64,000 bases of DNA, taken from contig JAFUYJ010000026.1 of NCBI GenBank assembly GCA_017470645.1, forward strand, positions 1-64,000, given 5' to 3'. The first letter of the stretch is position 1. Each line of letters begins with the position of its first letter. A model generated the notes under the pieces. The model was not told the DNA's origin. It worked only from the letters and a program-made list of their open reading frames with translations, and searched no databases. Made by a program: the position numbers and the translations under genes. Shown here piece after piece: positions 1-64,000 of this stretch. This stretch comes from Clostridia bacterium (GTDB taxonomy: Bacteria; Bacillota; Clostridia; TANB77; CAG-508).

Positions 1-53
1 ATAAATAATAAATAATAAATAAATTAAATAATTAATAACCACTAAAAAATATA

Positions 54-845
54 TTATACAACATCAATTAATGGAGTACGATTAAATCTTGTAGCAACAT
101 TTAATTGAATTGCTTTTTCAGGATATTTATTATTAATAATTTCTTCCATTACAGTTTTATATGCTAATTCAGGAAAATTATTTTCTTTACTTAAATGTCC
201 TAAAACTACTTTATGTAAGCCTGAATCTATTAAATGTGAAATTGTTTTTCCAGCTGTCTCGTTTGGTAAATGTCCTAATGGTCCAGCAATTCGCTCTTTT
301 AAATGATATGGATATGGAGAGCATTTTAAGATATTTGGATCATAGTTTGATTCTAATAATAAAAAATCACTTTTTTCTAAATTACTGATAATTTCAGGTG
401 TAATATGTCCTATATCTGTAGCAATGCTAAGTTTTACATCATTTTTAAAAAGATTAAATGCACATGGATTTGCTGCATCATGAGGAATTGAGAATGGATG
501 AATTTGTAAGTCACCAACAGAGAAGTCCTTTGAAAAATCAAAAAGATGAATATTATCTGTTTTAATTTTATTAGCTTGTTCAGGCATAGCAGTTAAAGTT
601 TCAATATTTGTGTATATAGGTATATCATATTTTCTTGATAACGTCCCAAGTGATTTTACATGATCAATATGTTCATGTGTAACCAAAATGGCATCAATGT
701 CTTGAATATCAACATCTATATCTGAAAGAGAATTTACAATTTTTTTTGCACTTTCTCCACAATCTACCAAAACTTTAGTTTTATCTGTTTGCACAAATAA
801 ACTGTTACCTGAACTTCCACTGTATAAGCTACAAAATTTAAACAT
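54..845 (-). CDS. walJ: WalJ/YycJ-type metallo-beta-lactamase-fold hydrolase
   Basis: A cytoplasmic MBL-fold metal hydrolase of the WalJ (YycJ) family, in Bacillus the last gene of the walRKHIJ cell-wall operon and thought to act in DNA or wall-linked housekeeping. The metal-binding motif THEHIDH lies at residues 56-62 and a further GHLSKEN motif near residue 216 supplies another histidine. The 263-residue length fits the family. I chose the second in-frame ATG because AAAAGGA lies 8 nt before it; the ATG at 854 overlaps that ribosome site. It is followed by AT-only sequence to the window edge, and walRKHI are not visible here. The family assignment is firm; the exact substrate is not known. 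Confidence 0.9.
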   Translation of the reverse strand: MFKFCSLYSGSSGNSLFVQTDKTKVLVDCGESAKKIVNSLSDIDVDIQDIDAILVTHEHIDHVKSLGTLSRKYDIPIYTNIETLTAMPEQANKIKTDNIHLFDFSKDFSVGDLQIHPFSIPHDAANPCAFNLFKNDVKLSIATDIGHITPEIISNLEKSDFLLLESNYDPNILKCSPYPYHLKERIAGPLGHLPNETAGKTISHLIDSGLHKVVLGHLSKENNFPELAYKTVMEEIINNKYPEKAIQLNVATRFNRTPLIDVV

Positions 846-919
846 TTTATTCATCCTTTTCTTTTGGCAATTTAAAGTAAATTTAAATTGAAATATTTTA
901 TATATTATTTATAATTATA

Positions 920-2179
920 TTACTCTTCAACTCTTGTTATATCAGCACCTAGTTTTCTAAATTTTTCTTCAATATTTTCGTAACCTCTATCAATATGAGA
1001 AAGATTATAAAGTTCTGTTGTACCTTCAGCAATTATACCAGCTATTATAAGTGCTGCACCTGCTCTTAAATCAGTTGCATAAACAGGAGCACCAGATAGT
1101 TTTTCTACTCCTTCAAAAATTGCTGTTTTACCTTGAGGAGATATATTTGCTCCCATTTTATTTAATTCGTTAGTGTACTGAAACCTAGATTCCCAAATAC
1201 TTTCATTAATAATACTTGTACCATTTGCAATTGATAAAGTAACACCCATTTGAGGTTGTAAATCTGTTGGAAATCCAGGGTATGGTAACGTTTTAATATT
1301 TGCTTTATTTGGTCTCTGATTACACCATACACGAATTTGATCACCATCTTCCTCAACGTGGCCACCAATTTCAATTATTTTGGCAGTTAAGCATTCCAAA
1401 TGTTTTGTAATACAATTTTTAATAAGAATATCACCTTTAGAAGCAACTGCAGCAAGCATAAATGTACCTGCTTCTATTTGGTCAGGAACAACTGAATAAG
1501 TAGCTCCACCTTTTAATTCTGAAACACCATTTATTTTTATAACATCTGTACCTGCACCACGAATATCTGCACCCATTGTATTTAAAAAGTTAGCAACATC
1601 AACAATATGTGGTTCTTTAGCAGCATTGTCTATAACAGTGGTTCCCTCAGCTAAAACGCTGGCTAACATTATATTAATTGTAGCACCTACAGAAACAATA
1701 TCCAAATATATAGAAGTACCAACTAGCTTATCAGCCTTAGCTTGTACTTTACCATTTGAAACGTTAACAGTAGCTCCCAAAGCTTCAAAACCTTTAATGT
1801 GTTGATCAATAGGTCTAGCACCCAAATTACATCCACCTGGCAAACCAACTTCAACATCTTTACACCTACTTAAAAGTGAACCAATCAAATAATAAGACGC
1901 TCTGAATTTGCTTGTCATATCTAAAGGAGCTTTGTGTTCACAAATATCAGATGAATCAATTGTAATAGTGTTATTGTCTATCCATTCAATTTTTGCACCT
2001 AACTTTGATAAGATTTCGCAAGATATTTTAACGTCACTAATATTAGGTAAATTTTCTATTGTACATTTACCATTTATAAGTAAAGCAGCTGGTAAAATAG
2101 CAACTGCAGCATTTTTTGCACCGCTGATGGTTACTTCACCTTTTAAAGGAGTACCACCATTAATAACTAATTTCTCCAA
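920..2179 (-). CDS. murA: UDP-N-acetylglucosamine 1-carboxyvinyltransferase (MurA)
   Basis: MurA transfers enolpyruvate from PEP to UDP-GlcNAc, the first committed step of peptidoglycan synthesis, in the cytoplasm. Visible marks are Lys22-Asn23 in GAKNAA and the loop GGCNLGARPIDQH with the reactive Cys at residue 117, the target of fosfomycin. The true start is probably the TTG at 2179: GGAGG lies 8 nt before it, giving MEKLVINGGTPLKG and exactly 419 residues, the usual family length. The upstream ATG at 2194 overlaps the ribosome site. Low-GC Firmicutes often carry two murA copies; which paralogue this is cannot be decided here. It lies between spoIIR and walJ on the same strand. Confidence 0.95.
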   Translation of the reverse strand: MEKLVINGGTPLKGEVTISGAKNAAVAILPAALLINGKCTIENLPNISDVKISCEILSKLGAKIEWIDNNTITIDSSDICEHKAPLDMTSKFRASYYLIGSLLSRCKDVEVGLPGGCNLGARPIDQHIKGFEALGATVNVSNGKVQAKADKLVGTSIYLDIVSVGATINIMLASVLAEGTTVIDNAAKEPHIVDVANFLNTMGADIRGAGTDVIKINGVSELKGGATYSVVPDQIEAGTFMLAAVASKGDILIKNCITKHLECLTAKIIEIGGHVEEDGDQIRVWCNQRPNKANIKTLPYPGFPTDLQPQMGVTLSIANGTSIINESIWESRFQYTNELNKMGANISPQGKTAIFEGVEKLSGAPVYATDLRAGAALIIAGIIAEGTTELYNLSHIDRGYENIEEKFRKLGADITRVEE

Positions 2180-2282
2180 AAATAATTCCTCCATTTCAAA
2201 TACGTATAAACAATCACTTTATTTTATAACACAAAAGTTGATATTTGACAACAAAAAAATTAATATAAATAAAAAAAACATG

Positions 2283-2304
2283 AAAAAAGGGGATAGTTCC
2301 CCTT
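2283..2304 (-). terminator. Intrinsic terminator of spoIIR
   Basis: On the minus strand, AAGGGGA and TCCCCTT form a stem with a 4-nt loop followed by a run of U residues. It lies about 20 nt after the spoIIR stop. Confidence 0.8.
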
Positions 2305-2322
2305 CATTAATAAATACAAATA

Positions 2323-2970
2323 TTATTTTTTGTAGAAAAATTCAATCAACTTAAATTTGAAATTAATAGAATTATTGTGGGTATCACTTATTAGTGCATA
2401 TTCTTCCTCTGGGAGATTATCTTTAATTGTTTCCTTTGATTCCTCTGGAACAATGCCGGTAGACATATCTACAAAACATAAAGGAGGGAACATTACACAC
2501 CACCAATTCTGACCAGATGCTTTTCCAATTTCAACTTTTAAAGCATCGTAATAACCAGCAGGAAAAGAAATATCTCCATAATATTTTGTTGGAAAATATG
2601 AATTGCCTATTTCGATATTTACATCATAATCGTATCCGTTATCTTCAATTGTTTTTTTAGCAATATTATAAAAATCCTGTTTGTGTTCTTTTGCTATTTC
2701 AATTGCAGCTTGTTTCGATGAAATACCACTGGTTAATGAATTCATATATTCAATAAGATTATCACGCACAATAAATTTTAAATTTTGATCTTCTTCAGAG
2801 TCACTATTTGCAATCACATGTAGTCTAAAAACACTGTTAGCAATATTTTCAGAAACAGCAGATACATATGAAATTGCAGAGACAATTATAAAAGCTATTA
2901 ATAAAATAGTAATCAATAATGTAGTTTTTATAATTTTAACCTTAGAAGACTTATTTTTATAAAAATTCAT
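2323..2970 (-). CDS. spoIIR: Stage II sporulation protein R (SpoIIR)
   Basis: SpoIIR is the forespore-made secreted signal that triggers SpoIIGA to process pro-sigmaE in the mother cell. The protein has an N-terminal membrane or signal segment (about residues 13-38), the conserved FRLHVIANSDSEEDQ block (48-62) and the NWWCVMFPPLCFVD block (about 154-167) typical of the family. Length 215 is usual. AAAGGAGG precedes the ATG. An intrinsic terminator follows on the same strand. In the family transcription depends on sigmaF; I could not identify a sigmaF promoter with confidence. It is the clearest evidence in the window for an endospore-forming lineage. Confidence 0.93.
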   Translation of the reverse strand: MNFYKNKSSKVKIIKTTLLITILLIAFIIVSAISYVSAVSENIANSVFRLHVIANSDSEEDQNLKFIVRDNLIEYMNSLTSGISSKQAAIEIAKEHKQDFYNIAKKTIEDNGYDYDVNIEIGNSYFPTKYYGDISFPAGYYDALKVEIGKASGQNWWCVMFPPLCFVDMSTGIVPEESKETIKDNLPEEEYALISDTHNNSINFKFKLIEFFYKK

Positions 2971-3074
2971 AAAAATACCTCCTTTGTAATTTTTTTAACG
3001 TTTTAATAAAATTATTTACTAAAATTAAAAAAATATACACAAAAGGAAAAAAATAATAAATTGTCGAAATTCGA

Positions 3075-3097
3075 TGTCGAAACAAGACGAACGATTT
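3075..3097 (+). promoter_or_regulatory. Operator-like motif TGTCGAA-N5-ACGAACGATTT, copy 1
   Basis: The same composite motif occurs at 61194-61216. Here its end is 13 nt before the -35 box of the 3176 gene; there it is 3 nt before the -35, a shift of one helical turn. Both contain CGAA half-sites 10 bp apart. The binding protein is unknown. Confidence 0.45.
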
Positions 3098-3110
3098 ATT
3101 TGTAATATTA

Positions 3111-3139
3111 TTGACATATTTCAAATAAATTGGTAAAAT
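3111..3139 (+). promoter_or_regulatory. SigmaA-type promoter of the 3176 gene
   Basis: TTGACA and TAAAAT separated by 17 nt, about 37 nt before the start codon. Confidence 0.65.
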
Positions 3140-3175
3140 TTTCCATATAGTTGAAAACTAGGAGGCAAAAGAAAA

Positions 3176-3673
3176 ATGGAATATGTGGGAGAGCGATGCA
3201 TGAAAAAACTATGCAATTTTTATGTAAGTGATTTACATTTATCTGTAATGTTACTTCCTTATATAAGTAAACAGATAAATGAGGATGTTGAAATTACCAC
3301 TATTTTTGAAAAATTAAAAAAAGAAAACATTGAAATAATATTAGATAAATTAAATGTAAAAAATAAAAATGAAATATTAAATATAAACTGGTTTAATAGT
3401 AATCAAGATACATATGAAAAAATTGAAAATACAATAGAAAAAAGCATTAAAGAGAATAAAAAAGTTGCAATAATAATAGGTGGAAATCAAAACTATGTCG
3501 TAAACAATAATGAAAACATAGTAAAATATTTAGAAGAAAAATATGACATGTCAAACGTAAAAATAATTGATTGTTATAATGTGGAGGAATTAAATACTGA
3601 TATGAAACTGATTGCAAATAAATATGATGGGATTTTAAATACTTCAGGAGAAACACCAACTAAAGATTTGTAA
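3176..3673 (+). CDS. Hypothetical protein, 165 aa
   Basis: Not recognised. A soluble, Lys/Glu/Asn-rich protein without signal peptide or membrane segment. The region KKVAIIIGGNQNYVVNNN followed by KIIDCYNVEEL looks like alternating beta and alpha elements, so a Rossmann-like fold is possible but unproven. Two starts compete: ATG 3176 with AGGAGG 10 nt upstream, and ATG 3200 (MKKLCNFYVS) with GGGAGAG just before it. A good promoter lies at 3111-3139. A 23-nt composite motif upstream of it recurs ahead of the Rpn nuclease gene, hinting at shared regulation. Confidence 0.7.
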   Translation: MEYVGERCMKKLCNFYVSDLHLSVMLLPYISKQINEDVEITTIFEKLKKENIEIILDKLNVKNKNEILNINWFNSNQDTYEKIENTIEKSIKENKKVAIIIGGNQNYVVNNNENIVKYLEEKYDMSNVKIIDCYNVEELNTDMKLIANKYDGILNTSGETPTKDL

Positions 3674-3679
3674 ACTGAT

Positions 3680-3707
3680 TGTAATTTATTTGTAATTTGT
3701 CTGTAAT
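3680..3707 (+). promoter_or_regulatory. Three WalR-like boxes (TGTAAT-N5)
   Basis: TGTAAT occurs at 3680, 3691 and 3702, an exact 11-nt period. This fits the WalR (YycF) consensus TGTWAH-N5-TGTWAH known from Bacillus. The array ends 27 nt before the -35 box of the uridylyltransferase gene. Confidence 0.55.
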
Positions 3708-3734
3708 TATTAAAAAGCATGGTATAAATTTTCC

Positions 3735-3763
3735 TTGACTAATTGTAAAAAATGTTATAGTAT
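3735..3763 (+). promoter_or_regulatory. Promoter of the uridylyltransferase gene
   Basis: TTGACT-17-TAGTAT (or TATAAT three bases on, with a longer spacer). The -10 box lies inside the left arm of the inverted repeat at 3747-3796, so a transcript begun here cannot form that hairpin. Confidence 0.6.
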
Positions 3764-3796
3764 AATTAATCATAAATAATACTATAACATTTTTTT
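3747..3796 (+). terminator. Terminator-like 17-bp inverted repeat upstream of the uridylyltransferase gene
   Basis: A perfect 17-bp inverted repeat (3747-3763 and 3779-3795) ends in a U-run just before the ribosome site at 3815. It would stop transcription arriving from the 3176 gene, while the promoter for the next gene uses its left arm. Confidence 0.65.
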
Positions 3797-3814
3797 AGAA
3801 AGGAGTCTTTTTTT

Positions 3815-5059
3815 ATGGACGAAAAATACGAATCAGCAATGAATTGCTTAAGAAAATATGGTCAAGAACATATTCTTAACAATTATGATAAATTATCAGA
3901 CGAAAAAAAAGAAAAATTGTTAAATCAAATATTAACAATTGATTTAAATCAAATAAAGGAATTATATGAATCAACAAAAAAAGAGGTTAGTTTTGCAAAT
4001 GACAAAATTGAACCAATAGACTTTGTTGATAAATCAGCATTGTCAGAAGAGGAATTAAATAAATACAACACATTAGGTGAAAATGAAATAAAAAAAGGTA
4101 AATATGCTGTTGTAACAATGGCAGGAGGTCAAGGAACAAGGCTTGGACATAACGGACCAAAAGGTACTTTTAAATTAGGATTAGAAAATGATAAATCAAT
4201 ATTTGAAATTTTAATAGATAATTTAAAAGCCAACAACGAAAAATACGGAGTAACAATACCATGGTACATAATGACAAGTAGAGAAAATAACGAGCAAACA
4301 GAAAACTTTTTTAAAGAAAATAATTATTTCGGATACGATCCAAAAGCAATAATGTTTTTCAAACAAGGTGAACTACCAATGTGTAGTGAAGAAGGAAAAT
4401 TATTAATGGATGAAAATGGTTCAATAAAAGAAGCAGCAGATGGTCATGGCGGAATATTTGAATCAATGAGAAGAAACGGCGTTATATTTGATATGCAACA
4501 AAAAGGGATAGAATGGGCATTTATAGGACCTGTTGATAATGTGCTTGTAAAAATGGTTGATCCAACATTACTAGGAGTTGCAATAGATAAAAATGTTTTG
4601 GCAGCAGGAAAAAGTGTAGTAAAAGCTGGACCAAAAGAGAAAGTAGGGGTATTCTGCAAAAGAAATGGTAAACCAGGAGTTGTGGAATATACTGAAATAA
4701 CAGAAGATTTAGCTGAAGCAACAGATGAAAATGGAAATTTAGTTTTTGCAGAATCTCATATAAATTGTAATTTATTTAATGTCAAAGCAATTGAAGAAGT
4801 AAGCTTGAAAAAACTACCATATCACAGTGCACACAAAAAAGCAAAATATATAGATGAAAATGGAGAATTAGTTGTACCAGAAAAACCAAATGCATATAAA
4901 TTTGAATCATTTATATTTGATGCATTTGATATGCTAGAAGATATGGCTATACTTAGAGTAAAAAGAGAAGAAGAATTTGCACCAGTAAAAAATGCTGAAG
5001 GTAATGACAGCCCTGAAACAGCAAGAAAGCTATATAAGGACTTTTATGGAATTAAATAA
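3815..5059 (+). CDS. UDPGP-family uridylyltransferase (UDP-sugar pyrophosphorylase)
   Basis: A cytoplasmic nucleotidyltransferase of the UDPGP/AGX1 superfamily that makes a UDP-sugar from UTP and a sugar 1-phosphate. The nucleotide-binding loop AGGQGTRLGHNGPKG is at residues 103-117, with PVDNVLVKMVDP (about 240-251) and an HSAHKKAKY basic stretch further on. The substrate, Glc-1-P or GlcNAc-1-P, cannot be fixed from sequence; this eukaryote-like form is distinct from GalU and GlmU. The phosphosugar mutase 3 kb downstream could supply its substrate. Three WalR-like boxes at 3680-3707 and a promoter overlapping a terminator arm precede it. GAAAGGAG lies before the ATG. An intrinsic terminator follows. 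Confidence 0.88.
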   Translation: MDEKYESAMNCLRKYGQEHILNNYDKLSDEKKEKLLNQILTIDLNQIKELYESTKKEVSFANDKIEPIDFVDKSALSEEELNKYNTLGENEIKKGKYAVVTMAGGQGTRLGHNGPKGTFKLGLENDKSIFEILIDNLKANNEKYGVTIPWYIMTSRENNEQTENFFKENNYFGYDPKAIMFFKQGELPMCSEEGKLLMDENGSIKEAADGHGGIFESMRRNGVIFDMQQKGIEWAFIGPVDNVLVKMVDPTLLGVAIDKNVLAAGKSVVKAGPKEKVGVFCKRNGKPGVVEYTEITEDLAEATDENGNLVFAESHINCNLFNVKAIEEVSLKKLPYHSAHKKAKYIDENGELVVPEKPNAYKFESFIFDAFDMLEDMAILRVKREEEFAPVKNAEGNDSPETARKLYKDFYGIK

Positions 5060-5071
5060 AATTGATAAATT

Positions 5072-5100
5072 TGGAAACCAGAAAGTGGTTTCCATTTTTT
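5072..5100 (+). terminator. Intrinsic terminator of the uridylyltransferase gene
   Basis: TGGAAACCA and TGGTTTCCA form a 9-bp stem with a 5-nt loop, followed by six U residues. Confidence 0.85.
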
Positions 5101-5147
5101 GTCCTAAAAAAGTCAACTTCCAAAATTCGACAAATTTTAAAAAGTAA

Positions 5148-5176
5148 TTTACAAATTTAAAAATATATGTGATAAT
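5148..5176 (+). promoter_or_regulatory. Promoter of the VanW-domain gene, twin of that at 47095
   Basis: TTTACA-17-GATAAT. Over 29 nt it differs from the promoter of the dockerin gene at only two positions, including the whole spacer. Confidence 0.6.
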
Positions 5177-5258
5177 AAAAAATAGGTATTAAATATCTTA
5201 GCATATTTAAAAAGAGAAAAAATATAATTAATTAGTAATAAAATTAGTGGAGTATTTT

Positions 5259-7151
5259 ATGGAAAAGATTGAAAAGAATAATGAAAAAAGAAGAAAAGAA
5301 AGCCTGTATAATGATGAAACAAATAACATAATAAAGAATGGTAACAATGATATAAAAAAAACAGCAAAAAGAGAAAATAATAATGAAGACGTTCCATCAA
5401 GAAAACCTAAAAACAAAGTAGAAGAAAGAGATACTACCGGAGATACTAAGGTTTTTCAGGTTATAAGAAAAGAAGATATTGAAAGAGAAAAAAGAAAACA
5501 GGCAATAAAACAAGAGAATATAGTAAATAAGCAAAATATTTCTACAAAACATATTCAAAAAACAAACGAAATTATTAAAACAACTAAAACACCAGATACA
5601 AACAATAAAAAAATAGAACAGCCTAAATTAAATAATTATCAACAAAAAAATAATAATAGTAACCTAAATAATTATAATAAAAATAATAATAACAAAAATA
5701 ATAGTAACAGAAATAAAAGAAGTATATTAATTGCATTATTAATAATAATACTAATTATTCTAGCTATAACAATTATATCCACAATTTTTGGACTTTTAAA
5801 TGTTAATTCTAACAAAATAGTAAAAGGTGTAAAAGTAAACGGAATTGAAGTATCTAAGCTCACGAAAGAAGAAGCTAACCAAAGGCTAGAGGAGCAGTTA
5901 AATAATAACGAAATAAATGTTATAACTATAAAATATGGTGATTATATAAGAAATGTAAAATTAGAAGAAATAGAAGGACATTTCGATGTACAAAATGCAG
6001 TAGAAAATGCGTATAATATTGGAAGAGAAAGCGATATAGTTCAAAACAATTATAACATAATAGGCACTATGATAACCGGAAACAATATTAACACTAGCTT
6101 TACATATAATGAAGAATTATTAGAAAATAAGATAAATGAAATAAGCCTAGAACTTCCAGGCTTAGCTTTAGAAGCCTCATATATAATTGAAGGTGATAAA
6201 TTAATAATAAAAAATGGAACAGATGGATTGCAAATACAAAACCATCAATTTAAAGAAAACACAATTAATTCATTTGCTGGAACTGAAAAAACATTTGAAA
6301 TTCCTGTGGAACATGCCGAAAAAAAGGAAATAGACATTGAAAAAATACATAATGAAATTTATAAAGAACCAAAAGATGCATATTATACAATAAATCCACG
6401 TCAAATATATAAAGAAGAATATGGACTAGATTTTGCAATAAGCGTAGAAGAAGCAAAACAGTTAATATCAGAAGATAAACCTGAATATGTAATACAATTG
6501 AAGAATATGGAGCCAAAAGTAAAGGTTTCAAACTTAGATAAGGGAGCATTTCCAGATAAATTGTCAGCATTTACAACATATTATGGAACGGCAGATACAG
6601 CAAGAAACACTAATATTGCTCTTGCAGCAAAAAGTATTAACAGTGTAGTTGTAATGCCAGGTGAAACATTCTCATACAATGATTTAATAGGAGAATGTTC
6701 AACAAGAACAGGTTACAAACAGTCAACTATATATTTAAATGGAGAATTATCAACAGGGATTGGAGGCGGAATATGCCAAGTATCAACAACATTATATAAT
6801 TCAGTTTTAAGAGCAAATTTGGAAATAGTTGAAAGAAGAAATCATTCACTGGGAGTAACATATGTACCAGCTGGCCACGATGCAATGGTATCAATTGGGT
6901 CATCAGATTTTAAATTTAAAAACAACAGAGACTATCCAGTAAAGGTTGTAGCTTATGTTGGAACAGGCAATGTAACATGTGAAATCCACGGGTTAAAACA
7001 AGCAACAGAATATGAAGTAAAATTAGAGTCAAAAACAACACAAAAAACAGATAAAAAATATAAAGTTGAAACATATAAAGTTTTATACTTAAATGGAAAC
7101 GTTGTTTCAAGAACCTGGTTGTCAACGGACACATATAAATATCATCAATAA
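5259..7151 (+). CDS. Membrane-anchored VanW-domain / peptidoglycan-binding protein
   Basis: A type II membrane protein facing the wall. It has a long charged, Asn/Lys-rich cytoplasmic tail (1-153), one membrane helix (about 154-180), a region resembling the YoaR putative peptidoglycan-binding domain (about 190-420), then a VanW domain (about 438-580) with MPGETFSYNDLIGECSTRTG and GIGGGICQVSTTLYN. The C-terminal 50 residues look G5-like. VanW proteins are linked to wall metabolism and glycopeptide-resistance clusters, with no settled reaction. I chose ATG 5259 (GTGGAG 6 nt upstream) over the GTG at 5247. Its promoter at 5148-5176 is nearly identical to that of the dockerin gene. An intrinsic terminator follows. 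Confidence 0.88.
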   Translation: MEKIEKNNEKRRKESLYNDETNNIIKNGNNDIKKTAKRENNNEDVPSRKPKNKVEERDTTGDTKVFQVIRKEDIEREKRKQAIKQENIVNKQNISTKHIQKTNEIIKTTKTPDTNNKKIEQPKLNNYQQKNNNSNLNNYNKNNNNKNNSNRNKRSILIALLIIILIILAITIISTIFGLLNVNSNKIVKGVKVNGIEVSKLTKEEANQRLEEQLNNNEINVITIKYGDYIRNVKLEEIEGHFDVQNAVENAYNIGRESDIVQNNYNIIGTMITGNNINTSFTYNEELLENKINEISLELPGLALEASYIIEGDKLIIKNGTDGLQIQNHQFKENTINSFAGTEKTFEIPVEHAEKKEIDIEKIHNEIYKEPKDAYYTINPRQIYKEEYGLDFAISVEEAKQLISEDKPEYVIQLKNMEPKVKVSNLDKGAFPDKLSAFTTYYGTADTARNTNIALAAKSINSVVVMPGETFSYNDLIGECSTRTGYKQSTIYLNGELSTGIGGGICQVSTTLYNSVLRANLEIVERRNHSLGVTYVPAGHDAMVSIGSSDFKFKNNRDYPVKVVAYVGTGNVTCEIHGLKQATEYEVKLESKTTQKTDKKYKVETYKVLYLNGNVVSRTWLSTDTYKYHQ

Positions 7152-7178
7152 ACAGTCCATTAAATGGATTGTTTTTTT
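7151..7178 (+). terminator. Intrinsic terminator of the VanW-domain gene
   Basis: AACAGTCCAT and ATGGATTGTT pair (one G-U) across a 3-nt loop, followed by a U-run, at the stop codon. Confidence 0.8.
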
Positions 7179-7251
7179 ATTATAAAAATAGAACTCCTTG
7201 TTAATATTAAGAATATAATAATAAGAATTAAATAAACAAGGAGGTAATAAA

Positions 7252-8154
7252 ATGCCAGAAGGTTATACATATCAAAAACTACAAAGCGACATACAACAGT
7301 TAAGACAAACCTATCCTTTTTTAGAGATAGGAAGCATAGGATACAGTGTTTTGGGAAAACCAATTCCATACATAAGAATTGGATCAGGACAAAAAGAAGT
7401 GTGTTATAATTCGTCGTTTCATGCAAACGAATGGATAACAACACCAGTACTAATGAGGTTTATAGAAGATTATGCAGCTCAATATGCACTCAATGGATCA
7501 TTAAATGGATACAATGCAAGAGAACTATATAATGCAGTAAGTTTATTTGTTGTACCTATGGTAAACCCAGATGGAGTAGATTTAGTCACAGGAGGTTTAC
7601 AAACTGTGGATAACCCATATAAAAGTGCACAAGAAATTGCAAAAAGTTTTCCGGATATTCCATTTCCAAGTGGATGGAAGGCAAACATAGATGGAGTAGA
7701 TTTAAACCTTCAATTCCCAGCAGGATGGGCACAAGCAAAAGAAATTAAATACGCACAAGGATTCAATAAACCAGCACCACGAGATTTTGTAGGAGATGGA
7801 CCGTTAGTTGCAAGAGAGGCTTTAGCAATATATAACTTCACCCTAATCCACAATTTTAGATTAATAATAGCATATCATACCCAAGGCCAGGAAATATATT
7901 GGAAATTTTTAAACTACAAACCAGCAATGGCAGAATTCATAGGTCAGCAGTTTAGTAGAGTAAGTGGATACGAATTAGCAGATGTTCCATATGAATCTGG
8001 ATTTGCTGGTTATAAAGATTGGTTTATACAAAACTACAATAGACCAGGATATACAATAGAAGCAGGAATAGGAGAAAACCCATTGCCAATAGAACAATTT
8101 AGTGAAATCTATAGAGATAATTTTGGAATTTTAGTTTTGGGATTGGTGTTATAA
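7252..8154 (+). CDS. M14-family zinc carboxypeptidase (gamma-glutamyl endopeptidase-like)
   Basis: A zinc carboxypeptidase-fold protein. The ligands and catalytic Glu are visible: HANE with His57 and Glu60, a third histidine at 209 (AYHTQGQE), and Glu270 in YTIEAGIGEN. In Bacillus and Clostridia, close relatives cut gamma-D-Glu-diaminopimelate bonds in peptidoglycan peptides (endopeptidase I, YqgT). This copy has no signal peptide and no LysM domains, so it may act on recycled muropeptides in the cytoplasm or spore; that is inference. AAGGAGG lies 8 nt before the ATG. A half copy of the dispersed palindrome lies just behind the stop. Confidence 0.85.
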   Translation: MPEGYTYQKLQSDIQQLRQTYPFLEIGSIGYSVLGKPIPYIRIGSGQKEVCYNSSFHANEWITTPVLMRFIEDYAAQYALNGSLNGYNARELYNAVSLFVVPMVNPDGVDLVTGGLQTVDNPYKSAQEIAKSFPDIPFPSGWKANIDGVDLNLQFPAGWAQAKEIKYAQGFNKPAPRDFVGDGPLVAREALAIYNFTLIHNFRLIIAYHTQGQEIYWKFLNYKPAMAEFIGQQFSRVSGYELADVPYESGFAGYKDWFIQNYNRPGYTIEAGIGENPLPIEQFSEIYRDNFGILVLGLVL

Positions 8155-8155
8155 G

Positions 8156-8176
8156 CAGTGTCCCTAAAAACATCTT
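8156..8176 (+). repeat. Half copy of the dispersed palindrome
   Basis: CAGTGTCCCTAAAAACATC matches the right arm of the GATGTTTTGAGGGACACTG form seen whole at 38360-38429, one base after the M14 gene stop. No left arm is present. Confidence 0.6.
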
Positions 8177-8207
8177 TCTAAAAAGTTCAAAAAAAATAAA
8201 AATCAAC

Positions 8208-8236
8208 TTGTTATATTTAAACAATTCTGTTATCAT
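8208..8236 (+). promoter_or_regulatory. Promoter of the phosphosugar mutase gene
   Basis: TTGTTA-17-TATCAT, about 32 nt before the chosen start. Confidence 0.5.
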
Positions 8237-8267
8237 ACCTATAGATAAAAAGGAAAGGATGATAGCA

Positions 8268-9992
8268 ATGGAATTTCAAGAAAAATATAACTATTGGCGC
8301 ACAAGCGATACATTTGATGAAGCAACGCACCAAGAGTTAGAAAAAATCAAAGATGATGAAAATGAAATTAAAGAGAGATTTTACAAAGATTTAGAATTTG
8401 GAACTGCTGGTTTAAGAGGCGTAATTGGAGCAGGAACAAATAGAATGAATAAATACACAGTAACAAAAGCAACACAAGGTTTGGCAAATTACATTATAAA
8501 ACAAGGTAAACAAGATAAGGGAGTTGCAATTGCATTTGACTCAAGAAGATTTTCGCCAGAATTTAGTAAATGGGCAGCATTATGCTTAAATGCAAATGGA
8601 ATTAAAACATATCGTTTTGACACACTAAGACCTACACCAGTTTTATCATTTGCAGTAAGAGAGCTAGGTTGCGTAGCAGGAATTGTAGTAACTGCAAGTC
8701 ACAATCCTCCTGAATATAACGGATATAAAGTATACTGGGAAGATGGAGCACAAATAGTTCCACCAACAGATGGAGAAATAATTAGCGAAGTAAATGCGAT
8801 AACAGACTATTCAACAATAAAAATGATGAATATCGAAGATGCTATAAGTCAAGGTTTATACAATGTTGTTGGAGAAGAAATAGATAGAAAATACATAGAC
8901 ACTTTAAAAAGTCTTGTGCTAAATCCACATGTAATAAAAGAGAACGCAAAAGATTTGAAAATAGTTTATACACCTTTACATGGAACAGGAAATATACCAG
9001 TACAAACGGTATTAAAAGAATTAGGATTTGAAAACTTATACGTAGTACCGGAACAAGAACAACCAGATGGAGAATTTCCAACAGTAAGTTATCCAAATCC
9101 AGAGGATCCAAAAGCGTTTACTCTAGCACTTGAATTAGCTAAAAAAGTAGATGCAGATATTATACTAGCAAATGATCCGGATGCAGACAGATTAGGAGTA
9201 TTTGTAAAGAAACCAAACAGTGATCCAGCTGAATATGAAATGTTTACAGGAAACATGTCAGCATTATTTATAGCAGAATATGAACTATCACAAAAGAAAG
9301 AAAAAGGAATATTACCTGAAAACGGAGCAATGGTTACAACAGTCGTTTCATCAGACTTAACAAAAGCAATGGCAAAAGAATATAATATGAAACTATTTGA
9401 AGTATTAACAGGATTCAAATGGATAGGAGAAAAAATAAAACAATTTGAAGCAAATGGAGACTATAAATACGTATTTGGATTCGAAGAAAGCTATGGATGC
9501 TTAGTTGGAACACATGCAAGAGATAAAGATGGAATAGTAGCTGTAATGGCAACTTGTGAAGCTGCAGCATATTATAAATCAAAAGGAATAAGTGCGTTTG
9601 AGCAAATGGATAATATCTACAAAAAATACGGATATTATAAAGAAGGTCAAATAGCACTAACATTTAAAGGAATTGAAGGTGCAGAGAAAATAAAATCTAT
9701 AATGGATAAATTACGTAGCAATCCACCAACAGAGTTAGCAGGATTAAAAGTGCTAGAGTTCAGAGATTATCAAGCAAATATAGTAAAAGACATAGCAACA
9801 GGAGCAACAAAAGAAACAGGATTGCCAAAATCAAATGTGTTATACTTTGATTTAGAAAACTCAAGCTGGTGTTGTGTACGTCCATCAGGAACAGAACCAA
9901 AAATCAAATTCTATTGTGGAGTTTGTACAGACAGTGCAGAAAAATCTAGTAAACAACTAGAAGCATTAAAGGAGCATTGGGGAAACATTTAA
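8268..9992 (+). CDS. Phosphosugar mutase (phosphoglucomutase/phosphomannomutase family)
   Basis: An alpha-D-phosphohexomutase that interconverts sugar 1- and 6-phosphates in the cytoplasm. Order of motifs: FGTAGLRG near the N-terminus, the phosphoserine loop TASHNPPEYNG with Ser144, the Mg site DPDADRLGV, the sugar-selecting GFEESYG loop and the phosphate-binding RPSGTEPKIKFY near the C-terminus. The length (574) matches the PgcA/long bacterial PGM class. I chose ATG 8268 because AAAGGA lies 8 nt before it; upstream ATGs give an unlikely leader. It probably feeds the uridylyltransferase at 3815 for UDP-sugar production. A promoter is at 8208-8236 and a terminator follows. Confidence 0.93.
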   Translation: MEFQEKYNYWRTSDTFDEATHQELEKIKDDENEIKERFYKDLEFGTAGLRGVIGAGTNRMNKYTVTKATQGLANYIIKQGKQDKGVAIAFDSRRFSPEFSKWAALCLNANGIKTYRFDTLRPTPVLSFAVRELGCVAGIVVTASHNPPEYNGYKVYWEDGAQIVPPTDGEIISEVNAITDYSTIKMMNIEDAISQGLYNVVGEEIDRKYIDTLKSLVLNPHVIKENAKDLKIVYTPLHGTGNIPVQTVLKELGFENLYVVPEQEQPDGEFPTVSYPNPEDPKAFTLALELAKKVDADIILANDPDADRLGVFVKKPNSDPAEYEMFTGNMSALFIAEYELSQKKEKGILPENGAMVTTVVSSDLTKAMAKEYNMKLFEVLTGFKWIGEKIKQFEANGDYKYVFGFEESYGCLVGTHARDKDGIVAVMATCEAAAYYKSKGISAFEQMDNIYKKYGYYKEGQIALTFKGIEGAEKIKSIMDKLRSNPPTELAGLKVLEFRDYQANIVKDIATGATKETGLPKSNVLYFDLENSSWCCVRPSGTEPKIKFYCGVCTDSAEKSSKQLEALKEHWGNI

Positions 9993-10013
9993 AAAAGTGT
10001 TAAAAAATGATAT

Positions 10014-10047
10014 AAAAAAGATAGTAAGGAAAATTACTATCTTTTTT
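10014..10047 (+). terminator. Intrinsic terminator of the phosphosugar mutase gene
   Basis: A perfect 14-bp stem (AAAAAAGATAGTAA paired with TTACTATCTTTTTT) with a 6-nt loop and U-run. The A-rich left arm could also let it work on the minus strand. Confidence 0.85.
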
Positions 10048-10082
10048 ATTAACAAGTTTGTTTTAAATTTGAATAAATTTCC

Positions 10083-10111
10083 TTGTTTTGGAAAAAATGT
10101 AGTGATATAAT
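10083..10111 (+). promoter_or_regulatory. Promoter of the M18 aminopeptidase gene
   Basis: TTGTTT-17-TATAAT, 33 nt before the start codon. Confidence 0.55.
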
Positions 10112-10144
10112 TCAAGCAGAAAAAACGAAAGGAGAATTTTGAAA

Positions 10145-11548
10145 ATGTCAGATGCAACTAAATTAAAAGAAAAACTATTCAACCAAAAGAAAAATGGTTG
10201 GGAAGGCTTAACAGAAAAGCACAGAAATGAAATATTCAACTATTGCAACGGATATATGGGATACCTAAACAAAGGTAAAACAGAAAGAGAAATAGTAAAA
10301 ACATCTAAAGAGATGGCAGAAAAAGCGGGATTTAAGGACATAAACACAAAGAAAACACTAAAACCTGGGGATAAAATCTACTATATAAACAGAGAAAAAA
10401 ATATATACTTAGCAGTAATTGGAAAAGAACCAATAGAGAATGGATTACACATAATAGGAGCACACGCGGATTCACCACGTTTAGACTTAAAACCAAACCC
10501 ATTATATGAAGATGGAGAATTTGCATATTTAAAAACACACTACTATGGAGGAATAAAAAAATATCAATGGACAACAATTCCACTAGCAATTCATGGAGTT
10601 ATAGTAAAATCTAATGGTGAAAAAATAGAAATATGCATTGGTGAAGATGAAATGGATCCAATCTTCACAATAACAGATTTATTACCACACTTAGCACAAG
10701 AACAAATGGAAAGAAAATTAAAAGAAGGCGTAAAAGGCGAAGATTTAAATCTTTTAATAGGAAGTATACCATATGACGATAAAGAAGTATCAGAAAAAGT
10801 AAAACTAAACATATTAAATATTTTAAACGAAAAATATGGAATTACCGAAATAGACTTCTTAAGCTCAGAAATTGAGCTAGTACCAGCATTTAAAGCACGT
10901 ACACTTGGATTCGACAACAGCATGGTAGCAGCATATGGTCAAGACGACAAAATATGTGTATACACATCATTAACAGCAATACTAGAAGTAGAAAACCCAA
11001 CAAATACAGCAGTATGTATGATAGTTGACAAAGAAGAAATAGGAAGCATGGGAAATACAGGAATGGAATCACATGTGTTCGACACATTTATTTCAGAAAT
11101 ATTAAATAAAATGAATGTAAATAAACCAAACCTATTAGACAAAGTATTTGTAAATTCAAAAATGTTATCAGCAGACGTAGATGCAGGGTTTGATCCTATA
11201 TACGCATCAGCATCTGAAAGAAATAATTCAGCATTCCTAGGAAGAGGAGTTGGAGTAAACAAATACACAGGAGCAAGAGGAAAATCTGGAGCTTCAGATG
11301 CAAATGCAGAATTTGTTGCGTGGGTACGAAATTTATTAGAAACAAATGATATAAGATATCAGATATCAGAACTAGGTAGAGTTGACCTAGGTGGTGGGGG
11401 AACAATTGCGTACATCTTGGCTAATAAGGGAATGGATGTAATAGATTGTGGTGTTCCGGTGCTTTCAATGCATGCACCTTATGAGGTTACAAGTAAGTTT
11501 GACGTATATTCTGCTTATAAAATGTATAAAGCGTTTTTTGAGAACTAG
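10145..11548 (+). CDS. M18-family metallo-aminopeptidase
   Basis: A cytosolic dinuclear-zinc aminopeptidase of family M18, removing N-terminal residues from peptides. Metal and catalytic motifs seen: GAHADSPRLDLK (His107), DKEEIGSMGNTG, SADVDAGFDP and the C-terminal SMHAPYEVTSKFD. These complete the usual HDEEDH-type set. Length 467 is normal. ATG 10145 was taken over the TTG at 10139 because AAAGGAG lies 10 nt upstream of it and only 4 nt from the TTG. The gene has its own promoter (10083-10111). A 46-bp perfect inverted repeat starts 2 nt after the stop. Confidence 0.92.
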   Translation: MSDATKLKEKLFNQKKNGWEGLTEKHRNEIFNYCNGYMGYLNKGKTEREIVKTSKEMAEKAGFKDINTKKTLKPGDKIYYINREKNIYLAVIGKEPIENGLHIIGAHADSPRLDLKPNPLYEDGEFAYLKTHYYGGIKKYQWTTIPLAIHGVIVKSNGEKIEICIGEDEMDPIFTITDLLPHLAQEQMERKLKEGVKGEDLNLLIGSIPYDDKEVSEKVKLNILNILNEKYGITEIDFLSSEIELVPAFKARTLGFDNSMVAAYGQDDKICVYTSLTAILEVENPTNTAVCMIVDKEEIGSMGNTGMESHVFDTFISEILNKMNVNKPNLLDKVFVNSKMLSADVDAGFDPIYASASERNNSAFLGRGVGVNKYTGARGKSGASDANAEFVAWVRNLLETNDIRYQISELGRVDLGGGGTIAYILANKGMDVIDCGVPVLSMHAPYEVTSKFDVYSAYKMYKAFFEN

Positions 11549-11550
11549 GA

Positions 11551-11654
11551 TGAAACTTTTGGGGACACTGATAAAATGTCTCAGAGAGGGGTTAGTTGAT
11601 TTTAGGAGACTAACCCCTCTCTGAGACATTTTATCAGTGTCCCCAAAAGTTTCA
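11551..11654 (+). repeat. Dispersed palindrome, 46-bp perfect inverted repeat
   Basis: Arms 11551-11596 and 11609-11654 are perfect reverse complements with a 12-nt loop. The outer part TGAAACTTTTGGGGACACTG is the core of the family; the inner part (CTCAGAGAGGGGTTAGT) is unique to this copy. It starts 2 nt after the M18 gene stop and has no U-run. Confidence 0.9.
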
Positions 11655-11733
11655 AAAGGTTTCTTCATAATAGTTAAAAATTGGTTTGAAAAGCTTAAAT
11701 CAATAAATCCCTAACAAAAATCGAAACAGAAAT

Positions 11734-11761
11734 ATTACAAAAATGTTACAAAAATATTACA
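11734..11761 (-). promoter_or_regulatory. Three WalR-like boxes, reverse orientation
   Basis: ATTACA, GTTACA and ATTACA at 11734, 11745 and 11756 (TGTAAT, TGTAAC and TGTAAT on the minus strand), an exact 11-nt period with N5 spacers. They end 24 nt before the -35 box of the fibre operon. Confidence 0.55.
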
Positions 11762-11785
11762 AAATCATTAAATTTTTAAAACTAC

Positions 11786-11814
11786 TTGTCAAAAATTGTC
11801 GGAGGTGTTATTCT
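11786..11814 (+). promoter_or_regulatory. Promoter of the SipW/TasA-like fibre operon
   Basis: TTGTCA-17-TATTCT, 31 nt before the start of the degenerate SipW gene. The weak -10 box fits a promoter needing an activator. Confidence 0.5.
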
Positions 11815-11845
11815 AAATTCAGGAGCACGATGAAAGGAAAATGTT

Positions 11846-12460
11846 ATGGAGGAAAAAATTAAACAAATGAAAAATGAAAACAATAATAACTCAAACAATA
11901 ACAACCAAAAAAACATCAAAGCTAGAAAAGTATTTTTACAAATAGTTATAGTTGTATTTTCACTAACAGTATTAATTTTATCACTAATTACATTAGCCTC
12001 AACAGTAAAAGCACAAGGAAACTTAGCATTTGGAAGATACAGATTCTATATAATGCGAGCTGAATCACAACCTAATATTGCTAAGGTTGGAGATTTGGTT
12101 ATAGCACAAAAACTAGATGCTGGTCAACTAAAAGTTGGAGATAACATTGTTTATGGTGGTAAAGAAGTTTATTATTGTGACAACATTGTACAAATTAAGA
12201 AGACAAACATTGTAAACAAGCTTATAACAGCAGAAAGCAATGGAATAAGTTACCAATTTGATGAAACTGAAATATCAGGAAAAGTTGTAAAAACAATCCC
12301 TAAACTTGGAAACATTATAGCCTTTTTACGAACTCCAGTTGGGATAGTATTTTTTATACTATTCATAATATGCTTATTCGCACTACTAAGAATTTTAATC
12401 ACTTATAATAAAGATGATGACAAATATGATAACAACAAAGAACCAGAACAAGCAAAATAA
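11846..12460 (+). CDS. SipW-like signal peptidase homologue with altered active site
   Basis: Same plan as SipW: an Asn-rich cytoplasmic start, a membrane helix (about 29-52), an S26 peptidase-like domain and a C-terminal membrane helix (about 164-186). Compared with the intact SipW encoded 1.8 kb downstream, YTIMSGSMEP corresponds to FYIMRAESQP, so the catalytic Ser is Glu73 with a Ser one position later. The VHR histidine corresponds to Asp112, and the KGD aspartate is also missing. It is therefore likely a non-catalytic paralogue, perhaps a scaffold or assembly factor; this is inference. It is the first gene of the fibre operon, behind WalR-like boxes and a promoter at 11786-11814. AAAGGAAA precedes the ATG. 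Confidence 0.75.
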   Translation: MEEKIKQMKNENNNNSNNNNQKNIKARKVFLQIVIVVFSLTVLILSLITLASTVKAQGNLAFGRYRFYIMRAESQPNIAKVGDLVIAQKLDAGQLKVGDNIVYGGKEVYYCDNIVQIKKTNIVNKLITAESNGISYQFDETEISGKVVKTIPKLGNIIAFLRTPVGIVFFILFIICLFALLRILITYNKDDDKYDNNKEPEQAK

Positions 12461-12534
12461 TTATCGGTAATACTTAAAATATGCATAATATTTTAATATT
12501 ATAAATAGTTCAACTGGAAAGGGGGGAAATCGAA

Positions 12535-13290
12535 ATGGAAAACCAAAACAAGAAAAATAATGCTGGAACAATTGCTTTAGTTGTTTTACTTTTAATAGTA
12601 ACAATAGCTGCTTTAATCCTAGCTACATATGCATGGGCTAAATATTCAGCTACACCAGAAGTAAATACTGCTACAGCAAATGTTGCACATTGGAATGTTT
12701 CATTAGGATCTAATAATTCTAGCTTCGTTCAAACATATAACCACGTAGTTAATACAAAAATAGCACCTGGTACAAAAGGAAGCTTTGAAGTTGAAATTAG
12801 TGGTTTAGCTGATACAGAAGTTTGTGTTGCATATCAAGTTACATTAGATAGCGTTACATTTACACCAGGTAGTTCAATATCACACTTAAAATTCTTTAAA
12901 GAAGCTTCATATGAAAATGAAATAGTACCTAATGGTACAAGTGGTTCAAATATTGCTTTCGCAGGAACAATTGATTTAGATGATCATGAAGGTACACCAG
13001 CTAACAATGCAGCTAACGATGTTAATACTGTTGGGGCAAAGGGAACAGTTACAGATGGTAAATTAACAAAAACAATTTACTGGGTATGGCCATATGACTA
13101 TGATGAAGCAAATAACATTACTGCATATCAAGGTAATATAGAAGCTACACCAGAAGCATATGATGCAACAGATACAGCTGTTGGAGAAGGTGGAGTAACA
13201 TCTATGTCTTTAGCTTTCACAGTTAAAGCATGGCAAGTTGATCCAGGAGCTTCTGACGGAGCTAATAACACAGCTACAACAAATAAATAA
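12535..13290 (+). CDS. TasA/camelysin-like surface fibre subunit (probable major)
   Basis: An exported protein with a hydrophobic signal (about 11-33) ending in TYAWA before KYSATPEV, the type of site cut by SipW. The mature part is Ala/Thr/Asn-rich, with KIAPGTKGSFEVEISG and the aromatic TIYWVWPYDYDEAN block found in TasA/camelysin family proteins. Codons are richer in GCT and GGT than in neighbouring genes, which suggests strong expression and a structural role. The ribosome site is AAAGGGGGG. The gene is followed by two overlapping hairpins that may stabilise its message relative to the genes below. TasA-family membership is likely; fibre formation is inferred. Confidence 0.8.
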   Translation: MENQNKKNNAGTIALVVLLLIVTIAALILATYAWAKYSATPEVNTATANVAHWNVSLGSNNSSFVQTYNHVVNTKIAPGTKGSFEVEISGLADTEVCVAYQVTLDSVTFTPGSSISHLKFFKEASYENEIVPNGTSGSNIAFAGTIDLDDHEGTPANNAANDVNTVGAKGTVTDGKLTKTIYWVWPYDYDEANNITAYQGNIEATPEAYDATDTAVGEGGVTSMSLAFTVKAWQVDPGASDGANNTATTNK

Positions 13291-13310
13291 TAGTTATTAC
13301 AAAATATAAC

Positions 13311-13372
13311 CATGAGGGATTAGCCCTCATGAAAGAATATATGAAAGAGTATATTCTTTCATGAAGGCTAAT
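13311..13372 (+). promoter_or_regulatory. Competing hairpins between fibre genes
   Basis: CATGAGGG/CCCTCATG (13311-13331) forms a short stem. The longer stem 13319-13341 with 13350-13372 (23 bp, one mismatch) uses the same bases, so only one can form. There is no U-run. It may cap the 3' end of the abundant subunit message. Confidence 0.6.
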
Positions 13373-13429
13373 TTTAAAATTAAGAGAAAAAATGTAAAAA
13401 TAACCCATATTAAGAAAGAAGGGAAGAAT

Positions 13430-14179
13430 ATGGAAAACACAAAAGAAAACATAAACATAGAAAAACAAGAAAATCAATATAATAATAGCAGTCAAAACAA
13501 CCAAGAACAAGAAACAACAATGTTTGAAAAAAAGATATTGGTATACCTTATAATCATAACAATTATATTAATTTTTATAGCAATATTTTTTATTCATAAT
13601 ATAGTAGATAAAGCAACAATAAACAGCTCTCAAACAGCAGCAATTACATATCCAGACAATAATCCGGATGACATGGATTATACAAATGATGGAAACGGAA
13701 ACAATAACGGCAACGAAACAAATCCAACAATAGTAGAAGGAGATGCCAGATTAAAAATCTTTGAAGGCACGAAAGAATGGAGCGAACTTAGAGAATTAAA
13801 CATATTCCACAGAACACATGACCACGTAGTAGACGATAAAATAGCACCAGGTGTTCAAGATACATACACATATACAGTTGAATGCTACGGAGATTACTCA
13901 ATGCTATATAACCTAGTATTCCAAGAAGAAAATCCACTTAATATCAATATGAAATACAAAATGAAATATAATGGAAAATATGTAGCAGGAGACGAAAACA
14001 CATGGGTTGATTATGATGCTCTTACTCAAACAGGACTAACAATAAAACCAGGAACAGTAGATGTATTCACACTAGACTGGAGATGGGAAGATGCAGATAA
14101 CGATACAGAAATTGGTCAAACAGATGGCGCAAAATATATACTTAATGTATTATCAAGTGCAGAAGCAATAATAGATTAG
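13430..14179 (+). CDS. Membrane-anchored TasA-like protein
   Basis: A shorter relative of the preceding subunit. It has a 40-residue charged cytoplasmic tail, one membrane helix (about 41-63) and an extracellular domain with HDHVVDDKIAPGVQDTYTY, which lines up with NHVVNTKIAPGTKGSF of the upstream protein, and LDWRWEDADND, which lines up with the WVWPYDYD block. No A-x-A site follows the helix, so it may stay anchored and seat the fibre on the membrane; this is inference. I chose ATG 13430 (GAAGGGAAG just upstream) over ATG 13361, which lies inside a long RNA stem. It lies between the major subunit and sipW. Confidence 0.7.
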   Translation: MENTKENINIEKQENQYNNSSQNNQEQETTMFEKKILVYLIIITIILIFIAIFFIHNIVDKATINSSQTAAITYPDNNPDDMDYTNDGNGNNNGNETNPTIVEGDARLKIFEGTKEWSELRELNIFHRTHDHVVDDKIAPGVQDTYTYTVECYGDYSMLYNLVFQEENPLNINMKYKMKYNGKYVAGDENTWVDYDALTQTGLTIKPGTVDVFTLDWRWEDADNDTEIGQTDGAKYILNVLSSAEAIID

Positions 14180-14213
14180 AACAAAAGAAAAAATCCAAAA
14201 GGAGATGAGAGAG

Positions 14214-14804
14214 ATGAATGAAGAAAAAAAAGAGAACAACATTAATGAAGAAATAAAAAATGAAGATTTTAAGAACACATCGGATCAAAAACAACAACCG
14301 CAAAAAAAATCCAAAAATAATCCACTAAAAATAATTTCAAAAATAACAACAATAATAATTTGGATAGTACTATTCATAGCAATGGGAGTACTACTACTAA
14401 CAGTAGCATCACAAAAAACAGATGTATTTGGATATAGATTATACACAATAATGTCAGGAAGTATGGAACCAACAATACATGTAAAAGATGCAATAATTAC
14501 TCAAAAAATAGACGAACCACAAAAGGGAGATGTAATAGCCTTCCAAAATCAAAAATCAATAACAGTACACAGAATAATCGAAGTATACACTGAAGAAAAC
14601 AAACCAGTATTTTACAAAACAAAAGGTGATGCAAATAGCGCCGAAGACGAAGGATTCGTGCAAAAATCACAAGTAAAAGGAAAAGTAATTTTCAGATCTT
14701 CAGCAATAGGAAACACAATATTATTCTTACAATCACACTTCATAGTTTTAATTATAGCAGTAGGAGTAATTGTTATGATTATTATAGTAAGGAGGATGAT
14801 ATAA
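14214..14804 (+). CDS. sipW: Type I signal peptidase, SipW (ER) type
   Basis: A membrane signal peptidase of the archaeal/ER-like SipW class, which uses a Ser-His pair instead of Ser-Lys. The active site is intact: Ser83 in IMSGSMEP, His119 in TVHRIIEV and Asp139 in KGDAN. Membrane helices are at about 41-65 and 172-193. In Bacillus SipW processes TasA and TapA; the TasA-like proteins flanking it, and possibly the pair at 45.5-47.0 kb, are the obvious substrates. ATG 14214 is 9 nt behind AAAGGAG, whereas the ATG at 14205 abuts that site. The last codons contain the ribosome site of the next gene, so the two are coupled. Confidence 0.92.
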   Translation: MNEEKKENNINEEIKNEDFKNTSDQKQQPQKKSKNNPLKIISKITTIIIWIVLFIAMGVLLLTVASQKTDVFGYRLYTIMSGSMEPTIHVKDAIITQKIDEPQKGDVIAFQNQKSITVHRIIEVYTEENKPVFYKTKGDANSAEDEGFVQKSQVKGKVIFRSSAIGNTILFLQSHFIVLIIAVGVIVMIIIVRRMI

Positions 14805-14805
14805 T

Positions 14806-15393
14806 TTGAAACCAAATAAAAAAAATGACGCCAAGAAAGTATTAATATTATCATTAACAATAGCTATAATAATTCTACTTATCGGAATAGCAGGATTTGC
14901 ATACGCTAAATATGTAACATCAGCACAAGGAACAGCAACAGCACAAGTTGCAAATATGATTTGCACAATTGATGTAAAATCAAGCAGTGAAGACCAAAGT
15001 GGTAATGTAATAAATCCATCAGATCAAACAATAGTAAATCCATACTGTATAGTAACAATAAAAGATTATACAGGAGAAGAAGCAAACCCAACAGCAATTA
15101 CACAAACTGATGTAAATTATACAGTAACAGTAACACCAAAACAAGTTAACGGAGCAGATTCATTTACATTACCAGCATATTATTGGTATGAAATAGCAAG
15201 CCCAGATGCAACAAGTGGAACAAAAATAGCTACATCAACAGCTTTAAACTCAGCATCTACAACAGCAGGAAGCTTTAAAAATGGAGTTGCTGCAACCAGA
15301 TATTATAAAATAGTATTTTTAAATTCAGGAGAAGAAGATATAACAAGATATGTAGATTTTGATTTAAAAGCAGTTCAAGCAAAAGATAATTAA
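14806..15393 (+). CDS. TasA-like SipW-dependent exported protein (minor subunit)
   Basis: A secreted protein with a signal helix (about 12-32) ending GFAYA before KYVTSAQGTATAQVANM, the same pattern as the major subunit (TYAWA-KYSA). The mature part is about 160 residues, Thr/Ala/Asn-rich and likely all beta. Translation starts at a TTG: AAGGAGG inside the end of sipW is about 10 nt upstream and no in-frame ATG is nearby. It ends the fibre operon and is followed by a dispersed palindrome (15413-15464). A role as cap, adaptor or second fibre protein, like TapA, is possible but not shown. Confidence 0.75.
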   Translation: MKPNKKNDAKKVLILSLTIAIIILLIGIAGFAYAKYVTSAQGTATAQVANMICTIDVKSSSEDQSGNVINPSDQTIVNPYCIVTIKDYTGEEANPTAITQTDVNYTVTVTPKQVNGADSFTLPAYYWYEIASPDATSGTKIATSTALNSASTTAGSFKNGVAATRYYKIVFLNSGEEDITRYVDFDLKAVQAKDN

Positions 15394-15412
15394 TTTTTGA
15401 TAAGAAGCTTTT

Positions 15413-15464
15413 GGGGACACTGACAAAAAGTTTCAAGCAATTGAAACTTTTTGTCAGTGTCCCC
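15413..15464 (+). repeat. Dispersed palindrome, 24-bp perfect core
   Basis: GGGGACACTGACAAAAAG plus TTTCAA (15413-15436) pairs perfectly with 15441-15464 across a 4-nt loop; the flanks pair imperfectly. It lies 20 nt after the last fibre gene. Confidence 0.9.
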
Positions 15465-15508
15465 ATAAGTTCTCGTTCTCAAAAGTTAAAAAAAAACAAA
15501 TATACCCC

Positions 15509-15537
15509 TTGACATAACTTATAAACTGTGATAATAT
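15509..15537 (+). promoter_or_regulatory. Promoter of tRNA-Arg
   Basis: TTGACA-17-TAATAT (or TATAAT at 15535), ending just before the tRNA 5' end. Confidence 0.7.
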
Positions 15538-15549
15538 AATCAATGTAAT

Positions 15550-15626
15550 GGGTCAGTAGCTCAGTTGGATAGAGCATCGGCCTTCTAAGCCGAGGGTCGG
15601 GGGTTCGAATCCCTCCTGGCTCACCA
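15550..15626 (+). tRNA. tRNA-Arg (anticodon UCU)
   Basis: A complete 77-nt cloverleaf with CCA encoded. The acceptor strand GGGTCAG pairs with CTGGCTC using G-U pairs. The anticodon stem TCGGC/GCCGA closes the loop CTTCTAA, giving anticodon UCU, which reads AGA and AGG, the favoured Arg codons in this AT-rich genome. The T arm GGTTCGAATCC is standard. It has its own promoter at 15509-15537 and a terminator at 15630-15663. Confidence 0.97.
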
Positions 15627-15629
15627 TAG

Positions 15630-15663
15630 AAAATCGCCAATAACTAAATTTGGCGATTTTTTT
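15630..15663 (+). terminator. Intrinsic terminator of tRNA-Arg
   Basis: AAAATCGCCAA and TTGGCGATTTT form an 11-bp stem followed by U residues, 4 nt after the tRNA. Confidence 0.85.
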
Positions 15664-15682
15664 GTAAAAGGAGGAACTGAAA

Positions 15683-17263
15683 ATGTTAAATGCAATAGGA
15701 GTAACAGTAAGGTTTGGAAAAAGAACTTTATTTGAAGATGTAAATATAAAATTCAATAAAGGATGTTGTTACGGAATAATAGGAGCAAATGGTGCAGGAA
15801 AATCAACATTTTTAAAAGTACTATCAGGCGAATTAGAACCTAGCAAAGGTGAAGTAACAAAGGAGAAAACAGAAAGACTATCAGTTTTAAAACAAGACCA
15901 CTTTGCTTTTGAAGAATATACAGTACTAGATACAGTAATAATGGGAAACCAAGAATTATACAGCATAATGAAAGAAAAAAATGAAATATATGCAAAGCCA
16001 GACTTCTCAGAAGAAGATGGAATGAAAGCAGCAAAATTAGAAGAAAAATTTGCGGAATTAGATGGATGGAATGCAGAATCAGATGCAGCTCAATTACTTA
16101 ACAATTTAGGAATAGATACAGAAAATCACTATAAATTAATGAGTGAATTAGAAGCAAAGGAAAAAGTAAAAGTATTGCTAGCTCAAGCACTGTTTGGAAA
16201 TCCAGATATCCTATTGTTAGACGAGCCTACAAACGACTTAGACTTAAAAACAATATCTTGGTTAGAAGAATTTTTAATAAACTTCGAAAACACTGTTATA
16301 GTAGTATCTCACGACAGATACTTCCTAAACAAAGTCTGCACACACATAGCCGACGTAGACTTTGGTAAAATAAAAATATATCCAGGAAACTACGACTTCT
16401 GGTACGAATCAAGCCAATTAGCTTTAAAGCAAATGAAGGAATCAAACAAAAAGAAAGAAGAAAAAATAAAAGAATTACAAGAATTTATTGCAAGATTCAG
16501 CGCAAATGCTTCAAAATCAAAGCAAGCAACATCAAGAAAGAAATCATTAGAAAAAATAGAATTGGATGAAATTAAACCATCTAATAGAAAATATCCATAT
16601 ATAGATTTCAAACCTGATAGAGAACCAGGAAAAGAAATTTTACAAGTAAAAAATATAACTAAAACAGTAAACGGAGAAAAACTATTAGATAATGTTTCAT
16701 TCACAGTAAAACAAGGTGACAAAATAGCATTGCTAGCAGATAATGAAATAGCAAAAACAGTATTATTCCAAATAATAGCAGGAGAGCTTGAACCAGACAG
16801 TGGAGAATTAGTATGGGGAACAACCATATCAAACGCTTATTTCCCTAAGGATAACAGCTATTTATTTGAAACAGATGAAACAATAACAGATTGGCTTCGT
16901 AAATATTCAAAAGACCCAGATGAAACATATGTAAGAAGCTTCTTAGGAAGAATGCTTTTCTCTGGAGAGGAAGCATTAAAAAATGTAAAAGTTCTTTCGG
17001 GAGGAGAAAAAGTAAGATGTGTTTTAGCTAAATTAATGCTTTCTGGAGCTAATTTCTTAACATTTGATGAACCTACAAACCACTTAGATATGGAAAGTAT
17101 TACAGCACTAAACAACGGAATGATGAAATTCCCTGGAAACATGATCTTTACATCACATGATCATCAATTGATGCAAACAGTTGCTAACAGGGTAATTGAT
17201 ATTAAAAAAGATGGATTGGTTGATAGAGAAGTTGGATATAATGAGTATTTGGGAATTGAATAG
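15683..17263 (+). CDS. ABC-F ATPase, YbiT/YkpA type
   Basis: A soluble two-domain ABC-F protein; the family acts on the ribosome. It lines up end to end with E. coli YbiT, including FAFEEYTVLDTVIMG and RFSANASKSKQATSR of the linker. Domain 1 has Walker A GANGAGKST (34-42) and Walker B LLLDEPTNDLD, with the usual degenerate signature of this subgroup. Domain 2 keeps LSGGEKVR and DEPTNHLD, but its Walker A is LLADNEIAKTVLF, where the glycines are lost and only the Lys and a Thr remain. It may therefore hydrolyse ATP at one site. AAAGGAGG precedes the ATG. A bidirectional terminator separates it from the gene beyond. Confidence 0.92.
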   Translation: MLNAIGVTVRFGKRTLFEDVNIKFNKGCCYGIIGANGAGKSTFLKVLSGELEPSKGEVTKEKTERLSVLKQDHFAFEEYTVLDTVIMGNQELYSIMKEKNEIYAKPDFSEEDGMKAAKLEEKFAELDGWNAESDAAQLLNNLGIDTENHYKLMSELEAKEKVKVLLAQALFGNPDILLLDEPTNDLDLKTISWLEEFLINFENTVIVVSHDRYFLNKVCTHIADVDFGKIKIYPGNYDFWYESSQLALKQMKESNKKKEEKIKELQEFIARFSANASKSKQATSRKKSLEKIELDEIKPSNRKYPYIDFKPDREPGKEILQVKNITKTVNGEKLLDNVSFTVKQGDKIALLADNEIAKTVLFQIIAGELEPDSGELVWGTTISNAYFPKDNSYLFETDETITDWLRKYSKDPDETYVRSFLGRMLFSGEEALKNVKVLSGGEKVRCVLAKLMLSGANFLTFDEPTNHLDMESITALNNGMMKFPGNMIFTSHDHQLMQTVANRVIDIKKDGLVDREVGYNEYLGIE

Positions 17264-17270
17264 AAATAAT

Positions 17271-17315
17271 AAAAAAGTCTCACAACACTGAAAAATCAGG
17301 TTGCGAGACTTTTTT
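17271..17315. terminator. Bidirectional terminator between the ABC-F gene and the membrane protein gene
   Basis: AAAAAAGTCTC and GAGACTTTTTT with inner pairing CAAC/GTTG and CTGA/TCAG. The A-run on one side and U-run on the other serve both convergent genes. Confidence 0.85.
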
Positions 17316-17341
17316 GCTTTCTTTTTTTCTTGTTCTCTTTC

Positions 17342-17902
17342 CTAGAAAAGCCACACAAAAAACATAACTGCAAAAATAAGAACACCAAGAGGAATTGTAA
17401 GAAGGAAAAGTACAAATATTAGCTTTAACAAAGCAGTACATGTAAAGTATAGAAAACTTGCTTCATAGTAGTATACAAACTTCTTACGATCTTCAGGTCT
17501 AGATATTTCTTTTTCACAGTACATGAACCCAAATATGGTATCAAATGAAAACAACAAAACTGATGGCAGAACAAGTCTTAAGAAAAGGTCTCCATCTGTT
17601 ATTCCAATAAATAATTCTATTATACAATAAGCAAATAAAACTACGTACACAATGCCATATAGTAATAAACCTACAGCTGAGGAATTAGAATTATTTAAGC
17701 TTGCGTCTTTGGGTTCCTTTTCACTCCGTTTTTTTTGCTCTTCATCAACAACATTAACATTATCTTGCTTGAAAACATCAGCAATTAAAGACGTAATGAT
17801 TAATACAATTATAATTGCTGGCAAATCATCAAGTCTGTCAAGTTGTCGAAACAGAAATAAAGCAACAAGAGAAATTAGGCAACTTAAGAATGTTATCAAC
17901 AT
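17342..17902 (-). CDS. Hypothetical multi-pass membrane protein, 186 aa
   Basis: Not recognised. About five hydrophobic segments are visible (roughly 1-18, 27-42, 75-99, 107-126 and 150-185). A hydrophilic, Asn/Ser/Lys-rich cytoplasmic-type loop lies at 46-74, and KEISRPEDRKKFVYYYEA sits between later helices. AAGGAG lies about 10 nt before the ATG. It converges on the ABC-F gene and shares a bidirectional terminator with it. The 650-nt non-coding stretch upstream separates it from the secretion locus, which runs the other way. No function can be offered. Confidence 0.7.
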   Translation of the reverse strand: MLITFLSCLISLVALFLFRQLDRLDDLPAIIIVLIITSLIADVFKQDNVNVVDEEQKKRSEKEPKDASLNNSNSSAVGLLLYGIVYVVLFAYCIIELFIGITDGDLFLRLVLPSVLLFSFDTIFGFMYCEKEISRPEDRKKFVYYYEASFLYFTCTALLKLIFVLFLLTIPLGVLIFAVMFFVWLF

Positions 17903-18014
17903 AGTAAGTCACTCCTTAATCAAGATAAATGGCTGTATTTGTTGAACAATAACGTATGATAACAATATTATAAAATATTATGTAAAATTTGTCAATGTAT
18001 TTAGCTTCAAACCA

Positions 18015-18043
18015 TTGACAAATTCGACAAAATAGTATAAAAT
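18015..18043 (+). promoter_or_regulatory. Promoter of the candidate small RNA
   Basis: TTGACA-17-TAAAAT, with no gene start for 500 nt downstream. Confidence 0.55.
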
Positions 18044-18049
18044 AATGTG

Positions 18050-18258
18050 AGTAAAATAGCTGTGAATATTACTTTTAAATAAAAGTAAAACGATTGTAAT
18101 AAAAAAATTGAAAAAATATATTTTAATAAGATATATATACTGTAAAATTGGTTTAGGTTATCAAAAAAGATGATCTTTTAATCGCCGAGCAATTAATAAA
18201 ATAGTAAAAAATTATAATCACAATCACAGCAAACAAAAGCTAATTGTGATTTTTTTTG
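18050..18258 (+). ncRNA. Candidate small RNA or orphan leader upstream of the T4SS-like locus
   Basis: A promoter (TTGACA-17-TAAAAT, 18015-18043) and an intrinsic terminator (stem 18216-18224/18243-18251 plus U-run) bracket about 210 nt with no open frame of note. Within it are short hairpins such as TTACTTTTAAATAAAAGTAA and AAAAGATGATCTTTT, then the only GC-richer part, AATCGCCGAGCAATT. I could not match it to a riboswitch class or 6S RNA. The next gene starts 290 nt later with its own promoter, so a free small RNA or a terminated leader are both possible. Confidence 0.35.
18216..18258 (+). terminator. Intrinsic terminator in the non-coding interval
   Basis: AATCACAAT and ATTGTGATT, with inner AGC/GCT pairing, followed by at least seven U residues. 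Confidence 0.75.
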
Positions 18259-18435
18259 TTAAAAAATAAATCAAACACACATAGCCCTAGGAAAAGAACG
18301 TAAAATTACTAATGAAAAATATAATTGAAATTTAAAAACTAAAGCATCCGTAAGTTTTTAAAAAATAAAACAAAAATAACAATGTTACAATTATATTAAA
18401 TTTAGTAAAATACGCATTTTTCAAGGGTTTTATTG

Positions 18436-18464
18436 TTGAAAAAAGTATTAAAATAAATTATAAT
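18436..18464 (+). promoter_or_regulatory. Promoter of the T4SS-like locus
   Basis: TTGAAA-17-TATAAT, about 85 nt before the pilin start. No other clear promoter is seen before 38.4 kb, which supports one long operon. Confidence 0.55.
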
Positions 18465-18549
18465 ATAAGAAGAAATTTATAAAAAAAGAAAACAAAAGGA
18501 AACAAAAAATAAGGAATGTGCCCCAAAAGGCAAAATGGAGGGAATTAAA

Positions 18550-19029
18550 ATGAGAGCAAAAACAATAAGAAAAGCGTTAATATCAACAATAATAGTAATT
18601 TGCATGCTTATAACAAGTGCAAACACAACGCAAGTATTAGCATCAACAGAAGGAAATACAGACGTACCTGTAGCGAAGGTAGCAGGTATAACGGATATTT
18701 TTAGAGCAGGAAATAGCTTTATAAGTACAGGAGAAAAAGAAGCTAGTAGTTATTCAAACAGAGCAGGATTTGACGTAACAAATCCCCAAAGTTTTGCAGA
18801 AGAATTTATAGATATAGGTCAAATACTAATAGCAGTTGGAGTTGTAGTGCTAGTAGGTACTTTTGCAGTAATGGGTATTAGATGGATAACAGCTACACCT
18901 GATAAAAAAGCTAAGTTACAACAACAATTAGTCGGGCTTGTAATAGCAGCAGTTATTATTTTCGGAGCAATTGGAATTTGGAACTTAGTAAGAAATATTA
19001 TGAATTCAGCACAAACAGCTATTGGATGA
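18550..19029 (+). CDS. VirB2/TrbC-like pilin subunit
   Basis: A small exported membrane protein with a signal peptide (about 1-31, ending QVLAS), a Ser/Asn-rich segment, and two membrane helices (about 82-105 and 118-140) joined by the short charged loop TATPDKKAKLQQQ. This plan is that of VirB2/TrbC pilins, which polymerise into T4SS pili or the extracellular end of the channel. It is the first gene of the 20-kb locus, behind a promoter at 18436-18464. ATG 18550 is used, with GGAGGG 7 nt upstream; the ATG at 18535 overlaps the ribosome site. The family call rests on topology and position, as sequence conservation is low. Confidence 0.72.
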   Translation: MRAKTIRKALISTIIVICMLITSANTTQVLASTEGNTDVPVAKVAGITDIFRAGNSFISTGEKEASSYSNRAGFDVTNPQSFAEEFIDIGQILIAVGVVVLVGTFAVMGIRWITATPDKKAKLQQQLVGLVIAAVIIFGAIGIWNLVRNIMNSAQTAIG

Positions 19030-19069
19030 TAATGCAAAATCAATAGTAATATACAAAGGAGGAATATAA

Positions 19070-19405
19070 ATGGCAACACATTATATACCAAAAAATCTAA
19101 AGGGAGAAACCAGAATATTAAGAATATTCTCAACTCACTCATTAATAACAACCGCAATTGGAATTGCAATAGGAGGAATCACATATTTCATATGCAGAAC
19201 TGTTGGAATAAGAATTGTAGGTTTAATAGTTTTAGTTCTTTGTGCATTAATAGGATTTGCAGTTGGAACAATAAAAATTCCAAGAATATCAGGTCTAAAA
19301 TTCACAAAAAACATTGAAGGAGATTCAATAGACGAAATTATAATTAGATATGCAAAATTTAAAACAAACAGAAAGATATATTCATATACAAAGGAGGAAG
19401 AATAA
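19070..19405 (+). CDS. PrgI family protein (VirB3-like T4SS component)
   Basis: A 111-residue protein with two membrane helices (about 26-43 and 48-67) and a short charged tail, starting HYIPKNLKGETRI, which resembles PrgI/VirB3 family proteins of Gram-positive and Patescibacteria T4SS loci. VirB3-like proteins associate with the VirB4 ATPase at the inner membrane. It lies directly before the TraC-like and VirB4 genes, the conserved PrgI-TraC-VirB4 order. CAAAGGAGG precedes the ATG. The gap to the next gene is 1 nt. Confidence 0.82.
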   Translation: MATHYIPKNLKGETRILRIFSTHSLITTAIGIAIGGITYFICRTVGIRIVGLIVLVLCALIGFAVGTIKIPRISGLKFTKNIEGDSIDEIIIRYAKFKTNRKIYSYTKEEE

Positions 19406-19406
19406 T

Positions 19407-20714
19407 ATGAATGGAGTTAGCGGTACACTAGGAATTATTTATACAATAATAACAATATGTATAGTAGTTTTACTGATATTAGTTGGAGTTGTATTTTTTG
19501 TGTGGTGGCAAAACAAGAAAAAAAATAATGGCGAAGACAAAAACAAAACAAAAAATTCAAAAGATTCTTCAACCAAATTACAAGGGATTGAATCAATAAA
19601 TAAATTTCTTGCATTCGATAAAATAGTAGATAGCATGATTGTAAGAAAAAAAGGTGAACAATATGTTATGGTTATTCAATGTAAGGGTGTAAACTTTGAC
19701 TTGCTAGGAGAAGAAGAAAAAGTTGCAATAGAAAACGGTTTCGTACAATTCCTAAACATATTAAGATTCCCAGTTCAATTATATATTCAAACAAGAAGTT
19801 TAAACTTAAAAGGAAATATAGACCAATATGAGGAAAGAGTTAATCAAGTAAGGGAAGATATTCAAAAAATAGAAAGCCATATAAAAAGAGAAACTGCAAA
19901 TGGAAGAATGGACTTAGTAAGAAGACTACAAGCAGAAAGAAGAAGAAAAATGAACATTCTTGAATATGGTTTGGATATTACAAACTATGTTTCAAGACTA
20001 AGTCAAAACAGAAATGTATTACAACAAAATACATACGTTGTTCTTTCATACTATAAATCAGAAATTGGTGGAGAAGTAAACAACTACTCAAAAGAGGAGA
20101 TAGAGAACATTGCATTCTCAGAATTATATACAAGAGCACAAACATTAATAAGAGGATTATCATCAGCTGGAGTAACAGGTAGGGTTATGAATTCGGAAGA
20201 ATTAGCAGAATTGCTATATGTAGCATATAACAGAGATGATTCAGAATTAATAAATATAAGAAAGTCTGTTGAAGCACAATATGATAGCCTATATAACACT
20301 GCGAAAGATGTAATGGATAAACAAAAAGAAATTATAGAAAAGAAAATAGAAAGTGAAGCAATCGAATTAACTGCAAATAGCATTAAAAAAGCAGATCGTA
20401 TTCGTAGATTAAGAAAAGATAATCAACAAGAAATAAAAAATAGAGCTTTAGAATATGCAGAAGCATATAAAGGTGAAATGACAGAAGAACTATACGAAGA
20501 AACTAAAAAACAAATAAAAGAAGCAGACTTAGCAGGAGAAGAAAAACAAAAAAGAATTGAAGAAAGAAGAAAATTAGCCAAAGAAAAAGCAAATTTACAT
20601 GATGAAGGATTAACAGATGAGCAAAAAAGAGCTTTAGCCAGAAGAAAACAATTAGCCAGAAGAAGAGCTCAAGCGGCAGCCACAAAGGCAAAACCTGATG
20701 AAACAGAAGTTTAA
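19407..20714 (+). CDS. TraC-like membrane-anchored T4SS protein
   Basis: One N-terminal membrane helix (about 8-29), a cytoplasmic domain (about 55-235) and a long Lys/Glu/Ala-rich C-terminus (about 290-435) likely to be coiled coil. The block VIQCKGVNFDLLGEEEKVAI followed by FVQFLNILRFPVQLYIQTR matches what I recall of TraC-like proteins next to PrgI and VirB4 in Patescibacteria and Gram-positive T4SS loci; the domain resembles the N-terminal part of VirB4. It probably bridges the ATPase and the membrane. AAGGAGG overlaps the PrgI stop, so translation is coupled. The longer frame from 19350 overlaps PrgI and was rejected. Confidence 0.75.
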   Translation: MNGVSGTLGIIYTIITICIVVLLILVGVVFFVWWQNKKKNNGEDKNKTKNSKDSSTKLQGIESINKFLAFDKIVDSMIVRKKGEQYVMVIQCKGVNFDLLGEEEKVAIENGFVQFLNILRFPVQLYIQTRSLNLKGNIDQYEERVNQVREDIQKIESHIKRETANGRMDLVRRLQAERRRKMNILEYGLDITNYVSRLSQNRNVLQQNTYVVLSYYKSEIGGEVNNYSKEEIENIAFSELYTRAQTLIRGLSSAGVTGRVMNSEELAELLYVAYNRDDSELINIRKSVEAQYDSLYNTAKDVMDKQKEIIEKKIESEAIELTANSIKKADRIRRLRKDNQQEIKNRALEYAEAYKGEMTEELYEETKKQIKEADLAGEEKQKRIEERRKLAKEKANLHDEGLTDEQKRALARRKQLARRRAQAAATKAKPDETEV

Positions 20715-20748
20715 TATAGACTAAAGATGTTTTTGAGAGGAGATTACT

Positions 20749-22728
20749 ATGAAATTAAATTTGAATTTAAACAAGAAAGATAACAATAACCAAATAGAGA
20801 AAAAGGAAGAAAAAAAAGAAGTAAGTGTACTAGCGAAGAATCAAAAGAGTTTAAAAGACATAATAGCACCTGCTGGAGTTGATGCAACACATACAAATCA
20901 CTTAGAAATAGTTGCAAGTACATCAAAATTTGCTCGTAGCATGATTATTTCAACAATGCCAAGAATGTGTACTTTTCCAGAGTTCTTAAGAGGAATGTAT
21001 ACATTTGGAGATGCAAATATTTCAGTGTTCATAAAACCAATTACAGAAAACTCTGCACAAACAGATTTAAACCGAAGAATAAACGAAATTGAATCTGAAA
21101 GAATTGTTGCTGCTGAAAGAGGAAATATAAACAGGGAAAGATTATTAGCACAAAAAAGACTTGAGGCAGAAGAATTAAGAGATTCAATAGCAGGAGGATT
21201 TAATAAATTATATGAATCTTCTGTAATATGCACATTGTTTGCCTATAGTTTAGAAGACTTAGATAAACAAACGGAATTACTTTCTGCTGAAATGTCAAAA
21301 ACATTAATCGGAATAAAACCAACATGGGCAATGCAAGAAGAAGCATTTAATTCAAATATGCCATATGCAGACAATCAAATAAATAAGAATCATACATTTG
21401 ACCGTAATTCAATGGCTACAGTATTCCCATTCATCAGTTCAGATATAGGACATGAAAATGGAATTCCGCTAGGATATAACCGTCAAACAGGATTACCAAT
21501 ATTATATGATAACTTCAATAAAGCACTAAACAACTATAACATGGTTATATTTGGTAAATCTGGTGCTGGTAAATCAGTTGCAATAAAAACATTAACAGCG
21601 CGTTCATCAGTATTGATGGGAATAGAAAGCTTAGCATTAGATGCTGAAGGTGAATATGGAGTAGTTGCAGAAGCATTAGGTGGAGTAAATGTAATAATAA
21701 GTCCAAATTCAAACACAATAATTAATTTATTTGATATTGAACCAGAATTAGTAAAAGATGAAATTACAGGAAAAGAAAAAGCAATATTAAATGTAGAAAA
21801 TAAGGTAGAAGATGTAACTCAAGCATTACTTACAATGGCAAGAGGAAGTACAAGAAGTACAGAAGTAAATGAGCTTACAAAACAAATAATTGCAGAAACA
21901 GTAGCAGAAGAATATAAAGCATACAACATAACAAGTGATGTAAACAGTATATATGTGAAGAAAAATGAAAGAGCCATGGAAGATAGCTACTTAGGAAGAC
22001 AAAGAAAAGAAATGCCAACTATAGGTTCATGGTATAAAAGACTAATACATAAAGCAAAAGCAAATGAAAACCCAGACTATAGATTCCACTACAGTTATTT
22101 AGCTAAAGTTATGAGACAATACGTAAGAGCATATAATGGTCAAATGGCATATTTTGATGGACAATCTACATTTGAGTTATTAGAGGACATACCATTTATT
22201 AACTTAGATATATCACAACTAGAAGAAAGATTTGCAAGACCACTAGCTCAACAAATATTATTATCATGGGTTTGGGAAAAATATGTAAAGAAAAATAGTG
22301 AAGACAAAGAAAAGGCAGCAAAGAAAAGGGTATTGGTAGATGAAGCATGGATGCTTTTACCATATCCAGAAGCTGTAGATTTCTTAAACACAATGGCAAG
22401 ACGTGCCAGAAAAAGAAATGTATCTCTAGCAGTTATATCACAAAAATTCCAAGACTTCTATGAGAAACAAGAAGTACAAGTAGTTTTAACATCATCAGAT
22501 ACAAAACTATTTTTAGCACAAGATAAATCAGAAATAGGATATATAAAAGAAGTATTTAAGCTAAGTGATGGTGAAGCAGAATTCTTAACAACATGTACAA
22601 GAGGTGAAGGTTTACTAAAAGTTGGAGAAGATACAGCAATTTTGGCTATTAACCCAACTAAGAAAGAATTCGAATTCATAGAAACAAACTTAAATGAATT
22701 AGCAAAAAGGGAAAGTAGGAAAAACTAG
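20749..22728 (+). CDS. virB4: VirB4/TraE-family T4SS ATPase
   Basis: The energy-providing ATPase of type IV secretion and conjugation systems, at the cytoplasmic face of the membrane. The P-loop FGKSGAGKS is at about residues 266-274, Walker B KRVLVDEAWML at about 525-535, and the sensor-like VISQKFQDF follows. The N-terminal 240 residues carry the CagE/TrbE-type domain. Length 659 is normal. AGAGGAG precedes the ATG, and the stop codon directly abuts the next start. It is the best-conserved member of the locus and the main evidence that the set is T4SS-derived. Confidence 0.93.
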   Translation: MKLNLNLNKKDNNNQIEKKEEKKEVSVLAKNQKSLKDIIAPAGVDATHTNHLEIVASTSKFARSMIISTMPRMCTFPEFLRGMYTFGDANISVFIKPITENSAQTDLNRRINEIESERIVAAERGNINRERLLAQKRLEAEELRDSIAGGFNKLYESSVICTLFAYSLEDLDKQTELLSAEMSKTLIGIKPTWAMQEEAFNSNMPYADNQINKNHTFDRNSMATVFPFISSDIGHENGIPLGYNRQTGLPILYDNFNKALNNYNMVIFGKSGAGKSVAIKTLTARSSVLMGIESLALDAEGEYGVVAEALGGVNVIISPNSNTIINLFDIEPELVKDEITGKEKAILNVENKVEDVTQALLTMARGSTRSTEVNELTKQIIAETVAEEYKAYNITSDVNSIYVKKNERAMEDSYLGRQRKEMPTIGSWYKRLIHKAKANENPDYRFHYSYLAKVMRQYVRAYNGQMAYFDGQSTFELLEDIPFINLDISQLEERFARPLAQQILLSWVWEKYVKKNSEDKEKAAKKRVLVDEAWMLLPYPEAVDFLNTMARRARKRNVSLAVISQKFQDFYEKQEVQVVLTSSDTKLFLAQDKSEIGYIKEVFKLSDGEAEFLTTCTRGEGLLKVGEDTAILAINPTKKEFEFIETNLNELAKRESRKN

Positions 22729-23952
22729 ATGAAGAAAAGAATTACCATTATATTTTGTATAATGTTTATAATTTTTAATTTCATATTTAGTTCTGTTTAT
22801 TTTGTTCATGCGGAAAACTACCAGGATGGTATCACTTTAGAAAATTTTAAAGTTGAAGCCAACGGGGATGCTGTAGAATTCTTTAAAAATCAAAGAAATA
22901 ACAATATCCCAATTTACTCAAATGGGGAACAAATTGGTTCAAAAAGTTTGGAACAAAATAACAAAGAAACAAATAACGCCGTAGTAGCAGCTTTAGTTAG
23001 AACCTGTACTTTTATTGTAGAATGGGCAAATAACATACCTCAAAAAGCAGTAGAAGCAACAGATAATACATTGAATTTAGAATATTTTACAATATATAGT
23101 TTGGTAATGGGAGAATATGATTTCTTTAATCTAAACTTTTTCACAACATCGGGTGATGAAGAAGATGCAGGAATATATGCACTAATACCTGGAGAACAAT
23201 ATGGAGAAAATAAACTATCTCTAGGTGGACAAATAAAACAAAACATAAAGACTTTCTACTATATATTAAGAACGCTAAGTTTTGCAATAAGCTTATTTGT
23301 TCTAATATACATAGGAATAAGAATGGCATTATCAGCTGTAACATCAGAACAGGTAAAATATAAAAAAATGATTATAAACTGGATAACATCATTAGTATTA
23401 TTATTTATCTTACATTTTATAATTATAGTATTTTCATACGCATCACAATTTGCATTGGGATTAGTAAAGAATCTAGCAAATGTAATGGGAGTTTCAAATA
23501 TCGAGGAGCTAATATTAGACGGAAGAATAGCTTACATGGGAACAGCAACTGGATTTCATGTTATAACATCATTAATTACAGTAGCAATATTTGTATATTA
23601 TGAAATCAAATTCTTTATTATGTATGTAAAGAGATTTTGCGAAATAGCATTTTTAATAGTTATCGCGCCGCTAATAACCATAACATATCCAATTGATAAA
23701 ATAGCAGATAATAAAGCGCAAGCCTTTTCAATGTGGCTTAAAGAATTATCAGTAAAATATTCAATACAAGTAGTACACGCGCTAACATACGTAATATTTA
23801 TAGCATCAGCAGGAGTAATAGCACAGGAAGTTCCATTATTTGCTGCATTCTTTCTATTAGCACTTGATAAAGCAGAAAAAATATTCAGAAATGTTCTAAA
23901 TGTAAAAGATAATAGCTTTGAAAAAATAAAAGTACCTATTATCGGTAATTAA
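22729..23952 (+). CDS. VirB6/TrbL-like polytopic membrane protein, paralogue 1
   Basis: A signal peptide (about 1-27) and a 130-residue exported segment come before about six membrane helices from residue 180 onward. The block FVLIYIGIRMALSAVTSE followed by KYKKMIINW also occurs in two other proteins of this locus, so all three belong to one VirB6/TrbL-like family forming the inner-membrane channel. Further shared marks are VIAPLITITYPIDKI and a helix with VVHALTYVIFIA. It starts at the base after the VirB4 stop with only a weak ribosome site, so it is probably translationally coupled. This copy lacks the long C-terminal tail of its paralogues. Confidence 0.82.
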   Translation: MKKRITIIFCIMFIIFNFIFSSVYFVHAENYQDGITLENFKVEANGDAVEFFKNQRNNNIPIYSNGEQIGSKSLEQNNKETNNAVVAALVRTCTFIVEWANNIPQKAVEATDNTLNLEYFTIYSLVMGEYDFFNLNFFTTSGDEEDAGIYALIPGEQYGENKLSLGGQIKQNIKTFYYILRTLSFAISLFVLIYIGIRMALSAVTSEQVKYKKMIINWITSLVLLFILHFIIIVFSYASQFALGLVKNLANVMGVSNIEELILDGRIAYMGTATGFHVITSLITVAIFVYYEIKFFIMYVKRFCEIAFLIVIAPLITITYPIDKIADNKAQAFSMWLKELSVKYSIQVVHALTYVIFIASAGVIAQEVPLFAAFFLLALDKAEKIFRNVLNVKDNSFEKIKVPIIGN

Positions 23953-23983
23953 ATAAATAAAAAAGATTGGAAGTGAGTTATAT

Positions 23984-25504
23984 ATGTTTAAAAATAAAAA
24001 AAGAATTATAATAATAGCTGTAATTGTAGCAATTATTATTCTAGTTTGTATTGTAATAAACATATATAACCAAAAGAAAAAAGAAAAGTTTATCCAATCA
24101 GAAACAGAAAGAGTACTAAAATATACATCAATAGAAGAATTTAAAAGCATAGAAGAAGTTTTCTTATATCTAAATAGTGAATTTATAAGTATAGAAGATT
24201 CAGAAGAAGAAAACGTTGATTATATAATAAAAGGAAAATTGAAATACAATGCAGAATATAGTGCAAAAACATATTACGAAAACCTAATCCAATATTCTGC
24301 ATATGTATTACAATATAAAAATTTCTACATAGTAGACGAAAGCAAAAATATAAATATTTTTGTGCTTTGTAACTCAGAAAAAGAAACAGTTGTAACATAT
24401 TATATAAATGATAATGAAAGATATCTAGAAAAATTACAAAATGAACAAAACATAGGAAAAGCAGAGCAACCAGAAATAAAATCAGTAAAAGTATCTTCAG
24501 AGGAATTAAATCAAATAATATCAAACAACTGGAAGACAAATGACATAAATTTAGGAACACAAGATAGTACGTATAGATACTATGACATATATTTTGATGA
24601 AGGTTATGAAATAAGAAAGATAAATGGAAAAGTATTTAACATAGTCTTCACAAATAAGTATAACAAAGACGTATTAGATAATATAAGAGTTAAAACATCT
24701 AAAGAAGAAACCATGAAGTCTCTTGGAAAACCAACATATGAATCAAGTGAAACATGGGGTTATAAAACAGAGAAATTTTATATATTTTTCAGCGATGAGC
24801 AGATATCAATTTATCCTGTAATTGAATATAGCACAGATAAAATTATAGAGGCATTAGAAGATTACAGTAAAACAAATGACTTTCAAAAATATATAAACAC
24901 CATAAGAACGATTTGGCAGGATTATGATTATTTTGAAAGCAACGGAAATAAAGTAATTTTGCAATATACATTAAAAGGAATAAAATTTAAATATGATTCA
25001 ACAGCACAAAATGGTGTAATACTTTACAACAATTACGCAGGATTAGTGAATAAAAACAATACTTTACAAAACGTAATTAATAACAACACATTAAATCTAC
25101 CAGATAAAATGTACTATGAAAATACTGATTTAGTATTTGAAAGTGAAAAAACAAGAATTGCAACATTGGATGATTACACACAATATAATAATTTGACAAC
25201 AGAAAAAATCTTAAACACAAGCAATAAATATAAAGTCAATCAAGATTCAGAAGGAAAGGTAATGTTTATATCAATAAATAAACAAGCACCTAACACAGAG
25301 CTTAGGGAAATAGCAGATTCAGCGGTTTGGTATGATGACCATACATTTATATATTCTGTTAGTGGAAAAGGAATTTACATGTATGATGTACAAGCTCAAA
25401 AGTATACAACAATTGTGGAAGGAAACGATAAATATCAGATAAAGGTACTAACCAAAGAAAATGAATTAATCTATGATGAAACAAGCATAGTTTTGGAAAA
25501 ATAA
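23984..25504 (+). CDS. Hypothetical membrane-anchored protein of the T4SS-like locus, 506 aa
   Basis: Not recognised. One membrane helix near the N-terminus (about 6-25) with a short basic head, then about 480 residues predicted outside. The middle holds short alpha/beta segments such as GYEIRKINGKVFNIVFTN and MKSLGKPTYESSETWGYKTEKFYIFF, which look somewhat like BamE/SmpA-type small domains. The C-terminus has a beta-rich stretch, SAVWYDDHTFIYSVSGKGIYMYDVQ, resembling a propeller blade. Its place between two VirB6-like genes suggests an extracytoplasmic part of the machine. GGAAGTGAG precedes the ATG. Confidence 0.65.
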   Translation: MFKNKKRIIIIAVIVAIIILVCIVINIYNQKKKEKFIQSETERVLKYTSIEEFKSIEEVFLYLNSEFISIEDSEEENVDYIIKGKLKYNAEYSAKTYYENLIQYSAYVLQYKNFYIVDESKNINIFVLCNSEKETVVTYYINDNERYLEKLQNEQNIGKAEQPEIKSVKVSSEELNQIISNNWKTNDINLGTQDSTYRYYDIYFDEGYEIRKINGKVFNIVFTNKYNKDVLDNIRVKTSKEETMKSLGKPTYESSETWGYKTEKFYIFFSDEQISIYPVIEYSTDKIIEALEDYSKTNDFQKYINTIRTIWQDYDYFESNGNKVILQYTLKGIKFKYDSTAQNGVILYNNYAGLVNKNNTLQNVINNNTLNLPDKMYYENTDLVFESEKTRIATLDDYTQYNNLTTEKILNTSNKYKVNQDSEGKVMFISINKQAPNTELREIADSAVWYDDHTFIYSVSGKGIYMYDVQAQKYTTIVEGNDKYQIKVLTKENELIYDETSIVLEK

Positions 25505-25560
25505 AACAGTAATAAAGAATTTAAGCAATTAAAATACTAAAAGGGAAGGAGATAATATTA

Positions 25561-28239
25561 ATGAAATCAATAAAACTACTATCAAAAAGAATATTAGTAA
25601 TATTAATGATATTATTAACATTATTTCCTTGTCTTTTTTCAGGAATTTCGTTAGCTGTAGACAGTACACCTATACAACTTACAACGGAACGTGCAGGTAA
25701 TTATGTTGCAACATTTGGAATAAATTTTTACAAAAATTGGAGCAGTATTAATTATGTATCAACAGAAACAAATTCAGCACCAAAAGGAAAAGCTTCAGTA
25801 TCTGGAAATGATACATTTGTATGGCCAATTGATCCAGATCAATACACTGTAACAAGTGAGTTTGGTCCTCGTTCTCTTGATAATCATAAAGGAATGGATT
25901 TTGGAGCAGTAAAGGGAACACCAGTATATTCAAGTTGTTCAGGAACTGTTGTACAAACATATACACAATGTACACATAATTATGCAAAAAATGCCAGCTG
26001 TGGTTGTGGTGGCGGATATGGAAATCATATAGTAATAGACTCAGGCAATGGTGTTGGAATTATATATGGGCATTTAACAGACGTATTAGTTAATGTCGGA
26101 GATGAGGTTCAACAAGGAGAGCAAATAGGAACAGTAGGAAGTACTGGATGGTCAACAGGAGACCACTTACATTTTGAGTTTATTACAAATGATATTACAG
26201 GAGTTGATTCAAAAGATTACATAGTTAGAAGTTCAATGGCAGGATATGGATATAGTGTAAATCCACGTTTATTTGTGGATGATGGAGCAACAATTTCAGG
26301 TGGAATTGCACCAAAATCAAAGAAATCAACACAAGTAAAAAAATATGGTGAAATAAAAACAGCATATGACAACACAGCAGATGAAAAATCAAAACCAATA
26401 GACCCATCAGATGAAACATATAAATTAAGCAATAAATCATGGATAGACTTCACATTCAAAAATGCGCTTGGACTTGAAGGAACAAACTACTATCCAACAT
26501 CAAACTTATCAAACGATAGTAAATACTATGAAAAAATTGGTGAAAGCCAAGTAACAGACGATGGAGTTTTAGATATAAATTCATTAATGAGTAGTGGTCA
26601 AATACTACCAGGAGATATATTATACACGTACCCTAATAAGGAATATCTACTATACGTAGGTGGAACAAAAGTAATATATGCAACAAAACCATACAAAGAA
26701 GAAGATGGAGCATTAAAATATGAGTATCTAGATGAATACTTTGTAAAACAAAAAAATGCAGTAATAAATCAAATAAAACAACAAATACCAGAAGCTCAAA
26801 GAGAAACTGCAGAAATAGATGAACCAATATGTGGAGTAACAGATATATACAGATTAAACGATACATTATTAACAGAGTTAAACATAAAAGAAAACACAGA
26901 AAGATTGTTTTTCAATGGAAAAGGATATTTTGATCCAAATACTTCATACAGTGGAACTCCAACAAAAGGAAGTTATAAAGGTGTAAAAAAATTCCATATG
27001 TTCACCCTAGCAGATGTTTTTTGGTTTGTAATAAATGCTCTTACATATGTAATTAGAGCAGTAATAGTAGGATTCGTTAACTTATTCAACTTGGTAATAC
27101 AATCAACAGTAAAATACCTAAGTGGCAACACATCAGAATTACCAATGATAGATGAAATGAGAGGCGTATCTGAAACATCATATTCAAGCGATTCAATAAG
27201 TATAGAAAGCATATTCTTTAATAGAATTCCAATAGTTGATGCAAATTTCTTTAATTATGAATCAGCAGGAGGACATTTATTAGTTGATGAAAACGGCGAA
27301 CATACTATGTTATATACATTAAGACAATATTTAGCAGTGTGGTATACAATAATAAGAAACTTCTCAATAGGAATAATGTTATTCATACTAATATACATAG
27401 GAATAAGAATGGCATTAACAGCTTCAGCAGAGAAAAAAGCAGATTATAAAAAAATGATTATAAACTGGGTACAAGGACTAGGAATTGTATTGTTTATCCA
27501 TCTCTTCATGTATATGATATTCTATGGAAATAATGCAATTGTTGACTTACTATATAAACTAATGCAAACAACATCGTCTAAAATAATTGGACCTGGTGTA
27601 ATAGAAGCAGGATTGTATGAAGCAGTAAGAACAAAAGCATATGCATTCGATATAAGAGAAGGAACAGTTGGACTTATATTTTATATAATGTTAATTTATT
27701 TACTAGTAAGATTTTTATTAATATATTTAAAGAGGGCAATCGCGATATATATATTAGCAATGTCAGGCTCTTTCATGGGTGTAAAATATGCCATAGATAA
27801 AGCTAATGGAAAGAAAACCACATCTCTATCAACGTGGGCAAAGGATTTTGCGTTTAATGTACTTTTGCAATCAATTCACTGCTTAATGTATGTATTACTA
27901 TTATCAGTAGCATTATCAACTGCATTAAAATCTTTCACTGGTCTGGTAATAGGAATAGTAATTCTACAATTCATGTTACAGGCTGATAAGATATTCATGA
28001 AGATATTTAATATCCGTGCCAAAGGAGGAGTATTTGAAGGAGTACAAAAACCAGAAAGTTACTTCACTTTGTTAACAAAAGCAAGAATAGCTACTTCAGG
28101 ATTAAGGAAAACTGTTGGTGCAATAGGAAACACCGTAACAGGAAAAAACAAAGTAGGCGAATTCATGTATATGATGCATTATGCTGATGAAGATGATTCT
28201 ATCAAAGATGCTAAAGAGAAAGTTGAAATGGGCAATTAA
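25561..28239 (+). CDS. M23 peptidase-VirB6/TrbL fusion, paralogue 2 (5' part of a split gene)
   Basis: A signal peptide (1-30) is followed by an M23 zinc endopeptidase domain (about 90-220) with HKGMDF and HLHFEF metal motifs, here with a Cys-rich insert between TYTQC and GCGGGYGNH. A region at 310-400 with LPGDILYTYP and YVGGTKVIYA resembles an NlpC-like fold without a visible catalytic triad. Then come VirB6-like helices with FILIYIGIRMALTASAEKKADYKK (near 620). It likely opens the wall for the channel while forming part of it. The frame stops at 28239, but the downstream frame is open from 28227, so the gene is probably split by a -1 shift. AAGGGAAGGAG precedes the ATG. Confidence 0.85.
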   Translation: MKSIKLLSKRILVILMILLTLFPCLFSGISLAVDSTPIQLTTERAGNYVATFGINFYKNWSSINYVSTETNSAPKGKASVSGNDTFVWPIDPDQYTVTSEFGPRSLDNHKGMDFGAVKGTPVYSSCSGTVVQTYTQCTHNYAKNASCGCGGGYGNHIVIDSGNGVGIIYGHLTDVLVNVGDEVQQGEQIGTVGSTGWSTGDHLHFEFITNDITGVDSKDYIVRSSMAGYGYSVNPRLFVDDGATISGGIAPKSKKSTQVKKYGEIKTAYDNTADEKSKPIDPSDETYKLSNKSWIDFTFKNALGLEGTNYYPTSNLSNDSKYYEKIGESQVTDDGVLDINSLMSSGQILPGDILYTYPNKEYLLYVGGTKVIYATKPYKEEDGALKYEYLDEYFVKQKNAVINQIKQQIPEAQRETAEIDEPICGVTDIYRLNDTLLTELNIKENTERLFFNGKGYFDPNTSYSGTPTKGSYKGVKKFHMFTLADVFWFVINALTYVIRAVIVGFVNLFNLVIQSTVKYLSGNTSELPMIDEMRGVSETSYSSDSISIESIFFNRIPIVDANFFNYESAGGHLLVDENGEHTMLYTLRQYLAVWYTIIRNFSIGIMLFILIYIGIRMALTASAEKKADYKKMIINWVQGLGIVLFIHLFMYMIFYGNNAIVDLLYKLMQTTSSKIIGPGVIEAGLYEAVRTKAYAFDIREGTVGLIFYIMLIYLLVRFLLIYLKRAIAIYILAMSGSFMGVKYAIDKANGKKTTSLSTWAKDFAFNVLLQSIHCLMYVLLLSVALSTALKSFTGLVIGIVILQFMLQADKIFMKIFNIRAKGGVFEGVQKPESYFTLLTKARIATSGLRKTVGAIGNTVTGKNKVGEFMYMMHYADEDDSIKDAKEKVEMGN

Positions 28240-28394
28240 CTGATAGAGGAAAACGTGCTGTATGGTTTGATAATTTCGCACGTAATGGTATAAATATAAG
28301 AGGAAGAAATATAAATCTTCCAATAGGAATATTACAAGCGCTTTCATCAACAGAGCGTCAAAAATTATACAGACTATTAGCACAAAATTCATCA
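28227..28394 (+). other. Open reading frame without a start codon joining two T4SS-locus genes
   Basis: The frame used by the gene at 28395 is open for 56 codons upstream, back to a TGA at 28224, with protein-like content (GQLTDRGKRAVWFDNFARNG) and no ATG, GTG or TTG. It overlaps the end of the M23-VirB6 gene by 13 nt. Reading GAAATGGGC with one extra A would join both frames as KVENGQLTDRG. This is where a frameshift, natural or from sequencing, would lie. Confidence 0.7.
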
Positions 28395-29369
28395 TTGGAT
28401 GCTAAACGAAATATATACAAGAACATACAAGATGCAAAACAAAAGAGCAAGAAACATTATACAAGACATATAACTACACTAAAAAATCTGGGAGTAGGAA
28501 CATTCAACATGCTTGCAGGTGTAGGTTTCTTAGCTGAAGGAATAACACCTGCTATGCATAGAACAATAAAAGGTATTAAAATGAATTACAAAGAATTGCA
28601 TGGTAGAGATGAAAGAAGATATAGAAGGTTACATCCATATAGAAATGATGATCCAAATAAGAAATATCTAAACGGACCTTTGGGTGCTCTAGGAAACTTA
28701 CAAGCTAAAGAAGATATGGCAGTTAAAAAATACGAAAAAGACATGAAGAAGATAAAAGGAAAACAAGAAGCGTTAAAATTAATAACAAATTATGAATCAG
28801 ACATTAATAATAGATTAGATAGAATGTTTGCTGGAAAAACGGAAGCAGAAAGAAAAGAATTGTTCAAAAACTTACAGCAAACAGTTAAAAATACTCGTAA
28901 AACAGATATTAGCGCAGGAAAAGTAAGCCAAGCGGTTGGTACATACATGTACAAAAAAGGTAACTTAAATGGCAAGTTGGAGGATTCTGATTTAGATGGA
29001 ATTATGGATGAGCTACAAGGTATACTAGACAGAAAATCAACTAATAAAATTAATGTACAAGACACAAGTTTGAAAAATAGAATTATGGCGAACATAGCTG
29101 GAGGAACATTACATGATAAGAGTGGAAAAGAGGCAGCAGCGTTGATTACAGATGCTATAAATAAATTTGGTGTGGTTGATATTAGCTCAACATTTAGAAC
29201 AAGCTTAAATACTGCAGATCCATCAGTAGCAGGAGATTTCGAAGATATTGCAACAGCACTGAAAAATGCATATGGTACAAATGAAAAATCAAAAATTGAA
29301 AATAAAGGTGCAGCAGATTCAACAGCTGACTTTATAAAAGAAATATATAAAAAGTATGAGGAGGTGTAG
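28395..29369 (+). CDS. C-terminal tail of the M23-VirB6 protein, in a separate frame (324 aa)
   Basis: A soluble, basic, mostly helical protein rich in Lys, Arg and Gln, with no recognised domain. A weakly hydrophobic stretch (NLGVGTFNMLAGVGFLAEGI, about 31-50) is not a clear membrane helix. The only possible start is a TTG without any ribosome site, and the frame is open 168 nt further upstream, so I think this is the cytoplasmic tail of the M23-VirB6 protein, detached by a frameshift. Paralogue 3 has the same plan, with channel helices followed by a long soluble tail. If intact, the joined protein would be about 1270 residues. Its end carries the ribosome site of the next gene. Confidence 0.6.
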   Translation: MDAKRNIYKNIQDAKQKSKKHYTRHITTLKNLGVGTFNMLAGVGFLAEGITPAMHRTIKGIKMNYKELHGRDERRYRRLHPYRNDDPNKKYLNGPLGALGNLQAKEDMAVKKYEKDMKKIKGKQEALKLITNYESDINNRLDRMFAGKTEAERKELFKNLQQTVKNTRKTDISAGKVSQAVGTYMYKKGNLNGKLEDSDLDGIMDELQGILDRKSTNKINVQDTSLKNRIMANIAGGTLHDKSGKEAAALITDAINKFGVVDISSTFRTSLNTADPSVAGDFEDIATALKNAYGTNEKSKIENKGAADSTADFIKEIYKKYEEV

Positions 29370-29371
29370 TA

Positions 29372-31471
29372 GTGAATAAAAAAAGATTATTAAGCAAAAT
29401 AGGAATATCAATAGCAGTACTATCATTAATAATTTTAGTAACAAGTAGAAGTCATGCGGCGGTTGCTGTTGCAGCAACTGGAATAGCAGGAATATTAATT
29501 GTTGTAGCACAAGAAGCATGCGTTGTACTTGGTCTTGCAGGACAATCAATAATAACAACCTTAACAGCGGGAGCGGATGGTTTATCTAGTAGTATTTGGT
29601 CTGTAAAAGACGTAATATTTAACAGATCAAGTCTAACAACTGCAAGCTTTTTCTTCAACAGATCTAGTGGATTCTATATGGGATTAGATAGCAACTTGCA
29701 TTATGAAGGAGGAATTGTAGGCGATATTTTTGCAAATGTTACAACCTTTTATTCAATAATGAGAAACTTATCAATTGCAGCACTACTATTTATTTTAATA
29801 TACATAGGAATAAGGATGGCAATTTCAACAGTTGCATCTGAAGAGGCAAAATACAAAAAGATGTTAGGAAATTGGGCAGTAAGCATGGCTTTGGTTTTCG
29901 TACTACACTTTATAATTATATTAACATTATATGTAAATAATTCTTTAGTTAGAATATTGTATCATTTCGTTGATAGTTCACTTGACAATACTGTAATGTA
30001 TACTGAACTTGCAATAGAAGGGGCGTTCCCAATTCTAGGTATAGGAGAAGCAATTGTATTTCTAACTTTAATTGGTATAGAATTAACATTTATATTTATG
30101 TATATAAAACGTGTGGTAACATTAGCATTTTTAATTGTAATAGCGCCACTTATTACTATAACATACTCAATAGATAAAATAGGTGATGGTAAATCACAGG
30201 CACTAAACACATGGATGAAAGAATATATATTTACAGTTTTAATTCAACCATTCCACTGTATTATATACATAGTTATTGTACAATCAGTATTACAGGGTGC
30301 AAGTGGATTAGAAACAATAGGATCAGGTGTTATATATATCATAATGCTATTCTTCATGAAAGAGGCAGAAGGAATTGTAAGAAAAATATTTGGAATACAA
30401 TCAGATAGTATGCCAGGACATGGAGCTATGGGTGCAATGGCACTAGGTGTTTTAACACAATTTGGAGGAAAAAAAGGAAAAAAAGGATCAGCGTCAGGTG
30501 CACAATCTAATAAACAAATGCCAAATATGAGAGAAGAGCAAATTGCACAACAACAAACTCCAGCACAACAAAGAATGCAACAACAGAGACAACAACAGCA
30601 ACAAAAGCAGCAACAAGTACAACAGCAGCAACAAGTACAACAACAGCAACAAGCACAACAGCAACAACCAGCGCAACAGCAACAAGCACAAGAACAGCAA
30701 ACATCAACAGATGAATCATCAGGATTGGATTGGGGTAAATTGTTGCGATCAGCAAGGGTTGCTCAAGGAATAGGTAATATAAAACAAATAAGAAAAGCAA
30801 GAAATGCAATTGCAAACAGTGACTTTGCACAAAATAGTTCTGAAAAAATAAGATCGCTAAAAAATCGTATATCTAACTCAGATATTGCTAATAAGAAGTT
30901 TTTTGGAAAGAGTATAAAAGAAAGGGCAAACGAAACAGCAAGTGAATTTAGAACAGGTGTAAGCTTATTAGGCGGAGAAGAAGGTATGCGTAAAAGAGGT
31001 ATTGCACTTGGTGCAGGTATGGCAGCATTTGGTATTGGTGGAGGCATGGGAGATGCTAAAGCCGCAATAGGTGCTGCATTAGTAGCACAAGGTGGAGCTG
31101 AAAGCATTGAAAATGCCCTAGATGATATAAGATACAATAACCAACTTGAAGATAATGAGGAAGTATATAAAGACTATCTTAAAGCAACATACTATAATCA
31201 ATTTAGAGCACAACAAGGTGCAGATAGTCGTGGTACTGCATATAGTAACTACACAGATGAAGAGATTAATGATTATATTACACAATTATATAAAGATTAT
31301 AGTGATAACAAACTTGTATATGATGACATCAGCGATAGAGATAAAGAATTATTAAAAATGCGTAAAAATATGCATAAATCTTATGCTATGGTTGGTGAAT
31401 CAGATGCAGACGGTAAACTAGAAGATTTAGCAGAAGAAGCACGTCAAGAGTTAGCAGCACAGAATCCATAA
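29372..31471 (+). CDS. VirB6/TrbL-like membrane protein with poly-Gln tail, paralogue 3
   Basis: A GTG start 7 nt behind GGAGG. A signal-like helix (about 10-30) is followed by an exported segment and about six membrane helices, with FILIYIGIRMAISTVASEEAKYKK (about 142-165) and VIAPLITITYSIDKI shared with paralogue 1. After residue 340 comes a cytoplasmic tail: a Gly/Lys stretch, a Gln-rich tract with Ala, Val and Pro (about 390-445), then 240 residues of helical sequence with a Gly-rich segment (GAGMAAFGIGGGMGDAKAA). The tract may be a flexible tether. It most likely forms the channel with the other two VirB6-like proteins. Confidence 0.82.
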   Translation: MNKKRLLSKIGISIAVLSLIILVTSRSHAAVAVAATGIAGILIVVAQEACVVLGLAGQSIITTLTAGADGLSSSIWSVKDVIFNRSSLTTASFFFNRSSGFYMGLDSNLHYEGGIVGDIFANVTTFYSIMRNLSIAALLFILIYIGIRMAISTVASEEAKYKKMLGNWAVSMALVFVLHFIIILTLYVNNSLVRILYHFVDSSLDNTVMYTELAIEGAFPILGIGEAIVFLTLIGIELTFIFMYIKRVVTLAFLIVIAPLITITYSIDKIGDGKSQALNTWMKEYIFTVLIQPFHCIIYIVIVQSVLQGASGLETIGSGVIYIIMLFFMKEAEGIVRKIFGIQSDSMPGHGAMGAMALGVLTQFGGKKGKKGSASGAQSNKQMPNMREEQIAQQQTPAQQRMQQQRQQQQQKQQQVQQQQQVQQQQQAQQQQPAQQQQAQEQQTSTDESSGLDWGKLLRSARVAQGIGNIKQIRKARNAIANSDFAQNSSEKIRSLKNRISNSDIANKKFFGKSIKERANETASEFRTGVSLLGGEEGMRKRGIALGAGMAAFGIGGGMGDAKAAIGAALVAQGGAESIENALDDIRYNNQLEDNEEVYKDYLKATYYNQFRAQQGADSRGTAYSNYTDEEINDYITQLYKDYSDNKLVYDDISDRDKELLKMRKNMHKSYAMVGESDADGKLEDLAEEARQELAAQNP
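30535..30710 (+). repeat. CAA/CAG-rich tract encoding poly-Gln
   Basis: Short imperfect CAACAG-type repeats inside VirB6-like paralogue 3, coding Gln with scattered Ala, Val and Pro. Slippage here could change tether length between strains. Confidence 0.8.
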
Positions 31472-31522
31472 TAAATGAAATATTTGATTAAAGAATATAA
31501 TGTAAATTAAGGAGGTGAAATC

Positions 31523-34500
31523 ATGCCAAATACAAATCAACCAGATAATCAAGACAATCTTGATGAAGTTCAAGAAGATGAACTAAGGCGTCAGCCTGAG
31601 GAACGTAGCGCAGCAGAACAGGCTGCAAGACAGGCAGCAGGAGATGCTGTAAGAGCTGGAAGGGACAAACTTGTTCAAAGAATATCAGCTACAAAAGTAG
31701 GACAGGCAATAAAGAGTGCATTTACAGCTACGAAAGGCTTTTTAGCTGGACATTTGGTTCCAGTAATTGTAATAGTGTTTCTTATTATAGTTATAATAGG
31801 TTTTGTAGGCTATTTTATGTATATGCCATCACTAATAAGAGGAAAATTTGCGGAATTTTCAGGTAAACTAATGGAAGTTTTTTATGGAGATAATCATAGA
31901 CTAACAGTAAAGTCAATTGATGAAGAAAAAAGAATAGAACTACTACAATATTTAAATGATATGGGCTTAGACGTAGTTGGCTATGGTTTCGCCCCAGGCG
32001 TAAAATTTGAGGAAGATGGAGAAGGAAAAGAAGTTATCAAAGAATATACAACTCATCTAATGACTGGCGAAGAACATGATAGTAATGATAGTGATATTGA
32101 GGATGCAAAAGGTGATTTATTATACTATTATTTAATGGCAGGAGAAAGAGCATACACAATTAACGATGATGGTCTTGATGGAACACTTGAGAAATTGTAT
32201 AGACTAAATCCAGGATATCTTTTAACTTCTAAAGCATTAGAATTACTTTTTGGTCAAGATGATGCATTTAAAGGTATGATTAATATAACTGGTGATGAAG
32301 GATTTGATGGTGTAGAAGTTGAAATAGATAGAGAAAATCAAGATTTAATAATAACAAAAAATAAAAATCTTGTAGACGAATATGAATATGCATTTTCAAT
32401 GGGTGACTGGACAGGAAGATATGGAACACCAGTAGAATTCTCACTAGCATTACACTTAGCTACAATGTCTTCAGGAATGATGAGAGAATTAATTACTAAC
32501 CCTAACCTTCAAACCGCAGTATCAATAGGATTAGACGAAGTAGAATGTAATATAAATTTCAGATTTAACGTAAAAAATCCAGACGGAAGCGTAAGGGAAT
32601 TAATGTTACCATTTAACGATCCTAATGGCAATCAATATGCATTAAGAGATAAAATAGCAAATAATGAAACAATATCTGAGGATGACATATCAATAGAAGG
32701 ATTATACTATGTTTATAAAGGATTAGAAGTATTTAAATACCAAGTAATTACAAACACTGAAAAACTCTTACAACGTGGTGAAGATTACAATTCAATTGGT
32801 ATTGGAAATATATCAAGACACTTAGAAACAATGGAAGCATTAACAGGAAGTAGAGATATAGCAGTTCAAGTAGGAAATGTAGATTATGAGCAAACCAGCA
32901 GTGATGGTAAAACAGAATATGATGGTGATGAAATTGTTATACCAGTATACTATAGAAAAGATGATGGTTTCTCAAAATCAACAGTAACTGCAAATAGCGG
33001 TGCATATATCTGTCAATATGATAAAGAAGGAGAAAGACCTGATGAATCAACAGGTAAATTAAATGCAAGCACAATTCCTGAAACAAATCAAATTGTAAAT
33101 CTACAATATGAAGAAGTAAAAGACCAAGAAAATGGTGAAAATGAAAATTACTTTATGTATAAATTAAAAAATGATGTTGAAGGAAATGATTTTTCAGATT
33201 CTTATGAGTACATACCAAAAGCAGATAAATATAAATTAACAAGAGATGATGGATCACAATTTGACAGTGCAGATGTTACTGTATATAGAATAAGAGGTTT
33301 GGAAACATTCTTTGGTGAGCATACTCTAGATACAAACGACATAGTATACTTAACATCACATAAAGAAGCATACGACGCAATGCTAGAAGAAATAGATTGG
33401 TTCATCTCACTTGCAATATGGAGCAACGGTTGGGATATGTCCGAATTTAATTATAATACATCAATGGATAATCTAAACCAATTCTATGCTAGCGAAGATT
33501 CTAATAGAAATATTAGTACAGTGTCATATTATAGAAACTTGTTTGACCAAGCAATAAGCGGTCAGGGAGACGTAAGTTTAGCTGATGTGTATAATCAATT
33601 AATAGCAGATTATGAAACAATAAAGAATAAATCTATACCAGTTGAATCTACACAAAGTGAAGTAGAGAGTAGACTTAAAAAGCTAGATTATGAAGTATTT
33701 ACAGATAAAGTAGTATACTTTATATATGAACAATTCAATGACAAAATGGATGAAAGTGGAAGTGTAGTTAAATATGTACAACCATATATAAAAAGTGTTG
33801 TAAAACACTGGTTTAAAGATGTAGACTTTATGGCAGATGGAGTATATTCTGAATCAGATGCTGCAATAGAATTGGCATTCCCAGCTGAAACTGAGTTGCC
33901 AGAAGAAGTAGAAGCAGTAACAGTTTTAACTCCAAAAAATGGAGGAAGAGTATCAACCCAAATGGATGAACCATATGTTATAAAAGGTGATACAGTATTA
34001 CGTGACGGTAAAATTGTTGATGACCATAATACATCTATAAAAGATGCGGTTAACAAGACAGCAGATGTATCAGATTATAACTGGGGAGACGGCTATAGAA
34101 CAACCAAAAAAATATTCACTCAAGGATTTTATTATACATTTGATGGAACAGCAGATACAGCAAGAAGTATTTATTTCCAAGAGGAATTAGAAAATGCATC
34201 ATACGGAGAAATAATAGAGTTTTCAGTTTCTAACGGAAGAATAGTAAAAGCACAAAGAAATCCTCAAAGAGAAATAATTGGTATGGATATGATTTTCGAT
34301 AAAAATGCCATTACCATTTATTATGAAGGCGAAGATGAAGAAGAGCTAAAACTATACGAAAGTGATAATGAAAATATTAGAAGATATAGTGATGCGAAAA
34401 AAACGAACCTTAAAGTTCCGGTAAAAAAATACATAATTGTATATAACAATTCAAACTTAGAATATCTATCACCAGCAGATAATGATTATCAAACCGTAAA

Positions 34501-36025
34501 GAACAGAGTCGACTTCATAAATGAGGTATGGGATGTGGTAGGAGTTCAATGCAAGAGAAAACATTTAACATTCGATACTGTAGTAGAGACAGAAAACGCT
34601 GATGAAGAACATGCATCAGATGCGCAATTAATGGCAATTACAGGACTTCAATTATTGAAGAACATGGATACGGAAGATGCAGACTATATATACAGAGACT
34701 TAAAAGAAATGTTGATTGAGCTTGCATACTACACAGAAGCTGAATTTGATTACCTAGATACCGATAAACTAGAATGGTTTATACCAGACTATCAACCTGA
34801 AGTATGGCCACAAAACTCAGATAATGAAATATTAGATTTTGCAGCGATATTATATCCAAAAGAAGAAAAAGATGAAAATGATGATACAGAACCAACTGAA
34901 GAAGAAGAATTTAGACAAACCATGGGATTAAGTATAGATAAGTCACAAGGATTTGACCCAGATTTACAAGTAATAGCACCAGGAGATTGTATTATTCTAA
35001 GTGCTGAAGAAAACGAAATAGAAATAGAATTTAGAGCAGATGAACAACCTGAAATAGCAGTTTTAGATAAATATACAATGATAATTGAAGGTATAAACAT
35101 TGAAGATGGAATAACAATTATAGATGAAGACGAAAACGAAACTAATATTAGTTATGAAAGTGCAATAAAAAACAAAACAAGAATTCCTGTGCATTCAGTT
35201 ATAGGTAAAACAGGAAAAGATGAAATAAAAGTATACTTATTAAATTCTAAGGGTGGAATTATAAGCAATGTTGACCATTATATGGCTCCAGAAGTTGCAA
35301 CAGTTAGCACACAGTCAGATAGTTTTTCAATAACTGGAACAGTGTTAACTAAGGATGAATTTACAAATTGTTGTTTATCATATATGAGCTCAAGAGGTAT
35401 TAATAATAGTGATTTTTCAGAAACTAATTTAAGAAAGTTTTATGAAATTTGTGTAAGTTCAGGGGTGAACCCAGAATTTGCTTTTGTAACAGCAATAGCC
35501 GAAAGTGGATTAACAGCAGGGGAAGCAACAAGTACACATAATTATTGGGGATTAGATACTCCAAATGGAAGCTCAGTTCCATCACTTGGAACAATGCTTG
35601 AAACATTACAAAAATACTGTGATAGACTTGTAGAATATCAAGATCCAACAAGTAGTTTTTACACAATGATTATGGCAAAATATGAAGAGCGTGCAGCGTG
35701 TACAGAAAATGGAGGCTGCAATCCAAATGGATATGGTAAACCAGATACTTTACAAGGATTACAAAGTATATATTCATACGTAGGTGATCACGTAGAGGGT
35801 GGCTCAGGAACTGGAGGATATTACTATTTAGACCCTGGTGTTGCAGGCTTTACAGGAGTATATAGCACTCATCAAGAATTCCTTACAAAATGTAAAAATA
35901 ACCACCCATATGGAAGTAAAGCGTCAATATGGGAACAAGCTCAATATACGGCATACCAGGTTGAAAGTAAAGTTGAAAAAGCTAAAGAGATTTTTGGAGA
36001 AAACGCAGGGAAAGCGATACATTAA
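31523..36025 (+). CDS. Giant membrane-anchored T4SS-locus protein with C-terminal lysozyme-like domain, 1500 aa
   Basis: An N-terminal cytoplasmic segment (1-78, acidic then Ala/Arg-rich), one membrane helix (about 79-103) and roughly 1400 residues outside. The long middle is acidic with no domain I recognise. The last 220 residues contain FVTAIAESGLTAGEA, STHNYWGLDTPNGSSVP and a final SIWEQAQYTAYQVE, matching glucosaminidase/transglycosylase-type lysozyme-like domains; Glu in AIAES is the probable catalytic residue. It would act as the VirB1-like wall hydrolase and perhaps also as a periplasm-spanning scaffold. AAGGAGGTG precedes the ATG. It is the largest gene of the locus. Confidence 0.8.
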   Translation: MPNTNQPDNQDNLDEVQEDELRRQPEERSAAEQAARQAAGDAVRAGRDKLVQRISATKVGQAIKSAFTATKGFLAGHLVPVIVIVFLIIVIIGFVGYFMYMPSLIRGKFAEFSGKLMEVFYGDNHRLTVKSIDEEKRIELLQYLNDMGLDVVGYGFAPGVKFEEDGEGKEVIKEYTTHLMTGEEHDSNDSDIEDAKGDLLYYYLMAGERAYTINDDGLDGTLEKLYRLNPGYLLTSKALELLFGQDDAFKGMINITGDEGFDGVEVEIDRENQDLIITKNKNLVDEYEYAFSMGDWTGRYGTPVEFSLALHLATMSSGMMRELITNPNLQTAVSIGLDEVECNINFRFNVKNPDGSVRELMLPFNDPNGNQYALRDKIANNETISEDDISIEGLYYVYKGLEVFKYQVITNTEKLLQRGEDYNSIGIGNISRHLETMEALTGSRDIAVQVGNVDYEQTSSDGKTEYDGDEIVIPVYYRKDDGFSKSTVTANSGAYICQYDKEGERPDESTGKLNASTIPETNQIVNLQYEEVKDQENGENENYFMYKLKNDVEGNDFSDSYEYIPKADKYKLTRDDGSQFDSADVTVYRIRGLETFFGEHTLDTNDIVYLTSHKEAYDAMLEEIDWFISLAIWSNGWDMSEFNYNTSMDNLNQFYASEDSNRNISTVSYYRNLFDQAISGQGDVSLADVYNQLIADYETIKNKSIPVESTQSEVESRLKKLDYEVFTDKVVYFIYEQFNDKMDESGSVVKYVQPYIKSVVKHWFKDVDFMADGVYSESDAAIELAFPAETELPEEVEAVTVLTPKNGGRVSTQMDEPYVIKGDTVLRDGKIVDDHNTSIKDAVNKTADVSDYNWGDGYRTTKKIFTQGFYYTFDGTADTARSIYFQEELENASYGEIIEFSVSNGRIVKAQRNPQREIIGMDMIFDKNAITIYYEGEDEEELKLYESDNENIRRYSDAKKTNLKVPVKKYIIVYNNSNLEYLSPADNDYQTVKNRVDFINEVWDVVGVQCKRKHLTFDTVVETENADEEHASDAQLMAITGLQLLKNMDTEDADYIYRDLKEMLIELAYYTEAEFDYLDTDKLEWFIPDYQPEVWPQNSDNEILDFAAILYPKEEKDENDDTEPTEEEEFRQTMGLSIDKSQGFDPDLQVIAPGDCIILSAEENEIEIEFRADEQPEIAVLDKYTMIIEGINIEDGITIIDEDENETNISYESAIKNKTRIPVHSVIGKTGKDEIKVYLLNSKGGIISNVDHYMAPEVATVSTQSDSFSITGTVLTKDEFTNCCLSYMSSRGINNSDFSETNLRKFYEICVSSGVNPEFAFVTAIAESGLTAGEATSTHNYWGLDTPNGSSVPSLGTMLETLQKYCDRLVEYQDPTSSFYTMIMAKYEERAACTENGGCNPNGYGKPDTLQGLQSIYSYVGDHVEGGSGTGGYYYLDPGVAGFTGVYSTHQEFLTKCKNNHPYGSKASIWEQAQYTAYQVESKVEKAKEIFGENAGKAIH

Positions 36026-36059
36026 GTCAAGCTAACTAAACTTGGGAGGTATAATTTAT

Positions 36060-36629
36060 ATGAAAAATAGAAGACTAATTTTTATTATAGCTATAATAGT
36101 ATTAATTTTAATAAGCCTCGTAACTGCATATAATATAATAGTTTCAAAGACTCAAAGAACAGAGGTAGAGAAATATTTAAATTATATTAATTCCGAAGAA
36201 ATCGGAGAAGAAGTAAAAACACCAAAAATGATGCATGTTGTATTAGCTGCATATAAGGGCAACGTAAAAGATTTATCAATTGTAAAATCAATTACATACT
36301 TCAAAACCAACATAATACCAGAAATTCAAGAAAACACAAAAAATCATATATCAAAATCAATGTATTATAAATGGCATAAAAAACAATTAAAACAACAAAT
36401 AGGAATAAGTAATAAACAGGAATACAATCTGTTGGTTGAGAAATGTAACATACTAACAAGTACAGACAACATTGATTACATGAAATTTGATACAGACACA
36501 ATAAAAATTGATTCAAATGGGTTAGATGTAGTATTACGTGTAAAGTGTAAAGATAGTGCAGAAGTAAAATTTAATGTGAGAATATTAAAGAAAGCCAATG
36601 AAAGCCAAACATCAATATATATAAAATAA
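36060..36629 (+). CDS. Hypothetical anchored protein of the T4SS-like locus, 189 aa
   Basis: Not recognised. One N-terminal membrane helix (about 6-25) and a Lys-rich outer domain of about 160 residues with a helical middle and a beta-rich end (DVVLRVKCKDSAEVKFNVRIL). GGGAGG lies 11 nt before the ATG; the longer frame from 36042 begins inside that ribosome site. It sits 34 nt after the giant lysozyme-domain gene and 17 nt before the next. By position it is an accessory part of the envelope complex. Confidence 0.65.
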   Translation: MKNRRLIFIIAIIVLILISLVTAYNIIVSKTQRTEVEKYLNYINSEEIGEEVKTPKMMHVVLAAYKGNVKDLSIVKSITYFKTNIIPEIQENTKNHISKSMYYKWHKKQLKQQIGISNKQEYNLLVEKCNILTSTDNIDYMKFDTDTIKIDSNGLDVVLRVKCKDSAEVKFNVRILKKANESQTSIYIK

Positions 36630-36646
36630 AAGTAAAGGGTGTCGCC

Positions 36647-37300
36647 ATGAGCAAGGTTAAGAGTGATATAAGAATTAAAGATTTAAAATGGTTAATTATA
36701 ATAATACTGATAACATTAGTATTATTAGTAATATATCTAAAAGAATATGCCATAAATGCTAAAATAGAAAACGAAGCAATAATTAACACAAAAAATGAAA
36801 CTCAGCAAGCTAGCCAACAAGAAAATAAAACATCCCAGGTCGAAATACAAAGAACAGATGAAGATGTGGTAAAGTATCTGTCTGGACTAGATGAAAGAAG
36901 TAGAATGGAATACTATTGTGGTGAATACTTAAAGCATATAAAATACAAAGAATATGAGGATGCATATAATTTATTGTATCCTGAGTTCAAAGAAAACTAC
37001 TTCCCAACATTAGAAAAATTCGAAGAATATGTAAAAAATTATTACCCTAAATTTTTTGCTGTTCAATATGATGATATTGACAGGCAAGGAGATATTTATA
37101 TCATCAGATTAAAAATTGTAGATGCAACAAATTCGTCAAAAGACAGCAATAATGCAGAAAGCAGCAAAGACAACATACAAAGAATGGTAATTCGCGAAAA
37201 TGGATTTAATGATTTTGTAATGTCATTTCAAGTTAACAATATAGATGAAAATAACGTAGATAATAGCACAAGAACTGATAATATAGAAAACAACAATTAA
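36647..37300 (+). CDS. Anchored NTF2/VirB8-like-sized protein A, 217 aa
   Basis: A cytoplasmic head, one membrane helix (about 16-37), a Gln/Asn-rich linker and an outer domain (about 75-200). The segment YEDAYNLLYPEFKENYFPTL (about 104-123) closely matches YEKAYELISEDCKKNYYPTL in the next gene, so the two are paralogues. A single N-terminal helix plus a small NTF2-like domain is the plan of VirB8/TcpC scaffold proteins, a suggestive but unproven match. The C-terminus is low-complexity Asn/Asp. AAGGGTG precedes the ATG. Confidence 0.65.
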   Translation: MSKVKSDIRIKDLKWLIIIILITLVLLVIYLKEYAINAKIENEAIINTKNETQQASQQENKTSQVEIQRTDEDVVKYLSGLDERSRMEYYCGEYLKHIKYKEYEDAYNLLYPEFKENYFPTLEKFEEYVKNYYPKFFAVQYDDIDRQGDIYIIRLKIVDATNSSKDSNNAESSKDNIQRMVIRENGFNDFVMSFQVNNIDENNVDNSTRTDNIENNN

Positions 37301-37331
37301 ATAAAACTTATAATAAAGAGGAGTATATGAG

Positions 37332-38315
37332 ATGAGTAATAGAAGCGATTTTCAAGTTAAAATTATAAATTTCTGGAAAAAACATAAAAAAAAGATTTTT
37401 ATAATAATTGTAATTTGGTTAATAATTATAGTTATTAACCAAATTCTAAAGCACAGAAAACCAGCTGAAAAACAGCCATCTACAACATATACTCCTCATA
37501 CTACTGTTATGGGCGATGGTGATGAAGAAGTACCTGAACAATATCAAAAGCCTATTGAAGAGTACATTGATAAATACTTCAATTACTGTAACAATGGGGA
37601 ATATGAAAAAGCGTATGAACTTATTTCAGAGGATTGCAAAAAGAACTATTATCCAACATTAGAAAGTTTTAAAGGATATGTAGATGAAATCTTCAAAGGA
37701 AAAAAGAAAATTTATAACATACAAAGTTATTCAATAGTTGATGACAAATACACATATAATATCCGAATATTAGATGATATACTTGCAAACGGTACATCAG
37801 AATCATTTGAATTAGGTGGAAAAACATACGAAAATGGATATTATTATTACGAAGAAAAGCTAATATTCACAGAAGAAAATGGAGAGCTTAAACTATCAAT
37901 ACAATATATCGATGATTCAGAACCTAACATTATAGTAGAGGATGAAAATTTTACTGTTAGAATTACCAAGAAAGTAGCAGATTATGAGTCAGAAACATAT
38001 ACAGTTCAAATAGATAACAAAACAGACAATTATATTGTAATCTCTGATGGAAAGCAAAAAGATGAAATAACAATGAACTATAACGGAAGAGAAAAGAACT
38101 TGAAGAATAAAATCGCTAATTTATATATAAGACCACATTCATTTGCTGTAAGAGAATTCACATTTGAAAATTACTTTGATGAAGGACGTACGGCAGACAC
38201 GCTTAAGTTCAACGCGGTAAGAGTTTTAAAGAATTATGATGTAGAAAAAGGAACAACTCAAGAAAATTTAGATGAAGCAGTACAACTTTATAGTTTTGAA
38301 ATAAATATGAAATAA
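37332..38315 (+). CDS. Anchored NTF2/VirB8-like-sized protein B, 327 aa
   Basis: A basic head, one membrane helix (about 20-38), then a domain sharing the YEKAYELISEDCKKNYYPTL motif with the previous protein, followed by a second beta-rich domain (about 200-327) with TVQIDNKTDNYIVISDG, which the other lacks. In Gram-positive conjugation TcpC also has two NTF2-like domains behind one helix; similarity here is by layout only. AGAGGAG lies 8 nt before the ATG. It ends the secretion locus and is followed by two different copies of the dispersed palindrome. Confidence 0.66.
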   Translation: MSNRSDFQVKIINFWKKHKKKIFIIIVIWLIIIVINQILKHRKPAEKQPSTTYTPHTTVMGDGDEEVPEQYQKPIEEYIDKYFNYCNNGEYEKAYELISEDCKKNYYPTLESFKGYVDEIFKGKKKIYNIQSYSIVDDKYTYNIRILDDILANGTSESFELGGKTYENGYYYYEEKLIFTEENGELKLSIQYIDDSEPNIIVEDENFTVRITKKVADYESETYTVQIDNKTDNYIVISDGKQKDEITMNYNGREKNLKNKIANLYIRPHSFAVREFTFENYFDEGRTADTLKFNAVRVLKNYDVEKGTTQENLDEAVQLYSFEINMK

Positions 38316-38320
38316 TGTGA

Positions 38321-38356
38321 GAAACTTTTGGGGACACTGACAAAAAGTTCCACCGA
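38321..38356 (+). repeat. Dispersed palindrome, left half only
   Basis: GAAACTTTTGGGGACACTG followed by ACAAAAAGTTCCAC, 5 nt after the last T4SS-locus gene, without its right arm. A complete copy of the second form begins 4 nt later. Confidence 0.8.
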
Positions 38357-38359
38357 GTT

Positions 38360-38429
38360 GATGTTTTGAGGGACACTGGTAAAAAACAGCATGAATGTGC
38401 TGTTTTTTACCAGTGTCCCTCAAAACATC
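38360..38429 (+). repeat. Dispersed palindrome, second form, 32-bp perfect arms
   Basis: Arms 38360-38391 and 38398-38429 are perfect reverse complements with a 6-nt loop. The sequence begins GATGTTTTGAGGGACACTGG and continues TAAAAAACAGCA. Confidence 0.92.
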
Positions 38430-38454
38430 GCCCTAAATTTCTCCCCACACCCAC

Positions 38455-38483
38455 TTGTAATTTTCCCAAAAAGATGATATAGT
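38455..38483 (+). promoter_or_regulatory. Promoter of the WG-repeat gene
   Basis: TTGTAA-17-TATAGT, 31 nt before the start codon. Confidence 0.5.
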
Positions 38484-38514
38484 AAAATAAATCAAAAATT
38501 GGAGGTAACACAGA

Positions 38515-40038
38515 ATGAGTAGAGGAAAAAGATATGAAGGCGACCAACAGCTAAACCTAAAAAAAGTTTTTGCAGTGGTGGCAGTTATTATAGTAATTGT
38601 TTTATTTGTAATAGGAATAAAGAAAATACTAAAAGCAGATAAAAACACAGTTGAAAGCAAAAATGTAGAATTAAACTACTTTACAATGGTAACAAACGGA
38701 AACTGGGGAGTAATTAATTCAAGCGGAGAAACAATATTAGAAGCAGCAAATAAAGAAATAATTCAAATTCCAAATAAAGCAAAAGCAGTGTTTATAACTA
38801 CAGAAACAAATTACAGCGACGGAACATCTACAACAAAAGTAGTAAACGAAAACAATCAAGAAATTTTTACAGGATATGAAAGCGTATCAACACTACAAAA
38901 TTATGATGAAAACAATACTTTATGGATTGAAGAAAACCTATTAAAAGTACAAAAAGACGGAAAATACGGATTAATAAATTTAGATGGAAAAGAAGTACTA
39001 CCATGTGAATATGACAGCATTGAAACATTAAAAGGAATTAAAAATAGTATAATCATAAAAAAAGAAAAATCATCAGGATTAGTAAATTCTAAAGGAGAAA
39101 TAGTAGTACCTGTAGAATATAAAACAATATCAGCAGTTAATGAAGACTATAAAAATGGATATATAGTAGAAAATGCAGAATCAAAATTTGGAATAATTAA
39201 TTCAGATGGAAAAAATGTATTAGAAATAAAATATGAAAAAATTGAAAATATCATAGACAACAATAAATACATTGTAAAAATAGACGGAACATGGGAAGTT
39301 ATCTCAGAAGATGGAAAAACATATCTAGAAGGTAAAGTATCAAACGTTACAGACATGAATAATGGTAATGTAATAATAATTGAAAACGGAAAATACGGAG
39401 TTATAAGCTTAGGAGAAGAACAAAAAATTCCTGCAGAATATGATAATTTAGTATATGCATTTGATAACAAATACATTGCACAAAAAGGTGGAAAATACGG
39501 AGTTATAAGCATAAACAATGAAACATTAATTGATTTTAAATATTCAGAAATTTTACACAACAAATCAACAGAATATTTAAAAGCAAAAAATGAAAATGAC
39601 ACATACGACTACATCTCGAAAACTCTAGTTACAAAATTCACACTATCAGATGCAAATGAAACATTTATAAAGGATAAATACATAAGCGTAAATGTTAAAG
39701 GTGAAACAAAATACTATGACTATCAATTAGAAGAGAAATCAAACAAAGATATATATACAGCTAACACATTATTTGTATATCAAGAAAACGGAAAATACGG
39801 TTACAAAAACAAAGACGGAAAAGTTATAGTAGAAGCAAAATATGATGATGCAAAAGAACAAAATGACTATGGTTTCGTAGCAGTAAAAAAGGACGGAAAA
39901 TGGGGAGCATTAGATCAATACGGAAAAATAGTTTCAGAAACAAAATATGATTTAGAAAACAATGAATCAATTGACTTTATTGGAAAATGGCATATCGGAT
40001 TTTCCAATGGTGCAGTTTATTATACTGATGCGGAATAG
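38515..40038 (+). CDS. Membrane-anchored WG-repeat (KWG) protein
   Basis: A short basic cytoplasmic head, one membrane helix (about 20-40) and about 460 residues made of WG (KWG) repeats, such as NGNWGVINSSGE, DGKYGLINLDGKEVLPCEYD and DGKWGALDQYGKIV, nine or ten units of 40-50 residues. WG repeats are beta-rich surface modules of unknown binding function. It has its own promoter (38455-38483) with GGAGG before the ATG. It sits just after the secretion locus on the same strand and could be a partner, though the palindrome block and promoter separate the two. The tatD gene converges on it. Confidence 0.88.
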   Translation: MSRGKRYEGDQQLNLKKVFAVVAVIIVIVLFVIGIKKILKADKNTVESKNVELNYFTMVTNGNWGVINSSGETILEAANKEIIQIPNKAKAVFITTETNYSDGTSTTKVVNENNQEIFTGYESVSTLQNYDENNTLWIEENLLKVQKDGKYGLINLDGKEVLPCEYDSIETLKGIKNSIIIKKEKSSGLVNSKGEIVVPVEYKTISAVNEDYKNGYIVENAESKFGIINSDGKNVLEIKYEKIENIIDNNKYIVKIDGTWEVISEDGKTYLEGKVSNVTDMNNGNVIIIENGKYGVISLGEEQKIPAEYDNLVYAFDNKYIAQKGGKYGVISINNETLIDFKYSEILHNKSTEYLKAKNENDTYDYISKTLVTKFTLSDANETFIKDKYISVNVKGETKYYDYQLEEKSNKDIYTANTLFVYQENGKYGYKNKDGKVIVEAKYDDAKEQNDYGFVAVKKDGKWGALDQYGKIVSETKYDLENNESIDFIGKWHIGFSNGAVYYTDAE

Positions 40039-40081
40039 GAAACTTATGGGGCGACTTTTTGTAAGTCGCCCCATAAGTTTC
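40039..40081. terminator. Palindrome shared by the convergent WG-repeat and tatD genes
   Basis: A perfect 19-bp inverted repeat (40039-40057 and 40063-40081) beginning GAAACTTATGGGGCGACTT, an outlying member of the palindrome family. It exactly fills the 43 nt between the two stop codons and may terminate both. Confidence 0.8.
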
Positions 40082-40927
40082 TTATTTAATAGCAAAAACA
40101 CGAAGAGCATTTTCATACGTACATTTAGCAATATCTTCAACAGAAACACCTTTAAATTCAGCCAACTTTTCTGCCACAAACTTCACATTTCGTGAATCAT
40201 TTCGCGTACCCCTTACAGGCTCAGGTGCTAAATAAGGGCTGTCTGTTTCAATCAACATTCTATCGAAAGGAACCATCTCAGCAACTTCTTTAGCATTCTT
40301 TGAATTTTTAAAAGTTACAGGTCCCGCAAATGAGATATAAAAACCAAGCTTTAGGGCTTCCTTTACCAACTCCACATTTAATGGACAACAATGAAAAACG
40401 CCAGGTTTTACAGTAGGACAAACATTTTTTAAAATATCTAAAGTATCCATAACTGCCTCTCTAGTATGAATAACTATTGGCAAATTTAGCTTGTTTGCAA
40501 GCTCAATCTGCTTAATAAATACACGTTTTTGAATTTCTCTGTTTAATTTATTCCAATGATAATCTAATCCAATCTCACCTATAGCTACAACTTTCTTATT
40601 TGAAACAGCAAGATTTTCAATTTCCTGTAACTGTTTATCCACAATTATTTCACAATCTGTGAATAACTTTTTTATCTCTTCGACAGTTTTACCTTCCAAA
40701 TCTTCATCTTGCACCTGACCTGGAATATCATTAGGGGAGATTCCAACAATTGTATAAATAAAGTTATACTTATTAGAAAGCTCAACTCCTTGAATCGATG
40801 ACTCCAAACTATATCCAGCACTGATTAATTTAGTAACACCTGAGTCATGTATACTCTTTATTATTTCATCTCTATCCTCATTAAATTTCTCATCATTATA
40901 ATGAGCATGATTATCAAATAGCTCCAT
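40082..40927 (-). CDS. tatD: TatD family metal-dependent hydrolase (DNase)
   Basis: A cytoplasmic TIM-barrel metal hydrolase of the amidohydrolase superfamily. Family members are 3'-5' DNases or D-aminoacyl-tRNA deacylase-like. The motif FDNHAHYND at the start, GEIGLDYHW (about 118-126), VIHTREA and LIETDSPYLAPEPVRG are all present, giving the full metal set. Length 281 is slightly long because of an insert near residues 68-105. AAAGGAG lies before the ATG. acpS lies 79 nt upstream on the same strand, probably in one transcript. Its stop codon directly abuts a palindrome shared with the convergent WG-repeat gene. Confidence 0.93.
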   Translation of the reverse strand: MELFDNHAHYNDEKFNEDRDEIIKSIHDSGVTKLISAGYSLESSIQGVELSNKYNFIYTIVGISPNDIPGQVQDEDLEGKTVEEIKKLFTDCEIIVDKQLQEIENLAVSNKKVVAIGEIGLDYHWNKLNREIQKRVFIKQIELANKLNLPIVIHTREAVMDTLDILKNVCPTVKPGVFHCCPLNVELVKEALKLGFYISFAGPVTFKNSKNAKEVAEMVPFDRMLIETDSPYLAPEPVRGTRNDSRNVKFVAEKLAEFKGVSVEDIAKCTYENALRVFAIK

Positions 40928-41006
40928 TTTTAATTTACTCCTTTATATAAATAACATTAAATTGTAGATTAGCCATGTTTTAAACTATAACCAGCAAGTA
41001 TTAACT

Positions 41007-41390
41007 TTATAATTTCTCACAAATGCAGTTAGCGACAGCCATTTTATCCACATGAGATATACTAATAGAAACGCTAAAACTATTTCCAATGATCTCTTCA
41101 AGCTTACCATGAAAGTAAGCAACAGGCCTTCCAACTTCATCGTTTAAAACTTCAATATCCTTCCATTCAATATCATATTTATTTGTCAATTGATTAGAAA
41201 CTGCTTTGAAAATAGCCTCTTTTGCAGCAAATTTACCAGCGTAAGATTGGAATTTTTGTACATTTTTTTTCTCACAATATTCTATTTCTCCTTGTGTAAA
41301 AACTCTTTCTAAAAATTTATCTCCAAAATTTTCAATACTTTTTTGTATTCTATCAACTTCAATAATATCTACACCTATTCCTACAATCAT
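41007..41390 (-). CDS. acpS: Holo-[acyl-carrier-protein] synthase (AcpS)
   Basis: AcpS transfers 4'-phosphopantetheine from CoA to a Ser of acyl carrier protein, switching on fatty acid synthesis. The protein starts GIGVDIIEVDRI with the Mg-binding Asp8, and KFAAKEAIFKA (about 53-63) holds the second metal ligand Glu. Length 127 is typical and it should form trimers. GGAAGG lies 8 nt before the ATG. It leads tatD on the minus strand and diverges from the acidic protein at 41623. Confidence 0.95.
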   Translation of the reverse strand: MIVGIGVDIIEVDRIQKSIENFGDKFLERVFTQGEIEYCEKKNVQKFQSYAGKFAAKEAIFKAVSNQLTNKYDIEWKDIEVLNDEVGRPVAYFHGKLEEIIGNSFSVSISISHVDKMAVANCICEKL

Positions 41391-41622
41391 TTAAAATACC
41401 TTCCTTTTTACAGTTCTAAAAGAAATATAACCGCTGTTAGCTAAAAAGTCAAGTATTTTATTGTGAACTATTGCTGAAATTTTGGCAACCCAAAAATATT
41501 TTCAAAAACTATTTTCTAAAAAGTACTTTAATGATATAATAGAAAAAAAGTTGGAAAATTAGGGAAATGAAACTTTCATAAGCTACCTAAAAAGTTCCAT
41601 CAGAAAAGGATGTTGAAGTAAT

Positions 41623-42672
41623 ATGGAGGAAGAATTATTAGGATTAATAGAAAAAGTATTAGAACTAATGGAAAATGATGAATGTAAATCATATGTATAC
41701 ACAAAAAACAGACTTCACATAATAGATAAAGAAGAAAATATTGATTTCGAAGCAAAACTAAGCAATAATAACTACTACTTCAAAGACAATATTAATAATA
41801 ATATGTATATATTTGTAAAAAAATACTTAAATAATAACACAACTGTCCAAAAAATTTTAATGGATAACGGAGAAGAGCAATTTTACTACTCATTTTTGGA
41901 AAGAGATACCTACTTAAAAATGGCTAGACTTATTAGAAAGCAAGGTAATGAATATTTAATTTGCGATAACTCAGATTTAATGAATAAAACAGATATGCAA
42001 TTACTTCAATATGCAGATCAAAACTTAAGTGCGCAAGGAAACATAGGCGAAGGCGAACCAGAGACTCCAAATAGAGATGAAACAAGAAAATTCATTATGG
42101 AACTACAACATGCACAAGAATATTTTGATATGCACAACAGCGATGAGGATTATCCAGACATTGATGATATTGATGACTATGAAAGTTATGAGAATGAAGA
42201 TGGAGATAGTTATGAATTAGATGAGGATGAGTTCTCAGCACTATTTGACGAAGAATTCGACGAGGACTTTAATGAAGAATATGACGAGGAATATGACGAA
42301 AATGATGAATTCCTCGACGGAGACTTAATTCAAGACGAACCAAATGCAATATCAGCAGCATTTGAAATCAAAACAATAGCAGAATATAAAAATGAAATAG
42401 ACGAACAAGTAAAACAATCAGCATCAAAGAGTCAAACAGACCAAAAAGAAGACTTAAACATTTTAATAGATTATTATAGACCATACAAACTAATGATAAA
42501 CGGAAGACCTGTAGAAGGAAGAGCAAAAATATTAATGGCAGGAGAATGCGATGTAATAGTGGAAGAAAAATATTTTGAATCTGTAATGATGAATGAAGGG
42601 GCAAGTAACTTGAAAATGACAATAGATGCAGTTCAAAAATTTTTAGAGGAAAACCAAGAATTGGATAAGTGA
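41623..42672 (+). CDS. Hypothetical acidic protein, 349 aa
   Basis: Not recognised. A soluble protein in three parts: an N-terminal folded part (1-125, with FYYSFLERDTYLKMARLIRKQ), a highly acidic middle (about 170-245, rich in Asp, Glu and Tyr), and a C-terminal small domain (about 285-345) with YRPYKLMINGRPVEGRAKIL. No signal peptide or membrane helix. The ribosome site is weak: AAAAGGA lies about 12 nt before the ATG. A palindrome of the dispersed family begins at the base after the stop. The acidic belt could bind cations or basic partners; nothing more can be said. Confidence 0.65.
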   Translation: MEEELLGLIEKVLELMENDECKSYVYTKNRLHIIDKEENIDFEAKLSNNNYYFKDNINNNMYIFVKKYLNNNTTVQKILMDNGEEQFYYSFLERDTYLKMARLIRKQGNEYLICDNSDLMNKTDMQLLQYADQNLSAQGNIGEGEPETPNRDETRKFIMELQHAQEYFDMHNSDEDYPDIDDIDDYESYENEDGDSYELDEDEFSALFDEEFDEDFNEEYDEEYDENDEFLDGDLIQDEPNAISAAFEIKTIAEYKNEIDEQVKQSASKSQTDQKEDLNILIDYYRPYKLMINGRPVEGRAKILMAGECDVIVEEKYFESVMMNEGASNLKMTIDAVQKFLEENQELDK

Positions 42673-42759
42673 TGTTTTTGGAGACGTGGAACTTTTGGGG
42701 ACACTGATAAAAAGTTTCACAAGATTGAAACTTTTTGTCAGTGTCCCCAAAAGTTCCAC
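42673..42759 (+). repeat. Dispersed palindrome, 34-bp arms
   Basis: Arms 42686-42719 and 42726-42759 pair with one G-U. The element core is GGAACTTTTGGGGACACTG; a GATGTTTTTGGAGACG fragment directly after the acidic gene stop precedes it. Confidence 0.9.
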
Positions 42760-42889
42760 AAAAAGTAATAAAATCAAAAGGACATGCATATAATATAATA
42801 TACATTCAAAAAAACAAGCAAAACAAGTCAAAAACCGCCAAAACACTGAAGTTTACAGCACTCTATAATTATGTAAAATTTATACAAAT

Positions 42890-42918
42890 TTGACATATTT
42901 TGACAAACATGGTATAAT
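42890..42918 (+). promoter_or_regulatory. Promoter of the YabE-like gene
   Basis: TTGACA-17-TATAAT, a perfect sigmaA consensus. Confidence 0.8.
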
Positions 42919-42954
42919 ATTAATTGTCTTAGTTAAAGGAGGGACAAATATCTT

Positions 42955-43989
42955 ATGAAAAAAGATGATAAGGCTTCGATATCTTTAAAAAAGGTTATAT
43001 CCGTAAGTATTATTTTATTATTATTTATGGGAATAAGCGTCTTAGCCGTAAATTCAAAAGTAAACAATGTTAAAATTATCCTTTCAAATGGATATGAAAT
43101 GGATGTTTTAACTACGAAAGAGAAAGTTTCAGATATATTAAACGACAATCATATTATATTATTACCAGATGAAAAGGTAATACCTGGATTAGACTCAAAT
43201 ATATCAGATAACAAGACAATAAGAATTACAACTGACGATGAATTAACTGTAAAAGTTACAGAAGCAGCAGTAACTTCAAATGATGTTACAGTTGAAGACT
43301 TGTTAGCTGAAAACTATGAAAACATAGTAGAAAAACTAGTAGTAGAAGAAACTACAATTCCTTACGAAACAGAAACAAAAGACGTTTCAACAGGAACAAA
43401 TAAAAAAGAAGTTATTACACAAAATGGTGTAGATGGTATAAGTAAAACAACTTATAAAGTAAAATATCAAAATGATGTTGAAATATCAAGAACAGAAATT
43501 TCTAAAGAAACTACAAAAGAACCAATTAAAAAAATAGTCGAAATAAGAGACAACGAAGTAGTTTCAAGAGACAGCACATCAAGAAATACAAATACAAGCA
43601 AAGCTAAAACAGCTGCTGCATCAGCAAGTGCAAATGGAAACTCATTGGCTGCAAAAGTTGAAGGAAAAACACCTTCAGTAGTTACATTAAATGCATCTGC
43701 ATATACTGCATCAACATGTGGTAAAGCTGCAGGTTCAGCTGGATACGGTAGAACAGCTTCAGGAGCATATGCTTCAGCATGGTGTACAGTAGCTGCCGGA
43801 AAAGGATACCCAATGGGAACTATAATATACATTCCATATTTCGCTAATAAGCCAAATGGTGGATGGTTCGTAGTTCAAGATAGAGGTGGAGCTATTTCAA
43901 ACAACAAACTTGATATTTACATGAACACATATAATGAATGTATAAACTTCGGTAGAAGAAATCTTGAATGTTATGTATATTTACCATAA
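42955..43989 (+). CDS. YabE-like wall protein: DUF348, G5 and 3D domains
   Basis: An exported or membrane-tethered wall hydrolase-like protein. A helix (about 13-32) is followed by a DUF348 ubiquitin-like segment (about 36-75, DVLTTKEKVSDILNDN), a second DUF348-like stretch, a G5-like domain (about 120-195), an Ala/Ser-rich linker, and a C-terminal 3D domain (about 240-344) with TASGAYASAWCTVAAG, WFVVQDRGGAI and NNKLDIYM, whose Asp residues give the domain its name. YabE and related Rpf/Sps-like proteins cleave peptidoglycan. A near-perfect promoter lies at 42890-42918. AAAGGAGGG is about 12 nt from the ATG, longer than usual. Confidence 0.9.
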   Translation: MKKDDKASISLKKVISVSIILLLFMGISVLAVNSKVNNVKIILSNGYEMDVLTTKEKVSDILNDNHIILLPDEKVIPGLDSNISDNKTIRITTDDELTVKVTEAAVTSNDVTVEDLLAENYENIVEKLVVEETTIPYETETKDVSTGTNKKEVITQNGVDGISKTTYKVKYQNDVEISRTEISKETTKEPIKKIVEIRDNEVVSRDSTSRNTNTSKAKTAAASASANGNSLAAKVEGKTPSVVTLNASAYTASTCGKAAGSAGYGRTASGAYASAWCTVAAGKGYPMGTIIYIPYFANKPNGGWFVVQDRGGAISNNKLDIYMNTYNECINFGRRNLECYVYLP

Positions 43990-44019
43990 CGCAAGATAAA
44001 AAATAAAAAATAAGACAAT

Positions 44020-44052
44020 AAATCGCACTGGTATAGCTAGTGCGATTTTTTT
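44020..44052 (+). terminator. Intrinsic terminator of the YabE-like gene
   Basis: AATCGCACT and AGTGCGATT form a 9-bp stem with a 9-nt loop and a run of U residues. Confidence 0.85.
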
Positions 44053-44057
44053 GTGAC

Positions 44058-44116
44058 GAAACTTTCTGGGACGTGGAACTTTCGGGGGCCAAAAAGTTCC
44101 ACGTCCCCAAAAGTCT
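44058..44116 (+). repeat. Dispersed palindrome, variant with GGGACGTGGAAC
   Basis: GAAACTTTCTGGGACGTGGAACTTT pairs with AAAGTTCCACGTCCCC and AAAAGTCTC across a 10-nt loop, with two or three mismatches. Unlike the others it sits behind a terminator instead of a stop codon. Confidence 0.75.
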
Positions 44117-44122
44117 CAAGGG

Positions 44123-44151
44123 TTGCAAAATCGCAGGAAATGTGATAAAAT
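44123..44151 (+). promoter_or_regulatory. Promoter of the AI-2E transporter gene
   Basis: TTGCAA-17-TAAAAT, 33 nt before the start codon. Confidence 0.55.
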
Positions 44152-44184
44152 AAAGGTCAAATTCACATAGAAGGAGATAATTAA

Positions 44185-45303
44185 ATGAAAGAAAGAAGAG
44201 TATGGACAAAATGGTTTTATTGGTTCACATTTGCTGTTTCAATAATTCTAATATATAAAGTACTTGACAATTTCACAGCAATAGGCAAATGGTTCGCAGG
44301 ATTTTTTCACATAATGATGCCATTTGTTCTAGGAATCATAATGGCGTATATTTTATACGTGCCTGCAAGAAATATTGAAAAATTAATAAAAAAAATAAAC
44401 ATTAAAGGATTAAGAATTATAACAAAAAAAGCAAGAGTTTTATCAGTAGCAGTAGTATATGCAGGCGTAATCGCAATATTAGCACTAGTAATAAAATACA
44501 TAGTGCCAATAGCAGCCTCAAGTATAATAGACTTTGTAAATCACTTTCAAGAGTATTACAATATAATATCAACCGAAATAAATGCACTGCCAGAAGACTC
44601 AGTGTTGAAAAGTGAAGCAGTAGTTAATGCAGTAAGTAAAATAGGACAAATAAATTTAACTGAATATATAAACATAGAAAAACTTACACAATACGCACAA
44701 GGAGCAATTAGCATCGCAACAGGTATATTTAATTTCTTTGTATCAATTATAGTGTCAGCATATATTTTACTTGAAAGGGGAGAGATACTTAAGTTCTTAA
44801 GAAAAGTATCAAAAGCAATATTTAAAAATGATGTATATCAAAATGTAGCAAAATACTTCAATAGAACAAACGAAATATTTTTAAAATTCTTAGCTAGCCA
44901 ATTGCTAGACGGAATAGTAGTAGGAATATTAACATCAATAGCAATGAGTATTTTAGGAGTTAAATATGCAGTAGTTTTAGGAATAATGATAGGATTATTC
45001 AATATGATTCCTTACTTTGGAGCAATCATAGCAGTAATAGTTGCAACAATAATAACCATAATTACAGGAGGACTTACACAAGCAATATGGATGATTGTAA
45101 TTGTTACAATCTTGCAACAGATTGATGCTAACATTATTAACCCTAAAATTGTGGGTGAATCTTTAAAAATAAGCCCACTACTAGTAATATTTGCAGTAAC
45201 ATTAGGAGGAGCATATTTTGGAATACTAGGAATGTTCCTTGCAGTGCCAATCGCAGCGATAATAAAGGTTTTGATTGAAGATTATATTGAGATGAAGGAA
45301 TAA
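44185..45303 (+). CDS. AI-2E family (PerM/YdbO-type) membrane transporter
   Basis: A polytopic membrane protein with about eight helices and the large soluble loop between helices 3 and 4 that marks the AI-2 exporter/PerM family. The C-terminal half has GIMIGLFNMIPYFGAIIAV, QQIDANIINPKIVGESLKISP and FGILGMFLAVPIAAIIKV, the conserved end of these proteins. Members export autoinducer-2, or act in Na/H exchange or permease roles; the substrate here is unknown. Length 372 is normal. GGAGATAATTAA precedes the ATG, and a promoter is at 44123-44151. The dispersed palindrome follows 13 nt after the stop. Confidence 0.92.
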   Translation: MKERRVWTKWFYWFTFAVSIILIYKVLDNFTAIGKWFAGFFHIMMPFVLGIIMAYILYVPARNIEKLIKKINIKGLRIITKKARVLSVAVVYAGVIAILALVIKYIVPIAASSIIDFVNHFQEYYNIISTEINALPEDSVLKSEAVVNAVSKIGQINLTEYINIEKLTQYAQGAISIATGIFNFFVSIIVSAYILLERGEILKFLRKVSKAIFKNDVYQNVAKYFNRTNEIFLKFLASQLLDGIVVGILTSIAMSILGVKYAVVLGIMIGLFNMIPYFGAIIAVIVATIITIITGGLTQAIWMIVIVTILQQIDANIINPKIVGESLKISPLLVIFAVTLGGAYFGILGMFLAVPIAAIIKVLIEDYIEMKE

Positions 45304-45316
45304 TTTTTTATGGATA

Positions 45317-45379
45317 TTTTGGGGACACTGACAAAAAGTTCCACAGTATATGTGAAACTTTTTGTCAGTGTCCCCAAAA
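45317..45379 (+). repeat. Dispersed palindrome, 29-bp arms
   Basis: Arms 45317-45345 and 45351-45379 pair with one mismatch around a 5-nt loop, 13 nt after the AI-2E gene stop. The core is GGGGACACTGACAAAAAG. Confidence 0.9.
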
Positions 45380-45416
45380 GTTTCGCTTGCAAATTTTAAA
45401 AAATTTTGCGCTCCCA

Positions 45417-45445
45417 TTGCAATTAAAAAATAAGTATATTATAAT
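45417..45445 (+). promoter_or_regulatory. Promoter of the camelysin-like gene pair
   Basis: TTGCAA-17-TATAAT, 35 nt before the start codon. Confidence 0.6.
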
Positions 45446-45480
45446 TAAAATGTAAAAAACTAAAGAAAAGGAGAACTATT

Positions 45481-46209
45481 ATGACTAAAAAGAAAAAAAT
45501 AATAATTATTTCATCAATAGTAGTTGCATCTTTTATAATAATTGGAATTGTATATGCATTTTTTACAGATTTTGAAAAACTAACAAACAAGCTTGCTTTG
45601 GGAACATTAAATATTGAAGATACAGAAATATCATTCAAAAAAGCAAATGGAGACGATGCAGACTTATTAGAGCCAGGAGATATAAACACATTATCATGGA
45701 CGACCAAAAACGTTGGAACATCTGGAGCTTTAACAAGACAAACGCTAGAGTTGTATTGGACAGACGACCTAGATGTTGGAGTTAACACTTTAATATACAT
45801 GTATCCTGCAAACATGACCGACGAAGCAATTTTAGCTGATTATGCAAAAGGTGAAGAATCAGAATACGCAATTGAATTAACAGATGTAACAAGAACGATA
45901 GAAGGAAAAAACAAAAACGGTGTTAAATATCAATTCATCGGAGACACACTAAACGGATCAGACAACATAGAAGTAAGCAACGAAGTAAATTATAATTCAG
46001 ATGTAGCTGCAGTAATCGATAGCAATATAAATACAGACGATACAAATAAAAAAGAAGATTCAATAGCATACAAAATCTTACTAAGTCCAGACACAAGTTA
46101 CCTATATCAAGGAAGAAAATTATCAGTATTTTTAACAACAGAAGGTATGCAATACACAGAAGATGGTAGTGGAACATGGACAGTTGAAGACACACAACAA
46201 ATTCCTTAA
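45481..46209 (+). CDS. TasA/camelysin-like SipW-dependent exported protein
   Basis: A signal helix (about 7-27) runs into VYAFFTDFEKLTNKLALGTL, the classic camelysin/TasA start in which SipW cuts within or before the A-FFTD motif. The mature domain has IEDTEISFKK, a beta-sandwich-like pattern and TSYLYQGRKLSVFLTTEGMQ near the end. It differs from the AYAKY-type subunits of the operon at 12.5-15.4 kb. It has its own promoter (45417-45445) and AAAGGAG. No signal peptidase gene is adjacent, so the SipW at 14214 may serve it in trans. Confidence 0.8.
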   Translation: MTKKKKIIIISSIVVASFIIIGIVYAFFTDFEKLTNKLALGTLNIEDTEISFKKANGDDADLLEPGDINTLSWTTKNVGTSGALTRQTLELYWTDDLDVGVNTLIYMYPANMTDEAILADYAKGEESEYAIELTDVTRTIEGKNKNGVKYQFIGDTLNGSDNIEVSNEVNYNSDVAAVIDSNINTDDTNKKEDSIAYKILLSPDTSYLYQGRKLSVFLTTEGMQYTEDGSGTWTVEDTQQIP

Positions 46210-46309
46210 TGATCTAGAAAATAGAATAAAATAATAAAAGCTAAACTGTAACTAAACAAAAGAATAGTGTTACAAGAGCATAAAAATACGAAAGAAAGGA
46301 ATAAAAGCT

Positions 46310-46990
46310 ATGAGTGAAAAATTAAATAACGAAAACGTCCAAAGTGCTAAATCCGTAAAGAAAATAATAGCAGACAACAAAGTTAAAATATCAATCATTG
46401 CAGCAATCATAGTTGCAATAGCAATACTAATTCCAATAGGATACGCACTATTTTCAGATACAGAAAATAAACAATCTGAAATAAAACTAGGAACAATTCA
46501 AGTAGACCTAGTAGAAGATTGGCCAGATAGAGGAGACACAATCACAACAGATGATGGTGAAACAGAGACCTATGATGAGTTTGGTATTTCTAAAAAGACA
46601 AAAAAAGTCTGGGGTGAATCAAAAGGAAACTTAGATGCGTATGTGCGTATAAGATGTATACCAGTTGTAGAATATAATAATCGTAAAGATGGTACAGGAG
46701 AGTGGATAACATTACCTGTATCACAAGGAGATATAGTAGTTACAGTAAACGGAGAAGATTGGATTCAACAAGGAGATTACTGGTACTACAAAAACATATT
46801 AAAACCAACAAAAGAAACAAGTAAAATGCAAATAGATTGGAACGTAACAGAACTTCCAAGTGAGTTAGAAGGTTATGCAGTGAGAACAGATGTAAGAGTT
46901 ATATTAGAATATGCACAGACAACTAACGATAAGTGGAAAACTTTGTTCCAAATTGATGATTTGCCTGCTGGAGTTCAGAGGGTTGAATAA
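46310..46990 (+). CDS. TasA/camelysin-like SipW-dependent exported protein, second copy
   Basis: A charged head of about 25 residues, a signal helix (about 26-45) and GYALFSDTENKQSEIKLGTIQVDL, which aligns with YAFFTDFEKLTNKLALGTLNIED of the preceding protein. The mature part is about 180 residues with a Trp/Tyr-rich middle (EDWIQQGDYWYYKNIL) and a beta-rich end (VRTDVRVILEYAQTT). It lies 100 nt after its relative, so they are likely co-transcribed and could form a heteropolymer or fibre-anchor pair. GAAAGGA precedes the ATG. A palindrome of the dispersed family follows. Confidence 0.78.
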   Translation: MSEKLNNENVQSAKSVKKIIADNKVKISIIAAIIVAIAILIPIGYALFSDTENKQSEIKLGTIQVDLVEDWPDRGDTITTDDGETETYDEFGISKKTKKVWGESKGNLDAYVRIRCIPVVEYNNRKDGTGEWITLPVSQGDIVVTVNGEDWIQQGDYWYYKNILKPTKETSKMQIDWNVTELPSELEGYAVRTDVRVILEYAQTTNDKWKTLFQIDDLPAGVQRVE

Positions 46991-46998
46991 TTATTTAA

Positions 46999-47060
46999 GA
47001 GACTTTTGGGGACACTGGTAAAAAGCATCACACAAGTGATACTTTTTACCAGTGTCTTTT
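46999..47060 (+). repeat. Dispersed palindrome, GGTAAAAAGCATCAC variant
   Basis: GACACTGGTAAAAAGCATCAC (47011-47031) pairs with GTGATACTTTTTACCAGTGTC (47036-47056) with one mismatch. The right outer arm has decayed to TTTTAATT, which could act as a U-run. Confidence 0.85.
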
Positions 47061-47094
47061 AATTAATCGTAATTCCTAATAAATTTGCAAAATT

Positions 47095-47123
47095 TTTACA
47101 AATTTAGAAATATATGTTATAAT
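47095..47123 (+). promoter_or_regulatory. Promoter of the dockerin gene, twin of that at 5148
   Basis: TTTACA-17-TATAAT. It is nearly identical to 5148-5176 over 29 nt, although the gene it drives has foreign base composition. Confidence 0.65.
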
Positions 47124-47196
47124 TATAGTAAGGTGCTAAATGCACAATCATACGAACATTGAAAAACAAATATCTTCATCAAAAGGAGGAATAACT

Positions 47197-49089
47197 ATGA
47201 TGAAAAAAATGCGGAAGTTCGTTGCAGTAGTATGTGCCACGTTAATGAGTCTGTCTAGCATTGGAATTAATGCTGCGGCTATTGATGTTAACTTCGACAC
47301 AAATGTGACGAAAACGGAATCAGAAGCAGAGGCTAAAGTTACAGTTTGGGGAGACTCAAACTGCGACAACGACGTTACAATGGATGATGCTGTAACAATT
47401 CTGAACTACGTTGCTTTACCTACTAAATACAGTATTGGAAAAGCAGAAGGTATGTCTCAGAAAGGTTATCTCCAGGCTGACGTATACAGAAATGGTGATG
47501 GAGTAAACGGAATGGATGCTCTTTCGATCATGAAGTATAAAGCCAAGGAGCTGGAGTCACTGCCTGAGTCGTATCTTGTACCGCCCACAACAACAACTGT
47601 TGTTACTACGGTTATAACAACTACGACTACAAAGGCAATAACGACTACTACAGCAAAGCCTACTACGACAACCACAACCAAGGCAACGACCACGACGGCC
47701 AAGCCTACCACGACAACTACGACGAAGGCGACTACCACGATGGCCAAGCCTACGACGACAACCACGACGAAGGCGACGACCACCACGGCCAAGCCTACCA
47801 CGACAACTACGACGAAGGCAACAACCACCACGGCAAAGCCTACGACGTCAACTACGACGAAGGCGACTACCACGACGGCTAAGCCTACTACGACCACCAC
47901 GACGAAGGCGACGACCACCACGGCCAAGCCTACCACGACCACCACGACGAAGGCGACGACAACAACGACAAGCACAACAACAACAACGACTTCAACGTCA
48001 ACGACAACAAGCACAACGACCACAACAACAGTTCCTAACGACTGGACCCCGCCTCAGAAAGCAGATCTAATCCACGAAGGCGAGCAGATCGATGACGATA
48101 CCTATAATATCCTCATCAACACAGCGGAAATGTTTAACATTGACCGCTATGAAATAATCTGGTCGCATCATCCAATAGCCTACGCGTACGCAGCACCAGA
48201 CGCATACTTCTGTATGCGAGAAGGTTTTGCATATGGCTTCGGAATCCAGCTCATACCTAGTTCGGATATTTCCGAGGTATGCCCTGGAATGAAGAAGCTA
48301 AAGGCTTCAACATATAAAATGAACAATGATTACCTTGCGTATAGGCCGCTTGTAGCAGCAGACGACACAGAAGATGTTTTGTCTAGCTATGAAGTTACTA
48401 TAGACGCATATAAAGAGGATAAGGTTATAATTGCTGGCATTAATAAAATTATTGAGCCAGACACCGATCCAGGAAGTTCATTATATATGTCTGATTTAGA
48501 ATTTGGTAATGAATACAATGTATTCAACTTCATAGGTTGGTATCTCATACCAATCGATGAAGAGGGAAATCAGATACTTGAATTAAATACAGCAGAGCAC
48601 AATACTTCAGTTACACCTGCTGCAGAAATAGAGTACTGGTTTACCAACGTGGAACTTGAAGGTGAGGTCGCACCAATAGTAAGATGGCTGTTTAATGAAT
48701 TCGTGTTTACAGCACGTCAATTCAATATGCCGGATTTCAAAGTGGTGTATAATAACAACCATGATGAGCCGTTATTATATGGCTTTACCAGAGGCACAAA
48801 CTTAGATTTGTTCAATCTGGGCAAAGGTACAGTTCAAATTATACCTACTTCGGAAATCGTTAATGTAATTGACGTAGAAGCTCGTTGCGTTGATGTAGCA
48901 GACTACGAATATTACTTAAATGAGGTAGCGAATCCTTACTATTATGTGACGTTAGGAGAAAACGACAGAAGAGACCTTGACGAAAACGCTTTTTATATCT
49001 GGTCAAAAAATGACAGCTATAATGTATACTTCTTAGTTCCTCTTGATGAAGATGGCAATGAGGATTTAAGGTTATACGTAACCAGATAA
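47197..49089 (+). CDS. Secreted dockerin-like protein with Thr/Lys/Pro repeat linker
   Basis: A signal peptide (about 1-27, ending GINAAA) is followed by a dockerin-like pair of Ca-binding loops (about 45-125): GDSNCDNDVTMDDAVTIL and ADVYRNGDGVNGMDALSIMK, the latter resembling Ruminococcus-type dockerins. A Thr-rich linker (about 128-275) holds seven close copies of a 15-residue AKPTTTTTTKATTT-type unit, then two related domains (about 290-450 and 480-630). Base composition is clearly higher in GC than the neighbours, indicating transfer. ATG 47197 has AAAGGAGG 6 nt upstream; the ATG at 47140 has none. The promoter is at 47095-47123. It would attach to a cohesin-bearing surface or scaffold. 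Confidence 0.8.
   Translation: MMKKMRKFVAVVCATLMSLSSIGINAAAIDVNFDTNVTKTESEAEAKVTVWGDSNCDNDVTMDDAVTILNYVALPTKYSIGKAEGMSQKGYLQADVYRNGDGVNGMDALSIMKYKAKELESLPESYLVPPTTTTVVTTVITTTTTKAITTTTAKPTTTTTTKATTTTAKPTTTTTTKATTTMAKPTTTTTTKATTTTAKPTTTTTTKATTTTAKPTTSTTTKATTTTAKPTTTTTTKATTTTAKPTTTTTTKATTTTTSTTTTTTSTSTTTSTTTTTTVPNDWTPPQKADLIHEGEQIDDDTYNILINTAEMFNIDRYEIIWSHHPIAYAYAAPDAYFCMREGFAYGFGIQLIPSSDISEVCPGMKKLKASTYKMNNDYLAYRPLVAADDTEDVLSSYEVTIDAYKEDKVIIAGINKIIEPDTDPGSSLYMSDLEFGNEYNVFNFIGWYLIPIDEEGNQILELNTAEHNTSVTPAAEIEYWFTNVELEGEVAPIVRWLFNEFVFTARQFNMPDFKVVYNNNHDEPLLYGFTRGTNLDLFNLGKGTVQIIPTSEIVNVIDVEARCVDVADYEYYLNEVANPYYYVTLGENDRRDLDENAFYIWSKNDSYNVYFLVPLDEDGNEDLRLYVTR
47600..48030 (+). repeat. Tandem repeats encoding the Thr-rich linker
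   Basis: Units of about 45 nt encoding AKPTTTTTTKATTT-type blocks, seven close copies, then irregular Thr/Ser codons. The third bases vary among ACG, ACC and ACA, so the DNA is less repetitive than the protein. Confidence 0.85.
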
Positions 49090-49099
49090 TCTAATGTGA

Positions 49100-49133
49100 A
49101 ACCAACCCTTATAATTAAGGGTTGGTTTTTTTT
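49100..49133 (+). terminator. Intrinsic terminator of the dockerin gene
   Basis: AACCAACCCTT and AAGGGTTGGTT form a perfect 11-bp stem with a 6-nt loop, followed by U residues. Confidence 0.9.
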
Positions 49134-49278
49134 AGTCCACAAATTCACTCTTCCCTAAGGAAAAATTAATAAAAAAGTCTAATATTACAATAATAATTCA
49201 AAATTTTAATACAAATGTAATAATTAGACAAACGAATATATCCCTAAATAAACGTATAAATCTGTAATATATATGACA

Positions 49279-49306
49279 TTGAAAACAATAAAAAAATCCT
49301 TATAAT
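49279..49306 (+). promoter_or_regulatory. Promoter of the giant RCC1/Cna-B gene
   Basis: TTGAAA-16-TATAAT, 51 nt before the start codon. Confidence 0.5.
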
Positions 49307-49357
49307 AAAAAAAGAATGTTAAGAAAACACAAAAATCTAATTTAGGAGGAAGAACTT

Positions 49358-52300
49358 ATGAAAAATTTAGTGAAAGGGAACTTATTGAAAAAATTCATTT
49401 CTATTATATTGATATTGGCAATAGTTATACCATATTTACCAATGTCAGTATTTGCAAATAATGAACAAGAAACAGAAGAAAATGAATTCGCAGGAATAGT
49501 AGATTTAGACGTTGCATGGACAACAGGTGATGAAATATTAAATGGATATGCAACAAATAATTACAAATTGCAATACACATTGAGACTTAATCAAATTGCT
49601 AGCGGATTTGAAGATGTAAAAGTCAATATTGAAACCGATAACGTAGCAGGAGTAAATGACTACGTTTATTGTAGTATTCAAGAAATGAGTGGTAACGGCT
49701 TTTCAACAATAAACTATGGAAACAAAGATACAGGTTCATCTTTACAAGAAAATGTTAGCGTTGGATTTAGAAATAAAAATGAAACTCTAAATAGAACAGT
49801 AACTGTAAAAGCAACAGGAAAATATAAAGATGCTAGCAATCCAAATGCAATAGATGGATATGTAACATTTTCAGTAAAGAAAGAATTAAAAGCAAATATC
49901 ACACCATATGATAAAAGGGTTACACCATACAACGTAACTTTGCAATGGTCTGAAAATGGTTTAGGAAGACCAAAAGCAACATATAACAGAACTGATTTAG
50001 GAAGAAATATATATGGAGGAAATTTAGGATGGTATATGACTAAATTAAACGCAAGTTATCCTTTATATATATATTCAGGTTCATTAACTCAAAAATTAGA
50101 TTTAAAAGTAACTATAAATAGATACAATGTTGAAAACAATGTAAATGTAAGCAAATTAGGAGATGGGTATACAATAGACTGGGATGGATTGGATACTCTA
50201 TTAGGAACTCCAACACAAACAACAAATGATGATGGTTCAATTACATATACATTTAGTAAAGGTGTAGAAAGCGAAACATTAGACAGAAACCAAACATTTA
50301 GTGTTGATAAAGAATTCAACATAAAAGTTGTATATCAAACACCAAATACAAACCCAACAGAAGGAAGTCCAGAACAATACACATATTTTACATACCAAGC
50401 TGTTTTAGACACACAAGGATTTAAAACCGAACAAAATTGGGGAGAAAATGAAAGTGTTGAAAAAGTTACAAAGAGCACATCAATTTATGACAGAAGCTCT
50501 GCAGCAGTTTACAGTTATACACCAGGAAATACTGCATGGGTAGATGCAGATTATAGTAATGGTGAATATCTACCAGAGGATTTTATTTCAAAACTAAAAA
50601 CAGATAGAACTGTTTCATTAGATACAACAGTAGACATGACATATGTAGCTGGAGATATACGTTGGTCAGACGGAGATTATATTTCATTTAAAACACCAAC
50701 ATTAAGATATATGGCAGATGATGGAAGCTTAAATACAATAAACTTAAATGCAAATCAGTTAAAAATAAACAAAGTATCAACTTCATATGATATAGGAAGT
50801 AAATTTGTTAATGGTAGTGAAAATTCAGAAATAAATGGAGAATATAATGTATCAAGTAATACAAATACATTTACAATATCTTTACCAGATCCAGTAACTA
50901 ATCTTTCTGCATATGCTACTGACGTATACAGAAGCCAAACATTTAGTGACGTTTTTAATTTAACATATCAAGTAAATGCAGATGTATTAGGTTTAACTGA
51001 TAACGAATTAGAAAATATAGTATCACTTTCTTTTGAATTAGAGCTACATGGACCAAATACAAGTACAGGTAAATCACTACTAACATTGAAGAATCAATCA
51101 TTTTTAAATGAAGTAAAATATTCATACATGGAAATGGAATTAGTAGGAGACTTTGATACTTCTGAAGCAAATATTGGAAAATCAGAATCAAAAAGTGTAA
51201 AACTAAGAATGTATAGAAACCAAAGAACATTTGGAAATGACACAGATGAAAAGAAAAAAGTTGTATTAAATGAAAATCCAACTTTCTTCGTAAGTTTACC
51301 TAATGGATTTGATTATTCAAATATAGATGTAAGGTCTTCAAATGATAAAATAATCATTGATGAAGATAACTTAGATCTTATTCCGGTAAACGGAGAACAA
51401 GTTTTAGTAATTCCTTGTGTTGGAACATATGATAGTAGAGAATTAGAAGAAGTTGACATTACTATAACATATACTAGAACATTAAAAAACACATCAAATA
51501 GATCATTTAATATAAGTGCTTACATGATAACAGATAATGAAAATTATGTAAGAAAAACAAATAACATAAATAACTTCCATAAAGATGGAGAAGAAGCACC
51601 AGACAGCTTATTCTATACATATGAATCATTTAATCTTGTTGGTGGAAGTGAGTTAAATGCAAGAACAAAGTTGATAGTTAATGAAGAATATGATCCAAAT
51701 AATGCAGAAAGTGCTGGGCAAAAGAACAATCCAGCAATAGTAGATTTTAGTAAAGACGAAGTTTCAATTAGATCACAAGTTGACGCCAAAGGTGACACAT
51801 TAACAAATGTAGAAATATTAACAAGATTACCATTTGCAAATAATACATACATATATAATACTGATAATCAATTAATAGAGGCAAATTATAATGCAGATGG
51901 AGAATTAAATGACTTTATAGATGATCATCAAGACAAATTAAAAGGTGTAGCAAAAAATACTGCAATACCACAACTTACATTTTCTAATATTGCTGTTAAC
52001 GGAGTATATAGAATAAAAGGAACAAGTGTTACTAAAATAAATGATAGCGAATATCAAATATACTATACAACACAAGATGATGCTGAATTTGATTCAACAA
52101 CTTTTGTAAGATACGAAGAAGGAGTATCAGACTTATCACAAGCTAAGAACATAAAAGTTGTCTTAGAAGATGAAAATGGAACTCAAACAGAAATAAAAAC
52201 AGGAGAATCAATATACGTAGAATATAATGTAACAATGCCAGACAATTCAGGAATGATGGCAACAACATCATCAATAAAATACACAAGAAAATCAAATTCT

Positions 52301-55300
52301 CAAGAAGAAACATTACATTCATCACCAGTATATGCAATAAATGGTGATACAACAGGAACAATAAAAGTACAAAAGAAATTTGAAAACTATAAAATAGGTG
52401 AAGCACCAAACGGAGTAAGTTTAGAAGGAATAGAATTCAAACTTCAATATTATGACGAAGCAGCAGGAGAAAAGAAATTCTTACAAAATGATAATAATGA
52501 AGACATAGTAGCAACAACAAATTCATACGGAATAGCAACATTTGCAAACATTCCAGCAGGAACATATTATTTATATGAAGTAACAGAGTTTGATCAATAT
52601 TCAGGAATAGGTGGACTAAATATAATAAATGTAAATCCAGCAGAAACAATAAATTACACAGCAATTAACTACTTAAAACGCGGTGATATTACAATACATA
52701 AAAAATGGGAAGGAACCAATGATGACCAAGGAACTGTAACATTTTTAGTAAAAAGAGTAAATGCAACAAGGGAAACATATCAAACAGTACAAAGAACAGT
52801 GCAAACAGATGAAAACGGAGATGCAGTTGTTAAAAATATACCATATGGAGCTTATCAAATTACAGAGACTAGTGGAAAAGCTGGTTGGACAGCAGCATCA
52901 GAAAATATAATGGTAGTGTTAAATGTCGAAGAGAAAAGCACCGATTATGAAAATATACAAGGAAAAGGAATTCTACAAATAGTAAAAACTGTGCCTCCAA
53001 GAGAATCAGTTGAAGAACTTTCATTCCATATTGTTGGACATGGAATGATTTCATTCAACAACACAGATGGTGAGGAAGTAGACACAAATTGCGAATACAC
53101 AATAAACATATCAGATGAGCAACAACCAGAAGGTGTAGAAGTAACAGTATCAGATGACAAAACAACAGCAACAATTAAAATCTCAAACCTATATTTAGGT
53201 TATTACACAATTGAAGAAATTAACGTTCCTGTATTAGATGGAACAGATATTCAAAAATATACACCAGCATCAAAAGAAGTATATTTAACAACGCACGATT
53301 TGGTAAACCCTGTTGTTGTAAACATTGAAAACAATTATAAATATGGAAATATCGAAATAAATAAAACAGCAAAATTAAAAGAAGGCGACGAATATACAGA
53401 TATAGGTGACTTATCTGAATTTAAAGTACGTGTAACAGGAACATCATATTATGGAAATACTATAGATTCAACAATTCAGTTAAATGAAGATGGACATGGA
53501 TTAGGAAAATTTGAAATAGGTGAATATACTGTAACAGAAGAGCCAGTAGATGGATATACAACATATTATGGAATAAATAATACAGCAAGCACAGATCCAG
53601 TAAATGTAAGGGTACAAGCAGGTAGAACTGTAACTCAAAACCTATACAATGAACATACAGGTATTGGATATGTAAGAGTAGAGAAAAGCTTAGAAGGTGT
53701 AGACGACCCACAAACAGTTGTAAATGCAGGAATTAGGTTCGCAGTAGTTGGACAAAATGTTGCAGGTGGAAGAGTAAATGAAACAATTACAATAAACCAA
53801 ATTGATGAAACAAAAAATGTTGCATATGGAATTTCAGGACCAATATCATCAGGAGGAGAGTACGAACTTCAAGAAATTGAAAGTACAGTACCAGAATTCT
53901 ATGAAGCAGTTGAGCCACAAGAAATATCTATTAGAACAGAACATACAGCATCTGCACCATTAGTAAAAGATATAACAAACCCAAGAAGTAGAGGAAACCT
54001 AGAAATAATCACAACAACAGATCCAGCAGGAGGACCTTTAACAGGAATAACTTATAAGGTAACAGAAGTAGCATTAGGAGAAAATGGAACATATACAAAA
54101 ATTGGAACACCAGTAGATGTTGATGGAAGCAATGATAGTGTTAAACCAAGTTTTGCAGAATTAAGCAGCATTTATGCGGGATATTACTTAGTAGAACAAG
54201 TAACAGTTCCAGATGGATGGATAAAAGATGTTAGCCAAATAGTAGAAGTGCCAGCAGATAATACAGGATATGCAAACTTTGAAATAACAGCAAAGAAAAA
54301 ATTAAGAGAAAATAAAGTTACAATAAATAAAGTAATATTAAATGAAGTAGGTTTAGAAGCATCAGCAGAAGAAATATCAGCAGCACAATTAAATACAGAT
54401 GAAAGCTTTGAAGTAAAAATAACAAATATTCAAACACAAGAAGAATACTATGTATTTACTTCAACAACAAAACCAGGAGTAATTCAAGGATTAGATGCAG
54501 GAACATACAAAGTAGAAGAAGTATTCAAACCAAAATATACAACAGCTGGATACTACATTCAAAGAGTTGTAGACCTTGAAGCAGGAGATATAAGAGAAGA
54601 AAAAATTGAAGCAACAGAAGGAACATATCAATTTACAATAACTGAGCAAGGAAATAAAGCAGAAGATGTTACATTGACAATTAAAAATCAAATAAACACA
54701 AAATACGGTTTTGGTGGACAAGAAAGCATAGACAACTTAAGTAAAGAACAAGTAAGTGAAGAGGAAGTTACATATGTTACAAAATCAATAGTTTATGTTG
54801 TAGATGAAAATGGAAATGCTATTTCAGGAGTTAAATTTAATTTATTTGACTCAGAAAATAGAAAAGTATTCTTAGATGGTAAGGATGAATTTGAAATTGC
54901 AAATAAAAAATTAATAATCAAAGGTCTTCCAGTAGGAGCTTATACACTAAAATGTACAGAAGTACCAGAAGGATATTTAGTACCAAGTGATGAAACAATT
55001 GTTGTATATAGTGATGCAACACAAGTAGCAAGGGTAGAAATTCAAAAGAATATACCACGTGGAAGCTTAACACTTTCAACTACATACAAAAATGAAAAAG
55101 GAGAAACAAAATATTTACCACGTTCTAAATATAAAGTTGTAGACTCAGAAGGAAACTTAGTAAAATTCGTTAAAACATCAACAGGTGATTATAAGAAATC
55201 TAACCTAGAAGATGCATCTCCAATAGTAGTATTAAAATCTGGAGTTGTAGAATTAGAAGGATTAGAAACTGGAGATTATGAAATTGGTATAGTAAATGTT

Positions 55301-58300
55301 ACTGATGGATATGGAATTCAAAAGGATTTACCTGAATATGTAGAGGTTGTAGAAAATACGGATAAAGAAGTTAATGTTGAGGTAATTAAGAATGAAGTTG
55401 TTCAAATAGATGTGGATAGTTATTATGGTAATGGTGGTATTAGCATGTACCTTGATAACAATGGCGATTTATATATATTGGGTACTGATAGTAACGGAGG
55501 AAGTGAATCACATACACAATGGGAAAAAATGACATTTCCAATTGATAATGTAAAAATTGTTAAATTCAGCTATGGATATCATACTTGGTTAGCAATTGAT
55601 ACTGAAGGTAGAGTATGGGGACATACTTCTACAGCTACATCTTCTGCAGAATATCAATTAGGAGAATTATATGGAAATGCAACATACACCTTATCAAATG
55701 GAGAAAAACTAATAAACATTACGGAAAATGGAGTACTAAGAGATGCATATTATAATAAAAATGCTAGATTTGTTGACGTTCAAACATCATATGAACAAAC
55801 AATATTATTGGATGACCAGGGAAGAGTATGGACAATAGGTAACTATACTGGAGATTCTCAAGGAAACACACAATTCAAAGCAAATGAGATATCAACATTC
55901 GTGGAAAATGATATTAGAGTTACAAAATTGGCAAAAATCGCAGGTAATACTCTTTACTACTGCATGAAAGGAGTAGTAGATTCCGAAGGAAAAGTATGGA
56001 TATGGGGTGGAGCAATTGCTCCATACGTTCCAACCTGTATATCAGATACGACTAATTTGAAAGATGTTGAAGTTAAAGAAGTTATGATGGAGGGAAAAGA
56101 TGTAAAAATAGTTGATACAGATGGATATATTTGGAACTTGAAATACGGCGAAGAAGTTGCAACAAGATGGGATAAATCAGTATTCGATGGAGCAAAAATT
56201 GAAATGATAAGAAGTGGATATGATGTGTCAGCAGCAATAGATGAATATGGAAGAGTATGGACATGGGGAACAGGAAGATTCGGAGAATTAGGAAATGGAA
56301 GTCTAGAAGATGTAGATACTCCAACATGTATATCTAAAAACACATCTGATGTATTATATGATGTTAAAATTAAAGATATAGCTGTATCAGAAAATAGCTA
56401 TGGCCATGTATTAGCAGTAGACACAAATAACAGATTATGGGGCTGGGGTGAAAAATCTACCTATGGTGAGATTGGTCCAGTAAGTTCAGATTGGATACCT
56501 ACTCCAAGAAGAGTAGAAAGAATATACGATGCTCATTTAGAATATAATCTTAAATTTAAGAAAGTATTTGCTGATACACAAAGTGTTCCATATACATATT
56601 TTGCAATAGATAATGAAGGAAAAGTTTGGGTATGGGGAGATAACAACTACAGTGCACTAGGAATTCAAAGAACAAATGGTTCAGGTACACAGGTAGCTGT
56701 ACCTACAATTCTAGACGAAGTGTCATCAGTAGAGATGAAGAAGATTTCAAGCCATTATCATACTACGATAATGTTGTCAGAGGACGGACGAGTATTTATT
56801 TGCGGAAACAACGGATTAAAAGGTGATGGAACTTATGCAAGAAGCTATAATGGTCTAGGTATTACAGAAATAACTGATAATTTTAATCTGCCACAAAATA
56901 CATCTATAGTCGATGTAAAGGCAGGAGACGAATATTATATGGTATTAGATTCAGATGGTAATGTGTATACATGGGGAATAAATTCTAGTAAACCATTAGG
57001 AAGAAATGCTAGTAGCGATTACCTAACTATTAGTAAAGTAACCGCATTATCGGGAATAAATATTAAGAAAATAGACATTGGAGATTATGGTGCATCAGCT
57101 ATTTCAGAAGACGGAAAACTATATACTTGGAAATCATCAACACCTTCACTATATCAAACAGACAATACATTTGTTGATATTCAGGGTAATCATTTATTAG
57201 ACAATAAAGGTCATGTATGGTATATAGATTATTACAATAATGAAATAGAAGAAGTAACATCTTCAACATCACATATATTAAATGTAAAATATCAAGATGA
57301 TGAAAATTATAGAATAGTTAAAATGTACGAAATATCTCAATATGACGCTATATTACAAGATTCTAACGGAGACTATTGGTTCCAGATCTCAGATATAATG
57401 TCTCCTGCAAAATGGGATACAGGTGTAAAAAATATAACAAGCATTGCAAATCGTTTATTTGTAGATAGTGCAGGAAACTTATGGAGTTATAATGGAAATG
57501 ATGGAAGTAATGTAACAAATTATGCTGTGGGAAAACAAAATGATTTATATGGTAAAAAAGCTATACACATTGAAGGAAATTATCTTGTAGCTGAAGATGG
57601 AACTTATATCAATGGAACTTCGACCGCCAAGGTTAGTTCAAAATACTACATAGAAAATACATTAGGAACACACATTGTAGATTCAACAGGATTATTATTG
57701 TTAGATGAAAATGGAAAGATATGGAAATATAGTGCGACAAATCCAACATGCTTAAGTGATACAGAATCACAATTGATAAATCTACACGAAAATGATAGCG
57801 ATTTTAAATTTGAGAAAATATTTGGAGATAGCTCTACATCATACGCAGTAGACAGCAATGGAAAAGTATGGTCTATAGGAAATGGCTCATATGGAAAACT
57901 TGGAAATGGAAGTACATCAAGTAGTCAAACACCTATATGTATTAGTGATATTTCAGGAGTAGATATAAGAAATGTAACAAGTATTACTTTAGGTGGAGAT
58001 AACGAAGTAATAGCAAAAGACGATAATGGTAATGTATGGGTATGGGGACGTAACAATGGTGGATTAGGTAGTGGTACTACATCAAATATAACAACACCAT
58101 ATCATATAAATACACAAAGACTAAGTGGAAAAGCTGTTAAAGATATTTATGCTGACAGATATCACGGTGTATTAGTATGCGAAGATGGATCTGTATACAT
58201 ATCAGGAGATAATTCAAGCATAACAAGTTATAAATACTGGAATAAAGTAGCAGACTGTGAAGGTGCGTCAATAGTCGCTTCAGGCAGCGTTTCTGGAGAT

Positions 58301-61027
58301 TATTGTAGATATTTTATAGCAGGTGGAAATAAAATATGGACAATAAGTAAATATGTAGACACTCAACCAACGGTAATAGCTGAAGATATAAATGTTAAAG
58401 ATTATATTTTCGCTTCATCTTCTCAACATCATTTGATAAGCAATATACGCCCAATAGATGAAGATGGACAGCTATGGAACATAAGTAACAGTAACGAATT
58501 ATCAAAGGACCAAGTAATGGGTGAAATTGTTGCAATTTGTTCAGATAAAAATAAGAGCGCTTTAGATATAAATGGAATGTACACATTCACAGGAGCTTGT
58601 GTTGACGTATCTCAAGCCATAATCGATATATATGGAGAACTAAACAGAGAAAATATACAAAAATTTGCAGAGATTATATCAATCGATGAGAAATGTGTAG
58701 TTGTAAACGGCAAAATATGGAAGATGTGTATACTTAGTGGAGGTAATTACAGTATAAGATATTCTTGCATAAGTGACTTAGCGGGAACTGATTTAGTAGG
58801 AAAAACTTTCGTAGAATGCAATAACGTATATGCATTAGATACAGATGGAAACATTTATGATATTCAAACAGGAGAATGCTTAACAACAGCAGTAACAGAA
58901 AGCTCAATAAAATCTAACAACGAAGTAATAAATGTAGTAAAAGAAAATGCAGTATACGGAACAAAATTCAAAGACGTTGCCAACGACAGATTCGCAATAT
59001 CAGAAAATGACGATTTATGGTACTTTGGAGTTTCTGGAGAACCAGTAAACATTACTGACGCAGAAAAAGGAAGAAAAAATCCTTTAGCAGGAAAAGAAAT
59101 TGTACATTTAGAAGTAAATAATGGAAATCATTATGCAGTAACAAGTGACCATGAAGTATGGAATCTAAGTGGAGATGTACCAAAATATGTATTTAATGAA
59201 CCAGATATGGAATTAAAATATATCTATAGATATTACAGTGCTGATTCATATCAATTCTATGTAGCATTAGATTATGATGGTAATATTTGGGTATGTGGAC
59301 AACATCCAGACAATTTAGGACTTCCTACAGGTGCAGCAACAACGGACAATCAAATAATTTGTTTAAATGATATACAAGGAACACCTCTATATTCAAACAA
59401 ACAAAATGACCCTGAATTTAAAATAGAAAAAATATCTAGTGTAGGTACAGGAAATCCATACGGATTCATTGCAATAGATAACTATGGAAAACTTTGGGCA
59501 TGGGGATCTAATAATGGTTACTTAGGAACCGGTAATACATCTAAAGTAACTATGGCTACATGTATAACTCAAACTGGTGGAGATGACATATTCTATGCAT
59601 TCTATAGAGATGGCATAAAAATGGAAGAAATATTGCAAAATGGTTATGATTTGAAAGATAGCCAGGGTACTAGTTGGTATGTAGATAGAAGTACTTATAA
59701 ATGGGTGCCATTCCCAGGAAATAATGCAGGTGATATGGCAACAGCAGGAGAAGATTTTAGTATTCAAAAAACGTTACGTAGTAGAGCAGTAACCTTTGGT
59801 AATAATGGTAAAATTTATACTAATAACGACAATACAGATGTATTTAGAGAAGTTGAAGGAATAGGTGAATATACAAATGTAGAATACGGAGGATATTCAT
59901 CATCAACAATAAGTACAAGTCCTAGAATTTATGTAAGTACTTATTTCTATATTGGTTATAAAGACGACGGTGTATATATCATAAAAGAAAATATAACTAC
60001 AGAAAATGGAACAAAAAATTACAGTTGGGAATCAAAAAAAGTAGGAGAATTTGCAGAAGTTGGTTACAAAACAGTTACATCAACAACGATAAGTACAACA
60101 CCGTATGTAGTTAAAAGAACGTTTATATACATTGGATACAAAGACGATGGCGTATATCGTATAAGTGAAAATATAACTTATGAAAATGGGGCAATAACAG
60201 ATTCTAACTTGGAAACAGAACAAATATATTCAAAGAAAATAGTTAAAAATTACTCAAACGCATTGCTTATAGATGAGGATGGAGCATTATTAGAATATGT
60301 TTCTTCATCAAAATCATTCGTAAATAGATATGAAGACTCAGAATCATCAGTATATAACCAGAAGGTAACAGATATAGAAAATATTAATGGTACAATGATT
60401 ATTACAGGAGAAAATGGAAAACTATACGGTTACCAAGGAGTACACGGAACAACAATGGGAGAATTTACATTCTATGATGACTTTATACAAGATGTATATG
60501 GGGAAGTTAATAATGATTTAAGGATACAAGTAACAAGAGAATTTGTAAGATTCAATTATCCACAAGCAAACTATGCAACAAAATACTTATCAACAAATGG
60601 TGATATTTATGATGTATCGTTATATAATGGAGTATTAACATGGAGCAATACAAAATTCTCAGAAAATTACTTAGGAGTAGGAAAAGTATCAAGAGTAGTT
60701 GGAGAATACGAATTTGAAGATATCTTTGGAGATATTTACAGAGTAACCCCAACAGGAGTTAATAGCTATACAATAGAAAAAACAACAGACGTAACTCCAT
60801 TCCAGACTGCAGAACCAACAGAAGAAATACAAATAGACGGTGTCGAAATTGTAAAACAAACACAACATAAAGCATTGGATAGTAATGGTAACTTATATGT
60901 TTGGGATGAATATACAGGTTTATCAAAAGATACTGAGGGAGTTGTTAACTTAACTGATACAGAATACAGTGTAGAACCTATTTACTCTCATGGTAATGGA
61001 TGGTCTGTAGTAAAAAGATCTTACTAA
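49358..61027 (+). CDS. Giant secreted protein with Cna-B/SpaA-like domains and RCC1-like repeats, 3889 aa
   Basis: A signal peptide (about 1-35, ending SVFA) is followed by an adhesin-like beta-rich region (about 40-985) and nine tandem Cna-B/SpaA-like domains (starts near 995, 1106, 1198, 1326, 1436, 1544, 1650, 1805 and 1897). Most end in a Y-x-x-x-E strand such as YYLYEVTE, YQITETSG, YTIEEINV and YTVTEEPVDGY, the Glu that catalyses isopeptide bonds in this fold. From 2016 to the end run about 30 RCC1-like units with GRVWTWGTGRFGELGNG, GKVWSIGNGSYGKLGNG and GNVWVWGRNNGGLGSG. There is no LPxTG motif or C-terminal membrane anchor. TTTAGGAGG precedes the ATG. A host- or particle-binding adhesin is the likeliest role. 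Confidence 0.85.
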   Translation: MKNLVKGNLLKKFISIILILAIVIPYLPMSVFANNEQETEENEFAGIVDLDVAWTTGDEILNGYATNNYKLQYTLRLNQIASGFEDVKVNIETDNVAGVNDYVYCSIQEMSGNGFSTINYGNKDTGSSLQENVSVGFRNKNETLNRTVTVKATGKYKDASNPNAIDGYVTFSVKKELKANITPYDKRVTPYNVTLQWSENGLGRPKATYNRTDLGRNIYGGNLGWYMTKLNASYPLYIYSGSLTQKLDLKVTINRYNVENNVNVSKLGDGYTIDWDGLDTLLGTPTQTTNDDGSITYTFSKGVESETLDRNQTFSVDKEFNIKVVYQTPNTNPTEGSPEQYTYFTYQAVLDTQGFKTEQNWGENESVEKVTKSTSIYDRSSAAVYSYTPGNTAWVDADYSNGEYLPEDFISKLKTDRTVSLDTTVDMTYVAGDIRWSDGDYISFKTPTLRYMADDGSLNTINLNANQLKINKVSTSYDIGSKFVNGSENSEINGEYNVSSNTNTFTISLPDPVTNLSAYATDVYRSQTFSDVFNLTYQVNADVLGLTDNELENIVSLSFELELHGPNTSTGKSLLTLKNQSFLNEVKYSYMEMELVGDFDTSEANIGKSESKSVKLRMYRNQRTFGNDTDEKKKVVLNENPTFFVSLPNGFDYSNIDVRSSNDKIIIDEDNLDLIPVNGEQVLVIPCVGTYDSRELEEVDITITYTRTLKNTSNRSFNISAYMITDNENYVRKTNNINNFHKDGEEAPDSLFYTYESFNLVGGSELNARTKLIVNEEYDPNNAESAGQKNNPAIVDFSKDEVSIRSQVDAKGDTLTNVEILTRLPFANNTYIYNTDNQLIEANYNADGELNDFIDDHQDKLKGVAKNTAIPQLTFSNIAVNGVYRIKGTSVTKINDSEYQIYYTTQDDAEFDSTTFVRYEEGVSDLSQAKNIKVVLEDENGTQTEIKTGESIYVEYNVTMPDNSGMMATTSSIKYTRKSNSQEETLHSSPVYAINGDTTGTIKVQKKFENYKIGEAPNGVSLEGIEFKLQYYDEAAGEKKFLQNDNNEDIVATTNSYGIATFANIPAGTYYLYEVTEFDQYSGIGGLNIINVNPAETINYTAINYLKRGDITIHKKWEGTNDDQGTVTFLVKRVNATRETYQTVQRTVQTDENGDAVVKNIPYGAYQITETSGKAGWTAASENIMVVLNVEEKSTDYENIQGKGILQIVKTVPPRESVEELSFHIVGHGMISFNNTDGEEVDTNCEYTINISDEQQPEGVEVTVSDDKTTATIKISNLYLGYYTIEEINVPVLDGTDIQKYTPASKEVYLTTHDLVNPVVVNIENNYKYGNIEINKTAKLKEGDEYTDIGDLSEFKVRVTGTSYYGNTIDSTIQLNEDGHGLGKFEIGEYTVTEEPVDGYTTYYGINNTASTDPVNVRVQAGRTVTQNLYNEHTGIGYVRVEKSLEGVDDPQTVVNAGIRFAVVGQNVAGGRVNETITINQIDETKNVAYGISGPISSGGEYELQEIESTVPEFYEAVEPQEISIRTEHTASAPLVKDITNPRSRGNLEIITTTDPAGGPLTGITYKVTEVALGENGTYTKIGTPVDVDGSNDSVKPSFAELSSIYAGYYLVEQVTVPDGWIKDVSQIVEVPADNTGYANFEITAKKKLRENKVTINKVILNEVGLEASAEEISAAQLNTDESFEVKITNIQTQEEYYVFTSTTKPGVIQGLDAGTYKVEEVFKPKYTTAGYYIQRVVDLEAGDIREEKIEATEGTYQFTITEQGNKAEDVTLTIKNQINTKYGFGGQESIDNLSKEQVSEEEVTYVTKSIVYVVDENGNAISGVKFNLFDSENRKVFLDGKDEFEIANKKLIIKGLPVGAYTLKCTEVPEGYLVPSDETIVVYSDATQVARVEIQKNIPRGSLTLSTTYKNEKGETKYLPRSKYKVVDSEGNLVKFVKTSTGDYKKSNLEDASPIVVLKSGVVELEGLETGDYEIGIVNVTDGYGIQKDLPEYVEVVENTDKEVNVEVIKNEVVQIDVDSYYGNGGISMYLDNNGDLYILGTDSNGGSESHTQWEKMTFPIDNVKIVKFSYGYHTWLAIDTEGRVWGHTSTATSSAEYQLGELYGNATYTLSNGEKLINITENGVLRDAYYNKNARFVDVQTSYEQTILLDDQGRVWTIGNYTGDSQGNTQFKANEISTFVENDIRVTKLAKIAGNTLYYCMKGVVDSEGKVWIWGGAIAPYVPTCISDTTNLKDVEVKEVMMEGKDVKIVDTDGYIWNLKYGEEVATRWDKSVFDGAKIEMIRSGYDVSAAIDEYGRVWTWGTGRFGELGNGSLEDVDTPTCISKNTSDVLYDVKIKDIAVSENSYGHVLAVDTNNRLWGWGEKSTYGEIGPVSSDWIPTPRRVERIYDAHLEYNLKFKKVFADTQSVPYTYFAIDNEGKVWVWGDNNYSALGIQRTNGSGTQVAVPTILDEVSSVEMKKISSHYHTTIMLSEDGRVFICGNNGLKGDGTYARSYNGLGITEITDNFNLPQNTSIVDVKAGDEYYMVLDSDGNVYTWGINSSKPLGRNASSDYLTISKVTALSGINIKKIDIGDYGASAISEDGKLYTWKSSTPSLYQTDNTFVDIQGNHLLDNKGHVWYIDYYNNEIEEVTSSTSHILNVKYQDDENYRIVKMYEISQYDAILQDSNGDYWFQISDIMSPAKWDTGVKNITSIANRLFVDSAGNLWSYNGNDGSNVTNYAVGKQNDLYGKKAIHIEGNYLVAEDGTYINGTSTAKVSSKYYIENTLGTHIVDSTGLLLLDENGKIWKYSATNPTCLSDTESQLINLHENDSDFKFEKIFGDSSTSYAVDSNGKVWSIGNGSYGKLGNGSTSSSQTPICISDISGVDIRNVTSITLGGDNEVIAKDDNGNVWVWGRNNGGLGSGTTSNITTPYHINTQRLSGKAVKDIYADRYHGVLVCEDGSVYISGDNSSITSYKYWNKVADCEGASIVASGSVSGDYCRYFIAGGNKIWTISKYVDTQPTVIAEDINVKDYIFASSSQHHLISNIRPIDEDGQLWNISNSNELSKDQVMGEIVAICSDKNKSALDINGMYTFTGACVDVSQAIIDIYGELNRENIQKFAEIISIDEKCVVVNGKIWKMCILSGGNYSIRYSCISDLAGTDLVGKTFVECNNVYALDTDGNIYDIQTGECLTTAVTESSIKSNNEVINVVKENAVYGTKFKDVANDRFAISENDDLWYFGVSGEPVNITDAEKGRKNPLAGKEIVHLEVNNGNHYAVTSDHEVWNLSGDVPKYVFNEPDMELKYIYRYYSADSYQFYVALDYDGNIWVCGQHPDNLGLPTGAATTDNQIICLNDIQGTPLYSNKQNDPEFKIEKISSVGTGNPYGFIAIDNYGKLWAWGSNNGYLGTGNTSKVTMATCITQTGGDDIFYAFYRDGIKMEEILQNGYDLKDSQGTSWYVDRSTYKWVPFPGNNAGDMATAGEDFSIQKTLRSRAVTFGNNGKIYTNNDNTDVFREVEGIGEYTNVEYGGYSSSTISTSPRIYVSTYFYIGYKDDGVYIIKENITTENGTKNYSWESKKVGEFAEVGYKTVTSTTISTTPYVVKRTFIYIGYKDDGVYRISENITYENGAITDSNLETEQIYSKKIVKNYSNALLIDEDGALLEYVSSSKSFVNRYEDSESSVYNQKVTDIENINGTMIITGENGKLYGYQGVHGTTMGEFTFYDDFIQDVYGEVNNDLRIQVTREFVRFNYPQANYATKYLSTNGDIYDVSLYNGVLTWSNTKFSENYLGVGKVSRVVGEYEFEDIFGDIYRVTPTGVNSYTIEKTTDVTPFQTAEPTEEIQIDGVEIVKQTQHKALDSNGNLYVWDEYTGLSKDTEGVVNLTDTEYSVEPIYSHGNGWSVVKRSY

Positions 61028-61080
61028 GAAACTTTTGGGGACACTCAGATGTTTTGAGGGACACTGCAAAAAAACAGCAT
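61028..61080 (+). repeat. Chimera of two left halves of the dispersed palindromes
   Basis: GAAACTTTTGGGGACACT directly followed by GATGTTTTGAGGGACACTGC and AAAAAAACAGCAT, right after the giant gene stop. Neither has a right arm, so no strong hairpin forms. Confidence 0.8.
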
Positions 61081-61137
61081 AAGATTTTAGTAAAAAAATT
61101 AAGTTAAAAATTCAGAATAAATATTTAAATCTAAGAA

Positions 61138-61171
61138 AACAGCATATGGCGTTCTGCCATATGTTGTTTTT
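61138..61171 (+). terminator. Intrinsic terminator downstream of the giant gene
   Basis: AACAGCATATGGC and GCCATATGTTGTT form a 13-bp stem (one wobble) with a 5-nt loop and U residues. Confidence 0.8.
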
Positions 61172-61193
61172 GTCTCTGTTTAACATCTAATTT

Positions 61194-61216
61194 TGTCGAA
61201 TAAACACGAACGATTT
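61194..61216 (+). promoter_or_regulatory. Operator-like motif TGTCGAA-N5-ACGAACGATTT, copy 2
   Basis: Identical outside the 5-nt spacer to 3075-3097, and 3 nt before the -35 box of the Rpn gene. Confidence 0.45.
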
Positions 61217-61219
61217 TTC

Positions 61220-61248
61220 TTGACATCGGAATACTAAGTTGATATTAT
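61220..61248 (+). promoter_or_regulatory. Promoter of the Rpn nuclease gene
   Basis: TTGACA-17-TATTAT, about 205 nt before the start codon, giving a long leader. Confidence 0.65.
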
Positions 61249-61454
61249 AGAGTTAATTTAAATTTGATAAGTGTTTATTTCAAAAATATTCATTTCAATT
61301 TTAATTATAATTTTTCGAAAAATTAATTCAGGGGTTTTGAAAAGAAAATCTTAATTTATAAGATCTATTCAAACAGATTTATTCTTAAGTTCCATTGGAA
61401 CAAAAAATCAATTTATCAAAAAATAAATATTAAACATGAAAAGGAGAAATGCCT

Positions 61455-62312
61455 ATGAAACTAAGCAAAAGACCATATAAACCATATTCAGAAAACGAAA
61501 AAAGTATTAGGAGAGATGATATTTTTAAAATAGTATTAGGAACAAATGAAAGATTTGAGTATATGAAAGACTTTTTGGAAGGTGTACTTCATAAAGATAT
61601 AACAAATATTGCTATAACTAACGACGTTGCATTAGATAAAATTCACGCAGATAATAAGTTGATGAGGCTTGATATTTTAGTAGAAACCGTAGACGAAAAT
61701 GGAAAAAAGGAGAAAATAAATGTTGAACTTCAGAACAAAAACGAGTATAATATAAGGGAAAGAAGCGAAATATATGCAAGTGGAATATTGTATAATTCTT
61801 TAAAAACATCAGAGAATTATTTCGAAATGCCAAAAACAATTGTAATATGGATATTAGGGTTTAATATGTTTAAAGATGGTAGTTATCATGAAATTGCAAG
61901 AATAAAAAGAGATTTTAATAATGAGGAACTATCAGAAAAAATAGAATATCATTATATACAATTACCCAAGTTTTTGGAACAAGTAACAGAGATAACAACT
62001 AAGGAGGAGCAATGGCTTGCATATCTATCATGTAGCTTAAATGATAATGAGTTAAAGGAGTTGTTTAAAATGAATAGGAGTATTGAAGAAATCAACAAAA
62101 TAGTTGATATTGTTATGACAGATGATGATGTATGGGATGCCTTAAATACTAGAATTTTAAATAAACACTTAGAAATGGCAAAACGTGCTAAGGCTATTAA
62201 AGATGGAAAAGAAGAAGTAGCTAAAAAAATGTTAGAAAAGAAAATGTCTGATGAAGAAATTGTAGAATTGACAGGATTAAGTATTGAAGAAATAAATGAA
62301 TTAAAAAATTAA
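61455..62312 (+). CDS. Rpn family PD-(D/E)XK nuclease (transposase-like)
   Basis: A member of the Rpn/YhgA-like family, recombination-promoting nucleases often labelled putative transposases. The PD-(D/E)XK core is RLDILVETVD followed by KINVELQNK (about 75-100), and the C-terminus has the short LEKKMSDEEIVELTGLSIEEI helix pair that family members vary quickly. Length 285 is normal. ATG 61455 lies 8 nt behind AAAGGAG; the ATG at 61449 is too close. A consensus promoter at 61220-61248 and an operator-like motif shared with the gene at 3176 precede it. A 19-bp inverted repeat follows. Copies usually recur in a genome; only one is in this window. Confidence 0.88.
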   Translation: MKLSKRPYKPYSENEKSIRRDDIFKIVLGTNERFEYMKDFLEGVLHKDITNIAITNDVALDKIHADNKLMRLDILVETVDENGKKEKINVELQNKNEYNIRERSEIYASGILYNSLKTSENYFEMPKTIVIWILGFNMFKDGSYHEIARIKRDFNNEELSEKIEYHYIQLPKFLEQVTEITTKEEQWLAYLSCSLNDNELKELFKMNRSIEEINKIVDIVMTDDDVWDALNTRILNKHLEMAKRAKAIKDGKEEVAKKMLEKKMSDEEIVELTGLSIEEINELKN

Positions 62313-62325
62313 TAACCTGAACAGT

Positions 62326-62393
62326 AAATTTGTACAGTGTACTAAACAAAACGTCTAAAAATGCAAATTTTGTATAGTACACTGTACAAATTT
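62326..62393. repeat. 19-bp perfect inverted repeat between rpn and prfA
   Basis: Arms 62326-62344 and 62375-62393 are exact reverse complements around a 30-nt spacer. Each arm holds a smaller near-palindrome (GTACAGTGTAC or GTACACTGTAC). It may terminate the Rpn gene or be a binding or target site. Confidence 0.8.
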
Positions 62394-62410
62394 TGAATTT
62401 TATGAACCTC

Positions 62411-62439
62411 TTGCAATAATTACCAAAATGTAGTATAAT
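62411..62439 (+). promoter_or_regulatory. Promoter of prfA
   Basis: TTGCAA-17-TATAAT, 37 nt before the start codon. Confidence 0.65.
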
Positions 62440-62476
62440 AACAAAAGTTCAAATTAAAAAGAGGAGAGATAATCTT

Positions 62477-63538
62477 ATGTTTCAAAAATTAGAAGATGTT
62501 GAAAAAAAATACATAGATTTAACAGAAAAGATAAGTGACCCAGACATAATTAACAATTCTCAAAACGAATGGAAAACATACATGAAAGAACATGCAGAGC
62601 TAGAACCAATTGTTATGAAATTCAGAGAATACAAAAAAACAGAAAAAGAATATGAAGAAGCAAAAGAAATGATGAACGATCCAGAGCTAAAAGATTTAGC
62701 AGAAATGGAAATGTTAGAAAAGAAAGAAATGCTTCCAAAATTAGAAGAAGAATTAAAAATCTTGCTAATCCCTAAGGATCCAGACGACGATAAAGACGTT
62801 ATTTGCGAAATAAGAGCAGGAACTGGAGGAGACGAAGCAGCACTATTTGCAGGAACATTGTTCAGAATGTACAGCATGTACTGCGAAAGAAAACACTGGA
62901 AACTAGAAATATTAAACGAAAACGAAACAGGACTTGGAGGATACAAAGAAATTTCATTCATGATTACAGGAAAAGGTGCATATAGCAGAATGAAATTCGA
63001 AAGTGGAACACACAGAGTTCAAAGGGTTCCAGACACAGAAAGCAGCGGAAGAATTCACACATCAGCTGCAACAGTTGCAGTTTTACCAGTTGTAGAAGAT
63101 GTAGAAATAGAAATAAATCCAGCAGATATAAAAATGGATGTGTTCAGAGCATCAGGTGCAGGAGGACAACACGTTAACAAAACCTCATCAGCCGTAAGGC
63201 TAACACACATTCCAACAGGACTAGTTGCAGAATGTCAAACAGAAAGAAGCCAAGTTCAAAACAGAGAATATGCAATGAGATTATTAAAATCCAGATTATA
63301 TGAAATTGAAAAAACAAAAAGAGATTCAGAATTAAGAGACGCACGTAAAACACAAGTAGGATCAGGAGATAGAAGCGAAAAGATAAGAACTTACAACTAC
63401 CCACAAGGTAGAATTACAGACCATAGAATTGGTATGAGTATTTATCAAATGGAAGATTTTTTAAATGGAAATCTTGACGAAATGATAAACAACTTAATTG
63501 CAGCTGATAGAGCTGAGAGATTAAAAAGTGAAGATTAA
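62477..63538 (+). CDS. prfA: Peptide chain release factor 1
   Basis: RF1 recognises UAA and UAG in the ribosomal A site and triggers release of the finished protein. The GGQ motif is at residues 229-231 in [18 protein letters not shown]. The domain preceding it has [21 protein letters not shown], whose PxT-type tripeptide marks RF1 rather than RF2 (SPF). Length 353 is standard. The promoter is at 62411-62439 and GAGGAG lies 10 nt before the ATG. A perfect 32-nt palindrome directly abuts the stop, followed by a strong intrinsic terminator. Confidence 0.97.
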
Positions 63539-63570
63539 GATGTTTTGAGGGAGCGCTCCCTCAAAACATC
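63539..63570. repeat. Dispersed palindrome, minimal form (32-nt perfect palindrome)
   Basis: GATGTTTTGAGGGAGC joined directly to its reverse complement with no loop, starting at the base after the prfA stop. It keeps only the outer arm of the second form. Confidence 0.9.
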
Positions 63571-63573
63571 ATC

Positions 63574-63617
63574 AAAAGCCAAACCTTAGGGAAACCTAAG
63601 GTTTGGCTTTTTTTTAT
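63574..63617 (+). terminator. Intrinsic terminator of prfA
   Basis: A perfect 17-bp stem (AAAAGCCAAACCTTAGG with its complement) and GAAA loop, followed by U residues. Confidence 0.92.
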
Positions 63618-63729
63618 TTCCCTGCAGTTTTATATTTCAAAACTGTTACCAAAAAGAAATATAAATGTAATATTTCTAACCCCAAAGTATTTCCGTAAAA
63701 AAACTAATAAAGACCTATTTTTAAGGGGA

Positions 63730-63758
63730 TTGAAAAACTTTTTTCTATATTGTAAAGT
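63730..63758 (+). promoter_or_regulatory. Weak promoter of the right-edge gene
   Basis: TTGAAA-17-TAAAGT, 35 nt before the start codon. Confidence 0.4.
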
Positions 63759-63793
63759 GGACTTAACATATTAATTCGAAAGGAGAAAATACA

Positions 63794-64000
63794 ATGAGAA
63801 AGGGAAACGGAAAAAGCGTAATAGCAAAATTGGGAATAGCAGTTGTGGCATTTTTAATAATAGCAATATTAGCAGCTACTGCACAAAGATTGCTAAATTC
63901 AAAAGGCGAAACAAATGAAATAGCAAGCATAAACCTAAATGAGCCAATACCAACATCAGTTGGAAGTGAAGGTAATCCTACAACAGCTGCAGTAAGCATT
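63794..64000 (+). CDS. N-terminal fragment of an exported or anchored protein (runs off the window)
   Basis: Sixty-nine codons are open to the right edge with no stop. A basic start (MRKGNGKSVIAK) is followed by a hydrophobic segment (about 13-30, GIAVVAFLIIAILAATAQ), either a signal peptide or an anchor, then a polar Asn/Thr-rich region. AAAGGAG lies 8 nt before the ATG and a weak promoter is at 63730-63758. The product cannot be named from this part. An Ala just after the helix would allow signal peptidase cleavage at AATAQ. Confidence 0.7.
   Translation, partial: MRKGNGKSVIAKLGIAVVAFLIIAILAATAQRLLNSKGETNEIASINLNEPIPTSVGSEGNPTTAAVSI

What the first reader, a model, noticed from the sequence alone, without database searches (positions are those of the whole stretch)
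18550..38315. Resident type IV secretion-like machine without conjugation genes
Thirteen reading frames on one strand, with gaps of 0-60 nt except at the split gene, encode a VirB2-like pilin, PrgI, a TraC-like protein, VirB4, three VirB6-like proteins, M23 and lysozyme-like wall hydrolases and small anchored proteins. Seen directly: the P-loop ATPase, shared VirB6 motifs and hydrolase motifs. Known: PrgI-TraC-VirB4 order occurs in Gram-positive and Patescibacteria T4SS. Inference: with no relaxase, VirD4, integrase or att site in the window and ordinary housekeeping genes on both sides, this may be a fixed system exporting proteins or taking up or releasing DNA.
Basis: partly seen in the sequence, partly recalled or inferred. 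Interest (0 to 1): 0.85.

Follow-up and report, generated by a model that had tools for sequence, protein, structure and literature searches.

The report
Built-in secretion machine of gut Clostridia
The region encodes a pilus-bearing type IV secretion machine that is an old, inherited part of the chromosome in a whole order of uncultured gut Clostridia rather than a jumping element, which makes it a rare chance to ask whether Gram-positive bacteria use such machines for something other than plasmid transfer.

Summary
Window 18535-38315 carries a type IV secretion (T4SS) operon: VirB2-like pilin, PrgI/VirB3, a VirB4 split into TrsD/TraC-like and ATPase subunits, three VirB6-like proteins, an M23 wall hydrolase, a large anchored wall protein and NTF2-like anchored proteins. 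Two neighbouring frames are one frameshifted gene. It is not a mobile element: the same core order stands in 84 of 90 loci from five families, VirB4 is 64-89% identical in about three quarters of 238 sampled genomes of the order but not in other orders of the class, and its distances track RpoB (Mantel r 0.78). Plasmid relatives reach only about 31%. Relaxases are patchy. The 'no VirD4' part of the reading fails at genome scale: nearly every genome has one resident VirD4 (dnaJ-virD4-sbcDC context), in most genomes needing a +1 frameshift at a CGG codon inside the Walker A motif. Closest known system: the relaxase-free chromosomal T4SS of Patescibacteria. Best mechanism: contact-dependent export, probably of proteins, through a piliated channel fed by the unlinked VirD4. 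Residency is well supported; the substrate is inferred. DNA uptake and trans-mobilisation stay open.

The parts
18535..19029 (+). T1: VirB2-like pilin (signal peptide, two TM helices)
   Evidence: PF18895 7.8e-5; counterparts in relatives reach PF18895/PF04956 cut-offs; 1-8 copies in 88 of 90 loci
19070..19405 (+). T2: PrgI/VirB3-like membrane protein
   Evidence: PF12666 2.1e-5; PrgI-TraC-VirB4 order in 87 of 90 loci; dN/dS 0.15 against G137
19407..20714 (+). T3: TrsD/TraC-like protein, N-terminal half of a split VirB4, one N-terminal TM
   Evidence: NCBIfam VirB4_plasma matches T3 on model positions 88-267 and T4 on 275-893; start codon inferred from the Shine-Dalgarno repeat
20749..22728 (+). 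T4: VirB4 ATPase
   Evidence: PF19044 1.2e-13, NF045971 1.1e-65; 64-89% identical across five families of the order; dN/dS 0.10
22729..23952 (+). T5: VirB6-like polytopic membrane protein a
   Evidence: Matches T7 and T9 and counterparts in all ten relatives compared; weak NF045848/NF045889 hits
23984..25504 (+). T6: 506-aa protein with one N-terminal TM and a large outside domain
   Evidence: 35-row alignment, model mean pLDDT 89.5; C-terminal propeller-like and mid-domain YjgB/TagH-like partial matches only
25561..29369 (+). T7+T8: M23 peptidase fused to a VirB6-like membrane part and a cytosolic tail; broken here by a frameshift near 28228-28240 into 25561-28239 and a remainder ending at 29369
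   Evidence: PF01551 7.1e-26; single ORF of 1112-1165 aa in G137, G134, G041
29372..31471 (+). T9: VirB6-like protein c with long Q-rich cytosolic tail
31523..36025 (+). T10: 1500-aa anchored outside protein, probable VirB1-like wall hydrolase (weak glucosaminidase domain near residues 1306-1382)
   Evidence: PF01832 0.015, below cut-off; positional counterparts in relatives carry diverse wall-hydrolase-like domains behind one TM
36042..36629 (+). T11: 195-aa anchored protein, unknown
   Evidence: one TM read from sequence; no convincing Pfam family
36647..37300 (+). T12: anchored NTF2-like (DUF4864-like) protein, VirB8-like topology
   Evidence: PF16156 5.5e-4, below cut-off; conserved next to T13
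37332..38315 (+). T13: TM helix 19-41, NTF2-like domain 67-192, second beta-sandwich 197-327; VirB8-like topology
   Evidence: model pLDDT 85.4; NTF2 folds Z up to 11.1, YcdA-like second domain Z 9.6

Best explanation
A resident, vertically inherited T4SS of the Gram-positive (MPF-FATA-like) kind. Shown: the gene set, its order, its order-wide distribution and its lack of a linked relaxase. Inferred: the pilins form a short contact filament; PrgI, the split VirB4 and the VirB6 proteins form the membrane channel; T10 and the M23 part open the wall locally; T12/T13 act as the VirB8-like wall ring; and the unlinked resident VirD4 feeds substrates to the channel. Most likely the machine exports proteins on contact, into the surroundings or neighbouring cells, rather than conjugating DNA. 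Probability that it is a resident non-element machine: about 0.9. Probability that protein export is its main job: about 0.45.
For: VirB4 match in 144/145 family and 224/238 order genomes; about 177 of 238 carry the high-identity form. In 291 genomes of the class, high identity is seen only inside the order; two others match at 28-34%. 84 of 90 loci keep pilin + PrgI-TraC-VirB4-VirB6. VirB4 and RpoB distances correlate, r 0.78, p 1e-4, and sampled members of families f4 and f5 group together. Purifying selection, VirB4 dN/dS 0.10. No relative above 60% identity on 72,556 plasmid or 50,697 phage records. MOBP relaxases patchy; the window genome's one sits on contig C17 beside another VirB4 and a broken VirD4. 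Resident VirD4, PF02534 2.9e-74, at E<=1e-80 in 223/238 genomes; its loss is enriched where VirB4 is lost (12/61 against 8/177, Fisher p 7e-4). A T4CP suits export.
Against: No substrate was identified. VirD4 persists in 49 of 61 genomes that lack this VirB4, so it may serve other machines; shared ancestry also inflates the Fisher test. ComEC is conserved (57/59) while the window's genus shows no strong type IV pilus ATPase, so DNA uptake is not excluded. About a quarter of genomes lack the system, and its exact chromosomal neighbours differ between genera. In Patescibacteria the unlinked T4CP was not essential although other T4SS genes were (PMC12102498).
Confidence: 0.45

Rival explanations
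1. DNA uptake machine, working like Helicobacter ComB: the pilus and channel bring DNA through the wall and ComEC takes it across the membrane; VirD4 is unrelated.
For: ComEC in 57 of 59 family genomes incl. the window's; PilB/PilT-type ATPases strong in about 40 of 59 but absent at high score in the three members of the window's genus tested.
Against: Genomes with type IV pili keep the T4SS too, so there is no replacement pattern; a resident VirD4 exists; in Saccharibacteria comEC loss did not touch the essential T4SS role (review PMC12857230).
Confidence: 0.2
2. Host-owned conjugation channel: relaxase-bearing mobilisable elements borrow the resident T4SS and VirD4 to move.
For: VirD4 resident and T4CP-like; relaxases present but patchy (54/145).
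Against: Most sampled genomes have no MOBP relaxase; the window genome's relaxase sits with its own VirB4 and VirD4 copies on C17; a host would gain little from an order-wide machine used only by parasites.
Confidence: 0.15
3. Adhesion or signalling pilus without translocation: the pilin array is the business end.
For: 1-8 divergent pilins per locus; diverse anchored outside proteins at T10.
Against: VirB4, several VirB6 proteins and wall hydrolases are retained, VirB4 under clear purifying selection, more than a simple fibre needs.
Confidence: 0.1
4. Decaying or ordinary integrative conjugative element.
For: About a quarter of genomes lack it; flanks vary between genera; in family f1 two VirB4 clades conflict with RpoB for G125 and some others; T7/T8 frameshift here.
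Against: No integrase, att, relaxase or linked T4CP; order-wide; the same gene order in five families; 31 of 62 loci with enough upstream sequence share the yqeY/M16 flank; purifying selection; flanking repeat is a dispersed element.
Confidence: 0.05

Closest known systems
Chromosomal T4SS of Patescibacteria / Saccharibacteria (PMC12102498; Wang et al. 2023 as told in PMC12857230)
   Same: No relaxase, TrsD-PrgI-VirB4-VirB6 set, array of divergent VirB2-like pilins, wall hydrolases (peptidase, lysozyme) next to virB4, VirD4 usually far away, chromosomal and clade-wide.
   Different: Host is an order of Clostridia with 1-2 Mb genomes, not an obligate epibiont phylum; multiple VirB6 fusions and TM-anchored NTF2 proteins; VirB4 placement relative to the Patescibacteria clade was not tested here.
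Conjugative MPF-FATA systems of Gram-positive plasmids and ICEs (pGO1 trs, pCF10 prg, CD1110-type ICEs)
   Same: VirB4 type, PrgI, TrsD-like N-terminal VirB4 partner, VirB1-, VirB6- and VirB8-like parts.
   Different: No linked relaxase, integrase or T4CP; carries VirB2-like pilins, which the 2025 review says are otherwise not found in Gram-positive T4SSs except Patescibacteria; best plasmid VirB4 about 31% identical.
Streptococcus suis 89K island VirB/VirD4 system (PMC12857230)
   Same: Gram-positive T4SS reported to secrete a protein.
   Different: On a pathogenicity island, not order-wide; no sequence comparison was made here.
Helicobacter ComB DNA uptake T4SS
   Same: Chromosomal, relaxase-free; possible link to ComEC.
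   Different: ComB is a Gram-negative system without VirD4 (general knowledge); here a resident VirD4 exists.

Membership tests
Gram-positive (MPF-FATA-like) T4SS | VirB4 ATPase of T4SS type | tested here: met
   (family assigned, though under NCBIfam equivalog cut-offs)
Gram-positive (MPF-FATA-like) T4SS | PrgI/VirB3 next to VirB4 | tested here: met
   PF12666 2.1e-5, slightly under cut-off; order kept in 87 of 90 loci
Gram-positive (MPF-FATA-like) T4SS | VirB6-like polytopic protein | tested here: inconclusive
   Only weak profile hits, but consistent position and mutual similarity
Gram-positive (MPF-FATA-like) T4SS | VirB1-like anchored wall hydrolase | tested here: met
   M23 domain 7.1e-26
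Gram-positive (MPF-FATA-like) T4SS | VirB8-like NTF2 protein | tested here: inconclusive
   T13 predicted TM + NTF2 fold; no specific VirB8 match listed
Gram-positive (MPF-FATA-like) T4SS | VirB4 falls inside the MPF-FATA clade | not tested
   No reference VirB4 tree was built
Integrative conjugative element | Linked relaxase | tested here: not met
   The genome's only PF03432 hit is on C17, a different contig
Integrative conjugative element | Integrase and att repeats at the borders | tested here: not met
   None seen among window ORFs; flanking repeat is one of 86 dispersed copies
Integrative conjugative element | Close relatives on mobile replicons, patchy presence | tested here: not met
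   caution: absent from about a quarter of the order
Patescibacteria-type chromosomal T4SS | Relaxase-free, T4CP unlinked, pilin array, TrsD-VirB4 pair | tested here: met
   the window itself has one pilin
Patescibacteria-type chromosomal T4SS | VirB4 in the Patescibacteria clade | not tested
   No Patescibacteria VirB4 was at hand
Patescibacteria-type chromosomal T4SS | Essential for growth on a bacterial host | not testable with these tools
   Needs culture and transposon sequencing
ComB-type DNA uptake T4SS | No VirD4; works with ComEC | tested here: inconclusive
   ComEC conserved but a resident VirD4 exists; coupling unproven

The most novel reading that the evidence does not exclude
An order of gut Clostridia has domesticated a piliated T4SS as a core cell-contact machine delivering protein effectors to neighbouring bacteria, with its coupling ATPase controlled by programmed +1 frameshifting at a starved CGG codon inside the Walker A motif, and with a second miniature T4SS-like set beside gyrB-gyrA.
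Probability: 0.25. Interest if true: 0.92.

Novelty: new variant of a known kind. Interest (0 to 1): 0.72.

Why it matters
The 2025 nomenclature review (PMC12857230) calls it surprising that nearly all known Gram-positive T4SS functions are DNA transfer, calls the question of dedicated effector translocators in Gram-positives long-standing, and says VirB2 pilins are not found in Gram-positive T4SSs except in Patescibacteria. An order-wide, relaxase-free, pilin-bearing T4SS in gut Clostridia makes that question testable in another lineage, and its VirD4 frameshift is a clean, countable genetic signal.

Tried and rejected
Att-site reading of the 42-nt direct repeat around the locus: rejected, it is one of 86 dispersed palindromic repeats in 79% of the genome and absent from the eight sets of relatives' loci scanned. 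tRNA-Arg at 15550 as integration site: an ABC-F gene lies between it and the locus, and the ABC-F-T4SS junction is shared with G137; not pursued further. C-terminal secretion-signal search in the cytosolic proteins that end some relatives' operons: tails are mixed, mostly acidic with a short basic end, no clear signal. Foldseek and VIA for T13 listed no VirB8; NTF2 folds of many kinds lead the list, so homology stays open. T6: no whole-fold match. Genome-wide scan for other relaxase families (MOBT, MOBV, MOBQ, MOBF) was not done. Paper searches found no report of this system or of the VirD4 frameshift, but the library lacks most subscription papers. Order name TANB77 and family CAG-508 are from memory, through the Candidatus Merdicola relative, not verified.

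Full report
Anatomy. The thirteen frames reported are present on the plus strand of the window. Family scans identify a pilin (PF18895 7.8e-5), PrgI (2.1e-5), a VirB4 ATPase (PF19044 1.2e-13; NCBIfam CD1110-family 1.1e-65) and an M23 domain (7.1e-26). The NCBIfam mycoplasma VirB4 model covers T3 on its first part and T4 on the rest, so VirB4 is split in two polypeptides; this is the TrsD-VirB4 arrangement described for pGO1 and Patescibacteria (PMC12102498). T5, T7 and T9 resemble one another and have only weak profile hits to ICE membrane proteins. T7 and T8 are one protein in relatives and are broken here by a frameshift. T13 is predicted as a TM helix, an NTF2-like domain and a second beta-sandwich, the topology of VirB8-like proteins, though no specific VirB8 match was listed. 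Positional counterparts of T10 in relatives differ strongly in sequence but read as anchored proteins with assorted wall-hydrolase-like domains (domain names there are read by eye, not scanned).

Is it resident? The window lies on contig 8 of a 1.53 Mb, 46-contig genome estimated 93% complete. VirB4 matches 144 of 145 family genomes and 224 of 238 order genomes; counting only high-identity forms, about 177 of 238 have it (tally). In 291 genomes of the class the high-identity form appears only in this order. Ninety loci from five families were read; 87 keep PrgI-TraC-VirB4 and 84 also have a pilin and a VirB6 next in line. VirB4 distances follow RpoB distances (27 genomes, Mantel r 0.78, p 1e-4), but inside family f1 there are two VirB4 clades that conflict with RpoB for some genomes, for example G125 of the same genus, so replacement within the family or old duplication with loss has happened. 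Two high-identity copies occur in G059 and, one partial, in G106. Between G000 and G137, VirB4 shows dN/dS 0.10 and the other operon genes 0.15-0.57, so the core is under purifying selection. No plasmid or phage record holds a relative above 60% identity; the best full-length plasmid hits are about 31%. Flanks are ordinary genes: rpsU, yqeY, two M16 peptidases and lgt in many relatives, an ABC-F gene in the window's genus.

Missing conjugation parts. MOBP relaxases occur in 54 of 145 genomes. The window genome's single hit is on C17, which also carries a different VirB4 and a broken VirD4 and looks like an ICE. A resident VirD4, however, is present: PF12696 matches in 145 of 145 family genomes, mostly with one strong copy, and the protein is found at E<=1e-80 in 223 of 238 order genomes. 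It sits in a dnaJ - small protein - virD4 - sbcD - sbcC neighbourhood, on the same contig as virB4 at about 10-50 kb in several relatives. Loss of VirD4 is commoner where VirB4 is lost (12 of 61 against 8 of 177; p 7e-4), but it survives in 49 of 61 VirB4-less genomes, so the pairing is likely yet not exclusive. Shared ancestry was not corrected for. VirB11 and PilB/PilT-type ATPases are not found at high score in the window genome.

VirD4 frameshift. In most genomes of the order the VirD4 match begins near residue 150, at the Walker A motif. In all 24 junctions that could be read, the upstream frame runs through a CGG codon and the P-loop lies in the +1 frame, for example GTT GGA CGG TTC to GGA (C) GGT TCT GGT. 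Reading with one +1 step gives the normal GGSGSGKS, as in relatives whose gene is unsplit. CGG is 0.25 per 1000 codons in 526 long ORFs, and no tRNA-Arg(CCG) was found in the 79% of the genome read. This looks like programmed frameshifting at a starved codon; translation was not tested.

Function. Gene content gives a channel, wall opening, a filament and a coupling ATPase; the lack of a fixed MOBP relaxase points away from conjugation. I commit to contact-dependent export, most likely of proteins, at about 0.45. DNA uptake keeps 0.2 because ComEC is conserved and the window's genus lacks a recognisable type IV pilus motor. Use by mobilisable elements keeps 0.15. The absence of any identified substrate is the main gap.

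Comparison. The closest described system is the Patescibacteria chromosomal T4SS: relaxase-free, TrsD-PrgI-VirB4-VirB6, pilin array, hydrolases downstream, VirD4 unlinked, essential for epibiotic growth in a Saccharibacterium (PMC12102498, PMC12857230). The machine here resembles it in anatomy; kinship of the VirB4s was not tested. Hence new variant of a known kind.

Noticed in passing
L143:1038-2961 (G000:C10) and most relatives: Resident VirD4 needs a +1 frameshift at a rare CGG codon exactly in the Walker A motif; 24 of 24 readable junctions fit; CGG 0.25 per 1000 codons and no tRNA-Arg(CCG) in 79% of the genome.
   Followed up: partly
L247 (G136:C11), L248-L252; window genome L141 (C20) 5864-9105: A second T4SS-like set in gyrase surroundings: TraC', VirB4', MinD-like ATPase between gyrB and gyrA, then PrgI', VirB6', pilin' and VirD4' beyond dnaC/dnaD-like genes; VirB4' in 185 of 238 order genomes. 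The window genome shows only the PrgI'-VirD4' half in the sequence held.
   Followed up: partly
window 15403-15444, 38320-38361 and further copies genome-wide: Dispersed palindromic repeat with core CTTTTGGGGACACTGACAAAAAG, often in inverted pairs, 86 hits in 79% of the genome and none in the relatives' loci scanned; REP-like.
   Followed up: partly
window 49358-61027: 3889-aa surface protein with RCC1 repeats and SpaA domains, next to a dockerin protein at 47140-49089.
   Followed up: no
window 11846-15393 and 45481-46990: SipW-like signal peptidases with several TasA-like secreted proteins (names read from sequence), on both sides of the T4SS.
   Followed up: no
G000:C17 (L142): ICE-like region with relaxase, own VirB4 and a VirD4 that is broken beyond the CGG junction.
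   Followed up: partly
G052:C2 (L147 19858 on), G131, G043, G123 loci printed: Relatives with the single-VirB6 form end the operon with a soluble, mostly acidic protein sharing a YGxYGE-like stretch; not seen in the window; possible substrate or chaperone.
   Followed up: partly
window 61449-62312: Protein resembling the Rpn family of recombination-promoting nucleases (read from sequence only).
   Followed up: no
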